Source: Mytilus galloprovincialis
Lineage: Eukaryota > Mollusca > Bivalvia > Mytilida > Mytilidae
Length of the DNA stretch: 64,000 nucleotides
Assembly (NCBI RefSeq): GCF_965363235.1
Contig: NC_134844.1
Coordinates: forward strand, 88,064,664-88,128,663
Direction: 5' to 3'
Under the pieces are notes generated by a model that was given only the letters and a program-made list of their open reading frames with translations, was not told where the DNA came from and searched no databases. A program made the position numbers and the translations under genes. Numbering within the stretch: the first letter of the stretch is position 1; each line of letters opens with the position of its first letter. Positions 1-64,000 of the stretch are shown here, in pieces.

Positions 1-2605
1 CTTATATACCAATTTCAGTTCTATTCTTTATTATCTGTACAAATTAAACTCCAAACCAAATGCATAATTACATTTCGAATTCCTACTAAAAACATTTTAA
101 CAGAACAGTAACAAAAATCGATAAGCATCTTTGCATATGGCAAGCTATATCCAACATAAATTATAGGTGCACGTTTTACAAACACAGTATTGGTTAATGT
201 ATTAATACTGTCAAATAAGACTCATCAGGTGTTTTTCCTCACAATCCACGAAAGTATGCCAAATCAAGACATACAGCCCGTAACAGAGAAGTGATCGAAT
301 TGATGTTTCTTTACCGTCAAAATTAGCTACGTTATCGACAAACTTAATTGAGTAGTGACCAAACTATTGGTACTTTAACGTTAAAAAGATTGACAATGAT
401 GACAAACTTTCATGTGTCGATAATCAAGTTTAATACCGATAATATTGAAAATAATTCTAATAATATGAAACAAAATATGTCCATGCACCATTTCGATTGG
501 GCGAAAAGTAGTCATTTCTTCAAAGTCAGAACAGAAAAAAAAGATTTATGGAAGGACGTCTTGATAGTATATTTCCTTTACAATTTTACCCAAAACTAAA
601 AGAAATATACTTGTAAACAATTAAAAAGGTGTTTGATAGGAATGAAGTCCTTTATTTTTTCGGACTACAATGTGTACCGTATATGTGATGGATTTGAATT
701 CAATCAATAACTTTGAAATGTTTTCTCTTATGTATACACAAAAGGGAGGACTGGTATTTGTACTTCTGTAAGAGTATGTCTTCGTCCGTTTCACATGACA
801 AACTTTTTTCAAGTACAGTTTAAACGGAAAAATTTTGTTGAGATTTTTTTTTAATATGACAAAATATTGAGGCAGCAGATTTTTAAAGTCAAAATCAGGG
901 TCAGAATATTGTTTTCTAAAAACCTACCAGGCCCCTTCTTCCAGGAAAATTAAATGGTCCGTGGCAGAAATAAAAAAATCCCACATGTTCAACTTCAAAA
1001 TTTGACCAGATTCTTATCTTAACTGTCGGATAATATACCAGGATGACATAGAAAATGTCCTGTATGGGTACTTCACGCGTAGTTGAGTACAAGTGTCCTC
1101 GTAGTGAACGCACCCGACTACGCGTGCAGTAAAAAGTGTACTCTTATGTCGGATACCGGGCAGTTTCTTTGTTATATCTGTACTTTGTTAATATTTACTA
1201 AATATTAAATAGGTAAAAATAATTGTTGAAAGCCTGTTCAGGGTTTCTTTCTTGTGTATGATTATATAATTTTTCACATGCCTGAACTCATTGACGATAA
1301 TGTAAGGTGCTCTATTAGAAAAAAATGGATTTCTAGTTTGAAAAAGAAATTTCGCCTTTTCTTGAGCCTGTTTTGACTTGTACATTCACTTCGGTAAATA
1401 GGAAAATGAAAAGATATGGGGTAATTTAAAGAGAGACCACACTCCATCCATTAGAACGGAGGGAATTTAAAAATCTAGAGGTTTCCACAAGGCTTTCAAC
1501 AAGGGTGGAATCTCACTCCTTCTGAAAAGCTCTAAATCGCCCCAACGTGTACATACGTTTGGTCATCAAGAGATTCTGGTTTCTCTTTTTGTGTGTCATA
1601 AACATTCAATTCGAATTTGAATTTAATTTACCGAAACATTTCCGTACATTAAATCGTAGGACGGTCAGAACATTTTAAGGACGCAGCAGATCGAATTACA
1701 ATTTTAAGTAGTACATAGATGTGCAATAATTCAGCTTCCTGTACATGTTCATGAAGTTCGAAATTTTGAATGTTGATTTCTTTAAAAAACGCCATTTTTT
1801 TACAATAAAAAATCTCAAAATGTCCGTTAACAATGCAAAAGTTTAACCATGAAAAATCACATATCTAAGAAAAGCAGTCGTTTAATAGATTATAAGAAAG
1901 TTTCAGTATAACATGTCAAATATCTTTTATTTGAGAGTTTTCCTTTTGTTACAAATGTAGCTCCATGTCTGATGGTGAAATAAAAATGAATGTCTCAGAA
2001 AGTGGTGAATTAGTTTCCATAAATGACAAATGAATCGGGCCAAGCTTAGTAACTTACAGTAAACAGACTACTGTAACATTGACGCACTCGTCGAACTGTA
2101 TAAAAGATTTGTGTTTATGACCAAAAATTTATATACAACTTCATTTATAAATTAATCTGAATTTCATAGCGCGTCGTCACAATAATAAAAGTTATAAAAA
2201 ACAATCTATAACCAGCAGATCTATACTTCTATAAAGAAAGTATTCTTGTACAAAAGGGTATTTATCATAAAATGGTCCAAACTATAGAATAGATAGTTTA
2301 CTACAGAAATCTTAAACGGAAGTATCGACAATTTTAAACTAAAGAGATTTGAAAATAAATTTAACTTTAAATAAACACTGAAATAATTTTAATACCTCGA
2401 AGGTGTAAAGAATAAACCAACAATCTCAATCTATAAAAGTGTCTTCATTGCACTAACCGACGAGTTCATGTTTACAGTAGAAACAGTGGATGTGACTCCA
2501 ATAAATTCATTATCATTGTAATCATGAATATTTATCGCTTATATTAAATTGATAAAGATTTTATCGAGGTCGCACCAAACTGTTTCTACAACTAAGATCA
2601 GTTAG

Positions 2606-3400
2606 GCAGCAGTCCTTTTGCGCCAATTACTGTTTTTCAGGGGTATCATTTGCGCCAAATTTTGTTTTCCAAATGTATCAATTGCGCCAATATTCGGAAC
2701 TCATTGGCGCCAATTTACCTCTACACATATCTATCATAAGTATTAATGATAAGTAGATATTTATTCTTATTTTTGGCTTTAAAAGTATCATATGTTCGGA
2801 GATATTTCACCATGAAGATGAGCATCTGGAGAGAAATGACTTAAAATGCATAGATAGTCCATGTATTGAGAGGGAAGAAAACATGTTACTTTGCTGAATA
2901 TTTAATAACAGATATGCCAAAAAAGAGGCAAATAGAAGCATTTGCTGATTATGTTTTAGTCACATAGGTTGATGACACAGTGCTTTGTTTCCACCATGCG
3001 TATGAGCTGAAACTATCTATCGCAAGACGTATCAGTAAAGGGACAGAAGGATTCCACGGGCATTATAATGAACTGTTTTATGCATTTCATCCTTTAATGT
3101 TTGTGTTTTTGGACAATAAAGTGAAGTTACAAGCTACTATCTACAATAAAGTACCCATGCAGCAGCAGTAAGAAGAAGATATGTTTCAGAAATGGAAACA
3201 TTTGCCGTGTACACTGTCAGTTCCAAGTCCGACAAAAGGAGCAGGGAAGTCATTTTTCTTCTGATTGGCTCAATCGTATGTTTTATTTTTGGCGCAAATG
3301 ATACCATGTAATTTTAAAACAGGTGGCGCAAACGTGGCATTGGAGAAAAAAAGTTGTGGTGCAAAAGGACGCATTTTTGGCGCAAACGATTCGCACGACG
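2606..3400 (+). mobile_element. Degenerate MULE-type DNA transposon remnant
   Basis: The frame 2980-3171 encodes EGFHGHYNELFYAFHPLMF, which resembles the C-terminal part of MULE transposases (E-G/R-W-H...N..F...HP). A neighbouring frame just upstream reads FPPCV followed by AETIY, the segment that normally precedes it, so the gene is frameshifted. Flanking words built on TTTGCGCCAA (2618-2700) return as TTGGCGCAAA in inverted order (3290-3400), possibly eroded terminal or subterminal repeats. The remnant lies inside the 274-4024 element. It is too short to be an active transposase. Confidence 0.55.
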
Positions 3401-3657
3401 AAGCCATTGTTTATGACAGAACACACATTCTAGATTATGTATTTTTGTTTCCGATAGTTCAAAAGTATTTGATCATTTTAACTCCTTTGTATTTCATAAT
3501 ATGTGTCATGAACACAGACATATGTTCGATTGAATAATGATTTCCTCGTAACAAATGATAGAAATTTCGGAGATCCCGTATTTTATCCTTTACCGTTAAA
3601 ATGAAAATGCCAAAGACAGAGGTTGATTATAAAAAATGTTTAATTTTTATACATAAA

Positions 3658-3850
3658 TAAGGCCGTTAGTTTTCTTGTTTGAATTGTTTTACATTGTCTT
3701 ATCGGGACCTTTTATAGCTGACTATGCGGTATGGGCTTTGCTCATTGTTGAAGGCCGTACGGTGACCTATAGTTGTTAATGTCTGTGTCATTTTGGTCTT
3801 TTGTGGATAGTTGTCTCATTGGCAATCATACCACATCTTCTTTTTTTATA
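3658..3850 (+). repeat. SINE-like dispersed repeat (GGCCGTACGGTGACC family)
   Basis: Starts near GGCCGTTAGTTTTC, contains GAAGGCCGTACGGTGACC and TTGTCTCATTGGCAATC, and ends ACCACATCTTC plus a T-rich tail. The same order of words recurs, always ending ACCACATCTT, at 5040-5232, 7470-7670 and 60410-60657 and in degraded form at 14560-14740, 40575-40670 and 55205-55440; minus-strand copies are at 11975-12180 and 48222-48330. A common 3' end with variable 5' ends is typical of retroposed repeats. No tRNA-like head was identified. Confidence 0.7.
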
Positions 3851-4151
3851 TTTACTGTGTTAAAAAAACTTCGACTTAAACCATGAAAACTTAAACGTTG
3901 GACATGAAATGATTTGTCGATGAAGAAAATTAAATTATGTCACTTCTGAAATAAGTTTGTCGATAACGTAACTTATTCTGACGGTAAAACAATGCGAATT
4001 TGATCACTACTCTGTTACGGGCTGTACCTCATGAATATCTAAAACCAATTATTGAAAACATCACAGAATGTGGCATAGGAAATACACAGTTCATATATTG
4101 AATTTATATTGAGTATTATCTTTAAATACCAAAGTCTTCTTTTTTATTCAG

Positions 4152-4634
4152 ATTTGTTTGATTGTACAAAATGTGCAAAGTTTAATTCCGTCAAGAAAAA
4201 TATCAAATTTAGAACAACAGTTGGTTGATACTGATCGTACAATAGAAAGTAACTGTGCAACGACCCCACAATCCGACAGAAAGCATTTCGACGAAAACGT
4301 AAGATACACAGAACAAACATCAACTACTAAAACAGAAACATCCGTTATCAAAATTGAGAGTTTGAACATGGCAAACATTAGCAGTGAGGAGAATCTGACA
4401 AATTCCATTGTTTTTAAACCAACAGTTTCTTTGGACAATGAAACAGATGAAAATCATGAAAATATGCAAGAACAAGACCAGAAGATAATTGATGAGAACA
4501 ATGAGATAACGAATGTTAATTCGGGATATGAGACAAATTATCAGGAAGGCATCAAAATGGCATCTTTGGAGGAAAACACAAATGTATTAAGTGAGGAACA
4601 AATATCGGAAAAGAGCAAGAACACAGAAATATAA
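4152..4634 (+). CDS. Probable last exon of a third, convergent triple-tetraspanin-like paralog (partial gene)
   Basis: An open frame of 160 codons runs from a strong acceptor (pyrimidine-rich TTTTTTATTCAG ending at 4151) to a stop at 4632-4634. It starts ICLIVQNVQSLIP, with the same pattern as the residues that end a last helix in exons 6, 13 and 20 of genes A and B (ICSIVAAEY, MCCVIMIVY). The rest is a hydrophilic acidic tail of about the same length as the 156- and 153-residue tails of A and B. The upstream exons are not in the 268 bases left of the transposon at 274-4024, so they would lie beyond the left edge. Sequence similarity to the A and B tails is weak; the assignment rests on position, phase 0, length and composition. 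Confidence 0.5.
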   Translation: MCLIVQNVQSLIPSRKISNLEQQLVDTDRTIESNCATTPQSDRKHFDENVRYTEQTSTTKTETSVIKIESLNMANISSEENLTNSIVFKPTVSLDNETDENHENMQEQDQKIIDENNEITNVNSGYETNYQEGIKMASLEENTNVLSEEQISEKSKNTEI

Positions 4635-4879
4635 GATGACACTTTTACAAGTCTTGATGTAGATTTATGCAAATACTTAATGTACTGTCTACATTTCATT
4701 TAAGTAATATAAATTCTTTGTATAAATCAACAGCACGCTGATGGGGACTCAATATAATGTATAATGATCAATTGGTACTAACTTTCTGAATTGTTAAAGT
4801 TATAAGTCAAGAAATATTGATTCATGGGAGATGATACGCATATAAATTCAAACTCAATTCACTTCGGCAGTAAGACATT

Positions 4880-4885
4880 AATAAA
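4880..4885 (+). promoter_or_regulatory. Candidate polyadenylation signal (AATAAA)
   Basis: AATAAA about 245 bases after the stop of the plus-strand exon, followed by a T-rich stretch (TTTTCTTTTATTGT). A second AATAAA occurs near 5330, but it lies next to retroelement debris. Such hexamers are common by chance in A+T-rich DNA. Confidence 0.3.
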
Positions 4886-5039
4886 TTGTGAAGTTTTCTT
4901 TTATTGTATTATACATCGACTGATTTTTAAATCAATATACTAGTAATACAATGCAAGTTTTGTTTTTTTTACTCAAAAATTTGATGTTTAAATGTGTCGT
5001 TTGTCAGTTTTGATTATAAGTGATTCTCGTTTTTTGTTT

Positions 5040-5232
5040 TTGTATGTACATTAGGCATTTGGTTTTCCTGTTTGAATGAATTTACACTAGTTGGACCTTT
5101 TATAGCTTGCAGTTTTGATGTGGGATAATACCTCATGTAGAAGGCCGTACTTTGACCTATTATGGTTTACCTTTACAAATTGTGACTTTTTAGGGATAGT
5201 TTCCGCGTTGGCACCATACCACATCTTTTTTA
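5040..5232 (+). repeat. SINE-like dispersed repeat copy
   Basis: Contains TTAGGCATTTGGTTTTCC, GAAGGCCGTACTTTGACC and GGCACCATACCACATCTT followed by TTTATATT. Orientation and end match the copy at 3658-3850. It lies in the intergenic space between the plus-strand tail exon and gene A. Confidence 0.65.
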
Positions 5233-5339
5233 TATTTATGATATATGATCTATGATATATGAGGTACAGATTTTGTAATGTTTTATATTAAATCGGTACT
5301 ATTTGTTTAGCTTGTATAGTTGTATTTGAAAATAAAGCT

Positions 5340-6125
5340 TCCATTATACTTTTCGCTATCTGCTATATAGATAATACACTCTCACTGACCAATCTGGATC
5401 TTGGTGAATATATTGACTGTATTGAAACCATCGAAGTTTGGTGTGTCTTACATCTAGACTTAAATCTTAAAATTGACAGCAGGAGTCGCTGGAGGAAAAA
5501 CTTAACGACAAAACAGATAATTTCAGCTTCCAGTTTGTAAACTATCCAGTTCTAGGTCAGAGATGTTGTCAGTTATGTCTCTTCTGTCGCAATCGCAATA
5601 TATTTCTCTGATTCTCGAAAGTGACATAGAGGTTGAGACTTATGTCTCGGTTTGTACTTATATGAGCATTATGGCAAGTTTTCAACATGTGTAATTTTTA
5701 AATATTGTGTTTTGTAACAGTTGTTTGTCGTTTGTCATTTTTCGTAATTTTTTTAGGTTTATTATATGCTTATGATTTGAATGTAGATTTGGAATCTATC
5801 GCCTCTATTGTATGCCTCTTCTGGTGGACTACGTCCCTGAGGGTATCATCAACCCTGTAGCCAGTACTTCGGTACTGGCATGAAATACGTTTTTTTTGTG
5901 TTAATAGAATTTGCTGTTACAAAATGATAGAAATTAATATAAGTTAAGGAATGCATCTCCCTCTGATTCCTTTCACGGATTTGGCTATACTTTTTGGACC
6001 TTTTGGATTATAGCTCTTCATCTTTTATATAAGCTTTGGATTTCAAATACTTTGGCCACGAGCATCACTGAAGAGACATGTATTGTCGAAATGCGCATCT
6101 GGTGCAAGAAAATTGGTACCATTAT
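5340..6125 (+). mobile_element. Degraded Penelope-like retroelement fragment (reverse transcriptase palm to 3' tail)
   Basis: Translations of 5340-5560 show pieces of the reverse transcriptase palm and the region after it: a YID-like box, LTNLDLGEYID and DKTDNFSFQFVNYPVL, comparable to YLDDILALNND and DKRDDFSFPIVNYPFL in the larger copy at 26758-28830. The downstream part ends with a tail containing GCATCACTGAAGAGACATG and GAAATGCGCATCTGGTGC, which I recall as common in bivalve DNA. The copy is 5'-truncated and carries several breaks, so it looks old. Confidence 0.55.
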
Positions 6126-6129
6126 TTAT

Positions 6130-7110
6130 TTTTTCTATCAGAGAATGTTTTAATGCGAGGTTCGCACATTGCCGATTAACGTCCCGTTTGAGATCAGACA
6201 GCAATACGACATGAAAAGTGAAAAAGTCGGATTAGTATCCTCAATTATCTGGAATGTCCTACCATTGTCTAAACGCACTCGTTTTAGTTCGTAACAGATT
6301 CCTACGGGTCGGGAAGGGTCTGAATAGTTCGGCAAAGCATCCAGACAGTTTGGTGCGTCCCGTAACATTCTGGGCAACTCAGCCGATTTTGTCTAGTCGG
6401 ATTATAATCGTGGCTATGTCGTGACAGATTCTGCTGCATCGGATCGAATTCCGAACAATGTTTTGTATATTCTGGACGGTGTTCTGTGGAACGGGAATGA
6501 TCTGGAGTAATTTTTCATAGCTGTTTTTCTGCCGATTGAGTCCAGATTGCATCCAGATCTTGTCGATTGTGATGCTTTTTGTTTGTAGTGATACCCCCGT
6601 CAGAGTCCCGACAATAACAGAATACAATACGACTGAGACCAGACAAAGCCGTTTTCAATGCGATTGAGTGGACCGTGATAGGATTACGTTCCGACAGTAC
6701 CTGATCGTCCCAAATATGCCGACAGTTGTTTTTGAACGGATAACATCCGTCAGCGTCGGTTCACTGTCTGGTCACTGTCTGATCTCTGTCGGATTACATT
6801 CGGTAGATCGGGACGCAGTCGTGACAGACTCGGTCGAATTTTACCTGGCGAAAAATACGAATCGGATTAGAAGCGGATTCAGAACGGGATTATCGGAACA
6901 TATTCGCTTGGAAACGGTCGAATATCGACGCTTCCTGAACACTATCTGATTTTTGTCATGATCAGATTATTTTTTTACAAATTTTAATTAAAGTTTCAAT
7001 TTCGATCTACGATTCACAGGATCTTGATCAGACTTTTCAGAAATTTTAATCGGGAATGGTCCTGTCAAGGACGGTAGTAAAAATCGTGAATGTTTGACCC
7101 CGGCTTAAAG
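6130..7110. repeat. Compositionally distinct block, probably an unclassified repeat
   Basis: Richer in G+C than its surroundings and crowded with related short words (TCGGATTA, GTCGGA, ATCGGGA, CGACATGA and complements) on both strands. Three short open frames (6150-6377 and 6379-6627 minus, 6668-6949 plus) have no recognisable domain and are probably by-products of the composition. No clear terminal inverted repeat or target duplication was found. It could be a non-autonomous element with many subterminal motifs, or a diverged satellite block. Confidence 0.4.
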
Positions 7111-7469
7111 TAGAATTATACTGCATAGGAATTAAGAATTGTTCTTCATTGAATTTGTTTTGTCGATATAAGCCTTAAAATAGGTAAATTACTATGAAAA
7201 AAGGGGAAAATATCAAAATTGGGTATTTTGAAAGGCCATAGAAAAGCATTGTGCACCACTATATTATTTTTTCTTCACCTATCATTGTTTTAGTCATATT
7301 AACCAAATTGTCAGGTTAAGAAAAAAAAAGTTCATTTTAAGAATTTTTTGTCTCCTCAGAGGTGTACGACGTTAAAGCTTATTTATCAAAATTAATTTTA
7401 ATGGAACATAAACATAATATCAGTTGTCGTTTGTTTATGTAATATATACGTGTTTCTCGTTTCTCGTTT

Positions 7470-7670
7470 TGTTTATATAGATTAGACCGTTGGTTTTCCC
7501 GTTTGAATGGTTTTACACTAGTAATTTTGGGGCCCTTTATAGCTTGTTGTTCGGTGTGAGCCAAGGCTCCGTGTTGAAGGCCGTACTTTAACCTATAATG
7601 GTTTACTTTTTAAATTGTTATTTGTATGGAGAGTTGTCTCATTGGTACTCACACCACATCTTCCTATATC
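7470..7670 (+). repeat. SINE-like dispersed repeat copy near the 3' end of gene A
   Basis: Contains TTAGACCGTTGGTTTTCCCG, GAAGGCCGTACTTTAACC and GTTGTCTCATTGGTACTC, ending ACCACATCTTCC. A short duplicate of the end (ACACCACATCTTCCTATATC) follows at 7688-7710. It lies about 90 bases past the stop of gene A and may overlap its 3' UTR. Confidence 0.65.
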
Positions 7671-7759
7671 TATTTTAAGACATATAACACCACATCTTCC
7701 TATATCTATATAACAATATATCAATAACATGAATAAGCAACAAGCTCTTTTATAAATTT

Positions 7760-8230
7760 TTACAAATCTGTTGTTTCAGTAGGATCGTTGATATGTGTAT
7801 CCGACTCTGTGCTATTATATTTAGCAAATGTATCTACTTCCTCAGCCTCAATAGTACCAGATATTTTGTCAACTTGTTTACTGTACACATTGACTTTCTC
7901 ATTGTCTTCAAATTCCATCGATTTAATAGGTTGTAACTCATTTGTATTTACAGATTGTTCCTGGATAATTGTATTTTCTTTCTTTTGAAATTCAATTGAT
8001 TCTCCTGTCTTCGACTTGTTTGTTTTTGATGTTTTGCCTGATTTACTCTTTTTCTTTTTCTTTTTTCTAGATGTAAGAGCTTCATTCTCCATGGATGGTT
8101 CCAATATATGTTTCTCAATTTCAATTTTTATTTCCTTTGTGTTGTCAACAGCTTTAACATCTAAGTGTACTTCTTTGGAATCTTTCTTTAATCTCAAGCC
8201 ATCGTATACAATCATAATCACGCAGCACAT
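7760..8230 (-). CDS. Copy A exon 20: end of the last helix, cytoplasmic tail and stop
   Basis: Residues 800-955. The exon begins right after a TTTCAG acceptor with MCCVIMIVYDGLRLKK, which completes the last helix; by analogy with exons 6 and 13 the first Met is internal and not a start. The remainder is hydrophilic and probably disordered, with a lysine run (RKKKKKKSKSGK, near residue 855) followed by a Glu/Asp/Thr-rich stretch. The T-rich plus strand near 8050 is the complement of the lysine run. The tail is the fastest-changing part between copies A and B, though EFQKKENTIIQE and LQPIKSME keep clear counterparts in B. No known domain was recognised. Confidence 0.8.
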   Translation of the reverse strand: MCCVIMIVYDGLRLKKDSKEVHLDVKAVDNTKEIKIEIEKHILEPSMENEALTSRKKKKKKSKSGKTSKTNKSKTGESIEFQKKENTIIQEQSVNTNELQPIKSMEFEDNEKVNVYSKQVDKISGTIEAEEVDTFAKYNSTESDTHINDPTETTDL

Positions 8231-11200
8231 CTGAAATCAGGGTACTAATATTTTAAAACTGAGACATTGAGGTAAACATTTATTTTAAATAACTTCTTTA
8301 AATTGTTTATGAATCAGCAAAAATTGGTACACAATGCATACATAAAATATGCTTTTATTTAACTTATTCATTCTAAAAATAACAAATCATTCAAAATCAA
8401 AACGTAGATGACTTACTACAAATATAATACCTGAATAATCAGCAATGTGCATTATATGTGACAGCAGCTGAACAACAAAACATGTAAAAAACAAGTATGT
8501 ATAACATAATTTATAATAAGCATGATTTGTTCTCTCGGTATACTATTTAACATGGTTTTCGTAAGATCAGCGGTTGCATATGTGAAAGAATGTTTCTATA
8601 GTATTAAAAACGGAATGTACTTCCATTTATAAGTAATCATGCTGTTTATTGAATAAAAGTAAAACTGCAAATTAAACTTCTAAATGGATGTATGTGTGTC
8701 TATACATGTATATGCGTTTATGCTGTGTCATTTTCTATCCGGTTTGTTTCTTTCAGACTTTACGCAGATTATAGTCTCGAACGGTTATATTGATTTAAAC
8801 AACTTCTTCAAAAAATTTAATTACAACATGGTTTGTTAAAAAGAACATCAGTGCTGTTAGCAAATTCCATATTTTATTCAAATACGTAAGGACATAGCAG
8901 ACTTTGATTTCTTTTTCTTTTTTTTTTAAGTTTGAATGTTGTTTTGTTTCAAATTATCTAACATACCTCAGCTAAAATGTTAAGAGACATGAATACAAAG
9001 AAGATAATGCTGTATGTCTTTAGTCGTTTTTCAACTGCATCATCACACGACTATAAAACAATATTCTCATACCAATTAGTCATGTAATCACAATATCATT
9101 ATAAGCGATTACGCATTGTTTGGTTGTCTTACACATATAACAATGAATGTTTTTGTATAAATTGATACATTATTGTTTTCCATAATATTTTCCGTTTTGT
9201 GTTTGTGTTTTTTCTGCTAAAAAGTGCATTGATTATATAGACCTGAGTGTTAACTGGGTATAATTTCCTTTTTAGCCGTTTTTTTTTTTGGATTAGACTT
9301 CTATATCTTACAAACTGTTAGTTTATAACCATAAATTTCATTTGCAACTTAGCGCCTTCACAATATTTCAATATATGTATCAAAATAATTCGTGTAAAAA
9401 CAATTCAAAGTATGATTAGGCTTATAACTACTCAGATTTTACCAGTGTTAACGTTAAATTAAATACAAAAACTTAAACAAATGAATATTTAGAAAAAATA
9501 AGATAATATACTGCAAAGGCAATTTGTTCTCAGGAGTATAACACCTTAGTGTTTAAAATACTTTTATCAACAGCAATTTACAGAAAATCAATTAATAAAA
9601 AGTCATGTGTATGTGTTGTTTTTTGTTGAGAATAATTATCCATTTTGTACATTCATTTGTATTATTTAAAAGTGCAACTAACAAATATTAAATGAAGACA
9701 ATTCAATTGAATATTTAAGGATGCATCATTAATGGCAAATGATACAGTTGCAGGATAGGTATGACATTGCTAACGGAAATTTTTTTTTTTCGCGACGTTA
9801 AAAATATAACTTTTCGGGAAAAGATGCAGTTTTCGACTAATTTTTATAATTCAAACTGATTAAACTTGAAAACGAGTTCATGGGCCCATTTTTTAAAGTG
9901 ACATTTGGTTTGACAACGTATTAATATTATCTACACAGATTTACTTGAATAAGTCATTTTTTTTTAATTTGATAAATATACAGCAAAAACTCACGTTATT
10001 TTTCTACGTTCATGAACATAAGTTATCTATGAGTTATTTGTAAAAAAAAAAATGTTCAAATGTATAGAACATTTATATAAAAACGAAATTACAACTCATT
10101 TAACAAAAAACAGCTTGTGTTTATTGTTTAAAACAACAAAGTTATGCATTGCTGTCGAAATAAAACAAATACGCTACAAATTCAAATTATGAGGAAATAT
10201 CTGATATTTTAACCTCAATTTATGCAAAAAGTAGCACATGATGGATATATTTGTTAAAACATATTTGATTTAATCAGGTCGAAAATAGCCTTTATGCAAA
10301 TTGTCATCAAAATGTCAATATGGGATGAAACTGTATCGTATGCCCTTACCAAAAGTATTAATACTATATCAATGCTAATAGATGTAACTTACTCACCTGT
10401 GTGTTAAAGTACCCGTCTAGCATAGAATTTGTGCAATTACTATCATATCTGTCAGCATAAGGGAAGACATCTGATTGGGATTTACAACATTGTACTGGTA
10501 TTCGATGACCTGATCTGTCGCTAGATGTGTACCAATAGGTAGAGGTAAATGACGATTCTATCAATGAGCCTACTCCACAACATTCTGCCTGCAAGTCCAA
10601 AGTTCAATCAGAATATCATTGAAAGTACATGTACTTTAATCTTATATTTTGGTATGAATGTATTTCCGTACAAAATATTTTCAGAGTACATTTTGAAACA
10701 GTCTAGCATAATTATTCACTCGAAAACTATTGATAGCTACTCATATAATTAAATTATCAAACTAAACCTATTTGCCTCCCTTCTCTGTGGTGTAGTCGTG
10801 CCTACTTTTTTGTATAACCCAGAGCGATTCCTCTTTTTAATTGAAACAACAAAATTTAACATATCAAGGCCTATAAATAATGGTTTATTCGGGTGTTTCC
10901 TATCTAGCCCACGAAAATTGATCATACCTGCACAAACAGCGTATTCCATGCGAGCGATATTGACCAATCATATGTTGCTGAGTGGTGAGAGTAATAATAA
11001 CCACCATAATAGCTCACAAATAGTGTTCTTAGTTCATTTGCTAACTCTGAGGAAACCTTTAAGTATATCAGAACAGTATCTTAATTCTAAAACTTCATAA
11101 ATTAGCAAAGAACCCTCTTCCTTGTGTTCTATTACAAGTATTTGTATACATCCTTATAAAATAACCAACACTTGTTTATTGGTGGGGTTTGTTATCAGTT

Positions 11201-14200
11201 TTGATTGTCCCTTTGGTATCTCCCTCATTAACAAATTGAGAAAATGCAATGAAACGCCTGTGAGTTGAGAAAAGAACAATTTAGTTGGTCAAATACGTTC
11301 TTCAGGTGTCCATATCACTTCAAAGAAGTTTTCGTTATATCTATAAGTTAAAATTTACATATTATATGTTTGATTTGTTGCAAACAATAATGAAATATAA
11401 ACACTTGCAAAGAGTATCAAATGGTGAAGTTGAAATCACCCCTTCGTTTACGGACGCCATCACGAGTTGGTTGACCGTTTAAATCCGTTTCACAGATGAT
11501 TTCAAATATGTTGCTTATATCGTTACTACCATCCCGTTTATACGAATGTGTCCTACCGGAAACCGTTGTTTACTGATTGTGTGATCACATGAGCAACACG
11601 ATTGTTGCCATACATGGAACAGAATCTGCCTATCCATTCGGATCATATGAGATCCGCCCCTCCCATCCCAAGTTTTTGGTTGGGTTTGTGACGCTTAGTA
11701 TATATGTTTCTAAGTTAAATTGTATGTCTTGTGTACTATTATTTGTCTGTTCGTCTTTGTTTTTTTAGTCCTTGGGTGAACCATCCGCCTTGTGGTCAGT
11801 ATGTTTGTACTGCTATCAGTAAAATGTTATTCTAAATATGTTAAAAAACCTCAAAATATAAATCATTTTATTTATGAAACTAGAATCATAAATTCCAGTT
11901 TCATGTGTAATACCTTTCCCCTTTTCACTTCATTTGATATTAATGCTAACGTCACGTTCTTAGATATAGGAAGAAGTGTTATGAGTGCCAACAAGTCTCC
12001 ATCCAAATCACAATTAATAAAAATAAACCATTATAGATCGTCAAAGAACGGTCTTTAACACGGAGCCTAGACTCACATCGATCAGCAAGCTATCAAGAGC
12101 CCCACAAATTAGTATTGTTAACCATTCAAACAGGAAAACTAACGGTATAGTCTATATAATAACCGAGTAGCGTGAAACACATATGAACCACATAAACAGA
12201 CGACAATCACTGAACATCAGATTCCTGACTTAGGACATGTGCAAACAATTGAAGCGGGATTAAACGTTTTAATGGTACTAAATATTCACTCTTTTCTGAA
12301 ACGTAAGTATAACATCACAACACAAATGTCTTATAAAACATCGTTAGATTAATTTTTTTTACGTGTTTACAAACAAAATAAGAAATATTGAATAGTGTAC
12401 ATTTCAATTTAATTGAAATTAATCTTAATTTGAATCTGTATAAAATTGCAAAATAGAGTACAGGTAATTGAGTTAGGTCATTTGACGTATCATTATATTT
12501 AAACGTATTGTGTGTCGAATTTTATTTGGAACATACTTAGTAAAGTAAATCAAAGGTGATTGCGTATCTATTGATACATAAATAATATAATTGGTAAACT
12601 TACTTCTGCCACGAATTTTCCCCACACTCCTGTTTGCACAATATTCGCAACTAACACAGAACACAATAATCCAGCAGCCTGCAAAACAATTAAAGTTAAT
12701 AATTTAAGAATAAGAAGTAAACACATCTAAAAAAGTTCCATATAAATGAGATGTTCATGTAATGCTTCTCCATACCAAAACCATTGACATACCACTATTA
12801 GTCCCCGTCAAATTGACCATATTTCTAACTGATACATGTAAAGTGTCACTTGTCAGAACCATTAGACCATGACTGTGGATGCGGGGTTGGATGTTGTACT
12901 AATACTTATGCAACTGATTACGGGATATAATTTACCTAGTACAATTGGATCTTCTAAGATTAAACATATACAACACAAAAACATGTAACGACAGCAAATG
13001 TTTCAAATTCAATATGTAATTATTTAAGGTGGAAGGACCAAATCACCGCCATTGAAATTATATAAGCTAATACGTATACCATGTGTACAGCTGCATACAA
13101 AATATCAATAACAAACAACTAGTACTTTCTATTATACCGACATAATCTAAAGCTAGTACATTGTTGAAGGCGACGCCGATACCGGAAACAGCACAGCTCT
13201 GCCAAAGCGAAGCTATGAGACGTGTCTTTTTAATCCATATATGAAGAAATTGCTAAATTGAATTAGATCACACGACAGAACTGCTTGAACACAAACATGG
13301 TTTAGTGTACGGAGTAAGTTTTAACCGATTATATGGATAAGTGCTAATTAATGACTGGTATTTTTTTTTTATTTGTTTAACAGCAGATAACATCAATTCA
13401 TCAGAACTTCAGCTTTCTCTGAACGTTGTAGTACATGTTATTGTTATGTCCCCATATGAATGATAGACCACCGATTAAAAAGTACATGGATTAAGTCTAT
13501 CATTTGTCTATGAGACGTTATCACGAAAACATATTATCGTATTGCGTTCATAAATAAAATATCGTAATAAATTCTTACCACAAAATGCAGAACGGATTTC
13601 CATTTCGATAGGATCATAAAAACGATGGATAATATCACAACTGCTATAGATACAGACGAAAAGGCGACAGTCACAATGAAAAATATGTTGATGGCTCTTG
13701 AGAAGGTGTGATTGGTAATATTTATCCTTGAGAATATGTCTCGTATATCCGAGTTTCCAAATACTTTGTCGTATCTTATGTTGATGGCTAGGCAAAGCAG
13801 CACTAGGTTGCATATCTGTGAAATTCAACAATTCGTTATTTACTGTCCAGTATATTGTGCACAACTAAAATAAATTTTGGATAAAGCATGAGGGGTGTGA
13901 TACCCTTATTAAACAATCTCTTTATGCAAAGTTTATTAAAATATCTGAAATGTTTGTATTTGTGTCTTTTTCTTTCGTTTTTCCGATGTATCTCTATATC
14001 AACTCGAAGGTTTTATGTTTTAAAGTATTAGTTGGTTCCCTTATTTATACAAAAAATAGTAAGGATTCAACTCCAATATCCTAGGATTAAACCAGCGAAC
14101 AAAACCTGATTCGTTAGAAACCCATTGTAGATTTTATTTTCCTGCTTTCAGTGTCGAAAAAAGAATTTTAACGGCATATTCAAGTTTCATCTAAATGTTG

Positions 14201-17200
14201 TCTCATGATTGATTTATCAATCCTCAATAACTGATGTGGTGATCAAATTTTGTAACTTGTAGTGTACTGTGTTGTCTAAACGCTGCTATACTTAATACAT
14301 TGTATATTTAACTCTTCTATTCTACATCTTACAAAGATGTACAAATGAAGCAGTCAGATACCTCAATGAGACAAAAATCAAACAAATATGCTTTAGAAAG
14401 TATAATGTTCACACAGCGTGATTAAATACAATATACTCACAAAAATAGTTCCTAAACATATTAAGCACCCCAAGCTTATTTTAGACCTATAATGCAAGCA
14501 AAGTATGAATTTATGAACAGGTTAAATTCATATTTGTTTGAACATGTTTTGTTTGTTGGTGCTGCTAATTTTTCTTTCTTGTTTTATCTTGATATTTGAC
14601 CGTTGGTTTTCATGTTTAAATTGTTTAACACTTGTCACTTTTGGGATCCTTATAACTTGTTTGAGAGTTGTCTTTTTTGCACTTCTTCATATTTATACTC
14701 ATGTCTATCGTCTTCCAAATGTATAGATAAACTTTCCTTGTCTTGATGGGATATGTTTTAAGTTATCTAACCGTAGAATCCTGAGTACAACAGATGATTA
14801 ATACGCTTCATACGTCATCACGCATGAACAAATGTAATGTTTATATGCTACTGAGATATCGTGGCAGCAAATCGTCTTGCAATGTTCTCGGTGCGTAAAT
14901 CACTCGACCACCTAGGCTCTTAAAAACAATAAAGCCTCCGGTGGTCGGGTGTTACCTTTTCTCGTCAGATTTAACCTAGCATCGTAATACAGTACATGAT
15001 ATATAAGACATAATTATGGAATTGTTACAGATCAGCTGAATTATCTATTTCAAAACATCCGACAAATTAATGTTTTCTATTTTAAGTACGTCAGAACCAG
15101 TGACGACTCAACAGATGTTTACCATCGGATCACCAGTGATGGTGATACAAGACTAAAAACACATTATGTATATATATAATTCGTCTTAATAACAGCCCAA
15201 CAATGTTAGACCTGTAAATTTGCGTTAGCGATATTTATTTATATAAATATATATATATATATGTATTGTTTTTTCATACGTACCTTTTCCAGTTACTCGA
15301 AAAGAAAGATTTGATGCCTCTGAAAACTGTTCTGAATATTACAGACTTTGTATACATTTCTTCTCCTGTTGACTTGTCGGTTGTTTTCGTTGTCATTTTG
15401 TCTGAATACTCCTTGTTAGCAAACAGGATTCCAATAATCTAAGGCAAATAAAGTTATACAAGATTTCGTAATATAAGTCATTAAATATGGATGATGTTAG
15501 CACAGGAACGAATTATTTTCATTACAGTTGCCAATCGCATGAGTAAAGATTTATGATAAAAATAATTAGTTGTCTTCAAGTATTATTTAACACGTATTAT
15601 TACTAGAATGGAAATATAAAGGCATTATATATTAAAAAAACTCTATCTTACTGCATTGAATAATAAACTTAAGAGCAAAAACATAATTATAAATACCTGA
15701 TGGATATATATATAATTCTAATTTGACGTGCTTCTTTAGCTTTGTTAACAACACTGTGATAAAATTTTCGATAACATATACTTAGCGAAGACTCAGAGAT
15801 ATACATAATAATGGCTGTTACAATATAAATCCCACGTAAATTTACATGTATTGGAACCTATTTGCAGACCCTTTGCCGATTTTATTGTTTTAAAAAGAGC
15901 AATTAAAAAAAGACAACATAACTTTTATTCTTATTCGTATGCATAATAAAAGAAGAAATGCACAAGAGCTCGGAGAAATCAACAAAATAAAAATTAAATG
16001 AAATTCCGCGAAAGTCTATTAATCTTTTTGGCGCATTTAAGTCATTTCAAAACATGACGTCATACAAATGAAACCGCTAAAGTTGGAAGTTTTCTGTTAC
16101 GTGAACCATCGGAATTCCTTTGATATTGAATTAAAACTGATTTTTGAGGTAGGTTTTGTTTTATTTTCTATTCTATTGCATTATTCGCATATTTACTCAT
16201 TTCAGCAAGTCAACATAGCGGCTCCTAAGTTAAAAAATGTCAACTTTGGATTTGACGGAAGCTTACGAGAAAAACATGTTAATTAAAAATGACAAACGTT
16301 GGGTTTGAGAATTTAAAGAATTAAAACGTTTTTGTTCTATCAGTTATTCGCGAAATAACCTACGCAAGCTACACATTTATAAAGATATTTGAGCTTTATC
16401 TAACAGGGAGTAAAAAAGAACAGCCACACACACAGCATACCCACCCTCACTTCAGTTTTTTAATGACCGTATTTGTCCTATTAGAATCGAAATAATATAG
16501 AAGCCATAGATTGTTGGAAATTAACACATGGCATGGGCCGTGATATTCGTTAATTTTATCCCTCGCTAACGCTCAGGATAAGATTCGAATACCACGGCCC
16601 AGTCCATGTGTAAATTTCCTACAAACTATTGCTTCCATGAATTATTTCTTAAATTGACAAATGCAATATCTTAGTTCGATTTGAGCATGATTTTGAAAAT
16701 CATTTCTGTACTTACAATCTATCTATTGATATCGTTTGAGAGGACAACAAAATAATCTATACAAATTATAACACTTTTAACCCGTTTACCTCTAAATTAA
16801 TTTGAAGTAATACAATCGCAAGAAACCACCCAACAAACATCTTAGTCTTAAACATGATCACGTCTGCACATGTCTGAAAAAGAAATATTAAATATGTTTT
16901 AAACGTTCAGTTATCATTTAGTGGAATTATCGCTCAGTTTTAGATGTAATTGTGATTTTATTAGCTCGTATACATGAGTATGCTTTTTTAACTGATACTT
17001 CTATGTCCATACCCTTAGTACCTTTTAAACTTTGTACATTCTACAGGCTTTGGTCTAGCATTTGTGTCCAAATGTTATATCTAATTGATAAGGTACTGTC
17101 CACTTTTAGCTTGATCATTTACCTGTAAGCTCGCCGCACGGGTCGAGTATCACGTTTCTTAATAAACTGAGTACTCATAATCAGTTATCATTTTCATGAG

Positions 17201-20200
17201 TAAAGGTGGTGTCAGCTTTATCATTTGGTCAAAGTTTAGGTTACAAAATGGCGTGGACGCACTCACTGGTTTTCAGCAGTAAGATTTCATTTTTTTTTTT
17301 ATTTATTTGTGCTGAAATGTTCAATCTTCAGCAACAACACACATTATTTATTTTTATTTTCGTTGTAATTTTAGATTCCGATATGATAATTTTATAGATG
17401 AAAAGATGAAATATATTGATAGTATAGAACGGTTATACGTGTTCACCTATGATAAATATTCAATGGTCGAAACAGTTTCGTATGTTATGCATGTCTGCTT
17501 ACGGTTATCAAGATGATACAATCTTGTTTGTATCTGCATACGTATGAAAAGGAATATGCAAACTATAAACATAAAGGTATAGCTGTATAGTGTTTGTAGT
17601 AATTGCATAATTGCAATATACCACTTGGTCAAGTATGTGACATGCAAAGATACATTATTCAATTACTAAATAATTTATAATAAAAAGCATAGTTTAATGT
17701 GCCGTAATCTTCTTTAGCTCAAACACAAGGTATTGAGACATAAGAAGTCGTTCTATTTATCCATAATTATTTATGTAACATGTGTATTGAATGTATATTC
17801 ATTGGTCCTAGCCAAAGAGCTGATAAGTATGCATTTTCCCGGTTAATTTTTTCATCATTCTTTTTCCAATTAAACTCATCATAGATACCAGGACTAAATT
17901 TTGTATAAACACCAGACGCGCGTTTCGTCTAAAAAAAGACTCATCAGTGACGCTCGAATCCAAAAACGTTAAAAAGGCCAAATAAAGTACGAGGTTGAAG
18001 AGCATTGAGGACCAAAATTCCTAAACGTTTTGCCAAAAGGTAATCTATGTCTGAGGTTAAAAAAAAACGTAGTATTTCAAAAATTCTAATTTTTGTTATC
18101 AGTTAATTTATATATATAACCATATCAATGACAATTCAACCTATATACTTTGTGATTTGATGTTAGCTGTTTCATAAATATGGTTTTGATAGAAGTCTTA
18201 TATTTATGCTCATATAAAAGAGGGACGAAAGATACCAAAGAGACAGTCAAACTCATAAATCTAAAATAAACTGACAACGCCATGGCTAAAAATGAAAAAA
18301 GAAAAACAGAAAAACAATAGTACACATGACACAACATAGAAAACTAAAGAACAAACAACACGAACCCCACCAAAAACTAGGGGTGATCTCAGGTGCTCCG
18401 GAAGGGTAAGCAGATCCTGCTCCACATGTGGCACCCGTAATGAAGTATATAACTGTTTTCATTTTAGTTTGACAGGCTTACTAGTATTGAATATTATCAC
18501 TTATTTGCACTTTGCTATTAAAGTTGAAGCTAACAAATATTAAAACATAGATGCAGTACTAAGTGCTGATAAGGGCTGTTAATTGTATTCCAGTTGAAAA
18601 CCTTGTAACAAACCAGTTTAAAAAAAAAACATACAAGATTTTTGAGTTGAGCGTTAATGTTTAAAACATAGACAAAGGTCTCGGTGAACATGTGAAATCC
18701 ACAACTTAATGTGAAAGAAAGATTGAAGTCAAGCTTAAGGTACGTACAACTCATACTTTTGAACCCCTGCAGAAACTAGGGGTGATATCAAGTGCTCCGG
18801 AAGGATAAGCAGATTCAGCTCCACACATGGTACCCGTCGTGTTGCTTATGTTAAGAAAATCCGGTAAATAGTCCAATTCGGTAAGTCACATTCATTTGAA
18901 ACTTACATCTGTTTTGTACCCGCCACATCCACCAAAATAATCAAATAACCCATAGTAGGAATTTGTATTAGGATCTTCATTGTCTAGTATTCTGGGATGA
19001 GCGTTTTTACAACAAAACTTTATTCCCTGAGTCGTATGTGTTTCAGAATAATAGTTGACACCACAGCACTGCAGCTGAAATCATCAAAAACAATAAGCAT
19101 TAAGAATAATATCAACCTTTTCTACCTTTTATCGGTTTCTTTTGACTCTACATTTTGTAGGAAATAGGATGAATATGATGCTTTTATGATTACTTTAACG
19201 TTCTTGGTACTCAACAACATCTATCATTTCATTTTCACGTCTCGTCAAATGTGTTCAAATAGGTATTTGATTTAGTTTTCTATTAATTTTTAGAACCTTT
19301 AAATGTATCTTTAACATGACATAGAAATCGTTCTTATGCAAATGACAATTACTACAGATTATTTCGGGTTAAAAAAGTTAAATATACAAGTCTGTAATTG
19401 TGTGAAAATTGAGCAGATACTAGAATCCTACACCTCAGTCAAAATTTCAACTTTTATTTCGTAGTTGAATGTTCAAAAATCAACCAAGTCTTTTACTTGT
19501 ACATTTATACGTGCACTTGCATTAGGTCGATTTCTATTCGAAGCAGCTCCTGTCTTATGCTCGAGTTTCTTTTTTCTTTCTTTCTTTTTATACCATAATG
19601 TAATTAAACATTTTTCCTTTCTTTATTTTGCAAATTATCAGCATGTTGTTATTTACTTTGCTTAAAATTAACTTGTGAAAGACATGTATGATACTTTAAA
19701 AAAATATTTGTATGATTAATTATGATAATGTGCAAGTATGTCTTACAGTCATTATCATGTTGTTCCAATGTCCAGTAATTCTATTTCCATTGCCTCCATA
19801 AAAATAACCTAATTGTTGTAACCATAACTGAAATTTCATACCATTGTTGATCTAGAAATAAAAGTTGAGTTTGATTTGAACGACATTTGAAAACAGGATA
19901 TACAATCGTCATTTTGAACTGTTTTTTCTATCGGTTTAACGCTTGTCAATATCGTAAGATAATTTTAATTATGTTAATTTGACCAATGATCATCCCATAA
20001 CAGTTTGTGTTTCAAGTTTAAGAAGAGATATGTCAAAAAGTGAAATGAAAATTATTTTTCGTCGATATTTTTTTCATTTGAAGGTTGAGATAAACACCAA
20101 AATAGGCCAAAATAATTCAGATGTGAAAAATGATCAATCCTCGTCAAAACTGACCATAAACAGATATATATCTATTCTTCAAAGGTTCATTTTGGTCGTG

Positions 20201-23200
20201 TTTTGATAGCTAAAAGTGCTTGTCGTTTAAATATCTAACTTGGGTGCAATCAGATATAGAGTTAGTGTGTTGGTACTTATATTATTTATAACATACCCTT
20301 TTCAAAGTGTGCATTAAATTGTTTACAAGTTATTAAGAAACTCAGTTTTCAACTCTCTTTGGATATATAACGATTTAGAGACATACTCTTTTCCATTGAT
20401 TTGTTTCTTATGTCTTCTGGCTTTCAAATATTTTGCTATGAACATTACTGATTTGGACGCATACAATTAATGAAGAATGAATTTCTATTTTTTACAACTT
20501 TTTTATGAATTTCAACAACATCTTGTTCTAAGAAAGCAGGGTTTGACTATCCAAATGTTCAATACTCTTTTGTTTACCGTGTGGGGGGATTGGTTTTCGA
20601 TTGATAGTTAAAACTTTGTTTTACTGAACAATGAATGATAATTGTTTAGATTTGAAATAATATGCTCACCTCTGCAATAAAAACTATCCATAATACAACT
20701 GTAATAAGTCTTGGTATATGCAAAGCAAGGGACAGAACAGAGCTCTGAAAGTGTGTTATTGTGATTATTTCAAATAAGTAAATATTCTTATATTAATGTA
20801 TAATAAAGAAAAGATATATTTTTACGTAAATGCAGAGGATTTATATTATTATGGTTGTATAAGGAGAAACATCCTTGCGAGTGGATCTCCACCATTAAAC
20901 TTTTATCAGAATAGGACATACACCATTATAAAACTTGCACGACAACATCAAGTTCGATTAAAGAGAGATGTAAATAAAAATATTAAACTAAGTCTAACAA
21001 ACACATTGAACCAATTACTTCGTGTTCATGTGCAAAAGACGTAATCCTGTTTAGTCTATCTATTCTTTTCTTCTTTTTTTTTCGCTGAAACGCAAACAAA
21101 AAGTACAGATTGTTGTTATTCCGATCATGTTACCATTTACAAACGAGGTTTTGAACTGTTTTAACTTTTTTTCGTCGATTCTATTTAAATCAAAATTAAA
21201 GTTATAATATACAAAGCATGAAATGTTTGTAAACTTGACATTTTCTATCACCTTTTTTGGATTTTTAGTATTTGACATATTTGTAAATGGTATAAAAAAA
21301 ATGTATTCTCGTTAATTAAAACAATCTTTATCGGTCTTTTGTAGGTATATTCATGTGTTTATCAAAGTTATATACCGTTATAAGAAAGCGCTCCGAATTT
21401 CTCCAAGATCCAACTAAACCAAGAACTGCCACCAATAAAGTACACATTCCAATAACAATCGATGCTGCAGGTAGACCCACCAATATATCATAGAAATAGT
21501 AATGGTAAAACTGAATCTTGTAAAATATATGTTTCAGCGAGCCATCAGTAATGAATACGTCTCCTATTAAAGTCAATCCGAGGACAAGAAGTCCAAGACC
21601 TGCTACCTAAAACAAATTTACTATGTAGTGATATTATTGACTGAGTTTATTATTAAACTGGAATTTTTCATTTCATTTATCTCTGTTATTATGTATTGCA
21701 GCTTAAAGTTTGTCTACTCATGTGTTATCTTTAAACAATTAATTCTAATCTGAATTCTTTACTGTCTTAATAATTATCTCAAGAAACAATTTTAATTTTG
21801 TAATGAACATATTTGCCAAGTAAAATATACAGTTTGTACTACAAATGTTTTAATTCTAAACACATAGAAAGATGAATTCAAAATACTACATAACACATGT
21901 GTAACATGATAAATATTCTATGAGCAATGATGAGTGTTGAAGATTGTGGTTACGTAGTTTGTTGCTTATTAACATAATTATATATAATGTTAATCACTAC
22001 AACTACTTACCAATGAGCTTATTTTTAGCATGACCGACGCAAATATAATTTTTGACCTATAATGAGAGAAGTTAACATAAAAATAAACGTTTGACTGAAA
22101 TTAATTTTCATCTTATATTTATATACAAAACACAAATATTCAAAGTCGTATTTCGTACAATGATTGTCAGCTTAAAAAGTAACAATATTTTTTCAACATT
22201 TCAGCATGTTTATTGTTTTCATGAATAAGAAATAAAACTTCTTTTTTGTGTGCAAATATTTTCCAGAAAATAAAACAATATCATGATTGAGAAAAACAAA
22301 AATGACTGAGGTATTACACTCTTATTTGCGAAATAAAGAGTAAGAACTCTTGATAACATCATGTATATCTTTACAAACAAAACAATTATAAGATACTGAA
22401 AGTAAACGGGCTATTGCTTAATTTCACCTGTTCCACTTTTGCTTTATGGAGATAATCCAACTTCGAAATATTCCATGGTTCAAACTCAGCAATAAAAAAT
22501 ACTTATTCTCTGAAATGCTGGTTTTCTTTTCTTTAAATTCAAGTTTACGAAATATGTACTCAGCTGCAACTATTGAACATATCTGAAAAAGTGATATAAC
22601 ATTAGTTTATTTATATCTAATACAATAAGTTCATTTCTTACATCGTTAATATCTTGTCTTTCAATTTCATAGGTAGCATATTATTTAAACTTCATAAAAA
22701 AGTCTAAATAGGTAAGTAAAAACCATTATAATGATGAAAAAAATATCATAAAAGTTAAGAACGATATTTTGACTTTGCCTAAGGATTCCTTAAAAAGTCT
22801 TACAAATAGATCTATAATTGAAAGAAAGGTTGGACTAAAATAGAATTTCATAAAATCTAATTGGTATAATAATCAACATTACAGTAAATATAATGCGACA
22901 TTCTGTCTGTTGATGCAAAACAAATCTTTGTATCTACGTAGGAACTTTTTAAAGGTTTTAAGTTATTTGTTTGAACGACAATAGGCTCAAAATGGTAATA
23001 CAATTCAAATTTACATGTTTATAAAGACTTTTGTCCAAATTTGTTCCATACTTAAGCTATGGGAAAAGAGATGTTTTAAGAATGTTTTATTGAGAAGAAA
23101 CAATGTTTAACAATAAAATATGAAGTGGTTAACAAGAAAATGTAAGAAGGAAGACATAGAAAGAAAAGAGGAATGAAAAATACCAGAGTCAAACTGTGAA

Positions 23201-26200
23201 TGTTAAAAAAACAAAAAGACGACAACAAATTTTAACAAAAAATCCACAAAGGAAATGTGCAAATACCTGACATATAATACAAGTCACAATTATTCCAAGA
23301 TATATTTCCAAGTAGCTGCCTAATTCCTGTACATATAAACTCCAGCAGTGATATCTTTCAGGGTTGGTATTTTGACATCCAAGCTACAAAATCAAGGATT
23401 TTGATGTAACATTTGATTTGATTTAAAATTATTGATGATTTTCAGCTCATACTGTTAAAATGAATTCAAATGAGACAACTATTTACAAATAGTTGGTAGT
23501 AAGTAAATAAAAAACAACTGGACTGCTTTCCATAATGTGAAAAAAAACATAACCAAATAGTCGGAAACGACAGGCACCGACATTAAAAAGATATAAAAAA
23601 ATATTCAATTTAACAACTAAAGGCCTAATTTAGAACAAATCAATTTACAAAATACATAAAAGACCGACATGGGCTAGTGAAAAGCAGTGAACATAATCTC
23701 CTGACTTGGTAAATAAAGGCAACAGAAGTTTACCGATGTTCAAAACTCATAAATCGATAGAAATAAACAAATCCGAGTAACAAACCAAAACCGAGGGAAA
23801 CACATTAAATATAAGAGGAAAATGACGACACAACATTAAGATGTGACACGCACAGAAACGAACTAAGCATTAGACAAAATCCGATGAGAGTAACAAATAT
23901 AAAATCAAAACTAAATACATGAATTTGGTATGGAAAATTGCCGTGGCACGTCTTATAATAATGGGAACTCACCCTCAGATATAATAGGAAACAAACGACA
24001 CAAAAAAAACAACGTCAAAATGTGACACACAGAGAAACGAACTATAATATAACAATGACCATATTCCTGTCTTGGTACAGGACATTTTTCAAAGAAATAA
24101 AAAGAAAAATGATGGGTTGAACCTGGTTTTGTGGCATACCAAACCTCCCGCTTTAATGGTCATGTTAAATATAACATTAAAATGACAACACAACATTACA
24201 GGACTACAATCAAAATAAATAGAACATATTTGTAAGGCATATATAATGAATGGTGTGGGGTTAAACATGTTTTGAGCACTCAAACCTTCCCCTAACACTT
24301 ATCAGTTAAAAAGGCTTTACTCATCAGATGGATACAACGCAAATCACATCAAAAAGTAGAACTACAAAAATACCAAACTCCGAGGAAAATTTAAACGCAA
24401 AGTCCCTAATCAAATGATGAAACACATCAAACGAATGGACATCCACTGTCATATTCCTGACTTGGAACAGGCATTTCTAAGTGTAGAAAATGGTGGATTG
24501 AACCTGGTTATAAAGCGCTAAACCTCTCACTTTTATGACAGTCGCATCAAATTCCGTTGTAGTTACAACAATGCGTGAACAAACCAGACAAAGTAGGAAA
24601 AATAGTACAAATATGGGCACAGCAGTCATCAATGTGTAACAATCTCAAAACAAACAAATATTTAACAAAAAAAGCACAAAAAGTATCTATCAAATTTTAA
24701 AAAAGATGTTTCGCGTCTTTGACGTCAGAAAATGTAAACGCGACGTAGGAAGACATTTTGTCGTTCACAGTATGACAAATAAAAAAATGACAATTTCAGA
24801 TGGAAATTTTTTTTTCAGAAACAGACAAAGATTTAAAATTATCCAGAAGTTTTTTAGAATTCATAAGAATGCGTATCATTAATATATCTGAAAGTGAAAA
24901 CAAATAATCTGAGTTTTTTTATCCTGTTGTTTTTGACAAGTGTCTCAGGGAACTCACATTCGTATGGTAAAAGAGAAGAGGTCAGCAAGGAGAGGCACAC
25001 AGTTCGTTCCCATAGGAATGCCAACAATTTGTTGAAAAAGTCTACCTCCAAATTCTGCAAATACATTATCGATAAGAAACTTAAGCAACCTGATCAGTGT
25101 GTTTTTTTGTATAGTATAAAAGTGCCACCTAACATCCACGTATTCAAACGTCAATCCAAATTCCGATAGCAAATAATCTTATTCGGTATAATTGATATTT
25201 GTGCAAAACATGATTTTCGTAACACAAAAATCAGCTATTTATTTTTTTGTGGGTGCAAATGTTGTTTAATTTTCCGGTTTATTTATAAAAAAAAACACCT
25301 TTCAGTGTATGAAAATTTAATGAAGGTATTTTATCAACCACAATGGCGGTGTTTAAATATCCCAATTGCTTACCTTTTGCATGAACTCAGGAAATGTTTT
25401 CACTCGGTTCCAGTATGATATGTGTTGATAACCATATAAAGTATACTGATATGCTGTTGTGTAATTGAGTAATGTGTAGTAGAGGTCCGTTTTCTGTTGA
25501 TTAAAATGATTAAAAAATCAATTTTATTTAAATCGATATTAGTTGCATATGTCTTTTTTGTGAATGAACTAGATATATGCAAGGAAACAATACAAATGTA
25601 AATACATATCAAATTGATGATAACCTTATTTAAACATTCTAGAATAATAAAAAAAATCCTTGAGCCTTTGGGTTACCTTGAAATCAGTGACAAAAAACTA
25701 AAGGTACATGTCTGTGCATGTCATCAAAAGTAATTTATCATTATTTAATGATGTGATTTAGATTGAACTTATATATGTTTCTGATTATTTTTTTACTATT
25801 AGTTGTGTAGAACTCATATTCCTGTGTGCAAAAGCAAATATTACTTTTTTCAATATTCTAACTGTTGCCTTTCCGACCTCATTTCTTTTTTAAATACTTT
25901 TCAAAATGCATAGCTTACCTTGTGATAAATTACAGACAGGAGTACTATATATATAATGTATACACAAATCAGAAAGGAACTCAAGACGACGGCCTAAAAA
26001 TACAAAAACACTTGTGTATATACAAATCGAAATATCTATTTCATGCACTATATTTAAAGCATCAATACCTTATAACTGAATAAAAAGGAATGGGGGTCGT
26101 CTAAATTCGATAAAGCATAAAATTGAGAAAGGAAATGGTGAATATGTCAAAGCGACAACCACCCGACCACAGAGCAAACAACAGCCGAAGGCAACCAATG

Positions 26201-29200
26201 GGTCTTCAATGTAGCGAGAATTCCCGCACCCGTAGGTGTCCTTCAGCTGGCCCCTAAAATATGCATAATAGTACAGTGATAATGGACGTCATACTAAACT
26301 CCGAATTATACACAAGAAACTAAAATTTAAAATCATACAAGACTAACAAAGGCCAGAGGCTCCTGACTTGGGACAGGCGCAAAATTGCGGCGGGGTTAAA
26401 CATGTTTATGAGATCTCAACCCTCCCCCTATACCTCTAGCCAATGTAGAAAAGTAAAACAATAACAATACGCACATTAAAATTCAGTTCAAGAGAAGTCC
26501 GAGTCTGATGTCAAAAGATGTAACAAAAGAAAATAAATAAAATGACAATAATACATAAATAACAACAGACTACTAGCAGTTAACTGACATGCCAGCTCCA
26601 GACCTCAATTAAACTGATTGAAAGATTATGTCTTCATCATATGAATATCAGGTACAATCCCGCCCGTTAGGGGTTTAGTATCATACTATCATAAAATATA
26701 TGAGAAGAACATAACCCGTGTCATGCCAACAACTGTTTTTTTTAGAAATAAATGTGTTTAGTTCCGATGCAAAGACCCTATCAGTGAATCAATGTTAAAG
26801 CCAAAATATGCAATCTTTAATGACCTGACAACAGTATCGTAACTATATCCCCTTTTAATAAGTCTATTTAAAGGTTTTGTTAGTTTCTGAGGAGAATACT
26901 GACATTTTTGTGCTTTATAAAGAATATTTCCATAAAATTTTGGATGTGAAATACCTGAACGTATAAGATGTCTGCATGTTGAGTTATATTTACGAATTAT
27001 TTCCTTATACCGGTGATAAAATTTAGTAAATGTTTTGACCAGTTTGTGATATCGAAAACCCTGGTGTAATAATTTTTCAGTAATACATAAATTTCTCTCG
27101 CTAAAATCTAATACATTGTTACATACACGAGCGAATCGTACAAGTTGAGATATATAAACACCATAAGATGGTGACAAGGGAACGTCACCATCTAAAAATG
27201 GATAATTAACAATAGGAAATGAAAAATCATCTCTTTTATCATAAATTTTTGTATTAAGCTTCCCGTTTATGATATAGATATCAAGATCGAGGAAAGGGCA
27301 GTGGTCATTGTTATCATTAGCTTTATTTAAAGTAAGTTCTACAGGATAAATTTCTTTAGTATACATACTGAAGTCGTCATTATTTAGAGCCAATATATCA
27401 TCCAAATATCTAAAAGTATTGTTAAATTTTTGTATCAAATGTTGTTTTGATGGGTCTTTGCTAATTTTAGTCATAAATTGTAACTCATAACAATACAAAA
27501 ACAGGTCCGCAATAAGTGGTGCACAGTTAGTCCCCATTGGAATTCCAATAACTTGACGATATACGGAATCTCCAAAGCGAACAAAAATGTTATCAAGTAA
27601 AAATTCAAGTGCATAAATAGTATCAAAGCATGTCCAATTGACATAGTTCTTTTGTTTATTGCTACTAAAAAATGATCTAAAAGAGTTTGAACATATGTAC
27701 TCGCATTCCGACTTTTTAAATGCCCAGTTAATTAGGGATGTGAATTTTTTCTTAATAAGAATATGAGGCAAAGTGGTATATAGGGTAGAAAAATCAAAAC
27801 TTTGAACAGATTCAAAATCACCAATATATGCATGCAATTTATCAAGTACTTCCAACGAGTTTTTGACACTCCAAAAGTAATTAATTCCACTATTTTCAAA
27901 GGCCTTATTTGAACAATTTATTATCAGGTTTTTTATTGTACCAAGTGTACTAGTAAGTAAAACAGACAATTTAGTAGTTGAACAATGGCTGGAAGATGAA
28001 ATAAATCTATATTTGTAAGGTTTTTTGTGCAGCTTCGGAAGCCAGTACATAGTTGGGACTTTCATTGTGTTTGGTTCTGCTTGTAAAGAAGTAGCTAAAA
28101 GTTTATGTTTGTTACAGATGTCGTTTTCTGAAAATGAAGTCAGTTGGAATGTTGGTGAATTCGTGATTTCCTTTTGCAGAACCTCTATATAAAATTTACG
28201 TCAAACAATAATGATATTATTAGCAGCTTTATCAGCCGGGACAAAAACAAATTCCTTGGCTAGTTCTGTTAGTTTATTTTTGATACGCGAAATAGGGTTT
28301 TTATAGTTTTTGTTGAGGGTAAAATGTTCTTTAAAATGTTGTATTCGAATATCAACTATCTTCATTACTGAATTAAAAAAAGAGTCCAAAGATTTTTTGT
28401 CAGCTTTTTCCCGTTTTACCCATTTCAAACAGTAGGCGCGGAGTGAGTCGTTGATGATATTACGACACTCATTCCAGTTAACAGTTGACGGGGGACGATA
28501 TTTAGGTCCTTTACTGAGGAATGATTTTAACTCTCGGTCGCGAACGATGTTAAGGTCTCCTGTTATAACATGGGAAATTGGTCCATAGGTGTATTCTGAA
28601 TTACTGCAATTACACGACATAGGTGTATTTTCAGTGATATTTACATCTTTACACAATTGGCTATAATTAAACACATATTTTCGGGTAGATTTCTTGTAAA
28701 TATAACAAATGAGAGGGAGTTCAGTATTATCAAAATATCCAGGAATTTGGTCTTTAACAGAATGGTCGTTAAAAATACCGGCAATATTTACAAAATCAAA
28801 ACCTTTATTGACATACTTTAGCAGCTTTCTTTTGTTTCAAATTTGCATGTAAGCCTGTTGTAATAAAATTGAGAATTGAAATGGGGAATGTGTCAAAGAG
28901 ACAACAACCTTACCATAGAACAGACAACAGCAGAAGGTCACCAATAGATAAAGGTAACAGTAGTATACCACTGTTCGAAACTAATAAATCGATTGAGAAA
29001 AGAAAAATCCGGGTTACAAACAAAAACTGAGGGAAACGCATCAAATATAAGAGAACAACACAGCAGAAAAACAACATTGAAATGTAACACACACAGAAAC
29101 GAACTATAAAGTAACAATGGCCAATTTCCTGACTTGGTACAGGACATTTTTAGAAAACAAATGGTGAGTTGAACCTGGTTTTGTGGCATGCCAATTCTCC

Positions 29201-32029
29201 CGCTTTAATGATGAAATTGAGAAAGGAAATGGGGAGTGTGTCAAAGCGACGACAATGTTTAATATAACATTAAGATGACTACATAACATGACAGGACTAC
29301 AATACAAACAAATGGGAGAACATAAAAAACAGAGAAATACACGAATAATAGCTAACAAAAGGTACCAGGTTTACAATTCAATACGTCAGACGTGCGTTTC
29401 GTCCACAAAGACAAACCAATGACTCTCAGATGAAAAAAGTTCAAAAGCTAAAACAAGTACAAAGTTAAAGAGCACTGAGGACCAAAAGTTCCAAAAAGCT
29501 GTGCCCAATAGGGCTAGGGTTTTCTGCCTGGAATAAGAACATCCTTATTGTTTGAAATAATTAATACTTTTGCAAAATGTAGAGGGACGAAAGATACCAA
29601 AAGGACAGTCAAACTCATAAATCGAAATTAATATAGTAAATATACATGATAAAACCGAAGTGTTGACTTACTACAGAATAAACATGTACACGGATACATT
29701 ACATAAACAACCTAATTCATCACAAAACAATACACACCCGAGTAAGCCTAAGACTAAGCCTCAACGCACAAAGTGTCGTCACATTTGAAATTCTAAAAAA
29801 GCACACAAGATGACGTCACATTTGAATTTCTAAAAATATTTCCTAAAAATAAAATATCATTAGGATTGATTTAAGAATAGATTTGTTATACTGATATTAC
29901 ATTTAATAACAATAACAATGAAAAATAAAATACTTAGGTCTTCAATGCAGTGAAAAGTGCCCGCACCCGGAGGCGTCCTTCAGCTGGCCTCTAAACAAAC
30001 ATATGTACTAGTTAAGTGATAACAGATGTCATATTTAACTCCAAAGTTTACACAAGAAACTTAAATTAAACAGAGGCTCCTGACTTGGGCCAGGCGCAAA
30101 AATATAATGTTTGACCTAAGCATTATATCAACACATGCATTTTTTGCAGGCCACATGTTTTTTCGCTTTTTGCAACGGCTTTGAAACTTTGGATAACATT
30201 GATTGATTTTTGGTTGCTAAACGCCGCATTACTTTGGATTAGAATAAGTCCCGTTATTCGTATCTTCTAATGGTGATACATTTACTTGCATCTTTAAAGA
30301 TCTTTAACTCAAGTCAAATATATGCAGTTCGTGCTAATTAGAAAAAGAGTTTAGAAATTAATTTTATGATAGTTTTAAGGTAACCATAGTAGAAATATAA
30401 AAAAAAAGTTGAAAAGATGTGGTATGTTTGCCGATGACACAATTCTGTACTAAAGAACACATGTTGTAGAGTATATTATGTTTTTTTTACTTACCACTGC
30501 TAACAATCGCTTTTTCCTTCCCAAAGCTCCACACATTCCAAAAATGCCTGTTATTAGTTCTAAAACAAATACTCCTATGAGAGAAAATATAATTGATTTA
30601 ACGGTTGATCCTAGTGGCATGCCGGCTATAACCTCCATGTCAACAACTTTGATAACTTCTTCATCTAAGATGTCGTCTTTAACTTTAATGTATATTGATA
30701 TGAATATGAAACCAAAGGTCAGTGTCTGAAATGAATAAGTTATATAGACTTAAGTTTTGTTTGAAGAATCGTAAAAGAATTTTATAAGCATACTGTAGAC
30801 TGATTTCCTCGAACAAAACCTGTTCGTGTTATTTACTTGCCACAATCTACGCAAAATGTTTAATTTGAGAAACAGGACATTATAAACCCAATCATATTAG
30901 CTAGTATTATTACGACATCTTTGAACTGCGGTATCATCGGTTGTTAACCTTAAACATAATGTGTTTACACTGTTGTTTTTCCTGTTGTTTGTCATTTTCT
31001 TCTTTGCTCTTCTCCCTTTTCAAACAAAATAGTATGTTTATTCTAATTGAAAACAGCAACTACACACATATATTGAAAAAAAGATAATATTAAGGTAGAA
31101 TCAAAACAATTAAATGGATAAAAAGGTTAGATATTGGCCAAGATTGACTTGTAGTGTCTTTCATTTTATTCAAGGCATTATTTCTGAAATAGAATACTGT
31201 TAAAAAAAAGCGTCATGATTCATTGTTAACAGCACAAAGATCCAAAATTAGACAACATAGATTCACATCATTTTGAAAACAAGTGAGATGACAGGAGACA
31301 TCATATCAATGATAAACCGAAAAATAAATAAGATGAACAAATGAAAGTTCTTAAGGTGGTACCTAACACTACAGGGAGATAACTCTGTAAAATCAGCTTA
31401 ACTTTTCAATTACGTCATGTTGTTGAGGGAATATTAAGCTTCTTAGTGATCAAAATTAATGTTGGTCAAACTGCAATATAACCAGTGTAATATTTCGAAT
31501 CAAATGGTTGGTTCAAATTTGGGGACATTTTTATATATTTGTCCTAGGGTCAAAGTTAATACTTTTTCAAAATTTTATGAAAATTAAACGAGCCAAATCA
31601 ATTTTAGTGAAGGTGTTAGGTACCACACTATGATTTTAGAGGTCAGAAGATGTCGTACATGGTATACTTCAAATCAACAGAGACCAAATGAAGTGGACCA
31701 AAAATATGTGACCACACGTGCTTTTACAACTACATGTACCTTCATCAAATACATTAAACTTCTTTTAAACATGTTAAAGGAATATAAGGTATACTTGTAC
31801 AAGTTTCTAAAAAAAAACATTCTGTTAGTAAACACATCATTATTAAATATCCTGTTTTTGTTTTTTTTTCTCCCTTACTTGGTTTGGTTTATGGCAATGA
31901 ATTAAAAAAAATAGTACAGTCTACAAAGTATAATAGTAAGTAGAATTTATAACTTACCCTTGTGATTAAGGAAACGGTCAGAATAATATTAGCTGAAATA
32001 GTCATACGACTTCTATCTATTTTCGCCAT
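7760..32029 (-). CDS. Triple-tetraspanin membrane protein, copy A (20 exons, 955 aa)
   Basis: Predicted integral membrane protein of three consecutive tetraspanin-like units, presumably a membrane scaffold; its partners are unknown. Coding exons in transcript order: 31958-32029, 30495-30725, 25919-25993, 25374-25493, 23267-23383, 22428-22582, 22011-22056, 21376-21606, 20670-20744, 19747-19851, 18907-19074, 16790-16873, 15284-15438, 14441-14486, 13579-13815, 12604-12678, 10928-11056, 10397-10588, 8967-9050, 7760-8230. All borders are GT/AG and the frame stays open for 2868 nt including the stop. Every junction is phase 0 except exons 6/7 and 13/14 (phase 2). The start is the ATG at 32027-32029 (MAKIDRSRM), conserved in copy B. 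Tetraspanin hallmarks are a CGA loop after TM2 of unit 1 (residues 89-91) and CCG in the large loops of units 2 (412-414) and 3 (710-712). Separate genes are unlikely, because exons 7 and 14 start in mid-codon and have no start codon. Transcript support is lacking here. Confidence 0.85.
8967..14486 (-). CDS. Copy A unit 3: exons 14-19, third tetraspanin-like unit
   Basis: Residues 545-799, exons of 46, 237, 75, 129, 192 and 84 nt, the same order as in unit 2. TM1 is split between exons 14 and 15. The first loop in exon 15 carries two N-glycosylation sequons (NIT, NHT). TM2 follows and ends in a basic KWKSVL segment instead of CGA. Exon 16 is TM3 (ends NIVQTGVWGKFVAE). The large loop in exons 17-18 has AECCGVGSLIE, then PVQCCKSQ and SNCTNS; with SCDDA at the start of exon 19 that makes six cysteines. 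Exon 19 is TM4 (YSIIFFVFMSLNILAE). Exon 15 matches copy B at 63 of 79 residues by my count. Confidence 0.84.
11380..11780 (+). mobile_element. 5'-truncated Penelope-like 3' fragment
   Basis: The first part translates to VKLKSPLRL, similar to the C-terminal region of the copy at 35140-37325. It runs into the repeat tail GCAACACGATTG...CGGATCATATGAGATCCGCCCC...TTTTTGGTTGGGTTTGTG, a diverged version of the tail seen there. Oriented opposite to gene A, in its intron 16. Broken and short. Confidence 0.5.
11975..12180 (-). repeat. SINE-like dispersed repeat copy, minus orientation
   Basis: The reverse complement shows the family order: a head near the phrase AACCATTCAAACAGGAAAAC, the AACCATTATAG segment, and the end represented by GAGTGCCAACAAG. 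It lies in intron 16 of gene A and is diverged. Confidence 0.5.
15225..15264. repeat. AT-rich microsatellite
   Basis: Run of TATTTATTTATATAAATATA followed by about ten AT dinucleotides, in intron 13 of gene A just downstream of the exon 13 donor. Confidence 0.8.
15284..22056 (-). CDS. Copy A unit 2: exons 7-13, second tetraspanin-like unit plus linker
   Basis: Residues 257-544, exons of 46, 231, 75, 105, 168, 84 and 155 nt. TM1 is split between exons 7 and 8 (SKIIFASVMLKISSL, then VAGLGLLVLGLTLIG). TM2 lies in exon 8 and is followed by GLVGSWRNSERFL, where the usual cysteines are missing. Exon 9 is TM3 (ends TVVLWIVFIAE). Exons 10 and 11 form the large loop with LQCCGVNYYSE, then KFCCKN and GGCGGY; exon 12 adds TCADV, making six cysteines, as in six-cysteine tetraspanin loops. 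Exon 12 is most of TM4 (MFVGWFLAIVLLQ). Exon 13 finishes the helix and carries a linker ending in SSNWK. Exon 11 matches copy B at 48 of 56 residues by my count. Confidence 0.85.
16494..16640. mobile_element. Palindromic (foldback) MITE-like element
   Basis: Two arms of about 60 bases in inverted order: GGAAATTAACACATGG...GGGCCGTGATATTCG on the left, and CGAATACCACGGCCC...CCATGTGTAAATTTCC on the right, around a short loop (CCCTCGCTAACGCTCAGG). A diverged half copy (GAATATCACTGGCCAGGCC, ATGAGTAAATTTCC) occurs at about 53235-53310 in a different intron of gene B. A shared outer segment (TTTCAAAACATGACGTCATAC near 16045; similar near 53165) suggests a larger parent element. Located in intron 12 of gene A. 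Confidence 0.65.
17881..18045 (+). repeat. Dispersed repeat of the GCGTTTCGTC family
   Basis: Ordered words GGTACCAGGATTATAAT, CAGACGCGCGTTTCGTC, AGACTCATCAGTGACGCTC, AGTTGAAGAGCATTGAGGA and AAATACGGCTAAGGTAA define the family. This copy has most of them. Others: 29362-29550, 34098-34505, 43910-44075, 44643-44945, 54063-54260, 63555-63690 on the plus strand and 40810-40965 on the minus strand; a trace is at 59020-59120. Its class is unknown to me. Confidence 0.65.
18215..18445 (-). mobile_element. Penelope-like 3' tail, 5'-truncated copy
   Basis: Plus-strand words GGGACGAAAGATACCAAAG, GACAACGCCATGGCTAAAAA, ACGAACCCCACCAAAAACTA and GGTGCTCCGGAAGGGTAAGC match 35144-35400, where the same sequence is joined to Penelope-like coding sequence. 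A second partial copy of the end follows at 18765-18895 (GGTGCTCCGGAAGGATAAGC, CCGGTAAATAGTCCAATTCG), just before exon 11 of gene A. Confidence 0.55.
22428..32029 (-). CDS. Copy A unit 1: exons 1-6, first tetraspanin-like unit plus linker
   Basis: Residues 1-256. Exon 1 (72 nt) and the start of exon 2 form TM1 (about 13-37). Exon 2 (231 nt) also holds a short acidic first loop (KVKDDILDEE) and TM2 (about 66-88), followed by GMCGALGRKKRLL, close to the usual tetraspanin CGA loop. Exon 3 (75 nt) is TM3 (AVVLSSFLICVYIIYIVLLS). Exons 4 and 5 (120 and 117 nt) give a small second loop with only two cysteines (169 and 179, in LGCQN and HCW) and no CCG. TM4 spans exons 5/6. The rest of exon 6 (155 nt) is a basic linker ending in KWN, with the split Arg codon shared with exon 7. 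An alternative donor at 22497-22502 (GTATTT) would give an 80-nt exon 6 that also stays in phase. The 155-nt form is preferred because it matches exon 13 in length and in its NW-K-R-S-K ending. Confidence 0.82.
23540..24640. repeat. Cluster of truncated dispersed repeats in intron 4 of gene A
   Basis: Several related blocks follow each other with the words GAGGGAAACACATTAAATAT, CAGAGAAACGAACTATAA, CTTGGTACAGGACATTTTT, TTGAACCTGGTTTTGTGGC and CTCCGAGGAAAATTTAAACG. The same blocks recur at 28920-29360, and the last one at 51865-51975. They resemble retroelement tails inserted in head-to-tail order. No gene is visible. Confidence 0.5.
24845..25172 (-). mobile_element. Penelope-like reverse transcriptase fragment in intron 4 of gene A
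   Basis: The minus strand encodes VGIPMGTNC and PLLADLF, the reverse transcriptase box seen as IGIPMGTNCAPLIADLFL in the 26758-28830 copy, preceded by LLKFLIDNVFAEFGG (LEFLLDNIFVRFGD there). Only about 100 codons remain, both ends are missing and the frame is broken. An old fragment. Confidence 0.65.
26120..28830 (-). mobile_element. Penelope-like retroelement, nearly full coding region, with 3' tail
   Basis: Endonuclease-lacking or truncated Penelope-like element in intron 2 of gene A, same strand as the gene. The N-terminal part (about 28200-28830) has CNCSNSEYTYGP, HVITGDLNIV, LSKGPKYRPP and FVPADKAANN; the larger part (26758-28065) has WLPKLHKKPY, DFSTLYTTLP, IGIPMGTNCAPLIADLFL, FRYLDDILAL and FLDLDI, in the order usual for Penelope-like reverse transcriptases. 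No GIY-YIG endonuclease is visible after the C-terminus. The sequence from 26757 to 26120 appears to be its 3' tail, because the same words recur elsewhere as truncated repeats. The coding region has about one break, so the copy looks fairly young but not intact. Confidence 0.8.
28855..29360. repeat. Stacked truncated repeats beside the Penelope-like element
   Basis: The blocks GAAATGGGGAATGTGTCAAAG, GGGAAACGCATCAAATATAA, CACAGAAACGAACTATAAAG, GACTTGGTACAGGACATTTT and TTGAACCTGGTTTTGTGGC repeat material found at 23540-24640 and 26120-26270. The short open frames here have no known domain. Confidence 0.5.
29362..29550 (+). repeat. GCGTTTCGTC-family repeat copy
   Basis: Has GGTACCAGG, CAGACGTGCGTTTCGTC, AGAGCACTGAGGACC and GCTAGGGTTTTC, in family order but diverged. 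Followed at 29580 by the AGGGACGAAAGATACC word of the Penelope-like tail. Confidence 0.55.
29930..30110 (-). repeat. Truncated Penelope-like 3' tail in intron 2 of gene A
   Basis: Contains GCCCGCACCCGGAGGCGTCC, TTCAGCTGGCC and GGCTCCTGACTTGGGCCAGG, the same words and order as 26200-26370 next to the Penelope-like coding region. A further short piece of this tail is at 43130-43215. Confidence 0.55.
31356..31626. mobile_element. 271-bp MITE with 15-bp terminal inverted repeats
   Basis: The left end GTGGTACCTAACACT and the right end AGTGTTAGGTACCAC-like (GGTGTTAGGTACCAC) are inverted copies. No open frame. Located in intron 1 of gene A, about 330 bases downstream of exon 1. The target duplication is not clear. 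Confidence 0.7.
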
Positions 32030-32110
32030 TTTATAAGGTATTTGTTGATGGTAACAGTTGAATGGTTGTCAATTTAAATATTTGAATACGTTTCGTAATA
32101 AATGTTCTTA
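32030..32110 (-). promoter_or_regulatory. 5' flank of gene A conserved with gene B (5' UTR or proximal promoter)
   Basis: The bases just upstream of the start codon of A (TTTGTTGATGGTAACAGTTG, then GGTTGTC.ATTTAAA) have an obvious counterpart at 63786-63850 upstream of B (TTTGTTGATAGTAACAGTTG). Similarity fades after about 70 bases. This is likely 5' UTR or proximal promoter that was part of the duplicated segment. No clear TATA box was identified. Confidence 0.5.
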
Positions 32111-33599
32111 ACAATAAAAAAAATTTCAACGGCACATTTAAATAGATCATTTGTATGATATGGTGTTGTGGAATAGCCTTTTTAATTCTATGTGCCTTTA
32201 ATCAAAGCCTACAATGATTACGACGTCCCATATCTGTCATCAATTTGTATACTTAATTTGATTTAAATATTACATAATCTTTATTCATGTTATTGTTAAT
32301 TAGAGAAAACATTTATATTTTATTTAAAAGTTTGTACATGAAGATGTAACATTTTGCACGTAATTCTCTCCCTCACATATCCTAGGTTTCTAATGCAACA
32401 CGTTGTAGCTAAACGATATGAATTTTCACTTCCTGAGAAGGATATAACTTTTCTACTCGGCATCATTTAGCCATTTAGCTCTACGCGTAATCGAGTTATC
32501 ATTATCCGTTGTCTTTACAAATTATGTTTTGAACATGAAAATTCCTGTTAAACATTGTTAAACATGTAAAAGGTTGATAAAAAAGACCACCATATTTGTA
32601 TAGTTTTATTTTCATGTTCAACAGTAGTAAAACAGTTATGATGTACATTTAAAGAATAGATATTCTTGAAGCAGTAACTAATGTATCTTATTTTAATATA
32701 TATAAAAAAAAATGTTGTTCTCGTTAGGGCGAAAGCAATTTACTTTTTCAACACACCTTATTAATTGATTGCAAAAGTTTACGCTTTAATCAGTTTCCTT
32801 TACTATTTTTTCGTATTTTTAACAAGAATTAAAGGAAATAGACGTACATAGAAACCACATAATCATTAGAATGCATTTATTAGTACTTCGTACAGACTTC
32901 ATGGGTCCTGACATGTAATTTATTGAATTAATTTGTTTGAAAACCCGGGTCATGATTCATTGCAGTGTGATTTGAAAGGGGTGGGATGTTCTATACATAT
33001 CATATGTATTTCAAATTTAAAAAATATCTTGTAATTCTTAAGGAATTCAACACTGAACTTATATCTATCTTCATGGAAATCAGAGTATTTGTTAAGATCA
33101 GCAAGTATTTAGTCAAATTGACTTCAATGATTGTTAGTCTAGTTTAAATAGTGTTTTATCTTTCAAAAGTGCAGGAATAACAATTATACCCCAAAAAAAT
33201 AGGAATCGGAAACAAGAAGAACTTATTATATAAATACGTCTCCTTTAAAAGAAATGGCAACATCTGGAATATGTTCATAGAAACCCGTTATTATATGGTT
33301 TGCAATAAACTAATTAACCAATGCTATTTCAACTGATCGGTGGAGTGTTTGTTTTAATTTGCACAAGGACAGTCTTTTTGAAGGTATGCGTGATAAAGGT
33401 GATGGACGTTATAATTTTAATTGATTTCTAATCATCGATCAGTGCCAACAAACGGATATACAAATGAACTGAATGAATAATATGGGACGAAAAACTGGAC
33501 ACTTTATAAATGAGTTTATCCCGACACACCTGTCTATAGTTGGACTGGTCTAAAATATTCGAACCGGTTGAACCCCGCCTAGTCAAGTAAAATAAATCA

Positions 33600-35100
33600 A
33601 GTAAAACATATTTATTCTGAGGTTTGCTCGTTCAGAAGTCATTTTGATTCAAAATTAGTGATACATTTATTACAATCTGGTCTCATAAGTAGCTGTTGAA
33701 ATATATAAATGTTTCAAATCATAAATTACATTTCAAAGTTTCCACATTAAATCGAAATAAACATAAAGGTTATTAACAAAATCTCCATGTTTTTATGATT
33801 CAACTTTGTCCTTATTAACAGTTGCATACTTAATACTAGATTAACCTCTTTGATTTTCCACATGTGGACATCATTCTGCATTAACATGTTATCTTAACTT
33901 TGTTCCACGTTAACTGTTAAATAATAATTCAGAGAGTCTACCTGCGTACCCGTATGAATCAACTGTATGACACGCTTAAGCGTGCGTAATAGGGATCCTT
34001 TGTACAGATTTCGAACATATAATCGCTATAAAAGGTTAACTTTCCACTATCAAAAAATCCTGAACGTTTTCGTAAAATATTTAAGTTTTTTATTAATTAT
34101 CATAGGAACCTGGATTATTATGAAATACGCCAGAAACGCGTTTCGTCTACATAAGACTCATCAGTGAAGCTCAGATCAAAATAATTATAAAGCCAAACAA
34201 GAGCAAAGTTGGAGAGCATTGAGGATCAAAAATTCAAAAAGGTTGTGCCAAATACGGCTAAGGTAATCTATTCCTGGGATAAGAAAGTCCTTAGTTTTTT
34301 TCGAAAAATACAGTTTTGTAACAGGACATTTATAAAAAATTACCCTAAAATTAATAGTCATGTCAACACCGAAGTGCTGACTACTTGACTGGTGATACCA
34401 TTAGGGTCAAAACGTCCACCAGCAGTACCATCAAACAAGTGGTGTAAAAAATTGTCATAGGTACCAGGATTATAATTTAATATGCCAGACGCCTCCTTTA
34501 CACTTAGCGAGCTATAAACAATATATCACAACGCCACCACTGAACATCCGCGTGATCAAAGATGCACTTCAGCGTCAAATCTTCGCACCCCAGTGTGATC
34601 AAAAACGCGCTTCAGTGTCAATCCATTGCATTGTCTGGATCATGTTTGTGTCGTATCGAAATTATATGTTAATCATAAATTAAATTATGAATGTTTTAAC
34701 TAACAGTTGTGTTGTTCTTAAGGTGGCTCGGGCCTTTTCAAAGTTTCTTTCAGAATTGCTGTACTTTTTGTTATTTTATTCTTTACAAAAATGAATCAAA
34801 TAAGTCGAAAAAAATAGGGGGTCACGGATCATTTAAGCTCAAAATTTTAATTTTAAACAGGTATGTAAAAGGGACCATTTTTTCAATGAAATGATAGGCA
34901 AAATAGAAGTGTTGACATATTCTAATCCGAATGCCAAAAAAAAAAAGTTCTATGACACTTGGTCCAAAATTGTAATATTAAAAGCTGAAAAATAGCTTCA
35001 AAGAATGAACAAATAAAAAATATAGGTTACCGATAAAGAAACAAATTTATTTTGCTTTAACCCCAAATTTTGGCGGAAAAAAAAGGTGAAAATGGATGAA
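33600..35100. other. Intergenic stretch upstream of gene A: repeats, no gene seen
   Basis: Holds a GCGTTTCGTC-family repeat that starts again after about 355 bases (34098 and 34455). A short direct repeat follows (GTGATCAAAGATGCACTTCAG, then GTGATCAAAAACGCGCTTCAG) at about 34550-34620, and an unassigned block opening TTAAGGTGGCTCGGG lies from 34720. No coding region could be supported. Confidence 0.5.
34098..34505 (+). repeat. GCGTTTCGTC-family repeat, one unit plus start of a second
   Basis: The first unit runs from CATAGGAACCTGGATTATTA through CGCGTTTCGTCTACAT, AGAGCATTGAGGATC, GCCAAATACGGCTAAGG and CCGAAGTGCTGACTAC. A second unit opens with CATAGGTACCAGGATTATAA about 355 bases later and breaks off. 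Head-to-tail units suggest the family can be tandem. Confidence 0.6.
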
Positions 35101-35139
35101 ATGTCATCCGTTTTGAGCTTTTCGCAGATACCGTTATAA

Positions 35140-37325
35140 CGATAAAAGAGGGACGAAAGATACCAAAGGGACAGTCAAACTCATAAATCTAAAACAAACT
35201 GACAACGCCATGACTAAAAATGAAAAAGACAAACAAACAACAGCACACACGACACAACATAGAAAACTAAAGAATAAACAACACGAACCCCACCATAAAA
35301 CTAGGGGTGATCTCAGGTGCTCCGGAAAGGTAAGCAGATCCTGCTCCAAATGCGGCACCCGTCGTGTTGCTTATGTGATAACAAATCCGGTAAATAGTCT
35401 AATTCGGTGGGTCACATTCAGGAAAGGGAAGGGGATTGTAGTTACGACGTAAGGAACATATCCGATATTATTTGTGATACGGTTATTCCATAACGGTCAA
35501 CAAACTCGTGATGGCGTCCGTAAAATTTACGGAGGGATGATTTCAACTTCACCATTTGGAACTCTTGGTTTAATAGCTTCCTTCTGAGCATCAACCCTCT
35601 ATCAAGAAAATCATGATAGGAAATGCACGGGAATATCGTATCAATTGGGAGATATATACCCCGTATGCAGGTGCTGCTGGAATCAGGGATGGGGTAATTG
35701 AAAATGTAATGGTAATTAAGTGTAATGCATTACAATTTTCCATGTAATTGAATGTAATGTGTAATTGAGCATATTTTTAATTACTTGTAATGGTAATTTA
35801 ATTAATTACAATGAAAAAAGCATGTAATGCTCAATTACTTTTGAATTACATTTCAATTACATGTACTTTTATGGTGTTAATGATAAGGATTTATGTTTAA
35901 TAATACAAATTGTAAAAGTATATTTATTTTTCAAATATTTATATCACATACTTTCTGTAATTTATTCAAAAGTTTTTATATTACTTATTTGACCAACAGA
36001 ATTATTTTCTGAATAGTCTTATGATTTAAAAAAATACATATGTTTTTAAGAAAGATCTAAATAGATTGAAAAGAAATAAATCACCATGTTAAACAAAAAC
36101 AAAAAAATGTGTGAAAAATCTTTATGAGAGTTCATTTAGAATTTAAATTTACTGCACACAATCATTTTGTCAAATTAGTATACACAAAAGGATTATAGAG
36201 ATAAAAATTAACAGCTGTAAAAACAAACAGCTATTAATCAGATTAATATGTCCAGGGGCAATGCCACTATTACATGTATTTTATCTAATTAGCCAAATAT
36301 TGCTAAGATATAGACATTATATACATTGTTTGTACTAAAAATTATTTTTCATGTTGTGACAAGCATACCTTTTAATAATTATTAAGTGAATTTTCTTTTT
36401 ATTTATTTATAATTTCTTTATTCGTGCTGTTTTATTTGAATAACTTCATTTCTGAGATGTCAAAATACCCCTTAATGTTTTGGCAAGTTAATAGGAACTA
36501 ATTTTACTCTTCTATCAACACATCTACTGATTATGGAAGTATAATACCTCCATGTTCTAATCAAGCGATATATGCCACATTAGCTCCTATAGAAATACTT
36601 TTGAGAATGACTGTCGAAGTGTACAGACCAGAGAGATGCAGACTAAATGACAACACATTAAAATTACTCATGATTATCAAATGCAACGCTTAAACTATGT
36701 TTACATGAATATTTTACACATACATTATACATACATGTATAATATTGGTTAACAAATATTATGATGAAATGTAATGTGTAATTTAATTAATTACTTTAGT
36801 AAAGTAATTGTAATTTAATTAATTACATTTCAAAAATTGTGTAATGTGTAAATAGTGTAATTGACCATTTTTGCAATGTAATGTGTAATTTAATTAATTA
36901 CATTCCAATGTAATTGACCCCAAGTCTGGCTGGAATGTTGCTACTTAGAAATGGAAAGTTCACAATTAGAAAGCTGAAATCATCTCTTTTGTCGTAAAGT
37001 TTTGTTTTCAACCGACCCTCATTGTCAATTTCTAGATGTATTTCAAGATATGAGGCCGACTTAACTGTATCTGTAGTATCCTTTATCTCTAGCTCGTTTG
37101 AATAGATGCGTTCTACATAGTCACCAAATTTTGAATTATTTAGTGAAAGAACATCATCTATATAGCGAAAAGTAGAGTTAAAGGATATCTTTCTTCCTAA
37201 GAAGTTCCTGCACGAAGTCAGCCTCATAATAATAAAGAAACAAGTCGGCAAGTAGAGGGGCACAGTTTGTTCCCATTGGAATGCCAATGATAATATTCTT
37301 TTCGTGGCATAACTACAATGATTAA
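35140..37325 (-). mobile_element. 5'-truncated Penelope-like retroelement, split by a hAT-like insertion
   Basis: Right of the insertion (36937-37325) the minus strand encodes IGIPMGTNCAP, TFRYIDDVLSLNN, DKRDDFSFLIVNFPFL and LSSNIPA. Left of it (35460-35683) the frame resumes with AAPAYGVYISQLIRYSRA. The tail at 35144-35450 holds GGGACGAAAGATACCAAAG and CTCCGGAAAGGTAAGC. Length and missing N-terminal half fit 5' truncation on insertion. It differs in sequence from the 26758-28830 element and has a different 3' tail, so at least two Penelope-like families are present. It carries several breaks and looks old. Confidence 0.75.
35684..36928. mobile_element. Non-autonomous hAT-like element, 1245 bp, with 8-bp target duplication
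   Basis: Flanked by the direct repeat GCTGGAAT (35676-35683 and 36929-36936). Ends are CAGGGATGGGG on the left and CAGACTTGGGG (reverse complement) on the right, typical of hAT termini. Both ends are followed by dense TGTAATTAATTA/TAATTACATT words in opposite order (35690-35880 and 36765-36915), possible subterminal transposase sites. The centre is A+T-rich with no recognisable transposase. Inserted in the Penelope-like copy at 35140-37325. Confidence 0.85.
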
Positions 37326-37329
37326 ACAT

Positions 37330-40300
37330 TTCAACATGTTCAAATCAATCAAAATATTTAAAAAATAATTTGCTTTGAACAGCCGGTATGATTCAATTTT
37401 GTCAACATAAGGTGGGAAATATTGTCAAAATTTATTCAATTGCATGTGAATAATTCTACCTCATTAAATCCGTATGTATGTAACCTTCAATTAAATCATA
37501 AAGCTAGACATGGATTGGGCATGAATTAAGCATGTTTAGTTGTCAAAAGGAACAGAATATCAAAATTGATAGTAAAAAATAAAAAGGTTAATCATTAATT
37601 GACATATTCAATCAGCAAGTCATTATTTAACAGGTATTAACGATAATTAACTTATCTGTTTACCCTATAACATGACATAAACATGTATTTACTAGTTGTT
37701 TCAGTGATTACTGGTATTCACTGATTTTTTTGTCATTTTTACAGCTGTTTACTAACTTGATATTTTTGTTTTAAAAGTAAAGATATAATTCAAGATAGAA
37801 ATAAGAAAGTAAAAGGGTAGGTATTTTAGGGCTTACTTAATTAAGGATTAAGGAATATATGGCACATCAAAAGTGTTTACTCTTTAGTGTGTTTTTAATT
37901 GAAACTTGAAAATGGTTGTTCTAAAAGTTTTGAAACTCCCTAAAATCATTTTAAGCATACAAGACAATGATATCAATTCAGAAATACATTTGTGAGAAGT
38001 TTATAGGCAACTTCGCCACCTCGTTTTGATGATAGACATTCGATAATGCCAAATTTGTTTAATTATCTTGATAATTCATATAATCTTAATGAACTTTAAC
38101 GATTGTCACCTGTTTGTCAACAAACAATAAAAAAAGCATGGATAGTGAGCACGTGTTTAACATGAACAATTAGATAATAATTTATTTTAAGGACATCCAT
38201 GCGTATTGCGATCACCGGATTTTTACTAGATGGATCACACTGAGGTCATTTTGCATACGGAAAATATGTCGGGGAAGGAAGCAATAATAAAGTAAACTTC
38301 TTCTTAATATGAACAAATTAAAGAATTTTCTTCAGAAAAAAGTATATGTACATAAATTTTATAATGAAAACTATCTATTGAGTTCTAAAAAAACATATGC
38401 ATTATTTATTTATTTTTTTTAATTTGAGGTTTCATATGACTTTAACCTTTATTAGATTTTATATACCATCCTGGATTTTAACCAAATTTGTACAGAAGCT
38501 TCTTACAGTACTAGTCAAAAGATGGTATCTGGAAGAAAATTTTAATATTTTTTTCCAATATTTGTTGAGCCTACGACTAACAGCAAAAGTAGGCAAGATA
38601 CTGGGTTCTGCGAAACCCTTACATTCTTAAATCTGAATACATCGGTAACCTATCTCCAGCTAGGGGTTGGATTGAAACCGAATAGGAGGTCACATGAATA
38701 CATATTCAATGAGGTCCAATCATTCACTTACAAGTGCACATCTCATCAACCAGGTTTCTCAGCTTATTTTAGTAAAAAAAATCATATCTAATTTTTTGTA
38801 TATCTTGTAGCTAATGCTCCTATAACAAAAAGGTACAGTTTAGGCTGATCACTTTTTGAGAGTACTCACTGATTTTTTATAGTTGGTATTACCATAACTT
38901 TTGATCAGCTGACCATATTACAACATTGTTTTAACAGTTAGTAAATAGGTTTAAAAATTCATTTCAAAATTAGTAATTACTGGTAATAACTGGGCCGTTT
39001 CAGGAATTACGTGTATTTACTAAGTGCATCAGGGATTACATGTAATTCCTAAATTTTAGTAATTACAAGTAATTCCTATTTTCACCCTATTTACTGTAAC
39101 ATATACATCAGCTCATAAAAATGTGGTTTTTTTTTTTATCAATTATTGAATCTACTTGTTAATTACTTATTGATTAAAATATTTATCTTTCACTAGGAAA
39201 AAAAAAAGGCACGATTAAATTAATTGGTTGTGATTTTCACAATTATATATATCAACATTCTAGAATGTTTTGTCATTTTCTTTATTGTCAATATAAACAT
39301 AGGTAATGTTACTTTTGTTGGTCTCCTTTTTCGTAGCATATGGTAGTACTATTTAATATCTATGTATTAGTTTTATCGTCTGAGATCTGTAAACATTCAA
39401 AAAAAATTCAACTTCTACGTGATAATCCCTCACAATAAAAGAATCATTATATTAAACTATATTTTTATTTTCAATTCTTGAAGGATATGTTAAAACATCA
39501 TTACATGCCATTTTTCATATCAGATTATCAGCTCAAGGTTCAATATCAGCTCAAGAGCCGTAGAACCTTGACTGATAAAACATCTGACATGAAACATGAC
39601 AATAATAATCTGATGTCGTAGTGTCGACCTCATACAAAAGCTGTATTTGTATCTTGAGTAATCACTTCCTACATTATGCCTTAAAATATCTATGTATTGT
39701 ATAAAACAATATCAAGCTTACGAAGACTCATTGTAAATGCCTATTTTCGATGCTAAGTCAGAATTGCTCAAAACCAAAATTAAAGTAAAAGAATGTACAA
39801 ATAATTTAAGGGTCTCAGTTTCAAATAATTAACTTTTCAAAACACTAGTTTATATTGAAAGGGGATGAATAAAGAAATAAAAAGGACAAACAAATATATA
39901 GGTCAATGTGTTTGTTTTTGAGATAAAAGTCATTTACATTTAGGCGGGAAAATATTCTCTCTTGGATTTTCATAGCTTTATCATTGACAAGTTTTAGTTC
40001 TCAAAAACTATTAAAAAATAATTAAAATTATAAGACTTTAACGGATGGCTTATCATTCTACATGTAAAAGATTTTTAAAAAGAAAAATTGGGGTCAATGG
40101 GCAATTTAATTTTTTTTTTAGTCATTTAAATGGATAAAACCAGAGGATTCCGAAATCTAACAAAACTTCCAAAACATTGCAAGCGAACTATCTAATGGTC
40201 CAAAACATCATATTGGTCTAAAGTAAAACAACCAAAACTATTTCATGTAAAAATATCCTAATGTGTAGCGCCTCTTCTTTCGGGGCATTAACCATCACTT

Positions 40301-40570
40301 AGAACGTTTAAGAAACATCAGGGTTTAATAATTTATTGCATTGTATTTGGGTATATATGATTGACAATAAAACAAACAGAAAAAGAAGAAAAACCAAAAA
40401 GATATAAGATCAACTTGGCCTGCGAGTACTTGAAGAAATTTATTTAAATTCTAAAAGTAATTAACAGAAAAATATTCAATAGTTAAAACTTACCCACTTA
40501 TAACATAACTTAAGTAAATGATATAAGATCAGTGAACCTTTCGACTATAGACATCTTTTTAAAAAAATAA
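37330..40570. other. Intergenic stretch between genes A and B: no gene seen
   Basis: A+T-rich sequence without a supported coding region. It contains a hairpin at about 39510-39605 and TAATTAC-rich patches near 37690-37760 and 38940-39070 that may be the edges of another element, though I could not match them as terminal repeats. The open frame at 38397-38630 has no domain. Confidence 0.45.
39510..39605. repeat. Imperfect hairpin
   Basis: TTTCATATCAGATTATCAGC followed by TCAAGGTTC is answered by GAACCTTGACTGATAAAACA followed by TCTGACATGAAA, around a loop that itself repeats ATATCAGCTCAAG. It may be a small foldback element; no target duplication was identified. Confidence 0.5.
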
Positions 40571-40574
40571 ATAT

Positions 40575-40965
40575 GTCACATGAAGACCGTACGGTGATCT
40601 ATAGGTGTTATTTTCTGTCTCATTTGGTCTCTTGTCTATAGTTGTCAATTATACCACATCTTTTTTCTAAACACATCTATTTTCTTATTGTTTGTTGTAA
40701 AATCAAAAAATGATTTAAAAGCAATACATTCATATTTTCTTATGCTATATGATTGTAATATTTTCGTAATATTTCGGAACTAATGACTATCGAATTTGTA
40801 ACCCAGGAATATATATTACCTTACCTGTATTTGGCAAAGCGTTGTGGAATTGCAGCTCCTCAATGCCGTTCAACTCCTTTTTATAATATGACATTTTATT
40901 TTTTATGGTTCGAGCTTTACTGGCGTACTGAATTGTAATCGAGGTATGTATGACGAGTTTATTGG
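40575..40965. repeat. SINE-like repeat (plus) and GCGTTTCGTC-family repeat (minus)
   Basis: 40575-40670 has GAAGACCGTACGGTGATC, GGTCTCTTGTC and ACCACATCTTTT of the SINE-like family. 40810-40965 in reverse complement has GCCAGTAAAGCTCGAACC and AATTCCACAACGCTTTGCC, a diverged member of the GCGTTTCGTC family. Confidence 0.5.
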
Positions 40966-40999
40966 GCTAATTTGATCATAGTTTATTTTGTTTTTTTTT

Positions 41000-42218
41000 G
41001 TCTCGATTTGTCATGTAGCTCCTGTGTTTTTCAAAGTTTTTTCATATATTAGTAAAACTAGAAAAGCTCTTTAGATGCACGATATATATCGCTGTGAATT
41101 CGTTTGTTTTCGTGGTAACACATTTTCGTGGATTGAGGAAAAATGTATTACTGTGCATATTTGATTGCGTTGTTATGTAATGTGGTCTGTACATGTCAAA
41201 CAAAAGAAAAAGTTCTCTTCGTTGATCATGTAAATTCATGGTTGGCCAATACATGCTTTAATAACCGATACCCTTCGAATCATTCGAGTTCATAAGTGTA
41301 ATATTCATTTATTCAAGTAATATAAGGCACGCAGGTTTGTGAAATATAACCAATTACTGTGCATCTGATGTTTCCCTATACAAAAAGGAAAATATAATAA
41401 AAAGTCAACATTAACAGGAAGGGATACGTCAATTATCTAGAATTCAAGAGATTCAAATTATTAACACAACTTTTGAAGCCGGTAAACTGTTCACCAATAG
41501 AACATCAAGATCGTAGTCGTTCCCAGCCAATTAAAATTTAAAATTATTTTAACACTAAGAAGCAACTAGTCTGCAGACTTCTGGGAAAACTATAAGATTA
41601 ATCGGTAGAATTATATGCAGCAACAAATAATATTAAAGTGATTATAAGCAAGCGGACCGTCTTGTGTTTACATTTTGTAATCCGAATACTTAAAAATAAT
41701 TGCGAATGCATGTACAAGTACAGTTATTTTCGCATAATCATATACTTTTACTCTGGTTTTTGCAAATTAGTGTAGGGTACGAGATTCTTGTTCAGTGTTT
41801 TTCGTTTCTCTTTTATGCAGCAAAACAAATTAACAGTTCATAACAATAAAATAATGAAAAAAAAGACAACCAAAGCAAACAAAATAGTTTTTCAGAAACT
41901 GATTGAAAAATGTATTACTGATGTTTAAAGTTAATATTTGGTTCACGACATGACCAGAAATTAATAATGTTATTGTCTTAATCATGCAAAACAGTTACCT
42001 TTTTAAGAGTTTTTTCGCTTTATTCACACACACTATTGAGCGTTCTGTTAACAACTACATAAAACAAGCGTCGATTGGTGAGTGTTGAAGCGACAATAAA
42101 AATTACACGAAAGTTGTTTTTACTTCTACACAGATATAAATTCTACTGATTTATGTTCTATTATGAAAGAACATGTACATAATCAAAAGGAAACCTGATA
42201 TTATTTGTTCAGTTTTTA
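41000..42218. other. 3' flank of gene B: no gene seen
   Basis: A+T-rich sequence between the last repeats of the intergenic region and the stop codon of gene B at 42219. A small open frame at 41042-41254 (minus) has no recognisable domain. The 3' UTR of gene B must begin here, but no convincing polyadenylation signal was identified. Confidence 0.4.
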
Positions 42219-42680
42219 CTAGTTCGATGTGTCAGTCGCATCTTCAATCGTGGTGTCCCTTGCTGTGGTATCTTTGTCAGCCACTGTTTCGACTTCCGCA
42301 TCATCATTCAATTTTGTCCCAGAGAGTGTGTCCACTTGCATATTTTCCCCTGCAGCTTTATTTTTGTCTGCAATTTCCATCGATTTTACAGGTTGTAATT
42401 CAATTTTGTCCTCATGTTTTTCCTGAATAATTGTACTTTCTTTCTTTTGTAAATCAAATGCTCCTCTTGACTTCGATTTCTTGATTTGTGATATTTTTTC
42501 TGGTTTATCCTTTTGTATTTTCTTGTTTTCGGATTTATTTGCTTCATCCCCAATGGATTGTTCTAGCATGTGTTTCTCGTTTTCTCTTATGATTTCTTTC
42601 TTGTCGTCACCAGCTTTTAAACCCAGAGGTAATTTCTTCAATCTTAGAACATCGAATACAGTCATTATAATGCAACACAT
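42219..42680 (-). CDS. Copy B exon 20: end of last helix, cytoplasmic tail and stop
   Basis: Residues 790-942. Opens with MCCIIMTVFDVLRLKK after a TTTTCAG acceptor, then a charged, low-complexity tail. It lacks the lysine run of copy A and has instead an Asp/Thr-rich end. Shared islands with A include LQKKESTIIQE and LQPVKSME. No domain was recognised; a cytoplasmic position follows from the even number of helices before it. Confidence 0.8.
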   Translation of the reverse strand: MCCIIMTVFDVLRLKKLPLGLKAGDDKKEIIRENEKHMLEQSIGDEANKSENKKIQKDKPEKISQIKKSKSRGAFDLQKKESTIIQEKHEDKIELQPVKSMEIADKNKAAGENMQVDTLSGTKLNDDAEVETVADKDTTARDTTIEDATDTSN

Positions 42681-45600
42681 CTGAAAAAATATATTCGAAA
42701 GTAGAGTGTTTGAGTTGTCAAATAACCCCGTGAAGTTATGTCAACTTGAAATTTAAATGGTTTACTAAAAATGATACACATTGATAAAATTCGATGTGGA
42801 TTTAACCTGACAGTTACCAAACAACACAAAAACTCACATGATGTATTTATATACATGTGATCTGTGTTGTTTACATAATTGGTTATGTACGCTTTATTGT
42901 GTGTGTCTTTTGTTTCGGCACAGTATTGAATAGGGCTTAGAAGTTTTCAGCAGTTGCATTTTGAAAAATAGTTAACATTGTCATGTAAATCTTAATTTAG
43001 ATTTATAATTGTGACGTTGTATGTTTGAATGCCAATTGAACAACTAATGAAGCCAATTTGTTTCAATGAACAAATAAAAATAACTTGAAGCACTTTTCGT
43101 TGTCTACCCGAGGTGTTACCTGTTCATAATGATGAAATTGAGAATGGAAATGGGTAATATGTAAAAGAGACAACAACCCGATCAAAGAGCAAATAATAGC
43201 CGTAAAATTTGAGACTATCGAACGTGTACCTTAACGTATTGTTGGTTGAATGGCAGGCACATGTACGCATTTTTTAAATTAACATGCCATTCAAACTATC
43301 TGAGTTGATCCTTTAAAACTGACATCTACTGTAGTTTTAAGCTAAATTACGGTTTCTTTCAGAATAATTTAGTATATTGACTACCAATGTAGGGAGAGCT
43401 TCCAAATGCTTTTGTTCATTGGAATAATTTCTTGATATATCATGTCAAGTCCAAATCAAACCATTAAATATTTTAGAGAACTTTTGATCACATCACCTGA
43501 CTTAAATATGTCTGTTGATTCTATACACACCTCTGCTAAAATGGTGATCGCCATGAACACAAAGAAGATGATGCTGTATGTCTTCAATCGTTTTTCAACT
43601 GCATCATCACATGACTGAAAGATATATTATTCTTCTTTTAATTTATTTATATACCTTGATGTTGCGGACACTGATTATGTGGAACAAATTGTTCAATAAA
43701 TATTAATAAAAGAAGTACCAGAAATTGTGTTGTGACTCATATCGAATTCTATTTTTTTCAAAATGATTTTATCCTTTGATTTAGAATATACACTTCACAA
43801 ATTTTATTGAAAGAGTTTGTATAAACTCATATTTGCATATGCAATTATTGAGAACCTCCGCTACGTTGAAGATTTTTAAATTATAAAGGAATTTAGACAA
43901 ATAGTTATCAAAGGTACCAGGATTATAATTTTGTACGCCAGACACGCGTTTCGTCTACATAAGACTCATCAGTGACGCTCATATCAAAATATTTATAAAG
44001 CCAAACAAGCACAAAGTTGAAGAGCATTGAGGATCCAAAATTCCGAAAAGTTGTGACAAATACGGCTAAGGTAAAAAGCCAAAAAGCTATTAAATTAAAA
44101 AGTAGAATTTTACTTGATTATTACTTTTCATCGTGTGAAGTACAACCCCGTCTGCTTCATTATTTTTAAATTCTTGTTAAATAAATTTTATATTTAAAAA
44201 ACACAACAAAAAACCCTCAGCACAAAATTTCAATTAGATTCATTATAAATCGTGAGATACTAATTTTCATGAAGTTAACTGGGTATAGGTCAACAACGAA
44301 TTAAAATGATCATCGATGAAAATGTTCTATAGGCTTTTGCAATTAATCAATTATCAACGAAAATGCATTTTTTTCACTCCATTCACGAAAAATGTGTCCC
44401 TCACAAATGAGTCCCCAGTACTAACCTGTGAGTAAAAGTATCCGTCTAGCATAGATGATGTACAATTGCTATCTGTCCTAGTGGAGTACGGGAATACATC
44501 GGACTGAGATATACAACACTGTACTGGAATCCGATTACCAGATCTGTCTCCTGACGAGTACCACTTGGTGGAGGTGAACGATGATTCTATCAATGGTCCT
44601 ACTCCACAGCATTCTGCCTATAAGTGCAATATTAAAGATAAAAAGTTATCAAAGGTACCAAGATTATATTTTAAGACGCCAGACACGCGTTTCGTCTTCA
44701 TAAGGCTCATCACTGACGCTCACATCAAAATAGTAATAAAGCCAAATTAGACGAAAATTGAAGAGCATTGAGCGGTGAGAACCCACAACTCCAAAAAGTT
44801 GTGCCAAATACGGATAAGGTAATCCTTAGTTTTTCGGAAAATTCTTAGTTTTGTAAACAGAAAATTAAAAAAAATGACCATATAATTGATTTTCATGTCA
44901 ACAACGAAGTGCTGACTACTGGGCTGGTGATACCCTCGAGAATAATATGTACGAATTAACTGTATTGCTCACAATATTCTTACGATTGCTTTAAACCACT
45001 ATTTTTCGCGAGCAGTTTATTTTAACGATTTTCACGAGTAGAAAAATAAAGCAAATATAAATCGTCACGAAAGTTTTAAACTTTGATCTTTCCTTACATA
45101 ACTACTTTTAGTGAATTTGAAAATCGAGAAATATAATTGCCGAATAGTAGGCTAGACACTACTAACAGATGAATAAATATTTGCGATATGGATATAACAT
45201 GGAAATTGCATTAAAAAATATTTCTATTACTAGCACATTGAATAACTAAATTACACCAAGTGTCTATGTTACGCTTGTTTAATCATTATTAAACTTTTAG
45301 ATTATTGATTACAAACAAATATTTATTATGTGTCTAAAGTTTTTAATGTCTCTTCGATAAGTCATACCTGTACAAAAAGAGTGTTCCAAGATAGTGATAA
45401 TGACGTGTCATATGTTGCTGAATTCTGAGAGTACTGATAGCCTCCATCTTGACTAACAAATTGTGCCATTAGTTCATTTTCTAGCTCTGATGAAACCTTT
45501 GGTTAAATTCAAATATTACAATGATGAATACAATTTCTCTATAATTTATTATTATATATCACTACAGTACATATCATCTCAGGAATTTTTTGTGGAGTTT

Positions 45601-48600
45601 TTGTTGCTCCATATTTAGTTTGTTTTGCTGTCTTTAATGTGTATTGTTAATGGTTGTTTGCACGTTTAAATTTTATATTTGTACTTCAAAAATGTTATCT
45701 ATAAAATAAAATCTCAAGACTCCAAATGAGAATTGTATACACTTATACGGCTAGACAAATATTTTATCCGTTACATATTGAAATATTATCGTGATTTACT
45801 GTTCAACTCGGTTTGTTTATATGTCAAATTCATATGGTTTGATTCGAGTGCAATTTAAGACTCTACAGTAGGCAAGTAATAAGTAATAAGCCTAGTATCT
45901 TTCATTTATTTTAAAAACATTGTTGGTAACTGTTTCGTGTCCGATATTATCACCTGCTATCACTATTGTGTTGATATGAAAATATAATTGATGTCATTTA
46001 CCGTATTGGTAAACTAATATGTGGCAGGCATAACCTGTAAATGGGGACGAAGTCTTTATGAATTATTTTTTTGTTACTTAAATATTTGTTAAAAAAAAGA
46101 AACGGAAATACTGTAACGTTTCCGATTTTGGTTCTGTTGTTAGGGATTTTAGTTGTGACGTTATTCAAGTTATGACGTCATATGCAATGTAAACAAAGAA
46201 ATGCTAGCATCAGGTAACCTTTTTTCATATCAAGGAATTATTAAAAATGAAATTGGTATTGCGTTCCTTCCTTTTTTATACTAGACTGATAAATATATGT
46301 TTTACTTAAAGTTTCATACAAACGAGACCGGAAAAAGAAAGTACATTGTAGATTTCTGCGCAGACGCGGGAATTCAAAACATGACATCCAAAAAATTGAA
46401 CGATTTTGAGTTCATTAGTACAATGAAAATTTCCGATTGTTTCTTCTTTTTTTTATTGATTTTTCTACTGTTATTAGGGACTTCGTCCCCATATAAAACT
46501 ATGATTTTTTTTCTAAAAAAGACTTTCACCATTATAAGTTGAGTAGACATATGAGGAAGTTCGTTTGCTTTGTTTCAATAACGTTATAAACACACAGTAA
46601 AATGATGCAAGATTTACGTCTCTTTAAAAGACATTATCAATACATATATCATCTTATTTGTCAACTTACTCCTGTCAAGAACTTTCCCCATAATCCTATT
46701 TGTACAATGTTGGCAACTACAACAGCACTCAATATCCCAGCAGTCTATAAATTCAAAATGGTATAATAAACATAATACGAATGACAAAAAAGAAATGAAG
46801 CGTTCATCATTATATTGTTGTGATTTTGGGCTTTAAAAATTTATAATTAATGCTATATACACGTATTAATTTATTTATAGCGTTTGCTTATTCAAACATG
46901 TCATTCGTGGACTTTGTTTAAACTTTAATATTGCTAATTGATTATGAATTTTCCGTCTTGAGTTCCTCGGAGGTTTTTTAGTTTTTGGTTATCCTATAAC
47001 TAGATTTTTACCTTTAATTATACAACCTGCAGTTTTAACAGTTTATTAATTGTTTATTTTTATAAGTTTTTTTTTAGTTTTTTTAAAGTATATATTGAGG
47101 GAAAGCAAACCACCAATTGTAGAAAACGAATACAAGTTTTTGCAACAATTAAGTAAATTAACGGTACCAATTTTCTTGCATTTTTTTATACATTGAACAA
47201 AATCCCAATTTGATAGATATGTAGAAAACTTAAGAACAATCCATTATATCATGATCGAAATCCATAATTTGTCATGATTGAGCCATTAGAATAGCAATCA
47301 ATACTCTAAGTTTGGCGTCTTACATTTTATCGATTTTTATAATAAGAGTTTATCATTAACAGGACATTCATTTCCTTAATAGATAGGGTACATTTTCTGT
47401 AAAGGTAGCCTATACAAGACACGTCAATGCTTTAAATCTCGATGAATCTGAAATAACGATCAAACATTATTTCATAGCATTCAAAATTTAAAGAGCTTAC
47501 CACAATATTCAGGACTGATTTCCATTTCTGTACTGCCATAACGACGATGGAAAATATAACAACTGCTATTGATACAGATGAAAAGGTGACAGTCACAATG
47601 GAAAATATGTTGATGGCTCTTGAGAAGGTATGGTCGGTAACGTTTAGTCTTGAGAATATGTCTTCTATATCTGAGTTTCCAAACACTTTGTCGTATCTTA
47701 TATTGATGGCTAGACACAGCACCACAATGCTACATATCTGCAATATAAAACAGAAGTATTTTGGCGAAAAATAACAAAGACTTGTAAGAAACATGAGAAT
47801 TTATTTTTTTTAAATAGGTACTTGATACATGGATTAATTCACACACACACACACAAATGTGTATCGTTCTTGGAATGTTTGCATTTGTATAAAATCAACT
47901 CCGTTATTTCACTTGTATGAATATTTTGAGGCTCATTCAAGTGCTTATGTATGGCCATGAAACGCAATCACCAGTATAAGGATGTTAATCCAACATCATG
48001 TGAAAAATCGCGAACCAAACTCAATGCAAAACAAAAACTAATGTACAGTGTTTTTGTCATTGTTAAATTTGTTTATCGAGTTTTTATTTTGTTGCATTCA
48101 TGAGGACATAGTCAAGTTAGATCTTAAAGTTGTCTGCTTTATGGAAGGAGTAGAGGTTGCATGTAAAGAAATTATGAAAAAGACATGATCAGATGGTTAT
48201 GTCAATCTATTGGTGGTACAAATGGTTAATGTGGTATGAGTGCCAATGAGACAACTCTCCATCCAAGTAACAATTTATAAAAGTAAACCATTATAGGTCA
48301 AGGTACAACTTTCAATTATGCGTTCAAAATATACCTTTTGTAATGTTTATATCAATCTTCTTTCCTATAAAATCTAGGAATATAGATAAATGACAAAATT
48401 GGAACCATCAATGAGTCAGTAATCAAAATAATTGCTATAATAAATCTTAACATTAAACAGCGTGATCAAATAACATATACTCACAAATATAGTTCCCAGA
48501 GATATAAAGCGAACCAACGTTAATTTAGACCTATAATGTAAGTAAAGTGGATTTTTTAAGTAATTTGCTGCAGCCTTAAATTGCAGTTGTACAATGTACA

Positions 48601-51600
48601 ATGTATTGTACAAAATCCACTTGTATCTTTAATTAGGTCGTTAAACATTATAACAAAAAAAAATTTGTTTAACAGATATTTTAGTTTGATAATTGTATTT
48701 CTGAACCTGTCACTGACAGACTGACGATGTAGTGTTCTAGTAAAAAAAACGTTTATTTGTATCGGTCATCATACCGTAGTTATAACTGTAATTGCTCGTT
48801 GACTTTGTTAGTGGAGTGTTATTTCATTTATATTTTTTTTTGTAATCAGAAATATTTCAATTATGTAAAGCTAGGTTTCTTGCCTTTCTATGGCTAAATT
48901 TAGTTTGTCCTTTTTTCTAAAGTTTGGATAATCAAATATTTTGGCCTCGGGAATCACTGGAGAGACGTCATTGTCGAATTGTTCATCTGATTGAGGATAA
49001 CTGTTCAGTATTTTTATGATTATACATTTTACAGTTATTTCTATTCATACTAACTGATTGGTTTTGTTTTGTTGGGATTTTTTCAGGCGTAAGAGGAATG
49101 TGATCCGATTTTGATCACCTAAATATAGATAAAGAACAATGCAGTGTGAATTACAGCTGCAGCTTGTTTATGAAACCCACAATAAAATAGCAAAATGGAA
49201 CAAACATCAATTGTCTAAACATTTATAGTTGCTTACATTTTTACGATTTTTTGGGGTTGTTTTTTTGTTTGTTTATATAATGACAATATAATAATGGTAC
49301 GAAGTTATTTATATGCTTCCTGTTTTACGGAATTAAGAGTTAAGAATATACATAACATGCGTAATTTGGCATATACAACTATGATACAACTAATTTTTTT
49401 CAAGAATTTGACCTACAGAATAAGATTATTTAACGGATTTGTAATAAAAATAGGCAACACGACGGGTGTCACATGAGGGGCAGAATCTGCGTACCCTTCC
49501 GGAGTACCTGAGATCGCCCCTAGTTTTTGGTAGGGTTTGTGTTGCTTACTCTTTAGTGTTCTATGTTGTGTCTTCTGTACTATTATTTGTCTGTCTGGTG
49601 CTTTTTATTTTTAGCCTTGGTGTTCATGGTGTTGTCAGTTTATTTTTAATCTATGAGTTCGACTGTCCCTTTAGTATCTTTCGACCCTCTTCTATAATGC
49701 ACCATATATCTGAACATACTAAAGTAGCATTTACTTATTTGTTCAATTACCTTTTCCAGTTACTTAAAAAGAAGAATTTGATTTCGCCGAAGATTTTTCT
49801 AAATAAAATCGATTTTGTATGCATTTGTTCTCCTGTCGACTTTATATCTGAATACTCCTTGTTAACAAACAGGCATCCAACGATCTAAGAAAAATAAATA
49901 TATGTCACTATGTTACTTTGTAAAATAAATCTTCAAATGGAAACATAAAGTAAAAATTTATTTTCTTGAAAAATAATTTAATTGTAACATGATTGTGTAA
50001 ACTTGTTGCATACTTGAAGCTCAGTACAAACTTTTGATAAAAATGATGTTTTGTCCCCATTCATTGTGTTTTTCACTCAATATAACTGGATTGAAAACGA
50101 TGACAATTATTTCTATTGAATTTGAATATAAATTATATAAAACCATAATACATAGAGGCAAAAGATATTGAAAATCAATTTGTCATTTCGAAATTTTTCG
50201 TTGTTCGCTGTACGTTATTGGGCTTGTTCATTGTTGAATGCCGTATGCTAAATTTTATGTCAGGTTGTTTTTGGCGCATCATTTGTTTTTACTTTTACAT
50301 GGGTTTAAAATATATTAATGTACATCGTTTGGGACCAACAACAAATCATGCAAATTATACTACATATATAAGAATCAAATACCTCTAAAACAATTTGCAG
50401 CAACACAATCGCAAGAAACCACCCAACAAACATCTCAGTCTTGTCCAAGATTACTTCTGCACATGTCTGAAAGATGCAAATAACTGTCAATTCAGAAATT
50501 ATTGCGATGTTTTTATTATTCCGAAAAATGCGAGAGGGTTGTAATCGGATTAATCTAATATCGCATTTCGAGTTTTTTTTTTATTAATTAAACAGGATTT
50601 TTCTCAATATCGCAAAATTTAAAAATGCATTTTAGTCTAAAACGAAAAAATTGCAATAATTGATACAGGCAATAATTTCTGAATTTAATATAAATAAGTT
50701 CAAATTTGCTTTTATCAGAACAGTTTTTGTATATTAACTAGTTTTCCATTTTCAATTTCAATTTAATTGTATTGTATTTCTTTTAAAAACCATCTATTCG
50801 TTATATTCATATTCTGTTTCTACATGTTTTTTTTAGCAACATATATTTTTAAACAAGCAGCTATTGCTACATGTAGTAGCAAGCACGCGTATCAATATGA
50901 CTTATGCATTGTATGTATTCTTTCCTTTATTGTCATGTTAATCTGTGACAGGATAGTGCAGATCACTTCTACCATATACAAATAGATACTTCAAACCAAC
51001 TAACTTTCGCGAGATATTTGTTTTCCCGTCTTTCACCGGGAAAAAAATGAAAATGCATATTAATCGTCGCGAATATTTAAAAATTAGATCTTCGCGTACT
51101 TCAAACTATTTTCGGGAATCGCAAAAAATAAATCGATGCAAAGTTTCATAGAGAGACTTACTTGCAAAAATAAGTTGGTTGACAGAAAGTAAAGGTCGTG
51201 TTTGTGTACATTGAACATTGTAAATTTTTACTCAAAGACATGTTATAACTGCACGGTTTTATGCATGTGTTTTTGTCTTGGTTTAGTCATCCAACATTAT
51301 TTTTATCATGTGTATATATGTATAATATAGTTTTGTTTTTTTCAAAAACAGGTTTTCAAAGGAAGTTTCGAAATTTTGTTTATGGTTTTTTGTCAAAACG
51401 GCATACAACGTTAGTGATCACAAATATATGTTCATTCATGCTGCTGTACTAGAAAATATGACTGTTCAATTAAATCTTGTTAAACCGGTTTAGGGACGAC
51501 ATCAAAAGTTCAATGTAGGATAAAAAATAATTCATAAAGTTTTTCACTGACACCCTGTCCCCACTTATAACTTAATTTTAGAAAAAAAATTTGACCAATA

Positions 51601-54600
51601 AGGATATATATAAAATCGATGTCAATAAAACAAAACTTAATAGTTTTGTAGTAATTTTGACAGCCCCCCCCCCCCTTTCATCCCCCCTTGCCCCCCACCA
51701 AACCTACCCACAAATTATTTGAATTAAGTTTTTTATCCTTCATTGATTTTTTTACTCATCTCATAATAAATGCATTTAATCTTCACTGCAACCTTTCTGT
51801 AAAGTGTGTAGCAGTAAGGTTATAGTACACAGTTTAATGCATTAAATTTAGTAGCAAAAAGTAAAAATACAAAAATACTGAACTCCGAGGAAAATTCAAA
51901 AAAGAAAGTCCAAAATCAAAAAGCAAAATCAAAAGTCCAAACACATCAAACGAATGGATAACAACTGTCATATTTTTTAAATATGTGCAAGTGTTTTAAA
52001 GGCTTACATCTGTTTTGTAGCCACCGCAGCCACCAAAATAATTAAAAATTCCACTGTAGGAGTTTGTATTTGGATCTTCTTTGTCTAGTATTCTGAGATT
52101 AGCATTTTTACAACAGAACTGTATTCCCTGACTCGTATGTGTTTCAGAGTAATAATTGACACCACAACACTGCAGCTGAAATCATATTGATTAAAAATTA
52201 TATCATGTAGTAACGACTTTTCTGTGACCTCCTTTTTTATTGATTACATATGTGTTTGTATTTAAACAGGATTTAGCTACAACCCTTACTAGTACTCAAT
52301 GTACCATATATGTCAATATATTTTCGCTTAGCAATTGTATTTTGGTATGTATTTAATTTCTTTTATTATTAATGATTGATACCTTTGTAGTTTTGGATTT
52401 TAATTGAATCACCGTATAACAATGCATTTAAAAACTACAAAAGTATTGATGATGTTATCTTATTTTATCAGTTTTTTCATTCATATGACAATTAATAAAT
52501 AATTCTGTCTTTTAAATGTTCATAATAAAAAAGTTAATGCCTGTAAACTAATATCTTACTGTCATGATCATGTCATTCCACTTTCCCGTGATTTCATTTC
52601 CGTTGCCTCCATAAAAATATCCTAGTTGTTGTAACCATAACTGAAATTTCATATTATCGTTGATCTACAAAGGAAATTATGGTACATTTGAAGAATAGAT
52701 TTTACAAGAATATGACTATGTTTCTGTTAAATCTTTTCAATGCTTGTTGTTCTTGTTTTAAATATTTGCTGATAACATATACTAACAATTTAATATAACA
52801 ATTTTGAAATCATAAAAGGCGTCGTGACTGTCTTGATAGGGCTGCAATGGATGCATCAATGTTTAAGAAACAATCACATACTAACCTCAAAAACGTATAG
52901 CAAGGGATGACTCTTTGATAAAGTTTAACTATACTCAAAATTAACTTAAATTTTAAAATACAAGACTAACATAAGTCAGAGTCTCCGAATTTGGAAAAGG
53001 CCCAAAAATGCAGCGGGTTTCAACGTCTTTTGTTAGATCTCAACCCTCCCTTATACCTTTAGTCAATGTAGAATAAAATACACACAGTACTGCGCACAGT
53101 AAAACTTAGTGCAAGATTAAAATAAAACAACATTCCGCTAAATTCCATTAATGCTTTATATTAATTTCAAAACATCACGTCATACAAATGCAAGCTCCGG
53201 ATTTGTGTGTTGCGTAAATCATCCAAATTCGGACACTTATGATAAAATTTGAATATCACTGGCCAGGCCATGAGTAAATTTCCAACAAATCTATGGTTCC
53301 ATGGATCGTTATTGGGCCGGATTTGTAACTTAATAGCCATCTGGAATATTTAGATAAAAAATTTAAACTTAAAAAGTTGTATTCTAAGGCTTTAATACTA
53401 ACTGAAAAAATTCCAGGATAAAAGTGCGTGAAAGGTTTCAGTGATTCGTAAAATTACGATGATAAATTGTATATGCAGGTGCTAAAAGCCATGAAAAAAA
53501 GGCTAAAAATATTCCATGACGTGCTGATGAGAAAATACAAATCCTCGACACAAAGAAATGAGGGCCTTAATATAAATCATGATCAAAATGTTAAAACAAT
53601 AATGAATCATAATAAGCATGATGAAAAGAAGACATTTTGCATTAAAAAGTATTAATTTGATGTTAATTTATATTATTGTTTTCTTGGTGTAATATACTCG
53701 TAGGGCAACGTTGTTAATTCCGTTAATCTACTTTTTATTTTATTTTTCTTACCTCTTCAATGAAAACTATCCATATAACAACTGCAATTACTCTTGGTAC
53801 ATGTAATGTAAAAGACAGAACAGAGCTCTGCAAAGAAAATATGGGATAAGTGATATAATTCGGAGAAAAGATGTTTTATTTCACTGAGTGAAAAATTTAA
53901 TTGTCCAGTCCAGACAGAACCTAACATCTCAAGGTAAGCTTGAGCCATTAAAAGTGAAAGAAAAACTCACAAATGATCATGCACATTTTTGTTTACATCT
54001 TCAGATAGATCTACAAATGAATCTATACTATTTTAACAAATGAACGCCATCAATAAGCTTATCATAGATACATTTACCAAGATTAGAATTTTGTATTTGC
54101 GACAGACGTCGACAAAAGACTCTTAAATGACGTTTGAATCAGCAAAAGTGTTTTTAATTACGCCAAATAAGACGACGTAGAAGAACTTTGAAAACCAAAT
54201 GTTTGTCAAAGACAAAATTATGTTAAAGTTGTTTTCACCAATTCCTTAGTCTTATGCTAAAAAAATAATAGTTGAAAAAGTGCACTTTGAGAACTTTTAT
54301 TTTGAATAAAACGCATAGATACGGGGTATCAAACATAACAAGAAAGGTGATGAAAATAAAGAAATATTTTCTATGTTTCTTTTTTAGAAAGACCATAATT
54401 TGAATAGTTTTCGTTAAGGATTTACCTCCAATTGTACATAAATTGAGTACAAAGCAAGGGAAGACATAATATTGTAAACATAAATGTTACTGGGAGACCT
54501 CAGAAATACTTGTAATGTACATGTATTAGAGTTGTACAGGGAAATACATCAATGCACCTGGGTTTCAAATATATATATATTGTATGTATATTTCAAGACA

Positions 54601-57600
54601 ATCAGTTTAGTTGGAACAACCAACGATACGAAAAAGACAAAATCTGAAAGTGTTAATGCATTATACATGTAATGGTGTCAACATTTTTGGGCGGTTTTTA
54701 ACTGGAGTGGTCTATTTTCTATAATTATATCAAGACGTACAAACTTTAATAAAACGTTTGGAGTTATGTGACATTTATAGTCAGTATTTAAGGTGCCACA
54801 ATTCGTAAGATTTGTCAATCAGTCTCAAGTATCTCTTTACTATTTACAAACCGTAATAAGAAAGCGTTTCGATTTTCTCCATGATCCCAATAAGCCAAGT
54901 ATTGCCACCAACGAAGTACATATTCCAATTACAACCGATGCTGCAGCTAGACCGACAAGTATGTCATAGAAATAGTAATGGTAAAATTGCATCTTGTAAA
55001 ATATATGTCTAAGAGAGCCATCACTAATAAATACATCTCCTATTAGTGTTAATCCTAGTCCAAGAAGCCCAAGACCTGCTACCTAAAATATATGAACTTA
55101 GTTTAGATTAAATGTTGGGGACACGGTTTATCGTCAGCAAACTAGTGTATCCTCGCCACATTATGTATGTGCTTGTTCCAAGTCATGATCCTTTGATTCA
55201 ATGCTTGTCATTTGTTACTGTATAACATATTTATTTTTCGTTCATTGTTTGGTACATCAATCCGGCTGTTTTTTTTTTTTTCTTTTTTTTTTAACTGGTT
55301 CACATTTGTCATTTCGGGGCATTATAGCTAGATATACGATATTGGTTTTGTTCATTGTTAATGGCTGTAGGGTGACCATGTGTTGTTAACCTCTATGCAA
55401 TGTTGTCTCTGGTGGAGAGTTATTTCATTGGCAGTTATACATTTTTTTTTATTTGTATTATGTTATTGAGCGTAGAACTAAAGTGGAATTTGCTCTTTTC
55501 TTTTCGATTTTTTTTTCTTTTTGTATCTATTGAATCGTTAAAATGGCACACTAATTTAAGTCTCTGATTCTTTCCTAGACTTAATGAAAGATTCGTCATC
55601 CACACCGACGCATTTGGATTATAGAAAGATATGAAACGTGGTGAAAAAATATTTATCAAGTAAAAAATCTGTTATATCATCAACATTTCTACTACAAATG
55701 TTGAACTTTATGAGAAAGTTGAAAATTATGCCAGCATTCTTGGTAATGGTAAATCAAGAAGAGCACTCCAAGCGTTTCATCGCGTTGTTTTCATTTTTAC
55801 AAGTTTGCCTCGTTACCACTGTTAGTGAACTGTAAGTCATCTTGATTATCTTCAGCTTAAAAATCAGTACCTCGATATACAACATTTAAAATAAACCTTC
55901 TTTTAAAAATGTCGGTTCAAAGAAAATAGGGTTTTCAACTCCCTCAAGCAAAGTAAAGGTCAACCTTAATACGTGCTACGGCCGAAGACAATTGCTAACG
56001 TGTAAATTTCATTTCTAAATGAAACCTAGATCGTAAATGGACCATTACTACTATTACTTACAAGTGAGCTTATTTTAAGTATGACTGATGCAAAAACAAC
56101 TTTTGACCTGCAAAGAAAATAATGTTAATCGATAAATGGTTTTAATTTTACTGCACGTAGTGTGCATGTCGACAATTCGTGTCTCTTCATTGATGTTATT
56201 TAAACATGGTAAAATACTACTGTGAACTTTATTTTTTTTTCTGGGTATCAATTTTCGTGAAAACTTACATCTTAGAGGATATTCCATTTTGTAGTTATGG
56301 CGAGGTCAGTCATTCGTTTAACATTTCATTTCGTAATTCAACTGAAGCAACAAAATCCACGACAAATGGTATCTATCGAATTATAATAAATCCTAAGCCA
56401 GTTGAAATATCATTAACACAAACAGTCTTTGTTTCTTAATCTAAAGTGTGTCCACTTGTCAAACTATGCCTTTCTTAATCTAAAGTGTGTCCACTTGTCA
56501 AACTATGCCTTTCTTAATCTAAAGTGTGTCCACTTGTCAAACTATGCCTTTCTTAATCTAAAGTGTGTCCACTTGTCAAACTATGCCTTTCTTAATCTAA
56601 AGTGTGTCCACTTGTCAAATTATGCCTTTCTTAATCTAAAGTGTGTCCGCCTGTCAGACTATGCCTTTCTTAATCTAAAGTGTGTCCACTTGTCAAACTA
56701 TGCCTTTCTTAATCTAAAGTGTGTCCACTTGTCAAACTATGCCTTTCTTAATCTAAAGTGTGTCCACCTGTCAAACTATGCCTTTCTTAATCTAAAGTGT
56801 ATCCACTTGTCAAACTATGCCTTTCTTAATCTAAAGTGTGTCCACCTGTCAAATTATGCCTTTCTTAATCTACAGTGTGTCCACCTGTCAAACTATGCCT
56901 TTCTTAATCTAAAGTGTGTCCACTTGTCAAACTATGCCTTTCTTAATGTAAAGTGTGTCCACTTGTCAAACTATGCCTTTCTTAATCTAAAATGTGTCCA
57001 CTTGTCAAACTATGCCTTTCTTAATCTAAAGTGTGTCCACTTGTCTAACTATGCCTTTCTTAATCTAAAGTGTGTCCATTTGTCAAACTATGCCTTTCTT
57101 AATCTGACATGTGTACGTTTGTCAAACTATACCTTTCTAAATCTAAAGTGTGTTCAATTGTCAAACTATACCTGTCTGAATCTAAAGTGTGTCCATTTGT
57201 CAAACTATACCTTTCTGAATCTAAACTGTGTCCATTTGTCAAACTATACCTTTTTTAATCTAAAGTGTGTCCATTTGTCAAACTATACCTTTCTGAATCT
57301 AAAGTGTGTTCATTTGTCAAACTATACCTTTTTCAATCTACAGTGTGTCCAATTGTCAAACTCTACCTTTCTGAATCTAAAGTGTGTCCATTTGTCAAAC
57401 TATACCTTTATTAATCTACAGTGTGTCCAATTGTCAAACTATACCTTACTGAATCTAAAGTGTGTCCAATTGTCAAACTATACCTTTTTTAATCTACAGT
57501 GTGTCCATTTGTCTAACTATACCTTTTTTAATCTAAAGTGTGTCCATTTGTCAAACTATACCTTTCTGAATCTAAGGTGTGTTCATTTGTCAAACTATAC

Positions 57601-60600
57601 CTTTTTTAATCTACAGTGTGTCCAATTGTCAAACTCTACCTTTATGAATCTAAAGTGTGTCCATTTGTCAAACTATACCTTTATTAATCTACAGTGTGTC
57701 CAATTGTCAAACTAAACCTTTTCTGTTTTAAGTGTTGTTGAATACACATATACGTTGTGTCGTCTTTTTGGAAAATAAGTATGGAAATGTTGACCTTTTT
57801 GTATATCAAGATATAACATTTACAGTTTTTCTACAAAAGTGAATACGTCAGTAAATAGGATAATTAAAATGAAACCTGTGTATAAGCCAAAGTCCTGAGA
57901 TGCATCATTACACCACACACCCTGTGCCATTACACCATTGACGTTACACATTACACCATAATGCAATTTAATTTCAAAGAAAGCGTACGACTACAAAATT
58001 ATTTATTTATTTTAAAAAACGAATTTCGATTACAATATTGTAAAATCCGGTATGAAATTAAAAATCAGTTCTTATGAATATTTTGCATAGTTTTAAATGT
58101 CGTACACCATTTACTCGCACCATTCCGGTCGCACGTTACACCATTACACCATTCCCCTTACATCATACACCATAGCACCATACACCTTCTACCATTGCAC
58201 CATATGCCATACACCATTACACAATACACGGTTTTTTTTTTGGGGTGGGGACGTTAACACCATCCAAATAATTTCCTGTTGCTCTAAACTATTTTAATTA
58301 CTATAAAAACCCGACAAATAATTTGCCAATTGAAATAATACTATATTTTACCTGCTCCAATTATCCTTTATAAAGATTATTAAATTTCGTAGGATACCAT
58401 GCTTTAAACTAAGCAATAAGTAATACTTGTTCTCTGAAATACTTGGTTTCTTTTCTTTGAATTCAAGTTTACGAAAGATATATTCAGCTGCAACTATTGA
58501 ACAAATCTGTAAAATTAATATTTCACTAACTAAAAACATCTTATTCAATTAATTTATGTTCCCACATCGTTGCTTTCACATTATTTCATCTACAAAAATA
58601 CGGGTCATTCAATCTAGAAATATAGTATCGTACAATTAATCTACACACAACGATAACTTGAATGTAAGTTTATCTTAGACTCTTAAACATAGTTTACCTT
58701 ATTGTAAATAGGATCAAAAGATTGAATTAAAAGAAAGGTTAATTCGAAGGTCAATTCAGAAAAGCGCTTTGAACGCATACAATCCATGGCGTGTTGTGAT
58801 AATTTTTCTATCAAATTTTCATTATTATTTGACATTACTCCCTGCTAATTAAATTGTTCTTTTCGATATTGGTCCGTATCGTTTCTATACTATTATAATT
58901 ATGTGTATTTGTCTTGTGGTTTTTGATGATTGTTAATCATTTTAATAGAGATGCAATGGATACCAAAGGGATAACACACTAATAAGTCGAATACATACTG
59001 ATAATAAACTCTTCATGGATATTAGAATGTTTAACGCAAATCGTTTTTGTCTACAACACTCATAAGTGACGCTCGAATTTAAAGAGTTAAAAAGGCAAAC
59101 GAAAGTATAAAGTTGAAGATTTTTTAAGAGGTGCAATCTAAATATTCCTATTTTAAGACAATCCAAGTATTGCCATGACACAACTAAATTATCCAAGACA
59201 AAAGCAGTATATAAAACACAACTCTGGAAACTAAATATTCAACAACACGAACCTTATCAATACAATAAAAAAAGTAAGGGAATGATGAAAGCTAACAACT
59301 GCCAAAAACACTTAATTGAAAACAAAACAAATTTGAAACACGAAATCCTACCATCACTGATCGTGTTTTTGTGTGGGCTGGAAAAGTAAACCTGCTCCTC
59401 TAGAAATTCTAATCGTTTTGCTAACTGTGAAGTTTTATATTATCCTGTAAAATACTTTGATTATTATCAAGACTTCATCATCAAGTTAATCATTTAAAAA
59501 GTCACTTAAACATTGTAAGTCACTTAAACATTGTATTTTTATAAACATTCTCTACACAGCTTGACATTGTATTGATACATACCTGACAAACCATACACGT
59601 CACAATTATCCCGATGTATATTTCTAGATAGCTGCCTAATTCTTGGACATATAAACTCCAGCAATAGTGCCTTTCCGGGCTGGAATTTTGACATCCAAGC
59701 TACAAAACCGAAGAAATCCTCATTCATGTTAGTTGTGTGCTTATTGTTAATAGTTTCCATAGATACTAATGTAATAAATCAAATTCAAAAAGTGACCGAC
59801 TTTTTTTAGCATAACTAAAGATTAAGCATAAACCCTCTTTTTATTCAGGTTGCAAAAGTTATAATTTTTTTCCTTGAATGAAAATTCAAATACGTTATTT
59901 CAACAATATAAAATAAACAAATTGTAGCATTTATTTTAACTACATAATCTACCTGCTGACGTGTCCCTAAGACAGTAAAGTCGATGTCTCACCTTAGTTA
60001 AGAACTCAGGGAATGTTTCCACACGGTTCCAGTATGATAGGTAATTATTACCAGACTCGTAAGCTTTTGTGTAATCAAGTAATGTATTGTAGAGTTCAGT
60101 TTTCTGTTATCCCCAAAAAGAGAAAATTAAGTTATATTAGACTCAATGTTCTTAGTCATCTGTATGTCTACATTAGGACAATGAAAATTAAAAGCAAATT
60201 GTAGAAATGAAGATAATGGTATTGTTATTCGTATGGATGAATTACAACATTTTCTATTTCAGTGATTTTTCTTTTTTTTCTTTTTCCTTCTTTCTTCTCA
60301 CTCTTTTTTTTTAAATTGCTCAACATCAGAAACAATGAAAACAACTTCAATTTAACCCCGCCACATTATGTATGTATGTGCTTGTCCTTAGTCAGGAGCC
60401 TGCATATCAGTGGTTGTCGTTTGTTTATGTGTAACACATAGTTTTTCGTTCATTTTCTTTTATATAAATAAGGCCGTTAGTTTGAATTGTTTTACATTGT
60501 CATTTCAGGGCCTTTAATAACTGACTATGCGGTATGGGCTTTGCTCTTTGTTGAAGGCCGTACGATGACCTATAGTTGTTTATTTCTGTGTTATTTTGGT

Positions 60601-63600
60601 CTTTTGTAGAGAGTTGTCTCATTGGCAATTATACCACATCTTCTTTTTTATATTCATCATGTACGTTTCCTCAACTGGTTTTTTTCTGATGTATTTATAT
60701 ATATATGACATGTGTATGGCATTAATATCTTCTCTCGCTTTGTTAAGTAGATTTATAACATTGTATAATGTGCGAAAGAACCTCATTTTTAAAATATTCA
60801 ATTTGTATACTGTTTATTTAGAAAAAATAACCAGGTTTTCATTATTGCAACCTGGTGAGCATCGCATAAATAAATAAGAGTTGACATTCTGATAACTGAT
60901 CCAAATATTTATTCTCAAATTCTCAAAAAACAATCTACATTTTTTGTCAATTCTTCAAAACCTGCAATGATAAATACAGGAAATAATTTCAAAATATTTT
61001 TTTTATATGTCTTTTGTATTTTTTATAATTATTATCAATATGGACGAATTACCTTGTGATATATAATCGACAGAAGTACTATATATATAATGTATACACA
61101 AATCAGGAAGGAACTCAGGACGACAGCCTAAAACAAATAAATTAATTGCTATTCATATAAAAAGCAAAGCTAAAATGTTTGCATGTTATCAAGGACATGA
61201 TCTGTTTGTATGTTATTAAGAGCAGGACCTGTTTGCTCTTCCGATCAGTAGACCCAAGACCTGAAATAACTGTATCTTTTTCTAGGATAAAAAGTATACT
61301 TTTTTTTCTAATATCATTTTTTTATATCTATATATATCCAATAAGAGTCAATATTCGGCTTGCGCTGATTTAATATAGATGTGATAAAAAAATTCCTAAA
61401 CTTCTTCAAACATGAACCGCTTATATTTTCAAATAAAAAATACAAATATTATATAGTAAAAGCCGGGCTAAAATTTAGCGCTATGAATGGGATGGAAATA
61501 TTTCTTGTTTTTTTTTGTAGTTTTTCACTTACCACTGCTAACATTAGCTTCTCCCGTCTCAAAGCTCCATACAATCCAACAATGCCGGTTATGAGTTCTA
61601 TCACAAAAACTCCAATGAGAGAAAATACAATTGATTTGATGGTTGTTCCTAAAGGCATCCCGGCTATTACTTCCAAGTCGATAATTTTGATAACCTCTTC
61701 ATCTAAAATATCGTCTTTTACTTTGATGTATATTGACATGAATATGAAACCAAAGGTCAGCGTCTGTAATGAAGAAGATTTAAAAAAAACATCATTTATT
61801 TTCAAGAATCAAATGGATATGTTTTACATTTATGTTTTACTGCTAGTGCTAGAAAAAAAACTTGATCACTGATATATGAAACATGCGTAAAACTAATGGT
61901 ATTTCTAATGGAGTTAGATATGCTCTGATCTTTCATGAAAAACGAAATCCATCCGCCAATTATATGGTTGATGTGTACGGTAGTGTATATTTGTCTGCTG
62001 AATGTTAATATTATAGTAAAATCATTTGATCGGATAAACCGTCCTTACAGACATTGTACAAACTTTAAGATGAGTATCATATTCCCCTTTAACAACCGGA
62101 CTACTTATCAATGTATTTGTTTTAAAGTTATCAATAAAAAGCGGAAAGAACAATGTTATCTAGATAAAGATGGTATGTCCACGTTCAAGATATTTAACAG
62201 AGAAAGATGCCGATCAAGATGTAACGGTTAAACCGACATCATACTCATATACCATGAATGATAAGAAGTTCTCTACAAATTACCACAAGTCAGGTACACC
62301 TTAAAAAATGCTAATATCCCAATTAATAAAGATAATTCAACAAAATATACAATAAAGAGGGGACTGAATAAATATTACGATACGTGTTAGTGTTACAAAA
62401 ATGATTTATCAATCAATAAAGGGTTGACTGGATATCTATACCGATATTTCAAAGTGTTACAACGTTATGGTATACCCATCACACAAATCAGGCTGGCTAC
62501 GAAAATATTTAACGGAAGAGTTCTAACTTTTAAGTGTTGGTTCAAATAAGCTTAGATCAGTAGTGGTAATGTTTCAGATATAAAAATGCATGATATAAAT
62601 TGCTCTGCGAGTGACATTTAGATGTCATCAAATCAAGATTTAGATATAGGTAGTTTATGTAAGAAAATCGTGTTGTAAAGTATTATAATGTCATACATGT
62701 TTATCTAGGTTCAAATCACATGTCTTGTAACATACATTTAACAACTGCACTTATTGTTGAACATTTAAATAATACATTAAAAAACACAACTGAAAGAAAA
62801 TATCTATATATCTCGAATAAAGATCAACAAATAGGTTTATTTAATAGTCCGATTATGTCATTGTTGATTAATGAATAAAACAATATTAAGACAAAAACGA
62901 CGTACATCAATATAGATATCTGATAAGGTAGTTGGATATTGCGAATGAAAAAGGGTGAATAAATTTGATGAACTACATATAATTATGTGGATAAACAAAA
63001 AAAAAACAGACAGACTGACAAAATATAGCCAAACAATAAGAGAATTTTCCTACAAACATTCATCCAAATATGAATGCTATAATTGCACGAGGGAAGTCAC
63101 TGTGTAGAGATGAGATGTATGAGGAATATAAAAGCGTATGAGACATGGATCAATTAGAGACAAAATAACATGGATGGAATAAGCAACTATAGGTCACAGT
63201 ACGGGCTTTAACAATTATCTGTGTGCAAAAAATCAGGTTTGGTTTGTTTATTATTATTTTAAAGTTTCTTTAAAATTTGAATGTTTTGCAGATATAATGA
63301 AACCGTAATTCATTTTGATTTCTCTATTTGTGTCCCTATTTAAAAGATCCTTTGAAAGGTCACCCCTAGTTTTTTGTTGGGGTTCGTGTTGTTTATTCTT
63401 TAGTTTTCTATGGTGTGTCGTGTGTGCTGTTGTTTGTTTGTCCTTTTCATTTTTAGCCATGGCGTTGTCAGTTTGTTTAAGATTTATCTTTCGTCCCTCT
63501 TTTGTAATATATAAATAATAACATATTGTACATTTTAATAGATTAATACAAGTTATCAAGGATTCCAGGCCTATATTTCATCAGACATGAGTTTCGTCAA

Positions 63601-63785
63601 CATCTTATCAGTGTCAGAGACGCTTAAATAAAAATAGATTAAAAGTTCAAATAAGTACTAATTTAAAGTGCACTGAGGTCCTAATATTATGAAACATGTG
63701 CAAGTTAACTTACCCTTGTAATCAAAGCGGCGGTCAGAATAATATTCGCTGAAACAGTAATACGACTTACATTTATTTTCGCCAT
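42219..63785 (-). CDS. Triple-tetraspanin membrane protein, copy B (20 exons, 942 aa)
   Basis: Tandem paralog of copy A with the same 20-exon design. Coding exons in transcript order: 63714-63785, 61533-61763, 61053-61127, 59993-60103, 59583-59699, 58352-58506, 56062-56107, 54852-55082, 53753-53827, 52560-52664, 52008-52175, 50383-50466, 49751-49884, 48485-48530, 47501-47737, 46670-46744, 45368-45496, 44426-44617, 43531-43614, 42219-42680. The frame is open over 2829 nt including the stop. Only three exons differ in length from A: exon 4 (111 against 120 nt), exon 13 (134 against 155) and exon 20 (462 against 471), all multiples of three. Phases are identical to A. Exon 18 uses a GTTAGT donor and exon 8 a GTTTGT donor, acceptable but weaker sites. 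CCG lies at residues 409-411 and 700-702; the CGA-type loop of unit 1 reads GLYGALRREKL, so it has lost its cysteine. The intact frame argues that both copies are functional. Confidence 0.84.
43531..48530 (-). CDS. Copy B unit 3: exons 14-19
   Basis: Residues 535-789, exons of 46, 237, 75, 129, 192 and 84 nt as in copy A. The first loop in exon 15 keeps one of the two sequons of copy A (NVT). The large loop has AECCGVGPLIE, PVQCCISQ and SNCTSS, and exon 19 adds SCDDA, giving six cysteines. TM4 is YSIIFFVFMAITILAE. Dispersed repeats sit in the introns at 44643-44945 and 43910-44075, close to but outside the splice sites. Confidence 0.82.
43910..44075 (+). repeat. GCGTTTCGTC-family repeat copy in intron 18 of gene B
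   Basis: A well-kept copy: GGTACCAGGATTATAATTTT, CCAGACACGCGTTTCGTC, GACTCATCAGTGACGCTC, GTTGAAGAGCATTGAGGATC and ACAAATACGGCTAAGGTAA. Confidence 0.7.
44643..44945 (+). repeat. GCGTTTCGTC-family repeat, long copy in intron 17 of gene B
   Basis: Starts ATCAAAGGTACCAAGATT just upstream of exon 18 and runs through CAGACACGCGTTTCGTCTTC, TGTGCCAAATACGGATAAGG and ACGAAGTGCTGACTACTGGG to GGTGATACCCTCGAG, so it covers nearly the whole 300+ base unit. Confidence 0.7.
45000..45110. repeat. CGCGA-rich short repeat, with a relative at 51000-51140
   Basis: TTTTTCGCGAGCAG, TTTCACGAG and ATATAAATCGTCACGAAAG are echoed at 51000-51140 by TTTCGCGAGATATTTG, CATATTAATCGTCGCGAA and ATCTTCGCGTACTTC. These are probably diverged copies of a short element, in introns 17 and 11 of gene B. 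Confidence 0.4.
47835..47856. repeat. AC microsatellite
   Basis: About nine CA dinucleotides in intron 14 of gene B, about 100 bases upstream of exon 15 in gene orientation. Confidence 0.75.
48222..48330 (-). repeat. SINE-like repeat copy, 3' end only
   Basis: Plus-strand GTGGTATGAGTGCCAATGAG, CAACTCTCCATCC and AAACCATTATAGGTCAAGG are the reverse complement of the family's 3' end. 5'-truncated, in intron 14 of gene B. Confidence 0.65.
49455..49700 (+). mobile_element. Penelope-like 3' tail, truncated, next to exon 13 of gene B
   Basis: GGCAACACGACGGGTGTCAC, CTTCCGGAGTACCTGAGATC, CCCCTAGTTTTTGG and GTCCCTTTAGTATCTTTCG match the tail of the 35140-37325 copy in reverse complement. It ends about 50 bases before exon 13 of gene B, in intron 13, opposite to the gene. 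Confidence 0.6.
49751..56107 (-). CDS. Copy B unit 2: exons 7-13
   Basis: Residues 254-534. The exon sizes equal those of copy A (46, 231, 75, 105, 168, 84 nt) except exon 13, which has lost seven codons from the linker. TM1 is split between exons 7/8 (SKVVFASVILKISSL, VAGLGLLGLGLTLIG). The loop holds LQCCGVNYYSE, QFCCKN and GGCGGY, plus TCAEV in exon 12, giving the six-cysteine set. Exon 12 contains FVGWFLAIVLLQ, unchanged from A. Exon 13 ends FLSNWK and the split Arg codon. A long plus-strand open frame over exon 13 is an antisense shadow combined with a retroelement tail. Confidence 0.83.
50489..50685. mobile_element. 197-bp MITE with perfect 17-bp terminal inverted repeats
   Basis: AATTCAGAAATTATTGC (50489-50505) and its exact reverse complement GCAATAATTTCTGAATT (50669-50685). 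The interior has further TTGCGA/TCGCAT words. It lies in intron 11 of gene B and ends 22 bases before the start of exon 12 (50466), so it probably contains or adjoins the branch point. Confidence 0.75.
51661..51706. repeat. C-rich homopolymer tract
   Basis: A run of about 13 C followed by CCCCCC and CCCCCCACC blocks in otherwise A+T-rich intron 11 of gene B. Confidence 0.8.
54063..54260 (+). repeat. GCGTTTCGTC-family repeat, diverged copy
   Basis: CATAGATACATTTACCAAGA, GCGACAGACGTCGACAAAAG and AAGAACTTTGAAAACCAAA follow the family order with many changes; intron 8 of gene B. Confidence 0.4.
55205..55440 (+). repeat. SINE-like repeat copy, diverged
   Basis: TTCGGGGCATTATAGCTAG, TGGCTGTAGGGTGACCATG, GTTGTTAACC and GGAGAGTTATTTCATTGGC follow the family order. 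In intron 7 of gene B. Confidence 0.5.
56430..57717. repeat. 39-bp minisatellite, 33 copies, in intron 6 of gene B
   Basis: Unit of 39 bases (CTTTCTTAATCTAAAGTGTG then TCCACTTGTCAAACTATGC) repeated about 33 times without gaps. As 39 is divisible by three, one plus-strand frame stays open through the array (13-residue unit FLNLKCVHLSNYA), giving a 428-residue open frame that I judge to be a by-product. Units 1-17 (ending in Ala) are nearly uniform; units 18-33 (ending in Thr) are more varied and show a longer period of seven units (about 273 bases): units 22-26 resemble units 29-33. It lies antisense to gene B between exons 6 and 7; the matching intron of gene A is about 370 bases and has no array. 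Confidence 0.92.
57895..58235. repeat. Degenerate CATTACACCAT-type low-complexity repeat
   Basis: Many loosely repeated words (CATTACACCA, CCATACACCAT, GCACCAT) at 57900-57965 and 58100-58235, separated by unique sequence, in intron 6 of gene B next to the 39-bp array. The open frame at 58097-58297 is a product of the repeat. Confidence 0.6.
58352..63785 (-). CDS. Copy B unit 1: exons 1-6
   Basis: Residues 1-253. Exon 1 begins MAKINVSRITVSANIIL. Exon 2 gives the rest of TM1, the KVKDDILDEE loop and TM2, ending YGALRREKLMLAV. Exon 3 (AVVLSSFLICVYIIYIVLLS) is identical to copy A over these residues. Exon 4 is three codons shorter than in A. Exon 5 keeps LGCQN and HYCW, so this loop again has two cysteines and no CCG. 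Exon 6 has 155 nt when the donor at 58346-58351 (GTAAAA) is used and ends DNWS, with the split Arg codon; this is the form homologous to exon 13. An earlier donor (GTATTA at 58421-58426) would shorten it to 80 nt in the same phase. Confidence 0.8.
58945..59420. repeat. Mosaic of diverged repeats in intron 5 of gene B
   Basis: Traces of the Penelope-like tail (GGATACCAAAGGGATAACAC; AACAACACGAACCTTAT; AAGTAAACCTGCTCCTC) and of the GCGTTTCGTC family (CTCATAAGTGACGCTCGAAT) in the order seen at 17881-18445. Old copies; no gene. Confidence 0.45.
60410..60657 (+). repeat. SINE-like repeat, longest and best-kept copy
   Basis: Runs from TTGTCGTTTGTTTATGTGTA through AAATAAGGCCGTTAGTTTG, GAAGGCCGTACGATGACC and GAGTTGTCTCATTGGCAATT to ACCACATCTTCTTTTTTATA. 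Intron 3 of gene B. Confidence 0.7.
61880..63250. other. Intron 1 of gene B: nothing recognised in this stretch
   Basis: A+T-rich sequence without coding signs; the small frame at 61935-62231 has no domain. A trace of the SINE-like family in minus orientation occurs near 63180-63215 (TAGGTCACAGTACGGGC). Confidence 0.4.
63355..63690 (+). repeat. Penelope-like 3' tail and GCGTTTCGTC-family repeat next to exon 1 of gene B
   Basis: 63355-63515 has CACCCCTAGTTTTTTGTTGG, GTTCGTGTTGTTTATTC and TTAGCCATGGCGTTGTCAG, the tail of the 35140-37325 family. 63555-63690 has GATTCCAGGCC, ATGAGTTTCGTCAAC and AGTGCACTGAGGTCC of the GCGTTTCGTC family and ends about 25 bases from the exon 1 splice donor. Confidence 0.55.
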
Positions 63786-63850
63786 TTTAAAAATTATTTG
63801 TTGATAGTAACAGTTGTACGGTTGTCCATTTAAAGATCTTAAGACATTTT
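63786..63850 (-). promoter_or_regulatory. 5' flank of gene B conserved with gene A
   Basis: Counterpart of 32030-32110: TTTGTTGATAGTAACAGTTG followed by a GGTTGTCCATTTAAA block. Conservation outside the coding exons, where most intron sequence is not alignable by eye, suggests 5' UTR or regulatory constraint, or merely the younger edge of the duplication. Confidence 0.5.
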
Positions 63851-64000
63851 CGTGGTATTTGCTCTAGATAAAAAATCTATTTTTAAACAACATTTAAAGA
63901 GATGATATGTTAGAATAGTATGGTATGCACTTACCTTTATAGTACATGGTAATTCATTGTGCATGTTAACAAAAGAAACACTACACTATTATAATAATTG

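What the first reader, a model, noticed from the sequence alone, without database searches (positions are those of the whole stretch)
7760..32029. A single gene that appears to encode three tetraspanins in one chain (12 membrane spans)
Twenty minus-strand exons join in one frame into a 955-residue protein with three complete TM1-TM2-TM3-loop-TM4 sets and a 156-residue charged tail. Known tetraspanins act as single four-helix proteins that assemble laterally; a covalent trimer would fix the stoichiometry of a membrane microdomain. I am not aware of a described triple tetraspanin. Seen directly: exon borders, frame, CGA and CCG motifs. Inferred: that all exons form one transcript.
Basis: partly seen in the sequence, partly recalled or inferred. 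Interest (0 to 1): 0.92.

Follow-up and report, generated by a model that had tools for sequence, protein, structure and literature searches.

The report
Tandem genes encoding triple tetraspanins
This stretch of DNA holds two neighbouring genes, each of which appears to make a single protein built from three four-helix tetraspanin units in a row, where tetraspanins are normally separate four-helix proteins that gather in the membrane.

Summary
Twenty minus-strand exons (32029..7760) join in one frame into 955 residues. A second, unreported copy lies beside it (63785..42219): 20 exons, the same phases, 942 residues, 74% identical. The 20 collinear conserved blocks between the copies are these exons; 15 other matches are non-collinear. 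dN/dS is 0.16-0.20 per unit. Both proteins show 12 strong hydrophobic peaks and three Pfam tetraspanin stretches (E up to 1). Units 2 and 3 have the CD63-like layout of PMC2650405: six phase-0 introns, CC-CC-C-C loop. Unit 1 is reduced: five introns, two loop cysteines, partial Pfam match.

The inter-unit introns are the only phase-2 introns (4 of 38). Exons 7 and 14 have no in-frame ATG, except one inside copy A's exon 7 that copy B lacks. One three-unit reading frame is by far the best reading. No transcript was available; shorter isoforms remain possible. 'Mussel' was not tested. Ten paper searches (listed in Tried and rejected) showed no described multi-unit tetraspanin. Verdict: a real, probably new architecture of a known family.

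The parts
31958..32029 (-). copy A exon 1: ATG start, unit 1 TM1 (first part)
   Evidence: block conserved with B to 32154, 125 bp upstream of the ATG
30495..30725 (-). copy A exon 2: unit 1 small loop and TM2
25919..25993 (-). copy A exon 3, 75 nt: unit 1 TM3
   Evidence: dN/dS 0.034
25374..25493 (-). copy A exon 4: unit 1 large loop, first part
23267..23383 (-). copy A exon 5: unit 1 large loop with 2 Cys, and TM4
22428..22582 (-). copy A exon 6, 155 nt: end of unit 1 TM4 and linker 1-2; ends in phase 2
22057..22427 (-). copy A intron 6, 371 bp: phase-2 inter-unit intron
   Evidence: no conserved A/B stretch; one AATAAA at 22214
22011..22056 (-). copy A exon 7, 46 nt: start of unit 2 TM1; begins in phase 2
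21376..21606 (-). copy A exon 8: unit 2 TM1 end, small loop, TM2
20670..20744 (-). copy A exon 9, 75 nt: unit 2 TM3
19747..19851 (-). copy A exon 10: unit 2 large loop, first part
18907..19074 (-). copy A exon 11: unit 2 large loop with CCG
16790..16873 (-). copy A exon 12, 84 nt: last loop Cys and unit 2 TM4
15284..15438 (-). copy A exon 13, 155 nt: end of unit 2 TM4 and linker 2-3; ends in phase 2
14487..15283 (-). copy A intron 13, 797 bp: phase-2 inter-unit intron
   Evidence: no conserved A/B stretch beyond the exon edges; one AATAAA at 15239
14441..14486 (-). copy A exon 14, 46 nt: start of unit 3 TM1; begins in phase 2
13579..13815 (-). copy A exon 15: unit 3 TM1 end, small loop, TM2
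12604..12678 (-). copy A exon 16, 75 nt: unit 3 TM3
10928..11056 (-). copy A exon 17: unit 3 large loop, first part
10397..10588 (-). copy A exon 18: unit 3 large loop with CCG
8967..9050 (-). copy A exon 19, 84 nt: last loop Cys and unit 3 TM4
7760..8230 (-). copy A exon 20: end of TM4, charged C-terminal tail, stop
   Evidence: (dN/dS 0.396)
63714..63785 (-). copy B exon 1 with ATG
61533..61763 (-). copy B exon 2
61053..61127 (-). copy B exon 3
59993..60103 (-). copy B exon 4
59583..59699 (-). copy B exon 5
58352..58506 (-). copy B exon 6, linker 1-2, ends in phase 2
56062..56107 (-). copy B exon 7, begins in phase 2, no ATG in frame
54852..55082 (-). copy B exon 8
53753..53827 (-). copy B exon 9
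52560..52664 (-). copy B exon 10
52008..52175 (-). copy B exon 11 (CCG)
50383..50466 (-). copy B exon 12
49751..49884 (-). copy B exon 13, linker 2-3, ends in phase 2
48485..48530 (-). copy B exon 14, begins in phase 2, no ATG in frame
47501..47737 (-). copy B exon 15
46670..46744 (-). copy B exon 16
45368..45496 (-). copy B exon 17
44426..44617 (-). copy B exon 18 (CCG)
43531..43614 (-). copy B exon 19
42219..42680 (-). copy B exon 20, tail and stop

Best explanation
Each of the two tandem genes encodes one membrane protein of three covalently joined tetraspanin units (12 spans). SHOWN: exon chain, frame, phases, a second copy with the same design, purifying selection in every unit and across both unit junctions, tetraspanin similarity. 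INFERRED: (1) all 20 exons form one mRNA; (2) N and C termini, linkers and tail are cytosolic and the loops extracellular, since four spans per unit keep the topology; (3) the protein is a preassembled, fixed-order tetraspanin cluster in which units 2 and 3 present CD63-like six-cysteine loops, unit 1 with its reduced loop serves mainly as a structural or anchoring unit, and the faster-evolving charged tail serves as a cytosolic contact; (4) it arose when neighbouring tetraspanin genes with the usual phase-0 introns were joined by two new phase-2 introns that bypass the upstream stop and the downstream start, before the whole gene was duplicated. I put about 0.85 on one three-unit coding sequence and about 0.45 on the preassembled-cluster role; the score below is for the whole.
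For: Copy A 955 aa and copy B 942 aa, all 20 exons and all phases shared, no stops (phases printed again). 4 of 38 introns are phase 2, exactly at the unit joints; the other 34 are phase 0, as are the nine ancestral tetraspanin introns of PMC2650405 (passages). In this exon set, exons 7 and 14 can therefore join in frame only to exons 6 or 13. Read upstream they reach a stop with no ATG in either copy; the only in-frame ATG in these exons is inside exon 7 of copy A and is ATA in copy B. All 20 exons are conserved collinear blocks; the other 15 of 35 matches are non-collinear. Introns 6 and 13 score no better than 20 shuffles. dN/dS unit 1 0.159, unit 2 0.199, unit 3 0.191; E6+E7 0.104, E13+E14 0.288 (own Nei-Gojobori-type count, no confidence limits). 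12 peaks of 1.6 or more in each copy. Pfam: three stretches with E up to 1 in each full protein. Units 2 and 3 have six loop Cys in the order CC-CC-C-C (read), matching the CD63-like group.
Against: No transcript or protein was seen. The four joint donors score 5.6-7.8 bits; the other 34 score 4.9-12.5, and only 4 to 7 of those 34 score lower; 1.7-4.6% of all GT in the copy A locus score as well. Joint acceptors score 5.7, 5.4, 13.0 and 7.0 against 1.0-13.5 for the others. AATAAA occurs in all four joint introns, 1 each in copy A, 5 and 3 in copy B, and copy A has none in the 1000 bp after its own stop. Reading on past the donor meets a stop at once in 3 of 4 cases and after two codons in the fourth, so shorter proteins ending after unit 1 or 2 are possible; a phase-2 AG|GTRA donor creates such a stop by itself. 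Unit 1 versus unit 3 similarity is not convincing; tblastn finds no cross-unit match better than E 0.14; unit 1 lacks CCG; unit 3 of copy A has no Pfam match alone. Positive-inside bias is slight (25 K+R inside, 19 outside).
Confidence: 0.68

Rival explanations
1. Three adjacent single tetraspanin genes per copy that only look joined; each makes its own four-span protein.
For: Each unit has its own exon set like a single gene; AATAAA hexamers occur in introns 6 and 13 of both copies; reading through the donors gives a stop immediately or after two codons; joint donors are weaker than most.
Against: Units 2 and 3 lack a start: exons 7 and 14 begin in phase 2 after an acceptor with no upstream in-frame ATG in either copy. 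Hidden first exons (ATG, open frame, phase-2 donor): with GTRAG donors 0, 0, 0 and 3 candidates in A6, A13, B13 and B6; with any donor of 4.9 bits or more 0, 1, 3 and 5, against shuffle means of 0.3, 0.8, 0.6 and 3.1 (100 shuffles, none of the four beyond the highest), and no A candidate resembles a B candidate. A/B conservation runs 125 bp upstream of exon 1 but only 2 bp upstream of exon 7 and 18 bp of exon 14; other internal exons have 2-65 bp.
Confidence: 0.07
2. One gene with regulated isoforms: intronic polyadenylation after exon 6 or 13 gives one- or two-unit proteins, and skipping of the module E7-E13 (phase 2 at both ends) gives a two-unit protein, beside the full form.
For: E7-E13 is 864 nt in A and 843 nt in B and symmetric, so its loss keeps the frame; stops and AATAAA follow E6 and E13; the starts of introns 14 and 12 are conserved between copies, as splicing regulators can be.
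Against: No transcript evidence either way; AATAAA is common in AT-rich DNA; constraint is similar in all three units.
Confidence: 0.2
3. Decayed or misassembled locus: a chance chain of exons or pseudogene.
For: The region holds dispersed repeats, a minisatellite and open frames that look like reverse-transcriptase relics.
Against: Two copies with dS 0.64 overall keep the same 20 exons, phases and open frame, dN/dS 0.22 overall; most introns are unalike (14 of 19 do not exceed the highest of 20 shuffles), so they are not haplotype duplicates.
Confidence: 0.03

Closest known systems
CD63-like (CD63L) tetraspanins, Pfam PF00335
   Same: Each of units 2 and 3: four spans, six phase-0 introns, CC-CC-C-C large loop; Pfam match above cut-off for unit 2 of both copies and unit 3 of copy B.
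   Different: PMC2650405 describes tetraspanins as proteins of 200-300 residues with four spans; here three such units lie in one 942-955 residue chain joined by phase-2 introns, with a last exon of 153-156 codons.
CD53 and uroplakin-1b (solved tetraspanins)
   Same: Closest sequences of known structure to unit 2 of copy A (CD53, E 0.00033; UPK1B, 0.11) and to unit 3 of copy B (UPK1B, 0.0063).
   Different: Similarity is weak; a Glu of CD53 in TM3 is Arg in unit 2 of copy A (alignment) and of copy B (sequence). Unit 1 of copy B, the only unit 1 tried, had no credible PDB match (one, E 4).
CD9 homodimers and tetraspanin-enriched microdomains
   Same: Works-like comparison: lateral assembly of several tetraspanins; CD9 dimer contacts map to TM1 and TM2 (PMC1190194, abstract and passages).
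   Different: There the assembly needs no covalent link; here the units would be tied in fixed order by linkers.

Membership tests
Tetraspanin (PF00335), per unit | Four membrane spans with small loop, short inner loop, large loop | tested here: met
   12 Kyte-Doolittle peaks of 1.6 or more in each copy, four per unit (13 and 14 at 1.2). Between 19-residue cores of copy A the large loops are 73, 108 and 132 aa and the small loops 35, 27 and 32 aa, against 69-132 and 13-31 in PMC2650405, so two small loops are slightly over. No dedicated transmembrane predictor was available.
Tetraspanin (PF00335), per unit | Profile match above the curated cut-off | tested here: inconclusive
   Of 6 units: 3 above cut-off (A2, B2, B3), 2 partial and below (A1, B1), 1 none (A3). 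Full proteins: 3 stretches each with E up to 1, place of the best only shown.
Tetraspanin, CD63-like group | CC-CC-C-C cysteine pattern in the large loop | tested here: met
   Units 2 and 3 in both copies (sequences; 6 Cys each in copy A). Not met by unit 1, which has 2 Cys and no CCG.
Tetraspanin, CD63-like group | Introns 1-6, all phase 0 | tested here: met
   Units 2 and 3: six phase-0 introns each, both copies; unit 1: five. Exact positions were not aligned to a reference gene, since none was at hand.
Tetraspanin | Conserved TM residues (TM1 Asn, TM3 Glu/Gln, TM4 Glu/Gln; PMC1190194) | tested here: inconclusive
   Unit 2 TM3 has Arg where CD53 has Glu; the other positions were judged by eye only, without a call.
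Tetraspanin | Single four-span protein of 200-300 residues (PMC2650405) | tested here: not met
   955 and 942 residues with three units. The gene as a whole is a multi-unit derivative, not an ordinary member.
One three-unit transcript | mRNA joining exons 6-7 and 13-14 | not testable with these tools
   No genome of the window's organism is held and no transcripts are offered; indirect evidence only.

The most novel reading that the evidence does not exclude
A family of genes makes obligate covalent triple tetraspanins: membrane clusters whose composition, order and 1:1:1 stoichiometry are written in one open reading frame. The middle unit is a phase-2/phase-2 module (864 nt in A, 843 in B) that could be lost or multiplied without breaking the frame, so relatives with two, four or more units are predicted.
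Probability: 0.72. Interest if true: 0.8.

Novelty: new variant of a known kind. Interest (0 to 1): 0.68.

Why it matters
Tetraspanins act by gathering side by side in the membrane, and how many of which kind sit together is hard to measure. A natural protein that ties three together in fixed order would give a defined cluster for structure and function work, and would show that selection can favour fixed composition. The joints also show how single genes can fuse: phase-0 introns of the ancestral kind are kept inside each unit, and new phase-2 introns bridge stop and start.

Tried and rejected
Own genome search: no genome held. Relatives in public collections: viral contigs with units 2 and 1 and genome contigs with units 2 and 3: pattern matches 222, 283, 336 and 587, none confirmed by tblastn at E 1e-3. 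These hold viral and prokaryote sequence, so absence says little. NCBIfam: no match for units 2 and 3 of copy B. Linker homology E6+E7 against E13+E14: suggestive only, 8 of 1000 shuffles reach the score in each copy; I do not build on it. Profile comparison of units (two rows per profile): 2-3 good (prob 92, E 7e-7), 1-2 weak (prob 11, E 0.0028), 1-3 none (prob 0.6, E 0.1). Global alignment against 300 shuffles, copies A and B: 1-2 z 6.1 and 5.3, 2-3 z 9.6 and 8.0, 1-3 z 0.8 and 2.5. Polyadenylation hexamers: uninformative. Linker amphipathicity: best 18-mer mu 0.66 for A E13, 0.36-0.41 for the other three, against a random 95% point of 0.39, so not a general feature. tblastn of the six units on the window: 92 hits, 7 outside the exons; one, at 53960-53832, has E 3.7e-8 but 25.6% identity and lies in intron 8 of copy B, which I take for BLAST sum statistics; the other six have E 0.17-0.91. 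Five cross-unit hits, E 0.14-0.88. PDB: only A2, B3 and B1 were searched.

Literature: 10 searches, seen as listings (15 of 69 papers listed; 10 of 41; the other eight were listed whole); none of the listed titles or abstract starts named a natural protein with several tetraspanin units. I read parts of two papers for content: PMC2650405 (outline with abstract, sections 3 and 6, passages) and PMC1190194 (abstract and passages). Of the phrase hits I opened passages in PMC3970140, PMC2965184, PMC11653091 and PMC8830517: 'tandem tetraspanin', 'internal duplication' and 'fused tetraspanin' there mean something else, and the fourth only cites CD9 and CD81 among fertilization proteins. The other phrase hits (5 and 6 papers) were not opened.

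In one search my first end for exon 7 of copy B was one base too long, giving stops; corrected. The splice-site weight matrix was trained on the 34 non-joint sites of these two genes, a small and related set. The first hidden-start scan asked for GTRAG donors, which the genes' own joint donors do not meet, so I repeated it with a looser rule. In one search the printed header says 100 shuffles; 20 were run, in blocks of two bases, on at most 2500 bases of each intron, with 12 and 25 bases trimmed at the ends.

Full report
WHAT WAS CHECKED. The finding claims a 20-exon minus-strand gene with three tetraspanins in one chain. I rebuilt it from the DNA. Twenty exons with AG acceptors and GT donors run from an ATG at 32029 to a stop ending at 7760; joined, they give 955 residues without an internal stop. 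The claim holds at the stated coordinates and length.

A SECOND COPY. Comparing the translated pieces of the window with each other showed that every exon has a partner in the same order further along. The second gene runs from 63785 to 42219 on the same strand, has 20 exons with the same phases, gives 942 residues, and is 74% identical over aligned positions. By unit the identity is 80, 81 and 77%, the last without the tail. The finding as given to me does not mention it. It makes a comparative test possible.

THE TEST. A nucleotide comparison of the two loci gives 35 matches: one collinear block for each of the 20 exons, some running a little into the introns, and 15 non-collinear matches that I take for dispersed repeats. 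In a finer comparison of trimmed introns, 14 of 19 pairs do not exceed the highest of 20 shuffles. Introns 12 and 14 exceed it clearly, next to their donors; introns 7, 11 and 15 by one or two points. Introns 6 and 13, where a hidden promoter and first exon would have to lie, do not exceed it. Between copies dS is 0.64 and dN 0.14 overall. dN/dS is 0.159 for unit 1, 0.199 for unit 2, 0.191 for unit 3 and 0.396 for exon 20; the exons on either side of the joints give 0.104 (E6+E7) and 0.288 (E13+E14) (no confidence limits were computed). The copies are thus diverged paralogues under purifying selection, not pseudogenes or haplotype duplicates.

ONE GENE OR THREE. Of 38 introns in the two genes 34 are phase 0 and 4 are phase 2; the four lie exactly at the unit joints. 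So exons 7 and 14 can be read only when spliced to an exon ending in phase 2, and in this set the only such exons are 6 and 13. Reading upstream from exons 7 and 14 meets a stop before any ATG in both copies; the one in-frame ATG inside exon 7 of copy A is ATA in copy B. A scan for hidden first exons (ATG, open frame, phase-2 donor) gave 0, 0, 0 and 3 candidates in A6, A13, B13 and B6 with GTRAG donors, and 0, 1, 3 and 5 with any donor of at least 4.9 bits; shuffled introns give means of 0.3, 0.8, 0.6 and 3.1, and no candidate in A resembles one in B. A/B conservation extends 125 bp upstream of exon 1, as expected of a leader or promoter, but only 2 and 18 bp upstream of exons 7 and 14; the other internal exons have 2-65 bp. 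Against this: the joint donors are weak (5.6, 7.5, 6.5, 7.8 bits; only 4 to 7 of the 34 others score lower); the joint acceptors are middling except one (5.7, 5.4, 13.0, 7.0; others 1.0-13.5); AATAAA is present in all four joint introns; and a stop follows the donor at once in three of four cases. A phase-2 donor of the type AG|GTRA makes such a stop by itself, so this last is weak evidence. I conclude that the three-unit reading frame is very likely, and that shorter isoforms cannot be excluded.

IS EACH UNIT A TETRASPANIN. Hydropathy gives exactly 12 peaks of 1.6 or more in each protein, four per unit, and 13 and 14 at the looser threshold of 1.2. PF00335 matches each full protein in three stretches with E up to 1; only the place of the best, in unit 2, is shown. 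Unit by unit the E-values are 0.0026, 6e-13 and none for copy A, and 9.6e-5, 1e-14 and 4e-9 for copy B; three of six pass the curated cut-off. Removing the tail did not rescue unit 3 of copy A. Units 2 and 3 have six cysteines each in the large loop, in the order CC-CC-C-C, and six phase-0 introns. That is the description of the CD63-like group in PMC2650405 (sections 3 and 6 read). Exon sizes agree across units: 231/231/237, then 75/75/75, and 84-nt exons before the last exon in units 2 and 3. Unit 1 has five introns, two loop cysteines, no CCG, and a partial Pfam match; it is a reduced tetraspanin. The nearest solved structures are CD53 and uroplakin-1b, both distant (three of the six units were searched).

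HOW IT PROBABLY WORKS (inference). Four spans per unit leave every linker on the same side as the termini, so the units can be chained without upsetting topology. The predicted product is a row of three four-helix bundles with two cysteine-rich loops and one reduced loop outside, two linkers of about 50-60 residues between hydropathy cores and a charged tail of about 150 residues inside. Ordinary tetraspanins assemble laterally without such a link; CD9 dimer contacts map to TM1 and TM2 (PMC1190194, abstract and passages). Here the partners would be fixed. The tail has about twice the dN/dS of the units, as a loosely constrained cytosolic contact region would. The origin is best explained by fusion of neighbouring genes through new phase-2 introns, followed by duplication of the whole gene, since equivalent units of the two copies are far more alike (77-81%) than different units (26% over 90 columns for 1-2, 25% over 212 for 2-3).

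NOVELTY. Ten full-text searches listed no natural protein with several tetraspanin units; passages were opened in four of the listed papers and concern other things. That library lacks most subscription papers, two of the searches were listed only in part, and automatic genome annotation was not available, so the gene may be present unnamed in databases. It is a new variant of a known kind.

LIMITS.

Noticed in passing
window 56432-57721: A 39-bp minisatellite, 33 copies, 92% matches, inside intron 6 of copy B; the 432-residue plus-strand open frame there is a by-product.
   Followed up: partly
window 26758-28836 (minus), relics at 24957-25178 and 36901-37344: Two long open frames inside intron 2 of copy A that look to me like a reverse-transcriptase element, with related pieces elsewhere. 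Three of the pieces were scanned: no Pfam match better than E 0.018, none of that kind, so the label is recall.
   Followed up: partly
window about 14360-14428 and 48404-48472; 16712-16770 and 50301-50359: About 69 nt near the start of intron 14 and 59 nt near the start of intron 12 are conserved between copies beyond the shuffled range (scores 44 and 42; highest of 20 shuffles 31 and 32). They could be splicing signals.
   Followed up: no
unit 2 TM3: residue 105 of the unit in copy A (exon 9); copy B likewise: An Arg sits where CD53 has a TM3 Glu (alignment), in both copies; a charge change in the membrane core that might pair with another unit.
   Followed up: no
window 4113-4634 (plus): A 173-residue open frame that begins with a hydrophobic stretch and is then polar; no Pfam match better than E 0.022. 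It may be an exon of another gene.
   Followed up: partly
window 53832-53960 (minus): A tblastn hit of unit 2 in intron 8 of copy B, E 3.7e-8 at 25.6% identity, probably inflated by combined statistics with neighbouring exons.
   Followed up: no
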